The notes below the pieces were generated by a model. That model made no database searches, was not told the origin of the DNA, and saw only the letters and a program-made list of their open reading frames with translations. 64,000 bases of DNA from Antedon mediterranea. Taxonomy: Eukaryota; Echinodermata; Crinoidea; Comatulida; Antedonidae. A program made the translations under genes and the position numbers. Shown one piece after another: positions 1 to 64,000 of this stretch (its first letter is position 1; every line of letters starts with the position of its first letter). The stretch spans positions 9,730,501 through 9,794,500 of the forward strand of contig NC_092672.1 of assembly GCF_964355755.1 (NCBI RefSeq), read 5' to 3'.

Positions 1-2289
1 ACCCATATTAGGCCTAATACTGATCATTTTGTTTGGTTTACGTCAATCACATGATTGAGGGTGCATCACTTATCTTATTTGCATAAATACCAGGTAGTAT
101 TACTACCTTGAGATATAATATATAACTTTATTGTTTTATAAGTGATTTGTGTATTCTATTAAGTGTTGGGAAAACTGAGCGCACGCTACGTAAGTAATTG
201 ATGGGTTTTGACAACCAGCGTGAGTCTGATACACAGGCGCTTTCGTCCATAACGTTAACCAGCAGTGTTAAATACAGTTCGGCGTGTAACTCCTATTGGC
301 AGTGTTTAACCCCCTGGTGCAAAATAATTTCCTCCCCATCAATTTCAGGTAAGGTTATAAACTTTGAAAGATAAATATGTACATTCCTATCATGTTCTAA
401 CTATCGGACTACTTCTTAATAAATATAGGCCTAGCTACTGGAGTTGAACATGTCCATCAAAGTCCCAACATAATTATACAGAGTAGGCTACACTTGTGGT
501 TAATATTCCAAAATATACGTGATTCAACCAGAGACCTATTATTGTACAATATTGATTGTAATAAAATCATTACATTTGCATTTTACCAAAACGTTTAAGT
601 AGTCCTATATGGAATAACATTTTTTATGATACGAACTTATGACTAACTATTGTTTGGTTGTAAGAATGTACTCGAACTATGACGTGTATATTAGTGTTAA
701 ATTATTAATCTAATAAAGAGATTAAAGCCCCGTAAAAGAGCAATGAAATTGATCCAAGGTTAGGTTAATTGACAAGAGAAGTTTCCGAATACCCCCGGGA
801 AGTTAACACAGAGCGTCGTCATTATATTCACATGAAAAGTACCGAACGTATGTCTTACGTTAATGAATTCATAAAACACTTCATGGCATTTATAAATATT
901 TTTGGAATAAATTAAATTCATAGGCCTATTTCATAAACAAAAAATTGAAATGATAGCATTAGTAGGCCTACAGTTAAAAGTATACTAATACAATTTTTTT
1001 CATGTGCAGTACCGGAAATAATAATAACGATTTTCGAGACCTGGATGCAAACATAAATGACGTCACCACATTACTGTATGTTTATTGCAACTATCCCTCT
1101 GGAGTGAACTCTATCATTATGCAATGATTTTGTCCTAATTTTTCACTCAATTATACGTCAGTCTGAGTGGGTAACGTTGAACAATTGGTGTTTTTGTTTG
1201 TATTTTGAAACACTGTTCAATAAACGCAATGTAATTTAGATGAACTGATTATTCCTTAAACAAAGAGTTATTTAGTTAAATTATCATATTTGAATTGTGA
1301 ATTTAAAACAAAATTCAGATAGCGATTGGAATAAGTTATTGAAAACACTCATACTAATGAATGAAATTTTTCGTAGAAACTAATTGATTATCATCGATGA
1401 TGAACTTACTTCCTATTTTCTTTATTGATACGGTACTAATTATCATTTTGTTTCCCTCTTGGCTAAAATTCGGTCACCTAAATTTAAGTATCTTCAATAC
1501 ATCTCATCAATGTTTAGACATTCGGATAAAAATCGGATTATCCGGATCGTACAAAATATAAGAAAATCCATTTACAGTTAGTTTAAAGTCTGCTCTGGAA
1601 CATTTTAGCAGCAAACTATATTATCTATGATACATCAAATACATTAATATGCTTCGAATTGCACATCAGCATTAACTGTCTGTTATTGAAGGAAGAATGG
1701 TACGGTATCCCAAGTCACCTTAATGACCCGACTTCCGCAGTCTACCATTCATAATCTTTCACTGTAACAATATAACGGTTGATAATATGAAAACGAATCT
1801 GTCGTTACTTCGGTATGAAATGTGATGTGTATTATTCGTTATTTATAGAGCCTTGAGTACCATCTTTAACAAAATCGAAATACTGCACTTCTAGACCTAC
1901 TAAAACCGTACTTCACGCCAGTGCTTATTTAGGACACGCTTGTGTACATTTCCACAAGGAGCTGCTAATTAAACGCAACAACTTGGAAAAATATATAGGC
2001 CAAATAAATAGCTTCACATCATTGATATAAACATGTGTGATGAGTCCATCATTACTAAATAAATTAGCTCACTACATTCCTAAATTAAAGTTGAACGTAC
2101 AATACAAAACAACATTAAACGCCGTACTTTGTTAAAAGTAAAACAAACAAAAAACAAAACACCGTATAAAACAGACAAATGAACAAACGAACGAACGAAC
2201 CACTTTCCTAGCCTGCAACCCAAATAAATAAAGCATACGCCTATACTAAGTCAGTCAATTGAACTATCAAGTAACCCATGTTAACTTAC
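1..2289. other. Non-coding stretch, no gene recognised
   Basis: No convincing coding exon was seen on either strand. A plus-strand donor-like site (CAG/gtaagg) lies at 349-355, but no reading frame supports an exon before it. Near 2187 a run of AAC/GAAC words resembles the tail of the dispersed repeat at 14820-16285. Later exons of the minus-strand exon at 2290-2474 could lie here or beyond the left edge; none could be assigned. Confidence 0.5.
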
Positions 2290-2474
2290 CTTCCATAGAC
2301 AGGATAACCATTGTAAGCTGTAACATCTTCTGTGATGAAGATAACAAATATGAACACAACAAGAAAACTCAACCAAAGTAATGAACCAATGCACCTCATA
2401 GTAAGTACGGCACACAAGTTCAACGCTAAAAATAGAATCAATCGAACCCGTACACAGACGTTTGAGAAAATCAA
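2290..2474 (-). CDS. Possible first coding exon of a secreted protein (partial)
   Basis: An open frame of about 61 codons runs into a strong donor (GGAAG/gtaagtt, phase 2). The methionine at residue 26 starts a classic signal peptide: a short basic n-region (MRC) and a hydrophobic core (SLLWLSFLVVFIFVIFI). A short mature start (YNGYPVYG) follows before the intron. An upstream methionine in frame would add a second hydrophobic stretch; I prefer the inner start. This organisation is typical of a first exon encoding a secreted peptide or extracellular protein. No family was recognised and no downstream exon was found, so the gene is either continued outside the window or this is a chance frame beside a donor-like site. 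Confidence 0.35.
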
Positions 2475-4021
2475 CTCAAGGCCAGCTCGAACTCTTGTCC
2501 AATGAAAAATAAGCCTGATGCCAGGGCAATGCTTTCCTGAATTATCTATCTTCCAGCTAGTTCCCTTTCGTTTGCATTAATGAATAATTTTTAAACGAAG
2601 AAGGTGAAGAGGCAAAATTGGGATGTACCGTGCAGTTCGATAAGATGAACGGAACAGCCAATCACGGGCAATGGATCTCATCACCTGACAATATATTAAT
2701 GATATATGAATTTAAATGACGTTTGACACATTCACGTATATCACTGATTCACGTATCACTGAAGCATCTGATCTATACAAAGCCTATACCCAATATTCTC
2801 CCTCTAAAACGTGTGGTGGCTGTCAAGTAAACAAATGCAAATTACCCTATTGAAATGGGGAAAAAATTTAAGCTGTAACAGTCCAAAATAATTATGTTGA
2901 TATCAATAATAACCCACACATACTATTTATGAACATATTAGTTCAATTTCCAATATTATTATTTCTAAATTTTAAAATAAAAATTACCAGTAGAGGCTTT
3001 TATTTTAATTCATTTTTTTCTTAATTATACAATTTAATCTGGAAACCTTTTTTATTTATCATAGTTAGTAAATCAGGATAGACCTAAATATTAAATATGA
3101 ATTATGAATCAGTAAAAAATATAAAAATATTGATATTAGTTTAATATTATAATGTTTGGTTCCCACTATAGAGACGAAACGCAAGGTAGCCACAACGTAA
3201 ATGATTTGACCAATCACAAGCTATGGATTATTCAAACTGTCGCTTGTCATTGGTAAACTCACTTGCTATGCGTCTACGTTCAAACTTAATCACAGAACAT
3301 AATTTGCATTCTGCATGGGCAACTTCTTTTGTTTTCTTGATGGTCTGACAAACACGATTCTAACAACAACTTTGGCTAACAGCGACGGCAATGGATGGTG
3401 AATAAATATTAGCATTCCTTCAGCATTGACAAACGTCAATTTTCTATCATTTCTTTATTCAACAATAATTTAATATACTTTGCCGCCAGATAAACTGACA
3501 AGAGGCATCTGTATACACACCCATTGCTTATTTTACATGGATATCCGTGTGTTATCATAACGCTTTCGATACGCCATTGCCTTGGGCGACTTGTGGAGAA
3601 TAAGGAGATTATTACTAATACTATATTACAAGTCATTAAATATATATTTTGAGAGAGAGTGCTTGCTATGTGCTGTGTGATGATTAACTATTAAATAATG
3701 TACTGATTCGTATCATGTTACGATGACAAGCTTTAAGTAGGCCTACATCATACACATCATATTTTAGCCTAGTAACGATGTCTATATCCTTATATCGTCG
3801 CATTCCAGCTGTTTATTCAAACCGAATAATATATTTTATACTTTTCTTTGAAATAATTACATTTTTTTCGTACATATATTTTCTATTTATGTTCTATCCC
3901 GCCGATAGAACTAGTTACTATGCATAATATCATTCATATCAGAAATGTTAAGTAGCCTCCTGTATGGAATTTTAGTAACAGTAAATTGTTATACACTATG
4001 AAGTAACATACACATTTTAGC
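2475..4021. other. Non-coding stretch
   Basis: Intergenic DNA with no recognised gene. It contains the foldback element at 3159-3285. Otherwise it is AT-rich and unremarkable. Confidence 0.5.
3159..3285. mobile_element. Short foldback MITE-like element
   Basis: The stretch starts near GGTTCCCACTATAGAGACG. It carries GACCAATCACAAGC, with a diverged inverted counterpart GCTTGTCATTGGT about 45 bp later. GACG and ACGCA words on the left have a diverged inverted counterpart (ATGCGTC) near the right end. A related foldback with the same GACCAATCACAAGCGA core lies at 24583-24692. This pattern fits a decayed MITE family; target duplications are not clear. Confidence 0.45.
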
Positions 4022-4240
4022 TTAGTTGTGATAACCAATGACACGGCTCGGCTTCATTCTAAAAAAGGCATTTTGGAACACAATGGCTTGTTCATTACTA
4101 AACTTTATATTGAAAATCCTAAACGGGCGATCGCTTGCTGCTGCTGGCGGTGCTACGTAAAAAGTCATATCCAGATTTAGTTGTTCAGAAAAAAATCCCT
4201 CAAAGGGGGCAGCAAACACATTCACCGACTTTTGATCTTC
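4022..4240 (-). CDS. Possible terminal exon of an unrecognised gene (partial)
   Basis: On the minus strand a pyrimidine-rich acceptor (ttatttattcttacacag) opens 72 phase-0 codons ending in TAA. The peptide is of ordinary composition, with segments VNVFAAPFEGFF, FRIFNIKF and a C-terminal SRVIGYHN, and is not low complexity. That makes it look like a real last exon, but no upstream exon was found between here and the MS4A 5' exon at about 5400, and I do not recognise the sequence. It could be a retained fragment of a dead gene or a chance frame. Confidence 0.3.
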   Translation of the reverse strand, partial: EDQKSVNVFAAPFEGFFSEQLNLDMTFYVAPPAAASDRPFRIFNIKFSNEQAIVFQNAFFRMKPSRVIGYHN

Positions 4241-5407
4241 CTGTGTAAGAATAAATAAACAAGAATATTTCTTACAAAAAACGCTGCTCACTTATTGTTA
4301 TTGCTAAGGTCAAGTCTGGGGGTCACTTCATCAAGCCTAGATACTTCAAGTATCCTATTACAAACAAAAACTTCAATGAACTGTTTTGATAATAATTAAA
4401 TGATTATCTCACAGTGAATTATAGTAATATCATGGGACTCATAAATACCAGAAATGCTTTGGGATTTGTCATTAGACTCTTTTTCCAGCCGTTTTTTTGG
4501 ATTCAACATGTGGTAGGCCTACCTATAAATTATAGTCGAGTTTCCATTTTAACAAAAATGTCAAAGTGTAGTACTATACTGCTGCTTGATTTCATCTAAT
4601 GAATGAGTCATCTCGTGTGACGTAGCGGGCTAGAGCAGCAGCGTGAAAATATAATAAAGATCACCTACTGTAAACAGACTGAAACTGAGAATGCAAAGTT
4701 AGCTACCTCTGTGAAGTAACTTTTTCAGTTTAGTTTTTTGTGCTGTCTGGATGAAATTAATAGAAAGCCCAAAATGAAACGAACCCTTTCTCCCGTTATG
4801 TCAAACAATGTATAAATTGCTACATGTGTATTTCGCTTGTATTTGCTTCCATTCCTTTATTTTCAGCAATGTTACGAATTGCCCATATATTTTTTTGTGA
4901 TCTTGATGTCAATTAAATTTAATTTTTCGTTGAAATTTCGTTGAAAATTGAACAATCTAAATATGTTTCAATTGCCGCATTTTCCATTCAAACTACAGCA
5001 GACGATTAAAGGAAACAGTTTACTCAGTTAAAGTGTAATTGGTGAGTATGATCAAACTGGCACTTCTGTACGGCCATAAACCTACGTGATTTTAAATCGC
5101 GGAAAACACACATATTATGCCACCAATAATACTTTTTGTTGAAAACGGACTGGAGATTAATTACAACGATGTATCAACCATGTAGGCTATTCTGAATCTT
5201 GCAAGTTGCCAAGTTTTCATTTCGTTTATCGATTTAAAAAATGCTTTAAAAAACTACAGATATGACAAAAACATATACAGAAACATATACAAGAACCAAA
5301 CTTGAGAAATACGAAACTAAGTGGAATGACTTTTGGTAGGCGTGTCTTTCCTGGTACACATCATTTACACTGCAAGCGCTCTAGAATCTACTTATCAAAG
5401 ACAAAAG
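4241..5407 (+). other. Non-coding, with a likely 5' untranslated exon of the MS4A gene at its end
   Basis: No coding sequence is recognised. At 5407/5408 there is a consensus donor (AAAAG/gtaagtta). A good acceptor at 6648 (tattgcag) lies 13 bases before the MS4A start codon. I infer a non-coding first exon ending at 5407, so the promoter would be near 5300. The transcription start could not be placed. Confidence 0.4.
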
Positions 5408-5544
5408 GTAAGTTATATCATGTTTCAACGGTTTTTTTTTTATTCTTAATAGATTAAGATTAATTAATAATAAAGATAATGAAATTACACATAATATTTT
5501 GGGATTATAAAATGAGATTTAGTTAAAGATTGTATTTTATTGTG

Positions 5545-6360
5545 AATTATTATGTACAGACAACAATACCTAATTTTCAGAAGATAAAATAGAAATTACC
5601 AAAGGATTCGGAATTATCGTTAAAATTGGGGTTTAGAAAAAGATGAAGATTTAGTTAAGCTCTTATTTTTATTGTTTTTGTTAATTTCGTTTTGATTCTT
5701 TTCGTTTATTTTTTAACGATTTTTTTTGTTTCTTTTAAATTTGTGTCGTATTAAGATGAATATGAAAAAAATAATTATATAATGTTTACTTGTTCAAGAT
5801 ATGGAATAGCATTGGTTATCTAAAGTAAAAGATATTTTAAATAAAGCAAATTATATAGACAATTAAATCCAGAACCAACTAAATGAATAAAGCAATCTAT
5901 AAATAATAAGCAATAAGATTTTTTTTATTTTTTTTTTATTTCAATAATATTTTATGAGGGTGGTCTATCCAGCATCAGCTGATCATTAGGGACCTACAAA
6001 CAAACTTTCTAAACAGAAAATACAAAATAAACTATAAAAACACAAACTTAAAAAAGATGAAAAAAATAATTTTTAAATTATTATGTACAGACAACAATAC
6101 CTAATTTTCCGAAGATAAAATAGAAATTACTAAAGGATTCGGAATTATCGTTAAAATTGAGGTTTAGAAAAAGATGAAGATTTAGTTAAGCTCTTATTTT
6201 TATTGTTTTTGTTAATTTCGTTTTGATTCTTTTCGTTTATTTTTAAACGATTTTACTAAAGTAAAAGATATTTTAAATAAAGCAAATTATATAGACAATT
6301 CAATCAAGAACCAACTAAATGAATACAGCATTTTATAACAAATAATAAGCAATACGATTT
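5545..6360. repeat. Two-copy direct duplication in the 5' intron of the MS4A gene
   Basis: The block starting at 5545 (TTATGTACAGACAACAATACC) recurs from 6077 with few changes, through AAAGGATTCGGAATTATCG and on to ATATAGACAATTAAATCCAG in the first copy. The second copy, ending near 6360, lacks roughly 90 bases from the middle of the first. A segment with poly-T and a TCAGCTGATCATTAGGG motif separates them. This looks like a local segmental duplication about 530 bp apart, not a known transposon. Confidence 0.7.
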
Positions 6361-6661
6361 TAAAGAGTGTTACAGAAAAAAAACACCCAATAAGCAAGAG
6401 TGTGTAATGGAACCGGCCCCGAAACTTAAACCATTTTTATTTGGTAAAATTGATTTTAAGAGTATTAAATTAAAGTTTAAAGCAAGCTTTAGCTAGTGAG
6501 ATCTTGAGAGTTGTAAAAAAAGTTTAAAAAATAAAACAGGTTTATGCTCGTTTATTTTGTAATTCATCTTAACAAATAAATAATATTGTATAGGGCCTAC
6601 TAAGTTGTTTTAAATCCTTATTTAAAACATTCATACTTTCTATTGCAGTTTAAAAAAAAAC

Positions 6662-9600
6662 ATGTCTTCAACTCAAGAAAACATTGTACGTTACGCATAC
6701 GCCAAGAAGGTACAAACACGTGTAGGAGTTTCCCTAACTCTTTCATCCATATCAAATATTATTTTAGGTATTGTGGCAGTTAAATTACCAACACTCGATT
6801 ATGCCTTTCTTGGCATTCCAGTATGGTCCGGAGCAGTAAGTAATTTCTTTTAAAAACAATAATGTAGGCCTAATCATTAAATTCATACACGATTAATAAT
6901 ACAAATAAAGGAATCTTTCCGTTGGTCGTCGTTCCGTGATATGAGATTGACATAAATATTATATTTATATTTAGGTAATTCTATATAAATATATATATAT
7001 TTATATTAGGTCACTTCATTAATAGTCCAGATTTCCGTTTGGGATTCATTTTAATCTGATATAATAGAGGACACATCAAAATTCCAATTTAAGGTGATTT
7101 ATACAAATAGAAGGTCTGATAATTTACTATGGTCTAGTTTATAGTATAAATAATTGTAGTTAAAATGCTTATCTTAATTTTACCTAACTAATTATCGTTT
7201 CTTAGGAAATCCTGATAATTGTACACCAATGTTAATGTACCTTCAAATATTTTAGGTAAATTTGATAGCTGGAACACTCTGTTGGTCTGCTGCCAAAGGC
7301 ACCATTAAATGTCTTGTGAGTATTTTTGGATTTTGTAACACTTAAGTAGATTCTGGTTGAAATACGTTATATTATTTTCACTCGGCTTCGTCTCGTGAAC
7401 ATATAGCCTTTCATCTTTCCCCTCGTTAAATTATTTGCCCCATAAGCATTCATTATTTGTATACTATCTAGGCCTACATCAATTGTATTCAAATTATAGC
7501 AGTGTTGTTGCATTGGTAAAATGATCCTATGCCTAACATTAATCTAGTGAATTAAACGCGCATCTATTGGGAAACCATCCAATTCTGCAGCGGTCAGTAG
7601 GTAGAGTCTCACTAACTATCGCAAGTCATCTAGATACGTGTCTGGCTGTATTAAATAAAGACTATATCCTATTATCAGCTGCAGAATCGGGCGAGGAAAC
7701 TCAAATTATATTGTTACAATCAGGCCTGTTTTACTTGTTATGTCGTAAAACCGTTATAGGCTACACAATTATCATACGAATCTCTAGTTGGATGTTCATT
7801 GAAATTGCAATCCTGTAGGCCTAGGAAAGACTTTGAATGATTTATTCCGTTAATTTCTTTAACATAGAGATGTTTTAAACTGAAAACGGGATACAAATTA
7901 ACAACAAAACGAATTATACATTTAAAATAATGAATAAAGTATCAATGTAAATGTAAACTTATTTGTGCAAGCTGTAAATAAAGGTATACACATTCTGATC
8001 TTAACAAATGTAGGCAAATAATTGAAGACCTCTTCTGTCTAACATTTCCTTATAAACTCCGAGTAATATGTAAAGTATTTATGCAATAATGAGTAAGATG
8101 TTATTTTAGTTCTCTCTAATGAGAGATTGTTTTCAGTATAATTAGGGCCTATCTATATTAATTTGATTCATGCTCTAATAAGTGTAGGACGCCCTTGTAC
8201 AGTAGACTCTGATTTGAAGAAAGGAAGATAGACAAAAAGTTACATAGATAGGCTACTTTTGTTTTTGTTCAGACTCTCGGTGGAATCAGCATGAGTATCA
8301 TCTCGATTGTATGTGCTACAATTCAAATCATATCAATGGCATTAGCTGCTAACAGTGAGAAGTACTTAAATGAGTATTGCCTGTATTCTGATTCTTACCG
8401 CTACTACCGATATGATGATGACAATGATAGATGTGTAAGAAATTATGAATTAACATATCTTTAGCACCATCGGTACTAGACAATACCATAATGTTTACAC
8501 TTTATGTGACAAAAAGTGATATGCCATGGTTTTGGGGCACATCACACTTGTTTGTCAAAAGTGTATAGACATAGCTTTAGATCCTTAAAAAATAATAACA
8601 ACTAGACAAATTTATAAGCGGAGGTCCAATAGCTTGTTTAGAGAGCTCCCATTGCCATGTTTCTACACACTCAGCACACCAACTTTTTTTGTTAGCTAAT
8701 ACCCTTAGACACAATAATCACGAGGTGTGCCGTTGCAAATTTACTGCGGCCATCTTGAAATCCAAGATGGCGGCAAAAATGGCCGCCTTTTTATAGTGAT
8801 GCACTTTATTGTTCATAACTTAATAAATATTTGATGTATTTTGTTGAAATTAATGTTGATTAATAGTTAATTACATTATCTATTTAATAAAATATTTTTA
8901 TTTTAACTTTATTGAAATTATATTACTTTTTTAAAGCAAAAATGTATAATTTTGGCAAAAAAATCAGCAAAATCTGTGATATGCGATATTTATTATGTTA
9001 ATTAAGACAAGAAGCCATAATTATTTTTTTTTTCAGATATGCAAAAAAACTGACCCAATATATACTAGAAATAATGTGTAAACTACATGTGCTTGTGAAA
9101 AGGCAAACATAAGTTATTAACGATTACGTTTAGTTACTTGTAACAGGGATTTAATAATGTTTAGTAAAATTGTGAAGTTGAGGGCGCTATTTATGTAAGA
9201 TACAGGTACTCTATTTTCGGTTGTAACTCATTAAATACATAACCGTTTATGATGAAAATTGATTTATTTTATAGATAATTAAACCTTCTTTCTTATTAAT
9301 TATTTAAAAGTTATGTTAGATAATAAATACCTATGAAAAATGTGCAAAAATCAACAAAAAAATTGAGCCTCATTTCTAAAGAACAATATCATACTCAAAC
9401 TCAGAACATGATGTAGTTGGGGAGCCAGAAAGGGTTTACCTGCAACCTCTAGCAAACTATGCCAAACATTTTTTTTGCTTCCTTATATCAAAACAATTTT
9501 TTGGTATTGGCCGAAAAAATTGGGATGCTTGGTCAGTACAGGGGCCAAAATGTCAATATGGTCAAAGTTAAGACTGTGCGTAACTTGGTAAGTACTACTG

Positions 9601-12600
9601 GGTGTATTGGAATATTTGTTGGGCCCAACTACTCAGAAGACTCATATTTCTATTCACTCTAATAGGAAACTTTTGCCAAAAGTGGCCATATGAATATCTC
9701 CACAACCACTGGTCAGAAAGTGATAATTGTGGTCTCAAATTGCTCGCAAAGTATATATTTATATTTGTTCTAATATAATAAAAATCATAAAACTGTCAAT
9801 AAACCCCTAATTTTGACCTTTGACATTTAGCCGGCACAAACATTCTGGGTTAGAGCACACTTTTCATATCTCAGAAATTGTTGGGTGGATATGGTCGTAG
9901 TTGGTGTCACAATACTCAGAAGATACATATTTCTACTCACTTTAGTGGAAAACTTTTGCCAAAATTGACCGTGAAACTTTCTTTTTGACCATTAGTCAAC
10001 AACCACTAGTCAGAAAGTTATAATTTTAGTCTCAAATTATTCGCAATATATATACAGGTATTTATATTTGCTCTAATACAACAAACACCTTATTTTGACA
10101 TTTAACCTGGTACAATAGCTGGTACAAACAATTTTGTGTGGAGCACATTTACATTTTTAATAACTAGTGAACATTGTCTTGCTTTAATATCAACATATCA
10201 GTGACTGTTGAGTATGGTACCGTAAATCTTCTTTTTAACCCTTGGTTATTATTCTTTGATTGTTTTTAGGGTGGGTTACTATTAGAAGTGGGGTAGCTAT
10301 TAGAGTAGTGGGTTACTATTACTAATCTTAAATTAGGCACCTGAAAATAGTAGCCCACCCCCTACTTTTCCGGTCAGCAACACATAGCAAAATAATAACA
10401 CAGTACGAATAAATAAATTTGGTTGAACTCTAACTTATTTTATCAACTCAAAACACTCAATCCTCCACCACTCTCGAGATCAACATGCATTATCTCCTTA
10501 TTTTCAAAATAGGACTGCATCATAAGTTTTTGTGACTCTAATAGTAAACCCCATTGGTTAATATTAGATCAGTGGGTTATTATTATTATAGATTGACTTA
10601 TAAGGTGGGTTACTATTAGAGTGTGGGTTACTATTAGGGTGTGGGTTACTATTACAGGATTTACAGTATACTATGGATACTTTGTATCGGAAGTCATAAA
10701 GTAGATACAAAATTCTATTCATTCTAAAGCCTAAAAAAAAATAGTTTGTTTGCTGTCATCCGCCGCCCCTAATTTCGCCAAAAATTTGGGGCGGAGATAA
10801 GAAAAAGTGTTTTTTTACGTTGAGGGCGCTTTTTAAAAACAGTTTTTTTAATGATTTTTTTGGCCGAAAAGGTGTAAAAATCGAAGGTGCGAGGATGAAA
10901 CAATAACAATAATAACGTAGCGTATATTTCGGTGTATAATCGTACTTTTGACACGCAAATTTAACCTCTAAATTAAGGGTGCGTCTTATACACCGAACAT
11001 AAATGCCTCAACACACACTCCGGTAAATGCTATACAGTAATACATATTTTTAAACCATAACAAATCAAAGTAACTGTAGTATAATACTATATATTATCTA
11101 TATATTATGTTATAAAGAAAATTGTTTATTTACTCGTCCTCTTTTTTGTTGAAATCACTAACTTATAATAATTTATAACTAATATTAATTAAAAAGCTTA
11201 CCATGTTTGTTATGACATTGTACAGTAAACCTTAAACTTCATACTACTCAGTATATGTGATTTTAATTAAAACTAAACATTAATAATTTAACAATTCTAA
11301 AAAACTTAGGTTTGTTTTATCAAAAAAAAAATTATTTTTACTGATATAACGAAGCAAAAAAACATTAACATAGTTTGCTAGAGGGTGCAGCTGAACTCTT
11401 TCTGGCTCCCCAACTAGTGGGGCATTTCGTATTTAAAAGAACACTGAAAATGTTACCATTACCATACATAAGGTTATGCTGACTGAACAAACCACTGTTC
11501 AAGTTAAATAAGACATTATTTTCCAAATGCTCGATATGAGAAAGGGCACATCATTCAATGTTTTGAAATGTACGTAAAAGAAATGAAAATAATAAAAGTA
11601 AATCTGTTAATACTCATCAATCATCAATACGTTATGATGCACAAGCCAAGAGTTGTTGCTAATTCCAATATAACAACAATTCAAAATTCACAAATCAACC
11701 AAAATCAAGTAAAAAAAGGGCAATAATTAAATGAAATTGGGTATTTTTTGTCTGTACAAATTTCTCTCATTTGCGTTACTCTAATACTAGTACTCACTAC
11801 AAATAGGACAATCTATTCAACTTCATTTAGTACACTTTGTTCAATTGCACATTACGACAAGTGCTCAAAAGTGGGTTGCAAAATCAAACAAATTTTGAGT
11901 TTTATATATGTCACAGGTCAATAACTATACTTCCTCTCATTTTTTAAACAAATCTTCCATTAAGCAGAATAGTAACATATATATTGTGAACAATCTGACA
12001 CCAAAATGAACTATCCACGTCAACCCAATAATGAGATATGGTAATTTGCCTGAAAAACAGATCAAAGGTCAAATACGATATTTCTGGTCATTATTTGAGA
12101 AAAAACTTCATTATAGTAAATAGAAATGTTTATGTTCTGAAAATTTTGACATCTAAGTCAACTCTCAATGACAAGTAGTTTTATGGATATCAAAAGATAT
12201 TAACCTTAATACAGTTGGACATTGCACCATAAAGGTCAAAGGTTAAAACTGGTACTTCCGGTCATTTTTTTCAAAAATACTTTATTAGAGTAGTTAGAAT
12301 TGTTTATGTTTTGAACACTTTTAGCTAAAAATCAACTCTCTATGCCCAGTAGTTTCAGAGATATTGAGTTTTTGAGCGAAAATGTCCGCCAATTTAAATT
12401 ATGCAAATTAAGTGACCCAAGGGATCATTTTCCGTGACGCCCATCCAAAAATCAATTCGTATAGGATGGGCAATCTGTATACCAAATTGGGTGTTTTTGG
12501 AAAAAACTGAACCAAAATGTCCCTAACAGACTCCACTATGCTAGTTGTTGATTGTGCTAATTTAAGGCCAACAAAAGATACGTTAGTGTCACCATGGAGG

Positions 12601-15600
12601 TATTTTTTACCTCCATGGTGTCACGTCCAGCTATTAGAGAACCATGACTTAAATACTTTTTTAAAATTTATTTATTGTTCGTTCAATTTTCTATCAAACT
12701 CATCACGATCGTCATTCGTTTCACGGTATATACACTTACTGTACATATATATTTAAAAAATCAAATCCTGCAGGTTAAACTATTTCTTTTTAGCTTACAA
12801 TAATATGATACAATTTAGATTTACACAAATAATACATTTTTCATATGTATTTATTATCTAACATGCCTTTTAAATAATTAAAAAGGAAGAATGTTTAATT
12901 ATCGATAAAATAAATCTATTTTCATCATAATCGGTTAAGTATTTAATGAGTTACAACCGAAAATAGAGTATCTGTATCTTACTTAAATAGCGCCCTCAAC
13001 TTCACAATTTTACTAAACATTATTAAATCCCTGCTACAAGTAACTAAACGTAATCGTTAATAACTTATGTTTGCCTTTTCACAAGCACATGTAGTTTACA
13101 CATTATTTCTAGTATATATTGGGTCAGTTTTTTTGAATATCTGAAAAAAAAAATAATTATGGCTTCTTGTCTTAATTAACATAATAAATATCGTATATCA
13201 CAGATTTTGCTGATTTTTTTGCCAAAATTATATATTTTTGCTTTAAAAAAGTAATATAATTCCAATAAAGTTAAAATAAAAATATTTTATTGAATAGATA
13301 ATGTAATTAGCTATTAATCAACATTAATTTCAACAAAATACATCAAATATTTATTAAGTTATGAACAATAAAGTGCATTACTATAAAATGGCGGCCATTT
13401 TTGCCGCCATCTTGGATTTCAAGATGACCGCAGTAAATTTGCAACGGCACACCTCGTGATTATTGTGTCTAAGAGTATTAGCTAACAAAAAAAGTTGGTG
13501 TGCTGAGTGTGTAGAAACATGGCAATGAGACATGTTAACGAAGCATCTTTTTGGCACTTGGACCTCCGCTTATTAAATTCATCAAAACTTAACACTGTAG
13601 GCCTACTTCCTACACACACACGATGACAATAAATAATAAAGCAGTCCTTGCAAAAAATGAATATACACAACCAAGCAACTACTTAAACGACCGATCAATG
13701 GATCTCCTTACAATGTTATTTTAGGAGAAAGAGATTGCCATAGATGTGGTATTGGTTCTTCATGGTATTGTTGAGCTTGGATTTTCGATTGCTGCCGTAA
13801 ATGTGTTGTCGCTCGATCTGTGTTGTCCTCCTCGACCATACCAGCAAATGCAAGTCAGTGGTTATGTTCAACATTATTTAATACCATAACCTATTCAGCA
13901 CTACAAACTGTCTACAAAACGAACGGTTTATGACTATTTCTTAATTAAAACACTTTACATAACGTCTTTTTATTTAAATACGAATACATTAAGAAAATAG
14001 TGCCAGCCTACAGACATACCACAAAGTATGTCTTAAAACAGTTTTCATACCAGTTTTCGAAACATATTATATATTTTTTTTATTTTTGTGTTTACAGTAG
14101 GCCTGCCTTATTTATTTATTCATTTATTAAAACAATACAATGATATTGTACATAGCATCGTAATCTATATTATGTTAGCTGTTATATTTAAATACGAATA
14201 CATTAAGAAAATAGTGCCAGCCTACCAAGATACCACAAATTATATCTTAACAGTTTTAATACCAGTTTTCCAAACATATTATTTATTTGTTTAGTTTGTG
14301 TTTACCGGCCTTATTTATATACGGTATTCATTTATTAAAACAATACAATAATATTGTACCTAGCATCGTAAAGCTATATTAATTATGTTAGCTGAAACGA
14401 ATTCACTAAAAAAGTAAAAAAACAACATCAAATTCGCCATATTAAATGATTTTTGACCGAATAAATAATAATTTTAATGTTTATCAATTCGATCTCTTAC
14501 AGTAGGTACTGCCCTTTCAAATGTTTCATATCATACTTTTATATTTTTTATTAAATTATTATTATTCCTTTCTTTTATAAAAATTTGAAATGTTGTTTAT
14601 GTATAATAATATGTATTCATTTGAATAATCGATTAATCAAGTTTTGATCAATATTACGATAATTATAGTATTAGGCTATTATATTACATTTGTCTAGGCA
14701 TCCTACACTCCTGGACAGCCAGTAGGAATACACGGTACCATACAATCAATGGAACCAGGTATATATACATATTTCTTTTTATTGCATTTTAAAAATTATT
14801 TACATGTTAGTTTATATATAACTAGCAATTATACCCGCCCCAGGGCGGGTTTCAAAATTAGTTTACAGCCTTCTCAGTACATAACACCCGACGCCAGTAT
14901 CTGTCTATACTCACCAACATCCACCCCTCAATAACACCCCATACTCTTTCTTAAAAACAAAATCTTCCCAGTGATGGACAAATTCAATTCAACCTAAGCT
15001 TCGAATTGAGAGGAGTATTCATAACTACGATGGGTCTAATAATGGTTGTAAGTACGTTGTAAATTGTGTAAATGAATAGGTGTCATATTGGCTGATAATT
15101 AAAATTTGTAATTTAGATACTGCTGGCACCCAGCCTTCTTTCTCCTTTCACCACCCCAGCCACCATCAACAAACCTTAACTCCTCCCCTGGACAGTTCAA
15201 ATTTAGTAACTTTTCCTAGTACAAACCAATCATATAGGCTACTTCATTACGCTAGTATTTTCGCTCCTCCTCCCCCTACAAAAAACACACCCCAGATACA
15301 CTGGGTGATCTGTTGAAGCCGGTTCCAGTACAATTTATATTATTATCACTCCCAACCCATAATCCCTCAGTGGCAGTTTTCAAATGTAGTTTAAAACATT
15401 CCAAATACAGTTTCGGTCATGGTGATAGGCCTACATGTACATCCCCACCCCAAACTCCCATCCGCTTCCCAGGGATGATTAGATACTTTAAAAGTTTCCA
15501 ACCACAATTCTGCTGTAAGCAAAATCCCCACTCTCTCCTGAAACCAAACTCCCAAACCCTATCTCCCAACCCCACTCTCCCACAATGTACGTTTTTTTCC

Positions 15601-16755
15601 TTGGAGGATTGGTGATGTAGTTGAACACAGTAACAGTAAACAACATGTGTATGTTCACACAGGTATGGATGTCTGTAATGAGGCAATCCAAGAGACCAAT
15701 AAATAGCTGGATATGGTTAAAGTACTTTGCTAAATATGTAATTGAATAGGTGTCATATTGTTTAATGAATAAAATATGTATATCTATATCTATATTTCCC
15801 CAAACGCCTTGCTGAGGATAATTCAAATACTGTAAAACTTTTGTAGTATAATTTTACAATTCGATAGCCTACAACCCCGAGCCCTAGCAAAAATGACATA
15901 ACAAACCACCACACAACCACCCCCCCACCCCCACCCATTCCACAAAAACCCCAGGAGTCGGGGGAATTTTTTAAAATGTAGTTTAAAACCTTCCGGGTAC
16001 AATTGCCATCATTTTGATACCCCATACGTATGGTTACGTGCAGACACAGACATTTTTATAACGAACAAACATCGAAAGTGGGGGTTTTGACCACATTTTG
16101 GTCCCTAACTTGGATCCTAGGCGGCGGATGATGTTGAAATATAGCTTAGAACATTCCCGGTACAATTGCGGTCATTTTGATACCCCATATGTAAGATTAT
16201 GTGCAGTAACAAAATTTTGTATAACGAACAAACAGACAAACAAACAAACAGACAAACTCTCTCACTTATAATATAGATAAATGTTATATTCTTTTTATTA
16301 TCAATTAATTATCTTCATTATTTTAATTGAATTTTAAACATATTTATGATAAAACAATGTATTTATTATTTAATTATGGTACGACAGAATTAGTATCAAG
16401 ATATTGGCGAGCTCTGATTTTCTGTTCATTTTGCAACACAGAAAGTAGATGAATGAATTACGAATGGTTTCGATTCATGTGAAACATTCACTTGCGTTGT
16501 GAGTTTGGAAATACTGTTTTTTGCGTACTGCAAATTATGCCCAAAATGTCAGCCTAAATATATGCATAGAGTTAAAACTATAGGTAATCTATTTAAAAAA
16601 GGTATTGACTTTATCTTTTAGTGTACCCTCAAGCACATGTGGTGGGTCAACCTAATCAGATGGTCATCCAACAAGATATTGCACCTTATGCTGCACTGAT
16701 ACACAATCCTGATGCACAACCGATTCAGACAACAGTACATCGATACACAAACTAG
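6662..16755 (+). CDS. MS4A-like four-transmembrane protein, complete, six exons
   Basis: Exons: 6662-6835, 7256-7315, 8273-8434, 13725-13853, 14698-14758, 16622-16755. Together they encode 239 residues with all phases consistent and a TAG stop. Four hydrophobic segments lie at about residues 22-42, 48-72, 79-104 and 133-162. TM1 and TM2 are close together, and a longer loop between TM3 and TM4 (about 105-132) carries Cys114 and Cys132. This is the topology and spacing of the MS4A/CD20-like family, whose members are membrane-spanning subunits or modulators of receptors and channels. Exons break between TM segments. The cytoplasmic tail is rich in Pro, Gln and Tyr. A CC-PP-RPY motif after TM4 suits a membrane-proximal palmitoylation or adaptor site (inference). 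Intron 3 is 5.3 kb because of an inserted foldback element. The family call rests on topology and sequence flavour, not on a search. Confidence 0.8.
9414..11417. mobile_element. Nested inverted-repeat element inside the foldback transposon
   Basis: About 46 bp at 9414-9460 (from TAGTTGGGGAGCCAGAAAG to CTCTAGCAAACTA) recur inverted at 11371-11417 with several mismatches, bounding about 2.0 kb. The interior holds diverged tandem segments (around 9660-9870 and 9950-10160, sharing ACAACCACTGGTCAGAAAGT-type words). It also has repeated GGGTTACTATTAG units at about 10265-10330 and 10610-10655. No transposase was found. It is either a second transposon nested in the first or an internal inverted module of it. 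Confidence 0.55.
12586..12624. mobile_element. Micro-palindromic insertion A with 7-bp direct repeats
   Basis: A 25-bp insert (12593-12617) has arms CATGGAGGTA and TACCTCCATG around five T. It is flanked by exact copies of GTGTCAC at 12586-12592 and 12618-12624. Termini and flank length match the inserts at 22047, 59057 and 62193. It lies inside the foldback transposon, so it inserted after that element arose or travelled with it. Confidence 0.8.
13971..14396. repeat. Tandem duplication (~212 bp, two copies) in MS4A intron 4
   Basis: Copy 1 is about 13971-14183 and copy 2 about 14184-14396. Shared words include ATTAAGAAAATAGTGCCAGC, CATTTATTAAAACAATACAA and TATATTATGTTAGCTG. Copies differ by substitutions and small indels, so the duplication is not very recent. 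It lies wholly in the intron between exons 4 and 5. Confidence 0.75.
14820..16285. mobile_element. Dispersed repeat with CCCGCC...GGGCGGG head and AAAC/AGAC tail
   Basis: The start carries a hairpin (ACCCGCCC CA GGGCGGGT, 14832-14849). The end is a run of ACAAACAAAC/CAGAC words followed by TTATAATATAGATAA. Three diverged internal repeats at about 15387, 15977 and 16140 share TAGTTTAAAACATTCC and TGATACCCCATA words. GAATAGGTGTCATATTG occurs twice. No long coding frame is intact. Heads and tails of this style belong to widely dispersed invertebrate repeats, but I cannot name the family. It sits in MS4A intron 5. Confidence 0.5.
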
Positions 16756-17592
16756 CAACTGTAAACAAGTAGGGGGAAATTTACGGATTTGTAATCCAGA
16801 AAAATATTGACAGCACATATTTTAATTTTTTTTAAACATAGGGTGACAGTTTTATAATGTTTTTATATAATATAATAATTATTGCATAATTATTATAATT
16901 ATTTATTATATACAGTATAGAAACACATAATAATCACGCGTTATAAATATTAAATATACACAGTTATAATATGGAATAATATCAATACGGTACTCCTTTA
17001 AAAAGGGGTGAAAACTCACACTAATTCCACGCAAAGAAAAGGTAAATATTCACTCCCATTATAAAAGTGAACATCTGACCAATCAACACACTTGAAAAAA
17101 AGTGCTTAGAAACAACCAATCAGAAACTTTCATGCACGCGTCTTCTTACCATCATGCTACAGAAGTCTCTTAAATTGCCGCCATCTTAATATTAGACCAA
17201 ACTTTGTGGCAATGAACAAGACTTACGGTACTTTACAAATGTATTAGAACGATAGAGAAGGAATCCCATGCCAGTTAGACGGTACATGAAAATTAATAGT
17301 AAGTACTACTAGTGAAATAAGTAGACCTGAGCTAGCCTCTCGGTACGGGCAGGTTAGCCTGCCTTGACCTTGCCTGGTCGCTGAGTTACGGTAGGCTTGG
17401 ATAAGGAGTACCGATACTGGGACCACGGGATCACTGCATCGCTCATCACCGGCGGTCAATTCAGGCCTTTACCTAGCTAATCAGTAGTAGTATGGCTAGC
17501 TGCCAGATACTAAATTACAATTTATAATTGTTATTTTTAGTTGAATTATAAATAGGTAAAACCAGGGAGTTAGTAAAACAATGTAATACTGG
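16756..17592. other. MS4A 3' flank, nothing recognised
   Basis: The MS4A 3' untranslated region probably starts here. No clear AATAAA was found close to the stop. No coding frame or repeat was recognised. Confidence 0.4.
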
Positions 17593-18113
17593 GAGGTTTC
17601 GCAACCTTACGAATACGATAACGAAAACGGATACGTCATACATTTGTGAAACTTTTTAGCTCATCCTTTCTTTGCTGATCCCCATCTCATATTCCTAAAG
17701 CGTATTTGTGTTGACGAATATCACCAGTCATATTCGTAACTACAAAACGAGTATAGTTTTTGATCTATTTTGCACATTTTGCATTTGAATTAGGAATGAT
17801 TCATGATTATAATATAATTATAGATTTATTGAAAGTAATTTACTAAAGTAATTTACTAAAATGCCAGGTCAATTTAGATAAATAGCAGTTTTTAAAGTCC
17901 TCACTCGCTTTGATGTTACGCTAGGCCTAGGCAGCCAAGCACCAAGCAACACGTACCTGCGCTTCGCTCAAATTTACCGCAGTCATAATTATTTTGGACG
18001 CGCCTCGATATTTCGTTGCCATGCGAAACAGATTTTTTTATGGCTTACGAAAACGAATACGTGTGCGTGACGTATCCGTTTTCGTTATCGTATTCGTAAG
18101 ATTGCGAAACCTC
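17593..18113. mobile_element. MITE-like element, 521 bp, 46-bp terminal inverted repeats
   Basis: The left end GAGGTTTCGCAACCTTACGA continues through ATACGATAACGAAAACGG to about 17638. The same 46 bp occur inverted at 18068-18113 with one mismatch. The interior has no coding frame; it holds further TTACGAAAACGAATACG words near the right end and an ATTCGTAACTAC word. A clear target-site duplication was not found. It is a non-autonomous DNA transposon of unknown superfamily. Confidence 0.8.
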
Positions 18114-21100
18114 TCTATTGTATGGTTATCTTTTGTTAACTCGAAAATTCAATCGAAAGAATGAGAGTGAGAAGTTCACTCTAATTATGTTTTACTTAGC
18201 GTGATTCACTTGTCTAGTGTAGGCCCAGTAGGGCCTACAGTCTAAAAGTAAGATAGAAATTAAATTATAGACCGTCACAATTACCTATTTATTAAACTAA
18301 ATCTGCCAAAAAGGGTAATTTCAATAAGATCAGCCTAATTACTGAAAACAAACATTTTGTTTTAGTAATGACGCCCTCTATTACTGAGGTATGTAAATTG
18401 CATTTACTACACGATTTTAGACAATTGTATAATGCATAAATAAAAATAAACCGTCTTGGAAGGAACCAACAGATAAAACCTTTTTTTAAAACATATTATA
18501 GTTATCATTTAATCTATTTCAAATGTAAACTATGTAATTATAAAACCATTAACACTATTCTTATGCTACCAAATCCACAGCCTTACCCTACATTTGCGCC
18601 GCATTATAGCATAAAATATGAACAAACAATTAATTGGTTATAAAACAAATAATATGAAACCTAAATTTAAAAATGTCAATTTACCTCACTTCAACACTGT
18701 TTAAAAAAACCTATTTAGTATTGTTTTATGTATTATTTGAAAAAGTAATAAAATAAAACAATATTGCCCTTCTCTCTTCTCCTTCTTCCTTGTGAAATGT
18801 TATGCATGAAGTGAAACAACTTTATATTAGGAACAGTAAACAGAGTATAACATGTCATTTTTTACTCATCGATCCCACAAAAAAAAATCAATCAAACAAT
18901 AAACAATCATGTGTTGGTTAGATATACATAGTGCAACAATCAACAAACCGCTTGGAAATTATGTACTAGTGTATTTAGTAAAACTTTCAAAAATCTCCCA
19001 ATAAAAGGCAAATTAAAAAATATGATATTCCTTAATGATATGACTATTTTGGGCCCACGGTATCTCCCACGGTTAAGGTAATTAAATACACAGACGAGCG
19101 GTAACGCCTCTATAAGCACCCTTACAGATCTATTAGGATTTCCGACCGGGCCGTATTTCTGATCTTAATATTATAAAGGTAGCCTAGACCTATATCTGTT
19201 TAATACCTCCATGCGTCGCTTCAGTGGGATCTTTTACAAAGTGAACAGTTGAAATTATAGACCTACGGATCGCCACCCAGGCAGCACATTTCAAGTACAG
19301 TATTATGAACACAATTCTGCATTTGTGGAAAAAAAAAAAAACAATGTATGGTACGACTGAATAATCTGTCTAGGCTCAAATTTAAATCATTGATTTGCAA
19401 AATTATATATAGGTGAATTTTGTCTTAATTCTTAAAACGAATTATTAAAATATGTATGGCATTTTTGTATTAGAATAATTTTTCTATTTTATTAAGATCG
19501 TGATTTCAATATTTTGGCTGGTTTCAGTTTAGTCGTGCAAATCACGTAACTGCTTTGATTATCCATGAAAAAAAATTAGTTATTTCTCCATGATTTTTTG
19601 TTTGGAGGTTTGCATGGCGAAATCTAATGTTGATATCAAGTTTGTGGTACACCCCGTTTATTAGTTCTGAAAAGAACTGTTGAGTGTCTCCATGACTATT
19701 TTCTTTTTCTTCTTTATAAACTGGAGTATATTTTGTATTAAAGATTATTATTTTTCACCACAGAGGTTTTTATCGTGATTTTAATGTTTGTGCTGATTTC
19801 AGTTTAATACGCAATTTGAGTAAAATAACTTCTCTTATTACATTATCATACGTTTAATTATTGTTAGTTTTTTTATGATTCTGATGAATTCAGATTCTTC
19901 TGTTTCCTTCTTTATTATAAACAGGTAATAAATAAATGGTTTTCATTTTGTATTTGTTTCCTGTATCATTATTATCTGCGTATATAATACAAAGGTCACG
20001 GGTTTTACAAGTAATACGTGTCCGGATAGTTAGCGGATTTTTCTTGATTGTACTGGTATTACTTTTAATCCGCAAAAACCAATACTGAAGAACTGTTCCT
20101 TTTGCTTTCCTGTATGAAGAGAGACCTTGAATGACTATCTCAATGTTAAACTAAATACAAAACGCTTGGAGAAGTTGATTCACTGTTTTATATAGGCCTA
20201 AGTATGCCTGAAACTCTCTCTATATCTGTTTTTTGTACAGGTATTTATTAAAACTCCGTAGGCCTACGGTTATAATAATTATACAGAACTGTACCGAAAT
20301 GTCATCTATCATCTAACAATTTTGCATAACAATTTAACAGTGATAGCTCGGGGAAGTACAAGGTGGTCTTAGTAGATATTATGTTGGTTTATGACAATAA
20401 TTATCATGAACTTGATAGGCCCTATTGATCCTATGTTTTTTACTCCATATCCCCTTTACAGCTTTAAGATCGCGCTGTGATGATTGGTCTGTATGAAAGC
20501 ATGTTTGACTATCATGGAAATAGAAACTACAGCCGAATAACAACTGTTATGTCATATAATAGATTCATTAAGCGCATTATGTGGAAATAAATTACTCGAT
20601 CCAGCCCGTTTTCTAGGTCCAAACAACGACCGGTGACGCAATAAATATCACAATTTAACGAACAATGGCTATGATAACAATATCATAATTATTTAAACAA
20701 CCTACTCGGTGTCTATGACTTCGACGTGACCTCAGAGATTCGGGTACGTAAATTAGTAATTATATAACAAGTCCATTCTCGAAATGCAACCATTCGAAAT
20801 TGACCTAGCATCAACGCTAAATAACATACTGGCCTGGTCATGTTTTATATCATTGCAAAGACCAGGATTCCCAAATCCCTCCACCAGCAACCCCTCATTT
20901 TTTATAAGACAACACAATATAATATATCACATAAACTCTACATGCACATCATAGAACGGAACACGGCATCGTGTAATTTACACGAATCCTTGATTGGCTA
21001 TTTAGTTTATTATTAACCTGAGAAGAAGAACTTCTATTGTACCGGCGTATTGTAGCAACGTGCGTATGTTTACACAGCACTCCTGTATGTAGACATGCAA

Positions 21101-22039
21101 AATCATATCGAGTTAAATATATATGATAATATTGTTTGATGGTTTTGTTTACACAGTGTGATACCGTTAAGTACCTTAATACAGCCGTAAGACTTTACAT
21201 TAACAAAAGGAGATACTCTTTTAAGTTGAAAATCTAAAGAATTGTATTATTGGTCCTTCGTATACTTTGTATAGTTTTCTCAATGATTATTCTTGAGAAT
21301 GGTTCCATGATGGTTCCAAACGATCTTTTTTTTGGGCATTAAATTTTATTTAGCAATGATGTTGTTATGTTCTATGATTACATGCATTTGCATAGGCCTA
21401 CAGCGAGAGGATTCAGAGTGATCCATGGGTGGTCGATGGGAAAATTGTTGAAAAAATTAATTGAAATTGAATTGAAAATTATAATAAAAGAAACCGAACA
21501 TGTAACTTTCCGACAAGGTTTGCATTTGTGTAGTGCCATTTTCTTTTCATCCAGTTGGCCGTTTTAAGGCCCCTTGTAAACATAATTGTATTCCTTTTCG
21601 CAAACAAACAGACAACACAATGGAATTGTCTATTGCGAGTTTTTGTATTTATAAGTTATACCATGGTTACACACTAACCAAGTGTATAAGGTTCACACAT
21701 AGCATCGGTTTGTGTTTCGAAAGAGAATTAAGGGCCCTATATTCAATATTAACAATCATTGATAATTATTAACAACCATCATCCTGCGCGCGTGTTCTTC
21801 TTCACCTGCTTTTGCAATGATCATTCTATTTACATTGTATTGCAGATAGTGAGCACATTTTTTGGTCACTATAAATAGCCGACAATAATGTTTGATGTTA
21901 TTTCTAGATGCATGATCTTTTATCAACATAATTTGTTGAAAAGGAACTCATCCAGAAGATTAAGAGCTATCAAGTAGGTGGTGCCACCTGATAAAACTTA
22001 CTTTGTTTTACATATATTTAGATTGCTGAACCCATCATT
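18114..22039. other. Intergenic, nothing recognised
   Basis: About 3.9 kb with only short, compositionally random open frames, none bounded by convincing splice sites on both sides. At 18212-18233 a small hairpin (TGTAGGCCC AGTA GGGCCTACA) is flanked by GTCTA on both sides. This stretch is AT-rich with scattered TAGGCCTA words. Confidence 0.5.
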
Positions 22040-22086
22040 GTGAAACCATGGAGGAAATATACAGTATATTTCCTCCATGGTGAAAC
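22040..22086. mobile_element. Micro-palindromic insertion B with 7-bp direct repeats
   Basis: A 33-bp insert (22047-22079) has 15-bp perfect arms CATGGAGGAAATATA and TATATTTCCTCCATG around CAG. It is flanked by exact GTGAAAC at 22040-22046 and 22080-22086. The first eight bases match insertion A; the centre does not. Confidence 0.85.
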
Positions 22087-22133
22087 TAAGAGCTTGTTCG
22101 CACTTAGATACAATGTAGGCCTAAGGCCAATTT

Positions 22134-22471
22134 ACACATACGAGCGTTAACGGTAATAATAACAGGATAATATAATAATAATAATAATAATAATAAGATT
22201 TTTATAGCGCACATACCACTCCAGAGTGCTCAAGGCGCATTTAAAAAAATAAAAAAGAAATAAATCATACAAATTCCTGAAAAATAAAATGCAATTTCAT
22301 CCGTTGTCGTTCTGTCGCGGTCCCGGACCCCTATAGAGGCCTATGTTACACACAACGCGGAGCGGACGGGCGGTTTCGGCTCAGGATAGATACTGGTACA
22401 GATTAATTCTACGTGGGACAAGCTACGCGGTTTTCCGCTTACCGTTACCACTCGTCTGTGTAAATTGGCCT
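22134..22471. mobile_element. MITE-like element with 33-bp TIRs and internal ATA microsatellite
   Basis: AGGCCAATTTACACATACGA continuing to CGGTAA (22134-22166 at most) recurs inverted at 22439-22471 with three mismatches over 33 bp. Inside are an (ATA)n tract at about 22172-22195 and a TTTTATAGCGC...GCTCAAGGCGC module. A similar TTATATAGCGCC module follows a TCAA microsatellite at 38431-38520. No coding frame is present. The target duplication is unclear. Confidence 0.65.
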
Positions 22472-24582
22472 TTACACAATGGTCGCGCGAGGCTTCTACT
22501 GGGTATAAAATTTGAGATAAAACAACTGTTTTAAAAACCACCGTACCTTAAGTTTACTTTTTTAGAGGCACTGTGATTATGCCGGGGATAAAACCTGGAT
22601 TTAAACCCACAACTATGAAAACACACAAGATGTTAACCATCGATTTACTTTTTCATTTTGGATAGTATAGTGTCAAAGATTTAATATTGTGTAATCGTTA
22701 GGCCTATAATGTACCGTTCTTACATAAACAAAACGCCCATAGATAATAGTGTTATAATATTTATTAAAATCATAGAAAATTGTCCATCAAAAGTGCACAT
22801 TAATGCGCGTACGATCAATATAATTATTAAAATACATCTTTAAACTTTTTGAAAAATAATTCTATTCAATTAGGCCTAACATTAGTAAATAACAAAACAA
22901 AAATGCTGTCGTAAACCCGTGCTGCGTTACAAATGAATATAATAGTTATACCGTATATAACGTACACCGAATGGAAAACATGAAACATAGTTTATATTGT
23001 TTATAACTGAAGGACTAACGTGTTTAAAAATTAAAACATCTGAAAATAATGTGCATTTTTATTAATTTTATAATACAATTAAATACATTAATTCATTCCA
23101 TGCCAACAAATCAATAACATCCATGGTTTCATTTTTATTTTGACTTTACAAACGTTTTTTGGGACTTCTAATGGTGACGTCACTTGAGAACAATTATTGT
23201 AATCCATAACGTATAGTGCTAATGGAGGACTATATGATGTGGATGAAATCTTATTGTTACTTTTTGCATAGTGAACCTTCTTTGAAATTAGTTCAACACA
23301 ATTATTTTCAAATGCAATGCGGCATATCTCATAATTGGTACCATGTTTCAATTTAATAATTTCAAACTGCCGTTTGTTCTGATCTCATAAAATAGCCTAT
23401 ATTTTTCATTCTTTTTTTTTTATAATTCATGGGTGAAATTGGTTGAGTTGGCACGAAACAATCAAAATGTGAAATTTCACAAGAGCTTGAAAAACAATAC
23501 AAATATTAAATATCTAAAGCAAAATTCCTTAAAAATCTACCCTGAGAATACCATACAAAAACCTCTACCCTAAAATGCAGCAGGCCTATAACATAAATAC
23601 ATTTTTAAATGCGTTTGCTAGTATTATATTTGACCTTTTCAGAAGAAAAGAAGTTAATATTCGATTCCATTGTAAATGTGTTATTTTATTTAGAAAAAAA
23701 AGTTATCCGAACCAACCTATATCTCCGTGTACAAACAAACAATATATGGATAATAATGGTTCAAAGGGAGAACATGTGAAGTATAGGCCTCAAGTAAGAC
23801 TATCCACGTGTAATGTATGTGTAGGTCTAACAATAATATTAACACATATAAATAACATTATTGACTGGAATTCAGCTGCTGCTTAAACCTTGCATTGTAT
23901 TTTAACCACACTAATTAGGTATTCACGTATACACTAAAATATTCATATTTGGTATAGTCTTCTACTGTATTCAGACAGATACCCAATCACATCTAAATTC
24001 GTTCATCTTTTAATTTACTTTATACATTGAAAGAACGATGGAACACACATAATTATTATTACTAGGCCTATCAAGGCATTTGCATTGTTTATTTTATAAA
24101 AATCAACCCGTTAATTTAAACCAGCATCGGTGGTTTCAATCGTGTATCTTAGGCCTACTATCTAGTGATGATAATTTCTTATGATAATATTAATGATAGA
24201 ACAAGCTAATGCCTTTTCGCAAATTGTTCAAACAATCGAAACGATCTTGATGTTTCGACACCATTGATTATATTTACTGAACTGAACTTCATTATTGTAG
24301 GGTTGTCCATATATTGGGCAAACCGTCATATTGAATATACGTAATAACAGTAAATATTTGAGATAATAATCAAGTCATGCATTAAAAGACATAGCAACAC
24401 ATTCTGATTTCTATTAATTTCAAATTTAACATATAATTCATTTATAAAAAAACAAATGTGACATATCAGCTACACTATATAAGTGACGAAATTAAGGCAC
24501 GTGTCAAAACGCTGACGATAAGGTTGTATCCACTCATCAACTTACGTAAGAGGGACGAAATTAACTAACGCGCGTTTGATTT
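22472..24582. other. Intergenic, nothing recognised
   Basis: No supported gene. The longest frame (103 codons at 23575-23886, plus strand) has no splice or family support. AT-rich sequence with occasional TAGGCCTA words. Confidence 0.45.
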
Positions 24583-24692
24583 GCAACGCAATGGCGTAGA
24601 TGCAAGTGAGTTGACCAATCACAAGCGATACATCGCTTCGTGGTTGTTCAAATGCGCTTACATCTTTGCGTTGTGTCCAGGTGGGAACAAAG
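24583..24692. mobile_element. Foldback MITE-like element, related to 3159-3285
   Basis: GATGCAAGTGAGTTGACCAA through CACAAGCGA folds back on TCGCTTCGTGGTTG through TTACATC, with AACGCAA/TTGCGTT at the outer ends and GGTGGGAAC just beyond. The GACCAATCACAAGC core is shared with the element at 3159-3285. Around it, GACGAAATTAA-like words repeat directly near 24485, 24553 and 24782, perhaps an older repeat unit into which it inserted. Confidence 0.5.
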
Positions 24693-26186
24693 TTTATTCG
24701 CCGACAATATATGATTATACGGCTACTGGGCGCATACGTCACGTCATGTCGCCTTGTGGAATTCAGTGACACTATACAGAGTGACGCAATTAACACACGT
24801 TCAAACGCGGAAAATGATACGGTTTTTATACGCGCGTCAACTCAATGATTTTGTCATTGATAACTCACGTGAGCGTTTCGAGATTGTAGTCTGACATGGT
24901 TTATTAAAGTTTTAAAAAAAACCTTAAAATAATCAACATGTTACATCTGAAATAAAAACACAATGTCATATGAATTAATCTTATAATAATAAGGAACTAT
25001 TTCTAACCAGCAGGAAATGTTTTCTGCTTCGGTCTTCAATGTGATTCTAATAACTAATGTTACTTCCGTGTTCATGTAATGACATATTAAAGGTATCATT
25101 TTATGAAACACAAGAATAAGCTGCCTGTTGATTTTTTTTTATATATATTATTAACTATTAAACTATTAATACACACAAGTCAAAGTTTTCAGAATGATGT
25201 GTTTGCTGTGAAAGTTGATACGCTCCACTTGTCTTGAATAGCAGACGATCAACGAATAGCAGACTTCCATTCATAGAAGTACAGTAGTTATTTTGAATTA
25301 TTACATAAACACAATTGAAGCGACCGTAGTTATGCCATTTATGGTGTCGGAACATTGTTATATTTAATCTTGTACACAAGGTTAAAGTATCAACACTTTA
25401 TTGTGTGCGACACAATACGCGTAAAATACCTAGTCTACTAATACGATTTGAACACACCTAAATCCGCTTCGGTTTTATCAATCTACCACGTCTCACAATA
25501 CGGTATCAGTGTACTAAACAGTGTAGTAAACACTTCATATGCCGTATTTGTCAGTTTTCAAGGTACTGTATCACCAATAATGCATTACCTTATTAATCAT
25601 ATACTTTAATACGAAAAATAATAAGAACTATGGCCTTTGCTGTGTATTTATCAACGTTGTAGCGGACTGAATTCATCCATTCGTCTTCTAATAATCGAAA
25701 AAGTAAAATTAGTGTAGAAAATCGACACTCGGATTTAGCACAGTGAGGAAGGCTGGCTAGATCGATTCATTGTACCAATTTTCATAATAAACTAAAGCGA
25801 ATGTCAGAAACAGTAACAGTAACATTATCACACGTTATATAGTCCTTTCTAAAAATCACGATCATGCGTAGTACGAAAGATTTGTTGCTAGGTGCTCATA
25901 GGCGGGAAGTTGCATTTCAAACCACAGATCTTCATCAGGTTCATCATAACAAACGTACGGTTATGAATCATAACTGACATCGATCCTATGTATACGAACA
26001 AGTGTTAACACGTTTTATACGTCGCTTTGTTCTTAGTATAGACAACTGTAACTCGTATATTTTAATTACAAACAGTCATCGATGGCATGATAAATACCTA
26101 CCATGCTAAATTTGATCATGTTTGATACGAATAATTCATAAAGAACTCGGCGCCGTAGTATTAGGTTGGGTTGAAATAAATAATAT
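24693..26186. other. Intergenic / ELOVL 3' flank
   Basis: No gene recognised. The part nearest 26186 is probably the 3' untranslated region of the minus-strand elongase gene. A canonical polyadenylation signal was not located with confidence. Confidence 0.4.
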
Positions 26187-27110
26187 TTAATCAACTTTAA
26201 TGCCATTACCATTTGAGTGGGTTGTCTTGGAGATGTGACCGTTTCCATTGGCATAGATTGCGTTGCCATTCTTCTCAATTTTCTTCGCACTTGGCCTTGA
26301 ACAAAAGTACGCTTTGTAAAAATAATGAGCAAAAAGAACAAAATAGCTTGCATACATCAATAATGCTACCAAAATGTTCGTGTCTGTTGTTGAGCAGTGT
26401 TCACCGCGTGCACGAAAAACGTATGCCAGGTAGTTGACGGCGACACCGACGACCATTTGCGACATCTGGAACAATGTTATGCATACATTGACGAAGCGAG
26501 GAATCTTGTAGAGCCGCGACGCACGCAACGTATAATAAGAGTACATAACGGCGTGTACAGTTGCATTGACAAGAATGAAATAACGTCCCGGGGCAACCAT
26601 GTATTGGTAACTGTACCAAGAGTAAACAAACACTGTGATATGGTGATACCAATGTAAGAAAATTAATGGTTGCTTACGTAGAACGATAAACATAGTATCC
26701 CCCAGTTCTGGTAATTTACTTATTACGAACAGCAACGACCAAAATCCATTCACACCGTGGTAACCAATTTCAGCGTCACACATCGTAGCTTTGAATCCAA
26801 ACATTCGGTAATATAGTACATATTCGCTCCATAGTCTCCAAGCACATACTACACTAAACACAGCAAGAATAAACGACCATAGTATAAGAGCCGGCCGCAG
26901 GTCAAATCGACTCCTATGCAGCATCAGTCGTTTTAAACCAAAAATAACTACGACATATACCATACTTATAACTATAGAAAGAGTCCAGTACTTTGAAAAC
27001 CAATCCAACCATGGCTGAGCGTGGTAGTCCTCTTCAAAACTAAACAAACTCTGCTGAAATACTTCATCGATTTGCTCCAACATGGTGTTATAATATAGTT
27101 TAAATGGCAA
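26187..27110 (-). CDS. elovl6: ELOVL6-like very long chain fatty acid elongase, intronless
   Basis: A single 307-codon frame. ELOVL enzymes are ER membrane 3-ketoacyl-CoA synthases that condense malonyl-CoA with an acyl-CoA; the ELOVL6 group extends C12-C16 saturated and monounsaturated chains. Family motifs are all present: KLPELGDT (132-139), the histidine box HWYHH (153-157) and HAVMYSYY (186-193). The NxxxH-type stretch around NATVH is also present. LHWYHHIT, YSWYSY and the region after the box fit ELOVL6/3 better than ELOVL1/4/7 or ELOVL2/5. About six or seven hydrophobic segments are spread from residue 42 to 268. The C-terminal tail (271-307) is Asn/Gly-rich and ends KVD, without a classic dilysine ER signal. 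A second methionine at residue 10 could also serve as start. The complete coding region lies in one exon, unlike vertebrate ELOVL6, so it may be a retrocopy or the product of intron loss. The frame is intact and has its own TATA box. Confidence 0.93.
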   Translation of the reverse strand: MPFKLYYNTMLEQIDEVFQQSLFSFEEDYHAQPWLDWFSKYWTLSIVISMVYVVVIFGLKRLMLHRSRFDLRPALILWSFILAVFSVVCAWRLWSEYVLYYRMFGFKATMCDAEIGYHGVNGFWSLLFVISKLPELGDTMFIVLRKQPLIFLHWYHHITVFVYSWYSYQYMVAPGRYFILVNATVHAVMYSYYTLRASRLYKIPRFVNVCITLFQMSQMVVGVAVNYLAYVFRARGEHCSTTDTNILVALLMYASYFVLFAHYFYKAYFCSRPSAKKIEKNGNAIYANGNGHISKTTHSNGNGIKVD

Positions 27111-27153
27111 GGTGCAAAACAGAGTGACAATATGAACAGACCACGTTTACCGG

Positions 27154-27161
27154 TATTTATA
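27154..27161 (-). promoter_or_regulatory. TATA box of the ELOVL6-like gene
   Basis: On the minus strand the sequence reads TATAAATA, 44 bases upstream of the start codon. Initiation about 25-30 bases downstream would leave a 5' leader of roughly 15-20 bases, if the leader is unspliced. The position is typical of a core promoter; use is inferred. Confidence 0.55.
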
Positions 27162-28502
27162 CTTCCAATATTATGAATGGAAAGTGAACGTTGTACCGTG
27201 TTGATATGCTGTGTACTACGGTTCAAAGCCGCGCCCACTCTCAAATACGTAGCAATACAAATAACCTATAGACAGGCTGACCTCAAACTGCGAACTGTTT
27301 GCTTCACGGGTCTATAGAACACTAATGACGATACAAGCAAGGGAAGACACTACTTCACGAACGGGTTCTATTCACACAAAACCTCTTATTCTTGCTAATT
27401 CAACCCGGAAATCTACATGAATTCAACTTACAACAACAAAACGGTTTTTATATCTATTAAGCTCATTGCTGACAATGATTGAATTGAATTCCAATGAATA
27501 AATCAGTCGAGAGTATTATGACGTCACTTGTGTACATTTACCGACATGTATCAAATAACTGTTATTTATGTCCCGGCAGCGTCCCAGAAAGATCCATCGA
27601 TTGAAGTAATTAAAAATTCAATCATAAATTATTATTAATTAGTTATGTACAAACTATGGCACCCCTAAAATTACCGATGTTATTATATAAGATAAAGTTC
27701 CGCCACCCTCTGATCAAGTACAGCATATATCCAGTAGGAAATTTGTATATATAGTGTTTCACGACACCGACTATCCCCTTCCTTCCGTATTCCATGGTAG
27801 GGTACGCAATTTTTTTAAATGTATTATAGGCCCTACCCAGTTTCTTTATATACCTACCTGTACAATAGTCAAGAAACACATTGATCGAATTTAGTTAAAT
27901 GTTTTTATTAATTTATTTATTTTTTCATTTTAATAATAGTAAAGAGAGGAATTCACAAAGACTTTAATGGCTATTCGATACAGAATTTTTTTTCCTCCTA
28001 ATTACCCAAGTTCAAAAGATGACCGAACAACAGCAGTGATTTACAAGTCATGTGACAAGCCCGGGTTTTACTTTCATGTTGTTTGAACAGAATAAACACC
28101 TAAAATACCGTACACATTGAGAAAGAATCCACATGACGGTTTACATCATAAGCACGAGCTACGTCAAGTTATAAACTGCAAAAAAACACACGGACCTGAA
28201 CAACATGTTATAACGTCACGTAATAATCGTACCTGTCACACTTTAACCCGTCGCAATAATAACTGCTGTCGCACTTTGTAATGAGTGAACTGTCGCACTT
28301 AAATTGAGGTGACGCCCCTTGTAATGCCCCAACCTTAACTTTGTAATAAGCGTGTTTTATTTCAATATTTAAACTCGGTGTCAATTATAGCCTAAAGAAT
28401 AGTATGAGGTAAATTGTTTATGAGTATTAAAAATGTTATTAAAATAACAGAAATTAAAACTTTTTTTTTCTCAATAATCTCATGATGGCACAGATATGCC
28501 TA
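27162..28502. other. Intergenic, upstream of the elongase gene
   Basis: Nothing beyond the promoter region was recognised. A 78-codon minus-strand frame at 27643-27879 has no splice, start or family support. Confidence 0.45.
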
Positions 28503-28590
28503 AAGGCAGGCATACACAGTCATACATTTGTCTGTCATACACATCATGATGTGTATGACAGACAAATGTATGACTGTGTATGCCTGCCTT
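28503..28590. repeat. 88-bp perfect palindrome with no spacer
   Basis: The left 44 bases, from AAGGCAGGCATACACAGT to CACATCA, are followed immediately by their exact reverse complement (TGATGTG to CTGCCTT). There is not one mismatch and no spacer. The centre is CACATCA/TGATGTG. No flanking direct repeat like those of the micro-palindromes was found. Confidence 0.95.
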
Positions 28591-28778
28591 AAGACGTAAT
28601 TGTTCATTATTCAGCCACAGTTAGTGGAAAATCCCAAACTGCCCCACAGTAGGACTACTAACAATAAGGAAATACAGTGATATTAACAGGCTCAGCACAT
28701 TGTCACATGTCAAAATTATTGTATTCGGGGTTTTATTGACATTTTTAATTAGGATTGGGTACGTTGAGTGGCCTCTAC

Positions 28779-30190
28779 GACGGTATACATTGAGTACGGT
28801 ATCATCGGATACGATATGCAACGTACGGAGCATCAGCACAGATGCATTGAGTTACGGTATACATTGAGTTACGGTATACATTGAGTTACGGTATACATTG
28901 AGTACGATATACATTGAGTACGATATACATTGAGTACGGCATCATCGGATAAGATATGCAACGTACGGAGCATCAGCACAGATGCATTGAGTTGCGGTAT
29001 ACATTGAGTTACGGTATACATTGAGTACGATATCATCGGATACGATATGCAACGTACGGAGCATCAGCACAGATGCATTGAGTTACGGTATACATTGAGT
29101 ACGATATCATCGGATACGATATGCAACGTACGGAGCATCAGCACAGATGCATTGAGTTACGGTATACATTGAGTTACGGTATACATTGAGTACGATATAC
29201 ATTGAGTACGGTACATTGAGTACGGCATCATCGGATACGATATGCAACGTACGGAGCATCAGCACAGATGCATTGAGTTGCGGTATACATTGAGTTACGG
29301 TATACATTGAGTACGGTATACATTGAGTACGGTACATTGAGTACGGCATCATCGGATACGATATGCAACGTACGGAGCATCAGCACAGATGCATTGAGTT
29401 GCGGTATACATTGAGTTACGGTATACATTGAGTTACGGTATACATTGAGTACGATATCATCGGATACGATATGCAACGTACGGAGCATCAGCACAGATGC
29501 ATCGAGTTACGGTATACATTGAGTACGGTATACATTGAGTACGGTACATTGAGTACGGCATCATCGGATACGATATGCAACGTACGGAGCATCAGCACAG
29601 ATGCATTGAGTTACGGTATACATTGAGTTACGGTATACATTGAGTACGGCATCATCGGATACGATATGCAACGTACGGAGCATCAGCACAGATGCATTGA
29701 GTTGCGGTATACATTGAGTTACGGTATACATTGAGTTACGGTATACATTGAGTACGATATCATCGGATACGATATGCAACGTACGGAGCATCAGCACAGA
29801 TGCATCGAGTTACGGTATACATTGAGTTACGGTATACATTGAGTACGGTACATTGAGTACGGCATCATCGGATACGATATGCAACGTACGGAGCATCAGC
29901 ACAGATGCATTGAGTACGGTATACATTTGAGTACGATATCATCGGATACGATATGCCACGTACGGAGCATCAGCACAGATGCATTGAGTTACGGTATACA
30001 TTGAGTACGATATACATTGAGTACGGTACATTGAGTACGGTACATTGAGTACGGTATACATTGAGTACGGTATACATTGAGTTACGATATATACATTAAG
30101 TACGGAATTATATGAGAAACGTATGGAGCATCAGTACACTAGATGCATTAAATTACGGTATACAATGAGTACAGTACGGTATACGGTACC
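28779..30190. repeat. Composite minisatellite, two interleaved unit types
   Basis: Unit type 1 is a 17-18-mer of the form GTATACATTGAGTTACG, present dozens of times with or without the extra T. Unit type 2 is a ~55-mer from CATCATCGGATACGATATGC to ACGGAGCATCAGCACAGATG. It has 12 near-identical copies and one decayed copy at about 30117. Copies of unit 2 are separated by one to five copies of unit 1, giving irregular higher-order spacing of about 70-140 bp. Long minus-strand frames run through the array only because the units lack stops in one frame. Confidence 0.95.
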
Positions 30191-32684
30191 GTACATTGTA
30201 CTTAAACACGGATAAAGTATCTACATTGGAACGACCGGGGTTTATTATTTGTTTAATGTTCCGAATTTCTAATCAAATAATGTAACGAATGAAAATGAGT
30301 CCTGTTTAATAATACAGGACGTAAACTATACTTGCACCATCAAATCCCGACAAACCGATTTTATTTCTCCATGGTTTTATGAATTTACTGTAATTGCATT
30401 GCCAAATATTAATATAAATCGGAAGTCTCCATTTATAAGACTCGTCCCTGTAGCAAAGGCCATTACTGAACACTAGTGTGCTGTCTGCCAATGAACCCAT
30501 TCACCAAATTTGGATAGATACCAGGGATCTGTTCCCGGATGCATGTACACACGGGTACACTTTATTTTAATAATACACACAACTTATTACTGATATTAAC
30601 CTAGGGTTACACTAGAGTAGTTTAAAAAATGGGTAGGGCCCAATGGTCAATTGTCGGAAGCCTGAGCGCGCCTACTGATTCAGATTACAATCGTTTCAAT
30701 AGTCTATGCACGTACGTTTCGTTTAGGGGTGTGGAGGGGAACTCACTTAGTGGTTGTTTATGAATTAGCCTACTGTTAGCAAAAATGTTTAATCACAACA
30801 TTTACCCAGAATACCGTATTGAATAACATTCGAATATGATCAATAAAGTTTATTTAATTAATGGGAATGGTTGCGATTATAATTATTAGTTTTGTAAATT
30901 TAGATCACCGTTCACGGAACCAAGTGGGAGAAATGGGGATGAGCATGTACAATCACACTTAACGTCTAGTGGATATTACGTCATCACACTCCTATAAGTA
31001 TATTCATGTGAATGACCAAGAAAGAGAAACATCATTAGAATCTAATTGACATTTTTGAAGATGATTATTTAGTTTGTCTTAACTTATTTACAAAGGATAA
31101 AATATCTGAAATATTGATTTACATACGCCACCCCATCTATTTTCTATTACTACACATATCATCAACGTCGATATCGATTAATAATAATAAAATGGATTTT
31201 GTCGGTGTTGTTTGTTAATTTTTATTTGTACACATGGTAAAGTAATTTACAAGATACAATACTATACCAAACAATAAATATGTGGGCACGTGTTCAATGA
31301 AGATACAAAAACATAAAGCTAATATCGCACATTACCATTGGCATTACAAATAAATTGTTGTTTTAAACAAACACGGTTTGCGGTACACCACGTGATTCCA
31401 AAAATAGGAATCACGTGTGTACCACAATTAGGCGTAATAGTAGTATTTATGATTGATACACAAACAACAAACTTTACAATCATGTGTTAACAAAAAAGTG
31501 TCGAAAGTGAATTAATATGTGCAGAATAAATAAGCAAGGGAAACTCGAAACAATCAATAATTAGTGTAGACTGTTATGTAATTTCGATCGTCTTTCGAAA
31601 GAGCCATTCAGTTTTCCTAATAAAGTCCAACGGTGAAACTGAACATGAAAATCGAGGAAAATAAAAGTGAGAAATGTCCGTTATTATCGTATTATTGTTA
31701 TCGTATATTCTGAAAAAGATTTTCTCATTGAAACGGGGATAAAGCCAAAATAAAACTACGGCATTATATCTCTCTATAATAACGGCCTATAGGGGATATA
31801 ACCCACTTAACTTTAACTCACATGGTCACAGATTAAAATAAAATATGTAATTGATTGTAGCCCAGTTTACAAGAACAACTAATACAGTAGTATTAAGAAA
31901 CAGTAGCAACAGATTTAATTACCATAAGCCGCAACCACAGACTTCTTTAGGTTATATTTGAACGAAAGAAGATTAGAAAGAGATTTAAATGAAATGCTTA
32001 AAAAATTCCATAATTTCGGGCCATTGTAAAAAATGTATTTCTTCTCAAATGGAATGTATGCTTTTCTGATAAAATATTTGATTTGGAAAATCCTGTATTA
32101 TAAATTGTGAATGTCAGATTGTTTTTGATGAAATGAAGAAATAATATGTTTAGGTAAGGAGAGATTGTGTAAACGATACATAAAAATCTAAGTTTGTACG
32201 TTAAAAGTATTGAATTTATTAAAAAGGTGTTTGGTGTGGTTATGTGGGATCTGTGATCAGGGAGGGATACACAGGAACTAATATTTAAATGTTTTCAACA
32301 AAAAGTAATTAAGGATACTATACAACTAATATAAAATCTTTACTAATTGTTTTTAGAAAACAAAATTTATTGACTAATTTTATATGTGTGCCTAATATTA
32401 AATTATATTCCCGGAGCTATCCTTTAAGCAATTTATAAGTATGCTAAGTTAATATATAAGACATTAAGATGGCTCTTCAATGTACTAATATTGAAACATT
32501 ACAAATTATGTACAATTATTTAATTAACAATTAAAAATTAATAATAATTGACTGGCAAATTACATGATTGTTTAAAAAGTTTATAAGAAGCATTCAATTT
32601 ACTTATATTGAGACATTACAAATTATGTACAATTAATTAACAATTTACAAATTAATTACAATTGACTGGAAATTAAATGCTTGT
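30191..32684. other. Intergenic between minisatellite and KIF22
   Basis: No gene recognised. It contains the hairpin at 31382-31423 and the duplicated KIF22 3' flank at 32472-32692. The rest is AT-rich and unremarkable. Confidence 0.45.
31382..31423. repeat. Hairpin with CACGTGATTCC arms
   Basis: Arms GGTACACCACGTGATTCC and GGAATCACGTGTGTACC, around AAAAATA, match except for one extra base on the left. No flanking 7-bp direct repeat was found, so it is not placed with the micro-palindromic insertions. Each arm contains a CACGTG E-box. Confidence 0.7.
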
Positions 32685-32692
32685 TTAAAAAG
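32472..32692. repeat. Tandem duplication at the 3' end of KIF22
   Basis: About 110 bp are repeated: copy 1 at about 32472-32586, copy 2 at 32589-32692. Shared words include GACATTACAAATTATGTACA-like sequence, ATAATTGACTGG and TTGTTTAAAAAGT. Copy 2 includes the last codons and stop of KIF22. The duplication therefore extended the 3' untranslated region. Confidence 0.65.
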
Positions 32693-35600
32693 TAACAAGA
32701 TTATTTTTCTTAATAGTCTCGACAACTTTAGCAGTCATCGCTGGTATCTGACTGAGATCATCAATACATTTAAATTCCCCATACATTTGTCTCCAGTTAT
32801 CAATTAATTTTGCCCGTTTTTCACCAATACTTTGAAGAGAGCGTAGCTCTTTGACAGAACCTGTATTTAATAAATTTAGCACAGACAAATCTGAAACGAT
32901 AGAAACAAAAACCTATGTTGTAATGTACTGGTGTGAATTAGCTCTTTTAAAGATTATATTTTTAACAGCATTATTCGTCATATTTTCCCACAAATTTAGT
33001 TTTTTGTATTTTGTAAATCTCTCACATTTGTAGATTGGTAATCCCTTCAAACTGAATGATAATCTCTTCAGTCTCAAAGTTCACTTTCTTTAGTCTATTG
33101 AAATATTTTAATCTTTGTTCATAGGATTAACATTTAAGAGGATTGACTGGTAGGAACCAGTTCTAAATTATACTGAGCCCTGGATTGCAGAGAGCTTATC
33201 CCCTTGCTGCGTTGGGTGTGTTTTTTGACTTTCTTCATTACAAATTAAATAAGAACATCATAAACAATTTAAATAAATTTTTATATACATTTTAAATATA
33301 ATTATTTGATAATGTACATTCTGAAACTGGCAAAAAAAAAATTCAAAAAATGTACTAGTTTATTTTTTTTTAAATAAAAAACATTAGACAGCCATTAACA
33401 AAGTTACTTAAATTTACATTTGTGTGTAAAGTTTTTGTAAATTATTTTTCAATAGTGAAGCTGCAATCTGAATGTTAACATCTCAGGCAATTCATATTTG
33501 GACACTGAAACAATTCTAATTGGGATCATTACTTATTTATTTCTATAATCTTGAAACAATGATAAAGAAAGTTCTAATTCATGTTTTCTTTCAACATATA
33601 TTTCTTCACAGGAAGAAGAAAAAATAAAACGCATCATTGATTTAATGTTTTAGATTAATTTAATTGAAAAAGACAACTAGTAGATTGGTAGCATAGAGAG
33701 TGTGGCTTTTTTTTGGTTTACAGGACAGATGCCATTTTGCCACTACATGATTGATGATAGATGTAAAATTTGGCTATCACTGAAATTATTATGACAAGTG
33801 TGTGCAGCTATTTCTCGGCTAAGGTAAACCACACACTAACAGAAACGAATGTATGTTCATGGCACAATGGAAAATTTAACAAAATAAATAGTACTCACTA
33901 TGTTTAGCTTGTTGGTTAGGGTCAGGTTGAAATATTCTCTGTGCTATATTTTCTTTCCCATTCTGTAAAAAAGTAACATAACTCTTTCTTGTAAGGTGTT
34001 GTTCTATTATTAAGTCAAAGAATACATTTTGTGTTTATTCATTTATATATTTTGTTATATATATTTTTTAAAAAAACATAGCAGCATTAACGTTTGTTAA
34101 TAAAAGGATAGAAAAGAACAATAAAACTAAACTATTCAAAACACTTACAAATACAAGTTTAAAAGAAAGTTAACATTCATACAAAAATACATAAATTTTG
34201 TATACAATTGATTTTAAATTTTTTTTACATTATTAAGCAGATATTAAATTTAAAAAAAATTTGTTTATGTGAAAATTAAGTACAGTACATTATTAAATTT
34301 ATTTATTATTATTACATTTTATTGATCGTATTTATAATTGTGTTCGGGTAATACATTCTCTGGAAGATCAGGAAATTCATTATAAGTACATTAACCTACT
34401 CAAGGACATCTACACCAACTGCACTACCACAGTTACGATGCACAAACCAAGCTAGAAAATCCACATAAAGAAGGGTGTCCGACAAGGCGATACAATTTCA
34501 CCTAAACTGTTTACAGCTTGTTTGGAAGGCATATTTCGCTCACTGGAATGGGAGGATAAAGGAGTGAATATCAATGGAGAAAAAGTTAATCATTTGAGGT
34601 TTGCAGATGACATTGTTGTCCTGGGAGAGCAAATCAGTGAAGTGGAGTATATGCTTAAAGACCTTGCAAATGCCAGCAAATGCTGTGGATTGAAAATGAA
34701 TATGAAGAAAACAAAAGTTATGGCAAATTCCATGGTACCTCATGGTTCTGTGACTGTTAATGGCAATAAAATTGATGAAGTAAATGAATATATCTATCTG
34801 GGGCAGAGATTTAGCCTGAGAGAAAAGAATCAAGAACAGGAGATAAAGAGGAGAATCAGATTGGGCTGGTACCAATATGGTAAACTGAGCAACATCATGA
34901 GAGGGGAAATACCGTTAAGCCTAAAAAGAAAGGTCTTTGATCAATGCGTGTTACCAACCATGACATATGGAGCTGTGACCTGGGCACTGTCAAATAAAAT
35001 GGAAAAGAAAATAGCAACAGCACAGCACAACATGGAAAGAAATATGCTCGGAATCATATATAAAGACAGAAAAACAAATGAATGGGTGAGAAAACAAACA
35101 AGTGGAAGTGGGCTGGACATATCAGTAGGAGAAGAGACAATAGATGGACTTCGCTAATGACATCATGGAGACCGATGGATGGGAGTAGAAATAGAGGAAG
35201 ACAAAGAGTGAGATGGCGAGATGAAATACACAAGTATTGGGGAACAGTGCAGTGGCAGGGAGCAGCTAGAGATCGTGCACTGTGGCAGAAACATGCTGAG
35301 GCTTGTGATGATGAATACATTTATTTTATGATATTCATAAAACACAAGGCACAGTATGAAACTAGTACACAAGAGTACTACAGTTTAAAAATACATAGGT
35401 TTTTAAAAGTACACACGGGTGGTGAATAATGTACTGTGATGTAAAATTATCCTATAACCAGAACCATGGAGCGAGTTGGGCGGCTTTCCGTGCCACTGAA
35501 GTGGCTACAGACCAAGAGTTGCTTGACAAATTTTAATATCTTAGTATCTTAGTTAGCTCCTCTAACTATTATAATAATTTCCAAATTTAGAATTAAGGAA

Positions 35601-38600
35601 AGGATGGCCATTTTAGAACAGCCATTACAATCTTTATTTTTAAGATTAAAAATTTATTAAACAAAAATTTAATCTTAATAAATTTAATACTGATAGTGAA
35701 AATAATGTATACTCACAGATTCTACTTTCACTGCCTTAACAAAATGTACATCTTCTAGAAATCAAGATAATAAAAACCAATTATACTGATTTATTGCTAA
35801 TTTAATCAGCGCACACAACTTTAAGCTACAAATTTACTGAACAAAATCAATAAAATTACACAATAAAATTAATGCTTAAATAATATACAGTATATACATA
35901 TACAAATGAAAACATGAAATAAATACATACTTGTCCTTCCTCCTTTAGTTCTTTCATTCTCTAGACTACATGTTCCTCCTAATCGAGCAGACAATTCCTT
36001 ATTTTTTTTCACCATCCATTCCATATCATTCCTGCTTTTCTGGATATCATCCAGCATATCTTTATGGAGAAGACTTGCATCCGCATCTTCTGATGTATCC
36101 TGCTTGTCTTGCAGTTTCATAAGTTTCTCTTCAAGGGACAGTAACTTTGCAGTCACATCATCATGGAAATGTCTTTGTTTCCTTAAGAATGGACTTAGAA
36201 ACTTTACAGGTGGTGCATGCATGTTACCTGCTTTTGTTTCTGTTTGATTTTCTAAAGATTTTTTCTTATTCAAAACCATTTTCTGATCTTTTATTTCTAG
36301 TTTGTTTGGTTTTAATTTCTTATTTTTAACAGCTCCTTCCTGGATTTCATGTTTCCTCTTTGAAGTTTGAGGTTTTGGTTTTTCTGAAATTAAAACATAC
36401 ATTAGCAAAAAGGCAATGCACTGCAATGGATCAATTTATGTCTAGAAAAATCTTGGTACCTCCTTTAAATGAAATACTTTGCAGGGTTTTTTTTGTAAGA
36501 TATATTACCAGAATGTGAAAAAGTTAAGAAACTCAGCAACAACATCAGCAGTGTGTCAACTGACTTTACCAGTAGAAGTCAAGTAAACAATGCAAATTAA
36601 GAATGCTTTTGGAATATCATGGAAGGTAGGCCACATCCTCAGGCCCAAAGAAGATACTTTGCCGTATTATTCTACCTGTATTTTGCCGAATTACACCAAC
36701 CAAAGTCTGATCCGCTCCATTCATATTTAAAACAATTAAATACTTCTATATATTGAGACAAATTGCACAAAATAGGTCATCTTGGAAGGATCTCATCAGA
36801 AAGCCTTGTCAAAACCTGGAGCAGTCAGAAGACTATGCAGCATAAAAGCATTAAAAAACAGTAAATTAAAGAGGGGATGCAATACAATAATATTGCCTAC
36901 CATAAGTTTGACTTGTAATTGGTTTGTTGATTACTGTTTTAGACTTTGCTGCCAGGTTCAGAGTGGTATAAGTATCCATATATGAGCTTTCCTCAGGAGA
37001 AATATTGGTAATCATACATGTATGACTGTTACCACCTAAGGAATCCTTTGCATGAAAAGAATATGAACACATTATAATTTCCATAACAAGGTGATTTAAC
37101 CACTATAAAACCATATGTTTGTAATGACAGGAGCTGAAATATACCAAAACTCTTGGTAACTCTTTTATGAAATATGCACTGGATTCTTTCAAATGCATCA
37201 ATCAGATGTGTACACTTGACCACAAGTTTTATTTACTTCTCCGAGAAGACTGTCGATTTCCTTGTGGCGATATGAATGTATTTTTCCGTGCCTGTGTCTT
37301 AACCACTGGGCCTCTTGACTATACTATTATTCCTTGATAAAACATCTTAAGTGAGTATTGGTAAATAAAAAGACATACCTGCAGTAATCTGGTTAATTTG
37401 CTGTCCCTGTAAGGCACCCTCGGCTGAAAAAAAAGAATACAGTTATTAGTGTGGTTATAGACATTTTGTGATGGAAACACACCTATATCTAGTAAAATGA
37501 TACTGAAAAGGTAGGTTTGCGGTACACCATAAAGAATGTCTTTATTTTATTTGTTATGATATCTGTCTTCTGGAGTAATGTTAGGCAAGTACAGTATAAA
37601 GTTAGTAGAGTCATCAATGTGAAAGTCGTTAATATAGTTAGTATGTAGTACTGATGTAATCTTACCATATTTCTATTCAGAGCATCAACAACCTGGCCGA
37701 GTACAAACAGAGATGTATTGATACAACCACTTTCTTTCAATCTACAACAGCAAATAAATCAAAATGTAAGAGGGACTATTCATTGCACAAACCTTGTCTA
37801 TAATCTATAAATTGTTCTGTAGAGGCTTTGATTGCCTTTTCTGTTATTAGTTAAACTACCAGAATACATGATCGTAAGTATTAAATATTTTATAATTGTA
37901 GATTTCAGCCTATTCAGATTTAATAGAGATTTTATAAAATCCAATAATAAAGCTTGGTCCACACTAGGACGAAATTGAAGGACTTTTTACCCATCACAGA
38001 TGGCAGTTTGGATGCTTTGTAACTATGCATGTCTTAACATTGTCTCCTAATGAGAACAAATCGTAATGCCCTTGATGTGGAATAAACTTGTAATGTTGTC
38101 TTTACCTGATGCCTTTATTTCCAGTGCGTTTGTTGTTTTCACTTCCTGCTAGATCAATCAAGTACATCTTGCCCGTAAGCATTCTGTAAGGGCTACACTG
38201 CTCCTTTTTTATGACCTAAGTAACATGTTTGTAATAAGTGTCAGAAGAACTGAATGACTATATTCTCAGAAAGTTTTTTTTATATCTTTGAAAATATCTG
38301 TCAAGCAGAAGCATCCAAGATCTCAATCATCTTGTATGGAGGTAATAGATCTTTGACGTCACCACTCCTTTAGCCATTCTTTTGACTGTCTGTAAAGTAC
38401 CTATACCAGGGTAGCTCTACTTGTGGGAAATCAATCAATCAATCGTTCGATTTATATAGCGCCATTCCAACACACTAACCAGATGTGCAGACCATTCCAT
38501 ATCCCAGAAAGAATTTTTCTACCACAAGAACTATGGTTTACTAGATGCTTCAACCTGTTCTGATATCATGGTTTGCGATAATATGCTGTACAATAAATTG

Positions 38601-40245
38601 ATATTTTTTAATCTTAAATAAGTTAGAAATTTACCTTTACAAGCAATATAGAATGACTTCTACTTGATCTAGAATTTAACTTTGTTGTTGCAACTGTTCT
38701 ATAAAAATAAAAATTGTTATGGAGACTAAATCTAATATTCCAGCAAAGTTCAGTAGAAGATACTGTAGATAAAATACAGCATTTTATTCAATATCAATTA
38801 ACGTTAAACATAACCATTTTTAGTGGTGACATTTTGGGCAGATAGATCCCAGGGTCCTGGGTTCAAATCCGGTCAGATGTCAGGATTTTTTTTTTTAATG
38901 AGTCCAAAAAACACCTCCCTTCCCAAATAATTATGTAGACCATCTTGTGTAGGTTTGTCTGGAATCAGTATGGTTATCCACAAACCGTATTCTGATTTAT
39001 CAACAATGTAGAATGAATGAAACAAACCTATTTTGACTAGCTGGTACAAAAACAGACGTGAAATCATCAATGTTTGTTATTTTCTTCTCTGATAAATTTG
39101 GAATGACAATTTTGTTTTGTCGGTCTTGCCTTATAGTTAAATCCTGATCTTTTGGTTCAAGCAGATCAAACACCTGTGAATAGGAATAATGCAAATAATG
39201 TAGAAAAAAAAAAGAAAAACTAAATCTTTCACTTTCATCTCAGATTCGGCTGGGTCACTGGTCAGATTTTGACCAAAGCAGAACATAATCTGCCACAACT
39301 ATTTTAGGATCTGACCATGCCATTAAAGAGACCCACTGACTTTTGTTTTGAATCGCAAAACATTACCAATGCTCTATGAGACAAAAACCAAGCTAAGCTA
39401 ATGTAGCTTAGCGTGTGTTATAATATTAACATTACCTTTTCTTGGTATATCTCCAAATATGATATGTATACCTGGTATTCCCAGGAAGAAGTCTTAAGCT
39501 TTTCTTCACTGATTTTAGCAAACACATCAACAATAGCTTGTGGAATTATGCCGGGATGAGTTTCAGTACCAAGCATTGTGTGTGTCTTTCCTGAAAAAAA
39601 TCATACAAAAAAAATAGCCTCACAATTGTAAATAGATTTGACTTACTCTGGAAAAGTTTTGCAATCCGATGGTTTTTTCATTTTAGAATGTACTGAACTG
39701 TGGCTGGTAGTTATATCTTCCTACCAGATTACAATTGGGGGTACAGTATATCAATTTTTTTTTTCAATTTAATGCAGAACAAGCTATGTTCACTGCACTG
39801 TAACTCTGATACTGTACTAGACCACAATTTAGATATATAGAGAAAAGAGTGTTCACTTAAACTTATGAGTACTGTCAACATCTTTTATTAGTTAATGTAC
39901 TGTAACAGTATACTGTATCTGTAAATATAACCATTGTATGTCCATTCATTTACCTGCACCTGTTGGGCCATATGCAAATATGCTTGCATTTTGACCAATA
40001 AGAATCTGTTTTGAGAAAGACTCAACACTTGACTTGTACACATCTTCTTGTGTTGCTGCATCATTGTGAACTGTGTCAAATTCATACTTAAGTGTTTCTC
40101 CAATGTTTCGCCAGTTGACAATCTCAAGGGATTTTTCACTAAGTTGATGGACACATGGTTTAAATGGTGTAGTGCTGGTTGACTCTGAATTTGATTTTGC
40201 TGGACGGATTCGAATGACAACTCTAACTTGTGATTTCTGCACCAT
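32685..40245 (-). CDS. kif22: KIF22 (Kid) chromokinesin, complete, 12 coding exons
   Basis: Exons in order: 40245-39954, 39590-39436, 39173-39028, 38698-38635, 38215-38106, 37741-37666, 37423-37379, 37045-36901, 36383-35931, 35754-35717, 33962-33899, 32890-32685. They give 597 residues with every phase matching. The kinesin motor domain spans about residues 6-340: P-loop GPTGAGKT (93-100), switch I NSRSSRSH (206-213), switch II DLAGSE (240-245), then [14 protein letters not shown] Lys-rich region (about 345-400), a coiled coil (about 420-480) and a C-terminal helix-hairpin-helix DNA-binding region (about 531-597, [15 protein letters not shown]) follow. Kid binds chromosome arms and spindle microtubules and generates polar ejection force. 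A KEN sequence at 511-513 could be an APC/C degron (inference). The human protein is about 665 residues, so this one is slightly short. The start was chosen at MVQKSQV because an acceptor-like site (ctgttgtag) lies just upstream. Confidence 0.95.
34375..35330 (+). pseudogene. Broken RTE-type LINE reverse transcriptase fragment, antisense in a KIF22 intron
   Basis: Plus-strand frames match the later part of a non-LTR reverse transcriptase. From about 34375 comes [11 protein letters not shown], then an in-frame stop near 34453, then [15 protein letters not shown] and the catalytic FADD motif ([10 protein letters not shown], near 34600). The thumb region YIYLGQRF through [10 protein letters not shown] follows. 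The frame then shifts near 35090-35110 into [11 protein letters not shown]...RWTSL and [12 protein letters not shown]. The order and wording fit the RTE clade. The endonuclease and first part of the reverse transcriptase are absent, so the copy is 5'-truncated as usual for LINEs. It is dead (stop plus frameshift), lying between KIF22 exons 10 and 11. Confidence 0.85.
38431..38520. repeat. TCAA microsatellite with TTATATAGCGCC module
   Basis: A short (TCAA)n run leads into TTTATATAGCGCCATTCC. A similar TTTTATAGCGC module follows the ATA microsatellite in the element at 22134-22471. This is a microsatellite-associated dispersed sequence, here in the KIF22 intron between exons 4 and 5. Confidence 0.4.
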
Positions 40246-42180
40246 TTTTAATATACAAGATGCTACAACAGACAGCCTGAACAGATTTGGGATAAGCAAT
40301 AATAGAAAAACAATGTTATCTAGGTAGGGTGGGTGGATGGATGTCAATGTGTTTGAAGGTGTGGCATGCAAAGAATTGGTTAGATTGGATGGAAGGAAAG
40401 TTCTGTACTCACAAATGGAAAGAACTAACTGTTCTGCTGTAAATGCATTGTTAGTTTAATTATAATACCATCATTTAGTTTAGTATGCCCCACTACAGTA
40501 GGCATTTAAAAAAAAAATTTAATTTCAACATATACAGTCTACAGTAGGCATAGCAAGCCTAGGCCTAACTCTAGTTAGGCTGGACTACGGTGGACCTAGG
40601 CTAGCAAGATTAGTACAGTAGCACCGGTATAGTCAATACATATAGTTATTAGTAACCGAGTAGATAGGTTCTTTCAAACCTTTCTATTAATTAGTATTAC
40701 AGCCAGACTATAATAATATAGGGATAGGCAGGCCTATATAGGCCTCGCTTAGCTAGTCTTGAGTCTCTACTACTACTACTGTACTACTAGACTAATCTCT
40801 ACACTACAGACAGACCTACTACGGTACCCCTACTAGGCTAGGCCTACTAGTACTAGGTAGGGCCTAGTCAATTATAGGTAGCTAGCCTAGAGTTAGGCTC
40901 CCAATTTTCCTAGACTAGCTAGAGTCCTTCCTATACTAGTCCGGCTAGGCCTATGCTATAGAGGAGTATAATTGTAATAGCCTATTATATACTATATGCT
41001 AGTATTATAGTAGGCCTAGGCCTCTAGTAGTAGTAGATGGCCGGGCTAAGCCTAGTAGTAGGCCAAGCCAAGCGGGAAGCAAGGCTTCCAATTCAAGCCT
41101 CTAGAGGCCTGGCCCTAGCCTAGCTAGGCCTAGGTGAATCATCCGGCTAGGCCTAGGTAGCTATCACCTAATTAGTTACGCCGCAATGTATTTACAGTAG
41201 CTTAGTACCTATATAATTATCATTAATAACAGGTGAAAAATCATGAATTATTATAATTATAAACAATTTATGCTTTTAAATTGCACCGCCGTTATTGTGT
41301 TTTTTGTTTTAGCTTCCTTTTTTCCCTCATAGCTCCCTCATCGACCACTCTTTTTTCATTACTTTTATCGCCCTCTATAGTTGAGATAACAAACGAAACA
41401 TTTTTGGGGCTGCTGCTAAAAAACGGTGTTGAAAACTTAAAGATGATAATATTTTACCCCAAAAACATGAAACATTAAGATTAATACAAGCAGACTTTTT
41501 ATAGGACATTTTTTAGTACATTGTGTGTATCACTTCCATAGAAAAAAAAAGCTGAAACAAATAATATTTTCACTTATAAAATGACAAAATAAACGGTTTA
41601 TTGACCTCCAGTCAATTTTTAGCTTTGAATTTTATTTTACAATCAACATGTATTCAGTTTTATTTGAAATGAAATCCGAGGAGTTAATTCATGTCACAGT
41701 TCAATTTCTCTATGTCTCTTACTTTTAACAGCTAAATGACTCTTTATATACAAAATAGTACACTCAACGAAATTTGTCTTATTTTTTATTTTCGATTCTC
41801 AAAAAATAGAATTTACTACTTTTCTAACAATATAATGTTATATAAATAATAAAATAAAAAGTGAATGCGTTATGGAATGTTTTATTATTGCATTATTATT
41901 TAATTTAAATATTATTATAGTGAGGGTTATTTAAAAGTGCATAATGTAATCTTATAGTTAAAAAGCCAAGCCACATGTGAGGCGATTAGTTTGGTGTGTT
42001 TTTACTAATAAAAAACGATATTAAGACACTGTTGATTGAATTTTATAGAGAAATTATAACAAAAAGGGAAATTTCTTTTTGAAATATCATACATTTTCAA
42101 GAAATGTTTAAAGAAAAAAAACATAAAATAAAATAATTTAAATTGTATATTCCAAATCATCAATAATTAATTTTTGTTAT
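40246..42180. other. Intergenic between KIF22 and the JmjC gene; KIF22 promoter region
   Basis: The KIF22 5' untranslated region and promoter should lie at the left, but no TATA box was seen. From about 40530 to 41170 the sequence is dominated by TAGGCCTA, CTAG and TAGTAG words (listed separately). 41200-42180 is AT-rich, probably including the JmjC gene's 3' untranslated region. A minus-strand AATAAA lies near 41882. Confidence 0.45.
40530..41170. repeat. Cluster of TAGGCCTA / CTAG words
   Basis: Over about 640 bp the sequence is built largely from the palindromic words TAGGCCTA, CCTAGG and CTAG and short TAG runs. Examples are AGTAGGCCTAGGCCTCTAGT near 41010 and CTAGGCCTAGG near 41123 and 41150. 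It lies directly upstream of KIF22. The same word is scattered singly over the whole window. Confidence 0.7.
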
Positions 42181-45100
42181 TTATAATTCATCCTTTTGGT
42201 ACTCGTCTGCATCTGGTATTTCATTTGTTTGTCTGTTTGCAAAATCAAACTCCACACCATTCATTATAGCACCTGAAGTAAAATAAAAAACATTACCCGA
42301 CATAATCAAATAAGTTCATCCAGGTTTAAAATTTTCTGTGATTTCAGTTCAGCAGCTCTGACTATTGATAGGCAGGTTTTTTGATTAGTATACAATTAAA
42401 TACATATTTATTATCATACAAGAAATAACCTTGTAAGCATGATGGTCAAGTTTATAACTAATATAATATACAATTAATTCAATCAAAACTAAATTTTATT
42501 AATTTTATTTAAATTTTTTTACCATCAGAATTGTGCACATCTGTTGTGACTCATTCTGTACACACCACTGTGATTGTTAATTCATTATGATTAAGCTTTA
42601 ATTAGTCTATTTTGATTTTTTATTTAAAAGTACATTATTTCTTTGTTTTCTCGAATTCTAAAAGATTCAAAGTTACACAGAAAATGGATTGAACTTCTGT
42701 ATACATAATTTCATGTATACTTTTACGTATGTTAACTTGTTATCAGTATAGCCATTATAATGTTTTTTCACTCCAGTTGAAAACCGACGGTTTTCCGACG
42801 GCATTATTATGTGCGACATGTGGTATAGATTGTTTTACTTACTTACATTTATTTTTTAGAATATTGTTATGTGTTATGAAAGTGAATTGAATTGAATTGA
42901 ATTGTTTGCAAACATTCCACCTACCATTGCCAAATACTTGAATGCGGCCGTACATCGAAACCACTTGATTCATATTTTCAAGTAATTCCTTTTTACTAAT
43001 GATGTTATCTGAATTGACATCAAGCATGCTAACAATCTACATAAGAAAAAGAAACAATAATCATAATAAAAATAATAACTACAGTACTACAGTAGTAATG
43101 ACTATAATTTTTATGTGTTTAAATTTTAAATGTAAATATGTATAATTATGTTTGTATGATGTAGTATGTTTAAGCGGATATTAGCCCTTGATGGCATTTG
43201 CAGCAATAAAGAAATTGAATTGAAATGAATTGAAAGAGAGCACGAAAAATGTTACAACTGCTTATTTGGTGTTATTTTTTTAACAGTTTCTCTACTAAAA
43301 AACCAAACTTACACATCTGACTAAGCCAAAGGTGTACATCTTTTGCATTAACTCTGGAGTTTACACACACTGAGGGTACACCATACGAACATCTCTGTTG
43401 ATGCCCAATTGTGTGTGTGTGGGTAATGTGAAAGAGATAGTCTTTCTCAACAGGAAACCCTGTAGGAAAACCCCTAAACTTACAGTTAGAGCACCTTGCT
43501 CAGTTCCACCAATTCTCAAATATTCATTTGACAACTCTTCAACACTTATCAACTGGTTTGCAGAGATTTCAGATTCAAGAACATCAATAAATAAATTTCT
43601 GAAAAATCAGTTAATTAAAAATGAATTTACTCAAACCAGAACTGGATTTGTAGTTGTACTTAATTTTTGTAATGTTTTATGTAACTTACGTAATGTCCTT
43701 TTGTGATATTGAATAATATTCAAGTTCCTCTGTGTTTCCAGGATCCATACTCATAAGTTGCGCAAGCTCTTTCAACTGATCTAAGGGAAGGCTTTTCACC
43801 TTGTCACACGTGACGTAACCTTTCTGATCAGTATCTCCAAGAATAGTGACATACTAAATATATGAAAATTAAATAAAGAAATATTAGTATTGAATTAGAA
43901 CAATCTTTTGCACATAATAAGTGGATTTGTTTGATTGGAAAATAATATACAGCATACATACTATTTCCAGTAAGAGTGGCAGGAATGGGACGAGGTGTAG
44001 TATAACAGATTTGTTTGGAAGTACATGTAAAATAAACTACGAATGAAATACCTGTATGGCAGCATTTCTAACATACTCTTCATAAGAATCTACCCATTCC
44101 TTGAAAACTATATTTCTGACATCTTCAGATTGTAATTCCTGTCAAAAGTAAATAAAAAAGCATAATTTTGATTTTTCTCTGTTATTTATTTGATTACAAT
44201 GAAAAGAAATAAACTCTGGTGAAATTAATTAAATATTAGTGATGGCATAAACATCCAATTATTCACATTACAAATCAGGACAAAGGTCTCAAATTGACTT
44301 AACTATCTACCATTGTACAGCACCTCATGTGTCCCAATTTCTCTATTGTCCTTGTTTTGACTTTTTAAAATTGTATTATATTATTAGTATTTGCCAAAAA
44401 ATAATGTGACCTCTGAACCTTAATTGCCCAAGTTTTGTCAGAAAAGACAATATATTTTAGCCACCTATCAGGGCTGTAGCCACCTGTGGTTGCAATGCCA
44501 TCTTTTCTCATCTAGGCCTTTGACAAACCTGTGGCCAGCACAGTCCCCTTTTCTTGTGACGACCGCACCACCTTATTTCTCGTGGCTATGGACCTGCATA
44601 TTACATTATATAGTTCTATAGGCCAAGCAAATCTAAATCGTAAACACTATAAAATATTTTTAAATGACAGTAGGAATACTACCTCCATTAGAAACTCCAT
44701 GATGTATTCTACTGTGATACGGGACTGTAAATTCTCTATGCACATTTCATGTATTGTTTCACTGAAAGAGCAAACATAGTATTTTGTACCGTATAATAAA
44801 CTAAATTTATGTTAATAATTTGCTAATTAAAACCAGTTTAGTGATAATTACAGCTATTAATTTTCATTGAATTTCCAGTTAGTCAAGCATTTAGAAGTAC
44901 CAAATTGTTGCAATAATACCATTGACAACTGTGTGACAAATTTACACATTACAAAGGCCACTTCAGATGGTTGGCAAACATCATAAATTGGTAGATTTCC
45001 TTTTAAATATATTAATATTTATCAATTTAATTCAACGCAAAGCCACCTCTCACTATTTGCATACACAACGACAGTACAGTAAAATATTACAGAAATAAAG

Positions 45101-47065
45101 ACATTTTAATACATTATTTTTGATACACCTACTTTAATTCAAATGGACTATTATTTCCCATAGTTTGAATACCAAAGCCATCATATGTCCAAACCGTACC
45201 AACTTCCGTCAAGTGCATCTTTGCATCTACATTGGTACTGTCACAGTTGTGTGTTTCAAAGTTATCAATACGACCAAAAAGAAGTGAAACCGCAAGGTTT
45301 TTGTTTCCTCCTGATGTTACCAGGTGCCAGTAGCCTGTGGAATGACAATATATGTTGAAAGTTGATAAATCACAAACAAAATTTGATTTGTGAAAACTGC
45401 AGTAACTTACTGTATGATGACAACCTATAAATCATTTTACATGAAAAGGACTTCTTTATGTTTATGAAATGTTTACATTGTATATTGTAAAGATTAATTT
45501 AGCACTTGCCAGCTTTATACTCTGACGTTATCCAAATTCCTTCACTTGCACTGATGAAGGGCTAGTGTTGCCCGAAAGCTCTGCTAACTTTTCTGGCTGT
45601 TTACTTTATCGTTTTGATTTAGCTTTTCGCTTTTTATTTTTGTATCTCCATTGAGATCCAGCCACTGATACCCACAGCATTGTCATTTTTTTCAGTAATT
45701 TGCCTTTAGATTTATATATATATATATATAAATATCCGGGGCCCCGGGATATCAGCTGACAAGCGGTTTCAGGTGGAAGGGTTGCCCTCTCTAAATAAAT
45801 ACATTAAAAAAAATTCAACCTTTGGTTGGTACAATGCATATACAGTAGTTGGTTTGGTCATGTGTACATAGATGTACATGTGCATTGCAGGGAACCCTGT
45901 ATCGAAGGAGCAGCAGATTGTTTTTAGTTATACTGTACTTATCATGGTAAGATACTACTACAGCCACGGGTCTATAACGAGCCTATATGCCCATTTCCAT
46001 TAAGCTTTAGTGGCACTTTGTTTTAGAGAAATCAACAATTTAAATGTATTCACCCCTAGGAATAAAAAGACAATCTCCAGCCTTGACATTTACATACTTC
46101 CATGGAACATCTACAAACTGAGGGTGTTTGAGGAGATCAACTCTTTCAGGGTCTATGACAGAGAATCCTCCATATGCTTCTAAAACCTCTTTGGCTATTG
46201 GTATATTTCCCTCATCTTTAGGATGGATCATGATCCAATCCTTGGTTCCATTGTATAAGCAGTTGATTGCATCATCTGAATCCCTGGAGAGGTTGATAAA
46301 AATAGTTAACTATAAATTATTTTTATAAATGATATAACCATCTATGTTTTTTGCCTATTGGAATGAATAAAATCATAATATTCACATAAAAATGATACAA
46401 ATAAGATAAACACAAACATAATGAGACAAGAGCTTGTAAGGAAAGAAACTGTAAAAAAGGAAGTTTGTTCAACATTGCAATTTATAAAATGAGTGTACTT
46501 AAATAGAATGTACAGTAGAGGAGGGGTGTAATACCAATAGATTCATTTACCTGTGCAGTAAACTCTTTGTTCCTCCAGAACTGAACCATAAATTAGCTTC
46601 AGACAGGCGTGTACGGATTGTGCCACAGAGAAGGCACTTTGGAACAACAACATCCTTTCCCATTGGATCTGGCAGCTGAGACACAATATAAACATCATCT
46701 TCTTTGTATCGTCTAATAAAATTTTGCAAACTGTCCTGTCCAATTCCAAATGCTCCAATTGGTGAATTATCTTTCTCAAGTTTACTTTCAATCTTTACCT
46801 TGAATTTTCCATAATTCTCAAGCAGGTATTCGTCTGTCCACAGTTTAAGTCCCGGAGAAGGGTTTGCAGCACCACGAAACAACACTGGTTCTCCTTTGCT
46901 GACATATTTCTCCCAGAATTCTACTGGCCGTGGCACTGTGGTTAAGATTTCAATATGTCCATCTGATGGTCGATGGCTACCAAGGGGCTTTAAATGTCCT
47001 TTCGGGGCTGGGTTCGTTTCCATGGTTATTACAACCATTGATGTAAAAAGAAAAAATGAAATCAT
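42181..47065 (-). CDS. ER-lumen JmjC (cupin_8) oxygenase with EF-hand loops and C-terminal KDEL, nine exons
   Basis: Exons in order: 47065-46551, 46283-46054, 45334-45133, 44761-44683, 44138-44052, 43853-43690, 43598-43484, 43036-42925, 42272-42181. They give 531 residues with all phases matching. A hydrophobic N-terminus (SFFLFTSMVVIT) suggests a signal peptide. The JmjC/cupin core has an Fe(II) triad H171-x-D173...H252 (LHRDSDD and GYWHLV) and a 2-oxoglutarate-binding lysine candidate in NGTKDW (K186). It therefore looks catalytically competent. The C-terminal half carries a degenerate EF-hand loop at 378-389 (DTDQKGYVTCDK) and a canonical one at 470-481 (DVNSDNIISKKE). The last residues are YQKDEL, an ER-retrieval signal. 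This predicts a calcium-binding protein hydroxylase or demethylase-fold enzyme of the ER lumen; substrate unknown. It is much longer than JMJD8 (also ER-luminal). P4HTM pairs EF-hands with a different 2OG fold. An in-frame stop just before the first ATG supports the start. Confidence 0.9.
45548..45725 (+). repeat. Dispersed repeat with hammerhead-like core, copy 1
   Basis: The head reads CTGATGA-A-GGGC-TAGTGTT-GCCC-GAAA-GC-TCT-GC-TA (45551 onward). These are the hammerhead ribozyme boxes CUGAUGA and GAAA around a stem II, followed by a three-pair stem III. The extra A before stem II and a non-pairing stem I base depart from the functional consensus. About 130 bp of shared sequence follow (CTGGCTGTTTACTTTATC, CCAGCCACTGATACCCACAG, CAGTAATTTGCCTTTAGATT), then a (TA)n tract. 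Copy 2 is at 48328-48500. It lies between JmjC exons 2 and 3. Confidence 0.7.
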
Positions 47066-47540
47066 ATTTATTTTTCTTCACTGATATCTAGATTATTCCA
47101 TAAAAATTATGATCTCCTAAATAAAAAAGAAAAGAAATTATATTGAAACATATTGCAAAGCTGTGTTGAATATTACAGTAAATACAAATTACTCTACACA
47201 TCTCTAAACTTCATCTCTTGATATGGACAAGACAGTATGATCATATGAGATATGGCCTATTGCTCACTATTTATTCCAAATTGGAATTGCTTTTGAGAAT
47301 TTATGTTTGACATCAAGGTAAACCTCTTGAGCAAAATAGTCTATTTTTATAGGGTGACGGTGAAAATAGTGACTTACCTTTTTTTGCCTGGACCAACTGA
47401 AATACAGTATACTGTAAAGAAAAAAGGTCAGTAACTGTATGTGAGAAGATTTTATCTTAACATAATGTCCTAACATAATGTTTGTGATATTGAAATATAA
47501 TATTTTACTGCAATTACTTCCTGTTGTAGATTCCATGTTT
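47066..47540 (-). other. Likely 5' untranslated exons of the JmjC gene
   Basis: Minus-strand signals suggest a spliced leader region. One acceptor (ttttttatttag) opens at 47116 before the start codon. A 19-nt exon is possible at 47396-47378 (tatttcag ... AAAG/gtaagtc). A donor lies near 47517 (GGAA/gtaatt). Joining these gives only a short upstream frame that stops before the main start. All of this is inferred from splice motifs. Confidence 0.35.
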
Positions 47541-48171
47541 ATATGAAGATGCTACACGCTACAGATAATATAGCTGAGTTAAAATACATTTGGGAGCCTA
47601 AACGTACTACTCTGTATGTGTATATGAAAGAACTTGTTTACACTGCCTACTGACTATTAATATAATACTGTTGTAGATCCATAATTAAAGATGCCAAGGC
47701 CAGGTTCCAATCAACAACTATGCTGTATATAGCCTATACTATTTGTTTTTGTGTAGGCTTACTCAATACCTTTACTTGGTTTCTATTGCAATGATTTCAC
47801 TCACCTGTGTTCTTATCTAAACTAATGTTCCATCATTGACATTTTATCAGGTAGGTTATATAAGTTAACTCAAAATGACCAAAGCCTACTACAATACTGT
47901 ACTACATAAATAATTATTTTACAACTAAAATACACTCCCAGACAGAGAACTTTAAAGTGAAGTGAAGCATGCAACAAAAACAATAGGTGGTGTATATGCT
48001 GTTGTTATAGGTCAAATGCCACAAAAACAATATATATATATACATACAGCAGTACTCAGTGTTTACTTCAACATTGGAACGATCAGGGAGGGCGTTTTTT
48101 TAATATTTTATAAATTTCTTATAAAAAGGTATTATATTTTAATAGCTCATCGAAAATTATCAAATATCAAG
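47541..48171. other. Intergenic, nothing recognised
   Basis: No gene. It includes the probable JmjC promoter side and a (TA)n run near 48030. A 98-codon plus-strand frame at 47962-48258 runs into the SINE and is not supported. Confidence 0.4.
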
Positions 48172-48262
48172 CAGATGGTTCCGGGTTCGAGTCTCGGTTT
48201 GGGCGACTTTTTCTCATTCTCACAGATTTCCTCATCTTTATCCTTTCAAATTAATTAATTAA
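48172..48262 (+). mobile_element. tRNA-derived SINE, copy 1
   Basis: CCGGGTTCGAGTCTCGG forms a good T-arm with a B-box (GGTTCGAGTC); a poor A-box-like TAGCTCATCGA lies about 30 bp earlier. No acceptor stem or CCA-type tRNA structure closes, so it is SINE-like and not a tRNA gene. The tail continues GACTTTTTCTCATTCTCACA and CCTCATCTTTATCC, then AATT repeats. A second copy lies inverted at 62781-62850. Confidence 0.65.
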
Positions 48263-48327
48263 TTTCAGTATATCACCGGGCGGTTTAGAATTTATTCTGT
48301 GCCTTTGATGTTTATATATATATATAT

Positions 48328-48500
48328 TGCACTGATGAAAGGCTATAGTGTTGCCCGAAAGCTCTGCTAATTTTTCTGGCTGTTTTACTTTATCATTTTG
48401 ATTTAGCTTTTCGCTTTCTTTTGTATATCTATTGAGACCCAGCCACTGATACCCACAGCATCGTCATTTTTTCAGTAATTTGCCTTTGGATTTATATTAT
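48328..48500 (+). repeat. Dispersed repeat with hammerhead-like core, copy 2
   Basis: About 90% alike to 45548-45725 and in the same orientation. CTGATGA is at 48332-48338, followed by AAGGC...GCCC-GAAA-GC-TCT-GC-TA. Stem II is altered (GGC/GCC plus extra A residues). A TA-rich tract precedes it and another follows it, the reverse arrangement to copy 1 where only the end is TA-rich. Confidence 0.7.
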
Positions 48501-48683
48501 ATATATTTTGTCATTTAAAAATAAAAAATAAAATATCAGGTCTGATTGGTTCTGGTTATACATTATTTATACTTATTGAACTACATTTCTTCTTTATTAA
48601 ATTTCTTGCATATATTTTCTGATAAATGTATGTGACTCTGATATAGATATTTTTAAAATGAAAAACAAAAACAAACAATACAT

Positions 48684-48958
48684 TTACACCATGGATTTGA
48701 TTTATTAGGTCATACTGATCAACTTAATTTCAGTAGGGAATGTATTTAATGTATTCTTTAAAAATAACAATATTATATTTTGGCCCAAACACATTAAATA
48801 GCATCTAACATGTAAAATGCAACATGCCATTGATTCAGGGAATGGTATGAGTTACTATTATTGTTACATGGATTATGCTGCTTTATTAAGTCATACTCAC
48901 CAATTTATAATTTCAGTAGGAAATGCATTTAAGTATTCTATAAAAATAACAATATTTA
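48684..48958. repeat. Diverged tandem duplication (~180-bp spacing)
   Basis: Block 48684-48777 recurs at 48863-48958. Shared words are ACATGGATT-like starts, TTATTAAGTCATACT, ATTTCAGTAGGAAATG and AAAAATAACAATATT. Copies are clearly diverged. No coding content. Confidence 0.6.
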
Positions 48959-50336
48959 CTAGCTGATCAAGATATATCATATGATTTAGTTAATTTGAAT
49001 ACTATTATTACAATTCTTTGAATTAAATACTATTTTAATATCATATTTCAATCCACTACAAGCCAACTCATTTCTATAGTGAGGTTTTGACTATAAACAT
49101 TTGAATTTAGTATATACAATAAAATTGTTCCATTGTCTCAACAAACAATATAATATATAATATGTAATAATATAAGTACAGTCGATAAAATGATTAAAAC
49201 TACGATATTAAAATCATTATGTTAATTATAGAGAACTTACATAAAACTCAAAATTAAAAAGATATGTTTAAAAACTATTTGACAACTCACATCATATTTA
49301 AACTTTTCCATTAAAATATTCATTAGAATAACATACAATTTAGAATATTCAATGTTATATACATATATAGAAGATATGTTAAATTGTCATTTCTTCATTT
49401 TACCTTAATTATACATGAACATTATACCATGTGTAGCAATCGTTTAACCCAGCATTTTAAGATTGAGTTGTGTCATTAAATATAATAAATCTTTACTAAA
49501 TCTTGTTCAGTGTTGACATTTGAAAACACTGCTGTATGTCATTTTCTGTTCAGTAACTCCAGTCAAAATGAAAAACATAGAGTTCATCAAACTCATTACC
49601 ATACAGCATATTAAAAACATATATTTAATTGTAAAGAAATGACATACTATACAGTCAAACTGTATTTTCAATTTACTTTCAGAGCTCTATCTATAATTTG
49701 GCTCTGATATAGTATGTATATTTGTCTAAATTTATGCCATGATTTTACAGAATCACATCACACATCTTTCCTTTGGGACACGCTTGTTCAATAAAAAGTC
49801 TTGACCTGGTATGGTCATTAGCTTCATTCAGTAGCGACATGTGCCGAGGGCTAGGGATAGCCCCTCTACTCATTCCGATACTTTTAAATGTACATGCCAG
49901 ATGTGTAGAGTTACACTGGACTTCCAGTTTTATTTGAGAAGACTATCACCATTATCATGCAGGAATGCCTTGAATATGTGCCTATTGTTAGGGCTGTGCC
50001 TTTGTCTTAACTGCCTGTGGTCAACTTGGTGAGACTAACAGATATTTAAAATCATACTAGAAAATTTATATAAATATTCTATAATTTGTTTTAGTAATTG
50101 CACTGAAATGTTAGTTTGCAATAACAAGTTTTGACTGTTATTTAGAAATATTCCGAATATTTACAGGAATTCTGTTTTTCAGCTGATAAAATGCTGATTG
50201 AGTGTTTTCAGTGTTTTCCTTAGCCTCAGTGTAACTCTAAAATACATAGTATATGACTCAGCGATCTTTCTCAGATGACTTTCCCAAACAGTGACATACA
50301 GTTATATAGTATGCAGGATAATATGAGTGACAGTGA
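48959..50336. other. Intergenic / 3' flank of the TRIM gene
   Basis: AT-rich, no gene. The right part should be the 3' untranslated region of the minus-strand TRIM gene. A minus-strand AATAAA lies near 49929, about 400 bp after its stop. Confidence 0.4.
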
Positions 50337-52874
50337 CTAGCGATGAACAAGAGGCTCATACTGAAACACACGAATATGATTATAGCCACAGCAGACGTGC
50401 ACTATTTGGCAATCAGGTAGGCAACAAATTAAATGATTAAAGTTACACAGTCGGTCACGGCAGCTGATTTCAATTTCAAACAGTGTTTTTTGGATGCAAG
50501 AGCCCACCCTAATAGCCACAATTTTTTCTCTATCTAAAATAAGGAGATAACCCTCTGGAGACAGACAGATAGCTTCTGGATGTTGTAGTCTACGAACCTC
50601 TGGCCCGTACACATTAATTGTATTATTGTGTATGTGATCAAGCTCTTGTACCCGACCATTGCCTTTATTACAAACGAACAACCTATCATTACCCTGTATA
50701 CATATGGATGTTGGATTAACAAACTGACCCCAATGATTGCCACGTTCTCCTATTGACTTGATTGGCGAAATAATTGTGTTTTTATCTGTGGCATCTGGTG
50801 TTTGGTAAAAGAAAACACAATGTTTTTCTTGGTCAGAAACAGAAACTACAGATCCAGATGGACTCACAGCAAACCCACCAGGGTTAGCTAGTGATTTCAA
50901 AATGAAAGACCTCTGACCCTCTGGAGTTGGTATGTGAAGTTCTGTTTTGGTCTTTTCAGCAGTGTTGTTGCCATTTGTTATAAACAACACAAATAGTTTG
51001 CCTTCTTTGTCAAAAGCAATGAAAGAAGTACCTTCATTTTGGTATGAATTGACAATAGCTGCTTTCTTCTGATTAATGGAAATAATTCTTTTGTTTATTT
51101 GAGTATCTGCAAGGTAGATAACACCATCTTTGTTGGTTGCAACATCAGTTATTTCATCTTCTGTGATGTTATCGGTGTCCCAGGTAATTCTTTTACAAAC
51201 TGAAGTTTTAAATGGTCCGGCTATCCTCATTCCATTGCACGTGATACATACTCCTACCTTACCAAGTTTGTTTGGAAGGAATGTGGCAACTAAATTGTCA
51301 GTGTCAATGAGTTTAAGTGTAAGTTGTATGGAATTACAAACTTCATCTTTACATACCACATCAATATTCTTAATTTCATCAAGCTCCATTTTGTTTCTGA
51401 AAATTGCTCTCAGTTCGAACATTTCATCACAAAAAACAATTTTTTGAAAAACCATATCAAGGCGATGAACAGAAACTTCCAAGTCTGCTGTAGGTGCTTC
51501 GAAACCCTCTATATAAATGTGAAACTTGTATAAGCCTGTGGATTTTGGGGTAAATTTTAAAGCATATTTTCCATTCTTGTTATCATCAAGATTGAACACA
51601 TGGGCTTCTTTATGATCATCACAGCAAGGAAAATCAACTCTTGCCCTTACTTGAAGACCACCGATTAGACAAACATTGCTGTTAGAAATTGACTGTATAT
51701 GAACTTCAAACTGATGATCCTTAAAGGCTACTGTTGGGTGAGAGATCTGAAATCGAGATGGACTGGTTCTGATTTCATTAGCTGTTTTTAGCAAAGTCTG
51801 GAAGTTGTTATCAAAATCAGCATTGTCGACTTCCATAAAGACATTTACTGTTGCTTTTTCATTTTCAAAAGCAAGGTACTCTTTTAAATCACTTATTATC
51901 TTCCTAGATTCTTCAATCATGGAAACTGGTGATGCAAGATGGAATTGTTCAATTGCCGTTTGGATATTCTCAAAGGTTTTACATAGCTGCTCAGTTACTT
52001 CTACATCTTTTCTTAATTTAGAGGTTTTCTCTTCCTCCATGGTATGAAACTCACATTCCTTGTGCTTTCCATATTCTTGCAGCAATCTCATGGATGTTTC
52101 TTGACATTTAGAAATCTGTGATTTCACAACTTCCAAATTCTCGTTCAAAGTAACTTCAGCTTTTTTCAATTGACCCTTTCGATTAGAATCTTGCTTGTAC
52201 TTCTTTAAAGCCTGGTTACATAACTCATCGACTTCTTGTTTTGTCTTTTCCATTTCTGTTATCAGATCAGTAAGATTATGGCCAGTGTGTCGGTCATCTT
52301 CGGCACACATGTCGCAAAGGTATTCTACCTGTTCATGATCATAGCACACCAAGGCAATGGAATGGCGTTTGTGCTTTGTGCAGCTTCTTTTTCTTCTAAC
52401 CTCTTTCAGATCAATATATTGGATAGATGTAGATTGAGGATGGCCTTCAATTTCAAAACTGTCATGCATATGACAACATTCTTTACATAAAACTTTACTA
52501 CACTCTTCACACCAGCCATATCCAATATTCTTTAAGCAACAATTGTCACAAGTAGGACTGTCCAATCTGCTCCGATTTGGTTTAAGTTGATCTTGAAGTA
52601 AATCTTTTAAATAAAGCGCTTCTATGTTAGTTGAACAGTATTCATTAAGTTCTGTATCGTTTGGAGGTAGCACATGCTTGTGGTTGCAGAAGGGGCATTT
52701 GACCGTCTTGTCATCAGGACTATGTTGAATCAATTTTTTAAGACACACAATGCACACGGTATGTTGTCTACATGGAAGATATTTTGGCAGGTGAATATGT
52801 CTATCATAGTCCTCATCACAGATGGGGCAAGAAACAAGTTGTTTTATTTTCTCCTTTTCAAAAGTTAATGCCAT
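50337..52874 (-). CDS. TRIM-NHL E3 ubiquitin ligase, intronless coding region
   Basis: 845 codons from MALTFEKEK. A minus-strand acceptor (tgttttttag) ends at 52900, so the 14 codons upstream of this ATG in the open frame begin before the exon and were excluded. RING finger C3HC4: C16, C19, C35, H38, C41, C44, C60, C63. A first B-box-like Cys cluster lies at 109-145 and B-box 2 at 165-199 (C165, H168, C177, C187, C190, H196, H199). A coiled coil runs from about 205 to 340. One or two filamin/Ig-like domains follow at about 385-570. The C-terminal region at about 575-845 has NHL/beta-propeller-like repeats. This is the TRIM2/3/32/56/71 architecture, in which the RING transfers ubiquitin and the propeller binds RNA or protein targets. 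The subfamily cannot be settled by eye. Intronless TRIM copies are common in expanded invertebrate TRIM sets. Confidence 0.9.
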   Translation of the reverse strand: MALTFEKEKIKQLVSCPICDEDYDRHIHLPKYLPCRQHTVCIVCLKKLIQHSPDDKTVKCPFCNHKHVLPPNDTELNEYCSTNIEALYLKDLLQDQLKPNRSRLDSPTCDNCCLKNIGYGWCEECSKVLCKECCHMHDSFEIEGHPQSTSIQYIDLKEVRRKRSCTKHKRHSIALVCYDHEQVEYLCDMCAEDDRHTGHNLTDLITEMEKTKQEVDELCNQALKKYKQDSNRKGQLKKAEVTLNENLEVVKSQISKCQETSMRLLQEYGKHKECEFHTMEEEKTSKLRKDVEVTEQLCKTFENIQTAIEQFHLASPVSMIEESRKIISDLKEYLAFENEKATVNVFMEVDNADFDNNFQTLLKTANEIRTSPSRFQISHPTVAFKDHQFEVHIQSISNSNVCLIGGLQVRARVDFPCCDDHKEAHVFNLDDNKNGKYALKFTPKSTGLYKFHIYIEGFEAPTADLEVSVHRLDMVFQKIVFCDEMFELRAIFRNKMELDEIKNIDVVCKDEVCNSIQLTLKLIDTDNLVATFLPNKLGKVGVCITCNGMRIAGPFKTSVCKRITWDTDNITEDEITDVATNKDGVIYLADTQINKRIISINQKKAAIVNSYQNEGTSFIAFDKEGKLFVLFITNGNNTAEKTKTELHIPTPEGQRSFILKSLANPGGFAVSPSGSVVSVSDQEKHCVFFYQTPDATDKNTIISPIKSIGERGNHWGQFVNPTSICIQGNDRLFVCNKGNGRVQELDHIHNNTINVYGPEVRRLQHPEAICLSPEGYLLILDREKIVAIRVGSCIQKTLFEIEISCRDRLCNFNHLICCLPDCQIVHVCCGYNHIRVFQYEPLVHR

Positions 52875-54228
52875 GTTTCCAATACTTTCTCTAAATGATC
52901 TAAAAAACAACAACAAAAGATATCATTAATTTTGTCGATGGACTCAAAACAAGTCTGTCACTGTCTCGTCCTCATAAAATTATTTGTTCAGTTTTAAATA
53001 AACATAAAGAAACCTTGTTAGTCTTTCACAGAAAACCATAACTAAAATCTTTAATAATTGAGTCTTCTAGAATAAAATTGATAAACCAATTAATACAAAT
53101 ATGTTATTTTAGGGAGTGTTGGTTAGGCCTACTGAATATAGCGATGATGAATTTGAACTAATAATATCATTATAAGATTAATCTCATACTTTTTTCCAGG
53201 CCCTTTTAGACCTCTTAGTAAGCCGACGGTAATACAAAATGGGGTCATGGTCATGGTCTCTTCCCCCTGCTCTACAAATGATTTTCGCTGGTCTGCCTGG
53301 TCTAGGCTATAGCAGAGAGAGTGTAAGATATAGTAGCTATATACTGCTGGTCCCCTATTCTGTTTATAATAAAATAGAAAAACAAACTTAATTTATCAAA
53401 CAATATTATTATTCGTTACCTGTACAGTAAGTTTATCGATCTTGCTTTAAGCTTTCATGAAAACATGAATATAATGACGGAAAATGTTCTTCTTATGGGA
53501 ACTGGGCGTGGTGTAAGATTTTCGGCAGATGTGGGGTTTTTCCAATAATCATTTTGGAATTCCCCATTGTAAATAACGCCACCAACGTGCACGAGAAGAA
53601 CTTACGTACTTTATTTTTAAAATACCCGCTTTATTTTAAAAAACGTCATAAAAAGGAGCCACGTTTATTATTTCTAAATCCTTGATATGACTTTCAAAGT
53701 GGCTTTTAAAACTTTGTGTCATGTCTGTCTGACAAAGAACTTGCATCGAGCAGCTCCTTATTTATTATTTATAGGGCATACCCATAGGATAGGCCTACTA
53801 TGAGAGAGGATTCCATTCACGGCCTGATTTTTTTTCCTAATAATTTATTTCTAATAATTTCTTTCTGCTTTATTCCACTATTTCAGGCCCACGATATTAT
53901 ATTATACAATGGCACTAAAAAGTAGTAGGCCCACGTCTTAACGTTAGTAATTATGTTATTTCATCAATTAGGCCTAATTGTCATTGGTGTTGATAATGAA
54001 TACAAAGTAAGTAGGCCTACTATATCCATGACTTAAGTGAATCGTGCTTTCAAAATGTTAGTATTTCTTATTTACATTAAATATCAGACGGTTGTGGTTT
54101 TGTATCAACTCTTGATTCTTTACCGAAAAATGTAAGGCGCGAATTAATTTTTTTACTAGTTCAATCACCCCGGGAAAATTCTTACAAAGTATATAGCGCC
54201 CTCTCTGTTAACTAATTCTAAATGAGAC
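52875..54228. other. Divergent intergenic region between the TRIM gene and the plus-strand gene at 54229
   Basis: The TRIM exon begins at 52899. A minus-strand donor-like site (CTGTACAG/gtaacg) at about 53421 suggests an upstream non-coding exon and a promoter near 53450-53550. The plus-strand gene starts at 54229, so this region may hold two divergent promoters about 0.7 kb apart. No TATA box stands out. Scattered TAGGCCTA words. Confidence 0.4.
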
Positions 54229-57200
54229 ATGGCTGGATTTGCAACCGTAAAGATGACCACGGACATGATAAATAAAGATTCTCTTTCAACTGGTAAGTAA
54301 AATCATTTAATTGCTACTACATTTTATAAAATGATACAATATCTTCCTGCATGTTGAATTGCAATTTTATGTCCGTTAGCCGTTTGGAATTTACCGGCGA
54401 TTTTCTTCCACTGAAATCTAGGCCTCGGCTGCTAAGCACGTCGCGATGGCCTACTCAGCACTTGTTCAAGAAGTGGTTGGTGTCAATTCGCCTGGGAATA
54501 AATTCGCATTTTCCAAACAACGTCGATATTATTGAAATTGCCAATGAGCAGTTGTTAGAAACGTTTAGAAAATCTAAACTACTACCGTACTCAATTAGAT
54601 TTTTTGATAACTCATCACACCTACCACTAGCTAGTATAACTTAAGAAATGGTTTTTATTTATACGATTGTTTGCAAAGGGCATTCACCCAACAAGATGAT
54701 CCGAATATCCCCCTTATTCAAAATATAAAGCCCTGTTTCCATAATGGTCAATGAATGTACTCAGCAGAACTGATGCTTTTCAGACTATTATTCTCCCTTG
54801 AGGCCTATTTCATTCTAAATTGTGTGGTTGTAATTTACAACTCCTAATGGGTTTACTGAATGTATAGATTATTAATGGATCATATCTCTCTGGATGTTTT
54901 GCTATCAGATATAGTTATAATTATGCTAAATTTGGTATTTCTGTCTCAAATATCATAATTTGCATTTTCTGGTTCCATTGAATTGATGAAATAATAAATT
55001 AACATACTAATAAAATAAATTTAGTTTAGTTAATATTTTCTAGTAGTATAGTTTCTTTGGCAGAAATTAAAAAATATAATAAAAATTCCTCTGGACATAA
55101 TTCCTTATTGCTCACCTATACACGGCGGAACATCCAGCATGAATCCTGCTAGTAACAGAGAACTGGAACTGGAACAACTTTGAATCTAGTCAGCCCTTCA
55201 TGAAGAATAAACGCTACAGGAAAGCAATTTTAATTTTTGAATGAAATTACAATTTAATAGCATGATTTTCATAGGATTAGAATTTTCACAAATTCCTCTG
55301 TTGGCCTACAGCTATATATCTGAAATGTTATTTCATTCAGAGTCCCATAAAGAATGGGCCTGGTGTGTACCTTTAAAGCTAAATTTATAAATATTGTTTT
55401 AGATAATGATGTGATAATATGCACTATTTATCAAATGTAATAATTTAATGTGATTTAATGTGATTTAAGAATTTGGTATAAAACCATATTTAATTCTGAA
55501 TAATTTCAACTTGATTAGATCGCTTAAGAAATTAGCCCTCGGGGGAATTTGTATGATCTTGGAGGCATCAACTGGGTTGCACTACAGGATAGAGTGACTC
55601 AGTCTTATATGTTTAAGCCAGAGTAGCTTTGACAGCTAAATGTAGCAAAGAAATTGGCATTTAAATATAGTTTCTTACAAATTACTGAGGCGCTGCTTTT
55701 GCAGATTGAACATGTCCTGACGTTTAAGTAGCAAGTAGGCTTGGCTAGGCATTTAATGGGATTTGAATAAATCTCCAATTTCCATAGTGTACTGCTATAA
55801 GCTAACGATCATTGCTAATTTTCTATAAAGATATATTATTAGATAAAAATGCAATATATCTCGCAGGCCCTTGGCAGAACAGAAGGAGGTCAGGGTTGAA
55901 AAACTTTCCACGACCTGTTTCTGTTAAGCGAGAGAATATGGTTTTAAAAATGTTTTAGTATTTTTACAGCCAATAGCATAACTACCATCCCAGAGATAAA
56001 TGCTCCTTTAGTACCCCTCTACAGAAATGAAATAATCCATCAACCATGCCATTTTTTAGGCATCATCATGTCCCAACGTACCACCGATTTCATAACTGCC
56101 TTTAAAATCCTTTTTCCAATGTTTTTTGTATCGAAGGCAGATCCAGGAATTTTATAATGGGGAGTGCTAATATTCACAAGTGCTAACCTTACCCTGGATC
56201 TGCCCCTGTGTATTTACTTACATTAATTTAGTGTGGTAATTGAACAAACCATGAGTTTCAACAGATATTGTTGTCAGTAAAATATCTAATTAAATAATTT
56301 CTCCGTCTAAATTTTGGAGACTAACGTTGACACGGCAAATTTGAAGGGTACACACCTGTAAAGGAGAATCCTATGCAAATTGTACTATGTGAACATAGTA
56401 CAAATTTAAGTTGTGCAAAGATTTAAATTGTTATTTGGTGCCTTTCAGTTTTAGTTCTAGATTGAGGAATTTCTAGTTTTCTGGCGCCAGCAGCATGTTC
56501 CGGGTGCATAACGTTACAGGGACGGCCCTATTTATATAAAAACTCATGTGACACCCATGTTGTATTAGTAGATAGATAGATAGATAGATACAATTTTATT
56601 CGTCATAAAATAAGTAAAATTACATTATGAAAATTGTCTTCCTTGGCAAGAATATAAAATTTAAAAAGACCATATTTAAAATATTACTAGTGTTAAAAAT
56701 GCAACTGCATACTTTTCAATATTTGGAATACTGTTGTGAGATACTGTAAGCATTTAAAATGCTATTTACAGTAGTATTACACATCATGCTACACCCCATA
56801 CTGCTTCATTCCACAAAAACATGATGGTCTAAACTGAATTAAATGGCAAGAATGTTTATGTAGCAAGTATTGGGTGGTAACCCTGTAACTATTTTCATCC
56901 CTCAGGTAGACCAAAACATTAGCTTAGGTTTCAATGCAATGTCTACCAATTGAACTTTGTACTTGCTGTTCTGCACTAAGTTTACCATGATTGGTATCAG
57001 ATCCCTGAGATATTTGTGAAACATGTTTACATTGAATGTGAACATGAATTGAGAGTTTTATAGGTACTGAGATCTAAACTTTGTATAAAATTTGTTTTTG
57101 TGTAATATGTTGATAATTAATATGGGTATAGTACAGCACATCCACTTAATGTGTCACAACCTAGTATGTTATATTACATACAGTACATTACTGTATACAG

Positions 57201-60200
57201 ATAAAGGTGACATGATGAATATGTAATGAAGGTCAAAGTACAGATCTTTATTCAAATTTTGAATTTTGAACTACTGTACTACCTAACAATCTAGGCTCGC
57301 GCTAACCGCTCGCCAATTCGCCAATGGCGACTGGAGTCTCCATTTGGCGAAAATAATTATTGCCTCGTTCGCCAAATTGGCGAAAATACATTTCCAAGCC
57401 TAGGCCTAGCCTGGTCGGCGTGACTTCTTATGGGAGCGAGAATTCGCCACACTTCGGTACTTTCTGACTCGGGTACACTTTTTACCACAACAGCATTTTA
57501 TGTGACGACGTCACGATCGCCGTGTTCATTTTTTTAGTTCTGTTTAAACATGCGCAGAGCGTGCCTCGATGACGTTTTAATGACACACAGTTAATGTGAT
57601 TGGTTCGTGGCCGGTCGTCGTCGACGTGATGATGAGCGAATAAAAGGGGAAGTCCCTATTTTTCGACGTAGAAAATGAACTTCGAGAAGAAAATGTAAAC
57701 AGAAACATGTGGACGAATACTTCCGTAAACGAGGCTGTTCTGTTATTTAAAAAGGGGAATTTTAAATTTAACAAAGTAATTACCTCAATAGTATAATGTT
57801 AACATGTTTAATTTTATTTCCCTTTCGATTATTCTAACCGAAAGTTGCGCTTTAAATTGAATAGCTAAGAAACAACGTATACTACAACGGCAACCCTGGC
57901 CAAAGCGCGTTTCTGCCGCCTACATAGAATGGGTTACGGCCGCTGCATAGCAAATTCAAAGCTTCTTAAATTTCTGTGGTACATTTCTTCCTAACGTACT
58001 TGTTTTATATAATAGATTGATAAATATTCCACTTATTAAATAATTTAATAAATCGGTAAAATTGACGTTTCGAAGCAAGTATTCCATGATGAGAGGCGAC
58101 ATTTTTCGACATGCCTCGTGTGCGGCGAATACTAGTTCAGAAAATGGAACAGTCCACTGTGCGGGGGTTATCCAATCATTAATTAACGCGCTAATACCTA
58201 GGCGACGGTAATTTAGTAATAAGCGGAGAACTGAATCCCCCGTAAGGAAAATGGTAAACACTGATATTTATGGTAGGGATTATTTTTTTCAGTGGTTGGT
58301 CTTGTTGGCTTCTTCGCACCAGGTCCACGCAAAGTCAAATAAAACGATGTGGTTTATCAAACAGAAATATAAATTAGCTTTAATTCATTACTAAATTAGC
58401 CAGATTTTGATAATGAGAAAGGCTAAAAAATTGTTATCGTTAAAATTGACATATGAGGCGGATGTACATAATAATAATAACCGATTTACATATCAAAATA
58501 AAGAGTATTTAAAGCCTGATAACATGCAACAAAAATTACTCCACCACCTATTATGGACCTCGTGCGATCGGGTGCGAAAATGGGTAGGTGTTTTCCAAAG
58601 TTATTTTTAGCGCGCAGATTTCGGCTCGCCGGCTTTTGTACCTCATTTTTAACTCGTGTTTTCTATTAAAATATTTAATAAACATAGATTAAAAATATAT
58701 AAAAATAATCCCTTAAACAAGATCTTTCCAGGCATATAATTTTTATTCTCATGGGTACATAAGAAATAGTATATTTTTAACTTCAAAGACACGTCACTTT
58801 TTGAAATTTCACGAACGTGTTAAAATCGCGGTAACGAAAATCAGCTTCATTGGGATAAATAATAATAATATAAATGTAAAAGAAGTAAAATAACAAACAA
58901 ATACATGCATTATTTATTTAATAAACATTTTTGCGAATTTTTATGGTTTTTTAAATTTGGCTAAAGGATTTTCAATTTGGCTAATGTTTTTCAAAACCTT
59001 TCGCCATTTTGGCGAACGAAAATTTGACCTTAGCGCGAGCGTAGACAATGTAAGAGCAGGGAGTTGTAAAATATTTTACAACTCCCTGGTAAGAGCCAGT
59101 ATGTTATATCCATCCTATATTAAAATCTATTTCTTGCCTTACTAATACCTGGATAAACTGACAATTAGTCTCTATCTCCAAAGAGAGGAATACATTTATG
59201 GAAATAATATAATTGTAATGTAATTGTTGAATGTCATTTTGCATCTATATTTAATTTTTATCAAGTTTGTGTGGTCCAAATGTTTCGTATTGTGATGGAA
59301 AATGCATTAACCATATTGGTTGGTGTAAAGATATTGAGAAATAATTTGTAAAAATCTTCTGTATGTATTCAAATTCAACTATAAAAGTGGAGTTTAAAAT
59401 GTTTATATTTTCAATAGGCTTATCAGTGCAGTAATAAAGCACTTAAGTATGTACTTTGTAGTTTTAATCTACTTGGTTATTTATTGCCTCATTAATCTTG
59501 GCCTACTATATGGTCTTCGTTAATTAATAGCTTAATAAACTATTCAATCTAGCATGTGAAAATACAACCATGGTTTTTCTACCATAAATACAATATTTTC
59601 AATAGTTTGCTTATTTTAATCTAGTGTAGGCCTACTTTTTTCTCTCATCTAATTGTTCTTACATTATTTTACATCTATTTTACACAGTAACTTTGTCATT
59701 AGAAAATATTGTATATTCCAGCCTCATTGTTTCAAAACTTCAGCCTTATGCAGTCAACATAAATATCTATAGTACCATCTTGATACTGTATGTACATGTA
59801 TCTATGTAGTAGGCTTACTGATGAAGTCTTGTCTTTGAAGTTATTTGAAATATGTAGTAACTGTTACATTTGACTGTAGTGTTCATGCAGAGATGATTGA
59901 AAATGTATGTATAATTATTCAATAAAAAAAAATCATTGAATGCCTATAGTTTTTTCACATGACCCTAAATCATCACATTATTTTGTCTATTTTGTGTATT
60001 TTTGCATTTAACACATTTATGTTGGCCTAATATTCTCCGAAAAATTGAAATATACCTAGGTTTCCATACAATTGCTACACAGCACAGTACAGTGTCAGTA
60101 TACATACTGATGCAACAGAAATTTCAACAATTTTGTGACATAAGCATCTTAGTGCCACTGACCCAAATATAATATGATCCAATAATTTGTGGATGCTACA

Positions 60201-62046
60201 GTCATAATTCTTGGCAATCAAATTTTGATTTTAAACCCAATTTGTGCTGCACAAAATTTATTCTGTAAGGTTTGACCAGTTAACGTGACTGAGTAATTTC
60301 CTTTTGATCTTCATAAAACACTGTGTCTTCTATTTAACTGGATGAATTAAAAGTTTTTATTTGTTACAAGTGGAAATACATATATATATATAAGGCATGT
60401 TTATGATGCATAACGGTGGAAAACTGTTTTAATCTATCTCTAAAATAGATGAAAAAATATAATTTATATATTATTTAAAAAAAAAAAAAAAAATTTTGGA
60501 TGATTGGCTATGAAAAATGTGAATATTACCCAGGATGCAATGTCGTTTGGCGGTAGGTAAAATGTTGTACATTCTAAAAGTAGTGATTGTATATTTTAAC
60601 CATTTTCATAAACTAGTTACTTTATTAGAAATTTGTCTTTTTTCTGCTGACAAGAAATTGGGGGCATTTTAATTGTACAGTTGTTAATTATTTGTCTGCA
60701 GTAGAAACAGTTCCTTATTAAAGTAGCTAAAATAAGCAATTGCTATAATTTAGGTTAGAGTCAAAGGATTATTGATGACATTAGAAACAAATTATTTAAT
60801 TTGATTAAAGTCAGACATATAATTAGATAGATTAGTATACTGTGAATGCCTTTTAATTATTTATTTAAATGCTTGTTGGGATGTATTAATAGAAGAAACA
60901 AACTTCAAGAAGAGGAATATTTTCGGTTTCTGTGAATTGGTTTTTTCATTAACATTTGTTTTTGTTGCACTAAATGGTAGCTTAAATGATAGCTCAGGGT
61001 ATAAAGTTCCTAATTTTTTTTCCAGCCATGGAGCGAGCAAGCGTTGTGAAGTAAAAATGTGGAGTTAAACAGGACTTTTTTTCAAAAGGTATAATTTTAG
61101 TACAAACATTGCTACAGTACTACAGTACGAGAACAGTTTTAGGGTCGAAATTGAATGAATTGTATGTCTTTTTGTATGACAGACTTGACCTCAAAGAACT
61201 TAGTTTCAGTTCTTTTTGTTGACAAATTAGTTTGTTAACCGTTTTGTTCTTTTCAAGGCATTTACGTGAGAATTAACCGTATTCATTGCTTGGCAAATAG
61301 CCTGCAGACATTGCCTCTTAACTCATTAACCACTGTACACATATTAAGCAATTGTTGTAATCGTAAGAAACGTATGGGCTACAAACATCGTGTTTCTAGC
61401 CATGGCAAAACAAATGGTCTGGAAATAATGAAGTAAACGAGGATTTGCTAATTCTGTATGGTAAATTGACAGAACTCTTGGTTCATGATCGAGTCATAAT
61501 CATAATTAATGATGTGATCACGCAATATATTTCATCCAAAATATGAAATTAACTATAATTTTCAAATAATTTCTTTGATTTTAATATTTGGTTTATCATG
61601 CCTAGCTTACTTGGATAAACCAAACATAGCCCACTCTCTCTCTGTAAAGAGGATACAATAAACATGATCAAGTGTTTAAAAAGTGGTCTAATGAAATCTG
61701 TAGAAATATATAGGAAAAGAAAGAGATTAGTGGGTAGCTGTACCAAAAATATAATATCGTCCAAACATAAAATGGATGTTTTTCTTATAAATATGAAAAG
61801 GTAAATATGATGAAAGGAAACATTGATTTATTTTTAAAAGGTGATAATTTAACACCCGGAAATTATCATCTTTTTCAAATTAGTGATCATCATAGAAGAA
61901 AAACAAGTGACATCTGGGCACAGTATGGTTTCCTTGTCCCACGGCCGAATACTATAAGTAAAATGTTTACAATTTGTGTAGGAAGCAAGCGGGATATAGC
62001 GTCCTATAAAAGTATACACTTTGGATTGTCTCAGGCATTTATGTAA
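54229..62046 (+). CDS. Hypothetical small plus-strand gene, possible two-exon model
   Basis: Exon 1 (54229-54292) starts GAGACATGG and encodes MAGFATVKMTTDMINKDSL plus ST, ending in a consensus donor (ACTG/gtaagtaa, phase 1). A frame at 61841-62046 of ordinary amino acid composition (includes DIWAQYGFLVPRPNTISKMF) ends in TAA. AATAAA follows 17 bases later. Its acceptor (tttatttttaaaag) has the matching phase, so a join gives 89 residues. The join is my inference: the acceptor is weak, the intron would be 7.5 kb, and missed internal exons are possible. Exon 1 is better supported than exon 2. I do not recognise the protein. Confidence 0.3.
54293..57289. other. Presumed intron / non-coding
   Basis: No supported exon. 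The 97-codon frame at 54351-54644 begins inside the presumed intron without splice support. At 56394-56417 there is a palindrome TTGTACTATGT GA ACATAGTACAA. A (GATA)n tract followed by ACAATTTTATTCGTCATAAA at 56570-56640 looks like the end of a dispersed repeat. Confidence 0.4.
57290..59045. mobile_element. TIR element (~1.75 kb) with subterminal hairpins
   Basis: The left end TCTAGGCTCGCGCTAA recurs inverted at 59030-59045 with one mismatch. Just inside each end lie hairpins of the type TTCGCCAA-A-TTGGCGAA (57369-57385 on the left, TTCGCC-ATTTT-GGCGAA on the right). CAA occurs directly outside both ends, perhaps a short target duplication. The GC content and CpG density are higher than in the surroundings. 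The longest internal frame (101 codons, 57956-58261, minus) is not recognised. It is probably non-autonomous. Confidence 0.65.
59050..59095. mobile_element. Micro-palindromic insertion C with 7-bp direct repeats
   Basis: A perfect 32-bp palindrome (59057-59088) with arms CAGGGAGTTGTAAAAT and ATTTTACAACTCCCTG and no loop. It is flanked by exact GTAAGAG at 59050-59056 and 59089-59095. It sits four bases beyond the right end of the TIR element. Confidence 0.85.
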
Positions 62047-62063
62047 ATTTGTAAAATTTGCTC

Positions 62064-62069
62064 AATAAA
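62064..62069 (+). terminator. Polyadenylation signal AATAAA
   Basis: AATAAA lies 17 bases after the stop of the 61841-62046 frame, with a T-rich, TGT-containing stretch about 15-25 bases further on. This fits a 3' processing site and is the main support for a terminal exon there. Confidence 0.4.
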
Positions 62070-62185
62070 TATGTGGTACTTTATTATGTCTAGTATGTCT
62101 TTATTAACATTTTCTGCATTAAATTAATTACCAAAACAGTATCCAAAAACAACCTTAATATTCATGATAGCCTGAAATATTATTA

Positions 62186-62227
62186 GAATAAACATAGAGA
62201 TATTATATAATATCTCTATGGAATAAA
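62186..62227. mobile_element. Micro-palindromic insertion F with 7-bp direct repeats
   Basis: A perfect 28-bp palindrome (62193-62220) with arms CATAGAGATATTAT and ATAATATCTCTATG and no loop. It is flanked by exact GAATAAA at 62186-62192 and 62221-62227. Confidence 0.85.
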
Positions 62228-63101
62228 TAACTGTCTTTTGTACAATGGGCATGAGATATTACTTACATCAATCCTAACCTAACATTTAACATGCCTCATT
62301 TCTTAACTGTATTTATACAATGAAAACACACATTGGCACACCATTCAGAAGCTAAAACTGTTTATATTTATTTCCTAAACTTTAGATAATGAACTTTCTT
62401 TAATTTGTTAATATCTTTTCATAATTACAACGTCTTCAAAGCACACTGACTTAACTTTGATGTTATGTTGTTCACTGGTGTGTACAAAGTAACTAACTTT
62501 AATGCATGCATCACTGAAGAGACATCTACTCACAGGATTAAAAAAACAACAACATTGGATGGATGCATTGCTAATTTGTAAGTTAGAAGTTCCAAGGCTA
62601 GTGTCTATGCATTTCTTGCTTTATATTACAGTACTGTGTAGGCTTAATTTTGTTGAAATAGACTCGAGACTGTTCAACCCAAAATTATATATACATTATC
62701 ATAATGCATGTGTATGTATGTATAAACACAACAGGCAAAGAACATTCATTCATAACCGCCCAGGATATACTGAAAATGTATTAATTTGAAATGTTAAAGA
62801 TGAAGAAATCTGTGAGAGTGAGAAAAAGTCGTCCCAAACCTGGAACCTTCTTACAATCTAAGATGTACAGTATGAAAATTATTGTTATGGCTATATTTAA
62901 AAAGATAATTTTATAATATATGATTATTATGTATAATTTTAATAATTTATATTAAATTATGTATATATAAATCTTGTTTTTTTATTTCCAGTTATTTCTA
63001 TCTACATAATATACACTATGTGGTTTGATTATTTACATGGGAATATTAGTTTTAACTTCTTGATGTGGTGAAAACCCTATAATTAGATCTGAGTACCATA
63101 C
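62228..63101. other. Non-coding, contains SINE copy 2
   Basis: No supported gene. The plus-strand frame of 95 codons at 62502-62789 has no splice or family support. Confidence 0.4.
62781..62850 (-). mobile_element. tRNA-derived SINE, copy 2 (inverted)
   Basis: On the minus strand AAGGTTCCAGGTTTGGGACG, then ACTTTTTCTCACTCTCACAG and TTCATCTTTAACATTTC, match 48174-48262. About 11 bases of the B-box region are missing, so this copy is dead. Confidence 0.6.
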
Positions 63102-63269
63102 CTGTTTGCCTGCTACTGTCAGGTATTCACAGGTATCAACCACTCTCTTGTTATGATGTGAATTTTGCACTTGGTTCAATAACCACCCATTTATCAACAC
63201 ATCATTAGGCCTATAACTGTCAAGAATTCCACCAACTGCTCCTCTAGTAGCCAACAGATGTGATAGCAT
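63102..63269 (-). CDS. Possible first coding exon, unrecognised protein (partial)
   Basis: ATG in a good context (GGAAAAATGC), with an in-frame TGA four codons upstream, opens 56 codons ending exactly at a donor (AAACAG/gtatgg, phase 0). The peptide begins MLSHLLATRGAVGGILDSY, with NGWLLNQV further on, and has ordinary, non-repetitive composition. An acceptor-like site (aataggcag) at 63287 may bound a 5' untranslated part. No next exon or family was identified, so this may be a fragment or chance. Confidence 0.25.
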
Positions 63270-63286
63270 TTTTCCTTTTCATAAAA

Positions 63287-64000
63287 CTGCCTATTTACTT
63301 ACTAATAATTATTTGTAAATGATGTCTGGTTTTGTAGTTACTTTTGAATTGACATCTCCCTGAGGTAACAATTTGACCACGCCTATATTTTTTTTTCAAC
63401 AGGCATCCATCAGTTACAAACTTGCCAATTTAAGCATGACAAATGAAACTTTCTAATCTAAGCACGTACCTGTTTCTGGCAAAGAAAAGAATGATTTTAA
63501 AACCAGATCTTTTTTCCTTAGCTATAGAAATAGTCCTGACAATACCACAAAAAAAAAATGATCTTAGATATTGTAATAAAACTCAAATTTATTTTACTAA
63601 TATTAGTGGCTGTGGAGTAATTTTGAACAGCAGTGCTACACAATCTTGGTTTAAATTTGACCTTAAATGTCTGAGGTAATATTTTTGCTATTTTCTTCTG
63701 CCATGAGATGGATGTAATTTCACATACTTGTACTGTTATTTTCTCACAGCAAAAAACAGGCCATGTGTTAGTACAGTGAGTACAGTATATAAAAATGATA
63801 GGGGCACAACCCAACTGCAATTATTACTTAGCATTTGTGTTAATATATGTCTTAACATTTTTCTATTTTGCTTAAAATATTCCACTACAACTACAGACAT
63901 AGTTTATCTTTTAATATGCTGATAGGTTGAGGAGGAAATCAGTCTTTATGTATGTTATGGATAGTAATTGGTTCTTCGGTTCATTTGATAACAGGACTAT
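63287..64000. other. Non-coding right edge
   Basis: A plus-strand acceptor-like site (ttttttttcaacag, about 63403) is followed by a frame that stops within 20 codons. No gene is recognised. Confidence 0.4.

What the first reader, a model, noticed from the sequence alone, without database searches (positions are those of the whole stretch)
12586..62227. A family of micro-palindromic insertions (25-33 bp) with 7-bp target duplications
Four loci share one structure: [7-mer][CA(T/G)(G/A)GAG ... CTC(C/T)(A/C)TG palindrome][same 7-mer]. A 12593-12617 flanked by GTGTCAC; B 22047-22079 by GTGAAAC; C 59057-59088 by GTAAGAG; F 62193-62220 by GAATAAA. All flanks are exact, differ between loci and start with G; C and F are perfect palindromes without a loop. 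A shared terminus plus a constant-length, locus-specific direct repeat is the signature of transposition. Yet each insert is barely longer than two inverted termini and the centres are unrelated. They could be the smallest mobilised units of a DNA transposon with 7-bp duplications, or products of a repair process that duplicates 7 bp and copies a hairpin. I know of no described family like this.
Basis: partly seen in the sequence, partly recalled or inferred. Interest (0 to 1): 0.9.

Follow-up and report, generated by a model that had tools for sequence, protein, structure and literature searches.

The report
Excision scars of P-type transposons
The tiny palindromes are scars left where P-type jumping genes cut themselves out and the cell rejoined the break; this animal genome holds thousands of them, a natural record of transposon excision and DNA repair.

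Summary
In detail: all four inserts (A, B, C, F) have exact 7-bp flanks, and the pattern is far above chance. Genome-wide, CATGGAG-N0-20-CTCCATG occurs 2228 times against 10 for the reversed control.

They are not mobile micro-elements. They are excision scars of P-superfamily (P element/THAP9) transposons. P transposase cuts 17 nt inside its own ends, so excision leaves [TSD][up to 17 nt of the left end][up to 17 nt of the right end][TSD]. Joining the two inverted ends makes the palindrome, of 34 bp or less unless repair adds bases.

Four lines of evidence support this:
- Three P-like families here have known long ends. Each has scars made of only the first ~17-18 nt of those ends (20 at most in the CATGGAG family, where the tract was part-selected).
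- One dispersed repeat has different scars (1-32 bp) at the same GTTTGAC site in different copies, and 22 places match its empty site with a single GTTTGAC.
- A 6.6-kb element with CATGGAGGTATAAAAAAGAAGGAG... ends encodes a P transposase.
- Published Drosophila P excision junctions have the same anatomy.

Unusual are the scale (order 10^4 by rough extrapolation) and serial reuse of one site.

The parts
12586..12624 (.). Scar A: TSD GTGTCAC (12586-12592), 25-bp insert CATGGAGGTATTTTTTACCTCCATG (12593-12617), TSD (12618-12624); family with end CATGGAGGTATAAAAAT
   Evidence: exact in the window; family end identified
22040..22086 (.). Scar B: TSD GTGAAAC, 33-bp insert CATGGAGGAAATATACA + GTATATTTCCTCCATG (17 + 16 nt), TSD
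   Evidence: 17+16 split read directly from the sequence; full-length parent of this sub-family not located
59050..59095 (.). Scar C: TSD GTAAGAG, 32-bp perfect palindrome CAGGGAGTTGTAAAAT/ATTTTACAACTCCCTG (16 + 16), TSD
   Evidence: same tip CAGGGAGTTGTTATTAG beside a scar in L115; full-length parent not located
62186..62227 (.). Scar F: TSD GAATAAA, 28-bp perfect palindrome CATAGAGATATTAT/ATAATATCTCTATG (14 + 14), TSD
   Evidence: full-length parent not located
17556..17579 (.). Probable fifth, asymmetric scar: TSD GTAAAAC, 10-bp remnant CAGGGAGTTA (same tip as C, the other end trimmed away), TSD

Best explanation
The inserts are germline excision footprints (scars) of several related P-superfamily cut-and-paste transposons. 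A full-length element with CA(T/G)(G/A)GAG... ends inserted and duplicated 7 bp (sometimes 8). Its transposase later excised it, cutting exactly at the element's 3' ends but about 17 nt inside its 5' ends, so each side of the gap kept a 17-nt 3' tail of transposon end. End joining of the two tails, with trimming, short annealing or small added tracts, left TSD + up to 17 nt + up to 17 nt of inverse complement + TSD. The palindrome follows because the two tails come from inverted repeats. Shown here: the anatomy, the TSDs, the ~17-18-nt limit against long ends, P transposase genes, same-site scar series, and empty-site sequences. Inferred: the cutting and joining steps in this species, which rest on Drosophila P biochemistry.
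For: Positive control 1: a 3.4-kb P element family with 7-8-bp TSDs has ends CAAAGATCTTATATACTAAAGATGTGACAC... and a P transposase (PF12017, PF21787). It has its own scars: 31 pattern hits against 1 in control, 15 with exact 7/8-bp TSDs. In these the end is kept to 17-18 nt, once 19 by coincidence, and never further although the end runs past 30 nt. Positive control 2: a 5.55-kb element with ends CTGAGACAACAATCAAAGAGATTGG..., 7-bp TSDs and a P-like transposase has scars 82 against 0; the maximum retained prefix is 17 nt. CATGGAG parent: the copy at C6:31438.9-31445.5 kb has ends (CATGGAGG)TATAAAAAAGAAGGAGATTCAACTAGCT and, like its 99.5% copy in L028, a P transposase ORF. Other CATGGAGGTATAAAAATAG(A)AGGAGAGAGCT... 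ends exist, including a 111-bp copy with exact TSD GTCAAAT (L141). Same-site series: copies of one repeat carry inserts of 17, 20, 20, 21, 18, 14, 13, 32, 20 and 1 bp at one GTTTGAC, and a recurrent 34-bp CATGGAGGTATAAAAAT|ATTTTTATACCTCCATG (17+17) in a neighbouring slot; 22 places match the empty site. Laboratory match: Drosophila P(wa) junctions, e.g. acccagacCATGATGAAATAAC(AT)GTTATTTCATCATGacccagac, plus forms with added tracts (PMC2895639); 17-nt staggered cut (PMC7776569).
Against: No fully intact CATGGAG element with both ends and matching TSDs was seen: the C6 copy lacks the first 8 nt at one end, and the L028 copy lacks the other end. Parents of the C, F and B sub-families were not found. 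The exact overhang (17 or 18 nt) is not resolved; a few CATGGAGGTATAAAAATAGAT scars keep 19-20 matching bases. Annealing at microhomology is not above a random-join null (20 of 38 against 47% expected), so the repair pathway is not shown. About a quarter of CATGGAG pattern hits lack a TSD of 7 or 8 bp (decay, composite events or chance).
Confidence: 0.94

Rival explanations
1. The inserts are themselves mobile: ultra-short MITEs, two end sequences back to back, inserted as units by a P-type transposase acting in trans.
For: They have a conserved tip and a TSD, and identical inserts occur at different sites with different TSDs, e.g. CATGGAGGTATACCTCCATG.
Against: At one site in different copies of one repeat the inserts differ, down to 1 bp. 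Insert interiors match only the outer ~17-18 nt of long ends and in Drosophila would lack the internal transposase-binding sites (PMC7776569). Identical short scars recur because a few joins are favoured, as in Drosophila (14 isolates of one junction).
Confidence: 0.03
2. The inserts are extreme internal-deletion derivatives of P elements, made when gap repair from the sister copy is aborted, rather than direct end-joined excisions.
For: Longer deletion derivatives exist (L141, 111 bp with TSD), and Drosophila repair includes incomplete synthesis followed by end joining (PMC2895639).
Against: Any synthesis into the element would keep end sequence beyond 17-18 nt; the scars stop there.
Confidence: 0.03
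3. The inserts come from a superfamily other than P with 7-bp duplications (Dada-like, hAT, Mutator) or from a transposase-independent palindrome-forming repair process.
For: The 7-bp TSD is shorter than the 8 bp of Drosophila P; other superfamilies have TSDs of 6-9 bp.
Against: The end-bearing elements encode P-type domains (PF12017, PF21787, PF21788), and the best solved relative is the Drosophila P transposase. From general knowledge, other cut-and-paste families leave only a few bases of their ends.
Confidence: 0.02

Closest known systems
Drosophila melanogaster P-element excision junctions (P(wa) assay, PMC2895639 Table 1)
   Same: TSD + up to 17 nt CATGATGAAATAACATA + up to 17 nt inverse complement + TSD; the same kinds of trimmed, annealed, blunt and tract-added joins; tip CATG.
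   Different: 8-bp TSD there against mainly 7 bp here; made in an assay in HR-deficient flies, not a natural genome-wide set; different end sequence after CATG.
THAP9 / Pdre elements of zebrafish (PMC10983969)
   Same: P-superfamily transposase with ends starting CAT; active excision shown.
   Different: 13-bp ends and 8-bp TSD; no scar population reported in the text that was searched.
Stowaway/mariner and mPing excision footprints (PMC4561436)
   Same: Small scars at empty donor sites that include the target duplication.
   Different: By general knowledge these keep only a few bases of the element's ends, not 17 from each side.

Membership tests
P-element excision footprint | Duplicated target flanks both sides of the remnant | tested here: met
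   34/46 exact 7 bp and 1/46 exact 8 bp for CATGGAG; 15/31 exact 7/8 bp for CAAAGATC; all four window sites
P-element excision footprint | Remnant is made of the outer end sequence of a P element resident in the genome | tested here: met
   CAAAGATC and CTGAGAC families; CATGGAGGTATAAAAA family. Parents of the B, C and F sub-families not found.
P-element excision footprint | No more than 17 nt retained from each end (17-nt staggered cut) | tested here: met
   CAAAGATC halves: 17-18 nt, one 19, none 20 or more, against ends over 30 nt; CTGAGAC maximum 17; recurrent 34-bp 17+17 scar. 17 against 18 not resolved; CATGGAG family up to 20, in a part-selected set.
P-element excision footprint | Different junctions arise from one insertion | tested here: met
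   At least ten different inserts at one GTTTGAC site in copies of one repeat
P-element excision footprint | Empty pre-insertion site has one copy of the target | tested here: met
   GGTRAG-GTTTGAC-CGTATA, 22 matches, control 0; wider flanks of these matches not read
P superfamily transposon (parent) | P/THAP9-type transposase with RNase H and GTP-binding insertion domain | tested here: met
   PF21787, PF21788, PF12017; phmmer to Drosophila P transposase 6p5a, E 3e-9 and 1.5e-14
P superfamily transposon (parent) | Long terminal inverted repeats with 7-8-bp TSD on an intact CATGGAG element | tested here: inconclusive
   Ends found, but the two large copies are each damaged at one end; a short derivative (L141) has both ends and an exact TSD
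Autonomously mobilised micro-MITE | Same unit inserted independently, with internal transposase-binding sites | tested here: not met
   Inserts differ at one site and can be 1-4 bp; nothing beyond the outer end is retained
Polymerase-theta end joining products | Microhomology use above chance and templated inserts | tested here: inconclusive
   Overlap of 1 nt or more in 20/38 against 47% in a random-join null; added tracts seen in some scars longer than 34 bp

The most novel reading that the evidence does not exclude
In this animal's germline, P-type elements are lost mainly by end joining rather than restored from the sister copy, and the duplicated target next to a scar stays a preferred target. 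The same site is therefore entered and left again and again, writing head-to-tail [7-mer + scar] arrays that record successive transposon visits.
Probability: 0.35. Interest if true: 0.65.

Novelty: new member of a known kind. Interest (0 to 1): 0.5.

Why it matters
Each scar is a dated-by-context record of one germline excision and its repair, with the break known to the base. Thousands of them turn an assay that needed engineered flies into a comparative data set: which joins are used, how much is trimmed, and how often a P element leaves without being restored. They also show that tallies of intact elements strongly underestimate past P activity: 35 PF21787 matches against thousands of scars. 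For annotation, such palindromes should not be named as a new MITE family.

Tried and rejected
(1) L046 (407 bp, CATGGAGGAAATATACA ends, TSD TTATTAT) looked like a P MITE. The search showed that its interior (positions ~18-373) is a common repeat (1692 candidates) lacking those ends, so it is a different repeat sitting inside a scar-like site. (2) The CATGGAGAAATAAGTTAGGTT pattern gave only 5 single ends and no pairs; the L024 one reads as an asymmetric scar. (3) The pair of identical ends at C4:13125127-13125627 is a ~0.5-kb inverted duplication that includes its own flanks, not an element with two ends. (4) Microhomology-driven joining as an explanation of the perfect palindromes was not above a random-join null. 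(5) The inverted repeat in the window was tested as a source of an empty site for A; its arms do not cover A. (6) My length limit is soft: 447 hits with longer gaps exist, partly composite or with added tracts. (7) KolobokP, another animal DDE group, has 3-5-bp TSDs and was set aside (PMC9587614).

Full report
OBSERVATION. The four inserts are as described. A 12593-12617 (GTGTCAC), B 22047-22079 (GTGAAAC), C 59057-59088 (GTAAGAG) and F 62193-62220 (GAATAAA) have exact 7-bp flanks. A window scan for 7-mer, CA..TG inverted-repeat insert, same 7-mer finds these four and nothing else, while 20 shuffles gave 3 hits in all. The window lies in a 354-Mb, 18-contig eukaryote genome. CATGGAG-N0-20-CTCCATG occurs 2228 times there against 10 for the pattern read backwards. 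With a gap of 21-51 it occurs 447 times against 7. In 46 sites fetched with flanks, 34 have an exact 7-bp duplication, 1 an exact 8-bp one and 4 a 7-mer with one mismatch. The TSD prefers the partly palindromic GTT(A/T)AAC, so 'starts with G' is a bias. In window plus P-locus DNA not chosen for scars (64 + ~153 kb) a strict rule finds 4 + 5 inserts against 2 in reversed sequence. This suggests on the order of 10^4 in the genome, a rough extrapolation from a small and not random sample.

WHAT IT IS. The shape suggested P-element excision scars: P transposase cuts 17 nt inside its ends (PMC7776569; PMC10983969). Three predictions were then tested.

First, P-type transposons should be present. 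The genome has 13 matches to the P transposase HTH domain, 35 to the P RNase H domain and 24 to its C-terminal part. Four loci hold a 3.4-4.2-kb element with ends CAAAGATCTTATATACTAAAGATGTGACAC.../CAAAGATCTTATAATCTAAAGATAGG..., and three of them show a 7-bp and one an 8-bp TSD. Three near-identical loci hold a P-like transposase, and two of these, read in full, are a 5.55-kb element with ends CTGAGACAACAATCAAAGAGATTGGAAACGCT, 7-bp TSDs CGGACAC and GTTTATA, and a 794-aa ORF. Domains: PF21787, PF21788 and weak PF21789 for that ORF; PF12017 and PF21787 for the CAAAG family. The nearest solved protein is the Drosophila P transposase.

Second, such families should have left scars limited to ~17 nt. 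The CAAAGATC pattern gave 31 hits against 1 in control, 15 of them with exact 7/8-bp TSDs. Examples are CAAAGATCTTATATACT|AGTATATAAGATCTTTG (17+17) and CAAAGATCTTATATAAGATCTTTG. Retained prefixes peak at 17-18 nt, with one at 19 and none at 20 or more, although the real ends go past 30 nt. The CTGAGACA pattern gave 82 against 0 with a maximum prefix of 17 nt. The CTGAGAC family's scars were predicted before the search.

Third, the CATGGAG family should have a full-size parent. A 6.6-kb copy on C6 ends in CATGGAGGTATAAAAAAGAAGGAGATTCAACTAGCT on one side and TATAAAAAAGAAGGAGATTCAACTAGCT on the other, the first 8 nt being lost there. A 99.5% copy in L028 has the full tip on the side that C6 lost, but lacks the other end. 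It encodes a 616-aa ORF with P domains. Other long ends CATGGAGGTATAAAAATAG(A)AGGAGAGAGCT... occur, one in a 111-bp derivative with exact TSD GTCAAAT. Scars of this family carry CATGGAGGTATAAAAAT(A) but not the following GGAGAGAGC. The set was selected for 18 matching bases, so it shows the stop, not the distribution; a few scars keep 19-20 nt.

SAME SITE, DIFFERENT SCARS. A dispersed repeat (at least 40 copies) carries at one GTTTGAC site CATGGAGGTACTCCATG, CATGGAGGTAGTACTCCATG, CATGGAGGTATACCTCCATG, CACGGAGGTATTACCTCCATG, CATGGAGGTATATCCATG, CATGGAGGTATATG, CAGGTACTCCATG, a 32-bp form, CATGGAGTAATTACTCCATG, or a single G, depending on the copy. Further GTTTGAC copies bound CAGCTCCATG, CATG or the 34-bp 17+17 scar. 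The sequence with both flanks and a single GTTTGAC occurs 22 times, control 0; I did not read the wider flanks of these 22. This is what repeated visits and imprecise departures give, and it excludes a unit that moves as such. The head-to-tail arrays mean that the duplicated target was used again. Hot-spot insertion into many copies and independent excision after amplification of the repeat are both possible; I did not separate them.

MECHANISM. Shown: duplicated target, end-derived remnant, ~17-18-nt limit, resident P transposases, junction series, empty-site sequence. Inferred from Drosophila: staggered cut, 3' tails, end joining. The Drosophila table lists the same products, e.g. acccagacCATGATGAAATAAC(AT)GTTATTTCATCATGacccagac and forms with added tracts (PMC2895639). 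Which repair pathway acted is open. Overlap at the join is not above a random-join null (20/38 against 47%; perfect palindromes 10/38 against 17%). The palindrome therefore needs no special process: it follows from joining two inverted ends.

NOVELTY. The kind is known. I found no paper in the open-access library that describes a natural, genome-wide set of P excision scars or serial scar arrays, but that library lacks most subscription journals. The host species was not identified.

LIMITS. TSD statistics come almost entirely from the first 7 Mb of one contig. Parents of the B, C and F sub-families were not found.

Noticed in passing
window 8701-9343 and 12834-13476: Inverted repeat arms, 96% identical over 643 bp, about 3.5 kb apart.
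   Followed up: partly
window 28780-30090: Complex tandem repeat of CATTGAGTACGGTATA units with nested periods (15-17, 74, 91, 108, 121, 303 bp).
   Followed up: no
L028:7253-8209 (-) and L031:2950-3408 (-): The large P-like elements (6.6 kb and 5.55 kb) each carry a second ORF facing the transposase gene, with similar-looking C-terminal parts and no Pfam match; possibly an accessory protein of these elements.
   Followed up: partly
L139 (G000:C4:13125087-13125680): Near-perfect ~0.5-kb inverted duplication containing a P-type end, its flank and a stretch that looks tRNA-like or SINE-like, arms back to back.
   Followed up: partly
L046:2578-2984: A common ~355-bp repeat (1692 candidate copies) with (TA)n at one end sits inside a CATGGAGGAAATATACA scar-like site.
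   Followed up: partly
L115 (G000:C1:2816773-2816907): At the end of a GTTTGAC scar array a further end, CAGGGAGTTGTTATTAG, of the same tip as window site C, follows the last GTTTGAC; different P sub-families seem to use the same target.
   Followed up: no
L143/L144 and other places: A repeat starting CATGGAGGTATAAAAATATGTTTGAATCTATATAT occurs many times with identical flanks (251 bp identical in the two read); it is a larger repeat that contains a P-type end, not independent scars.
   Followed up: partly
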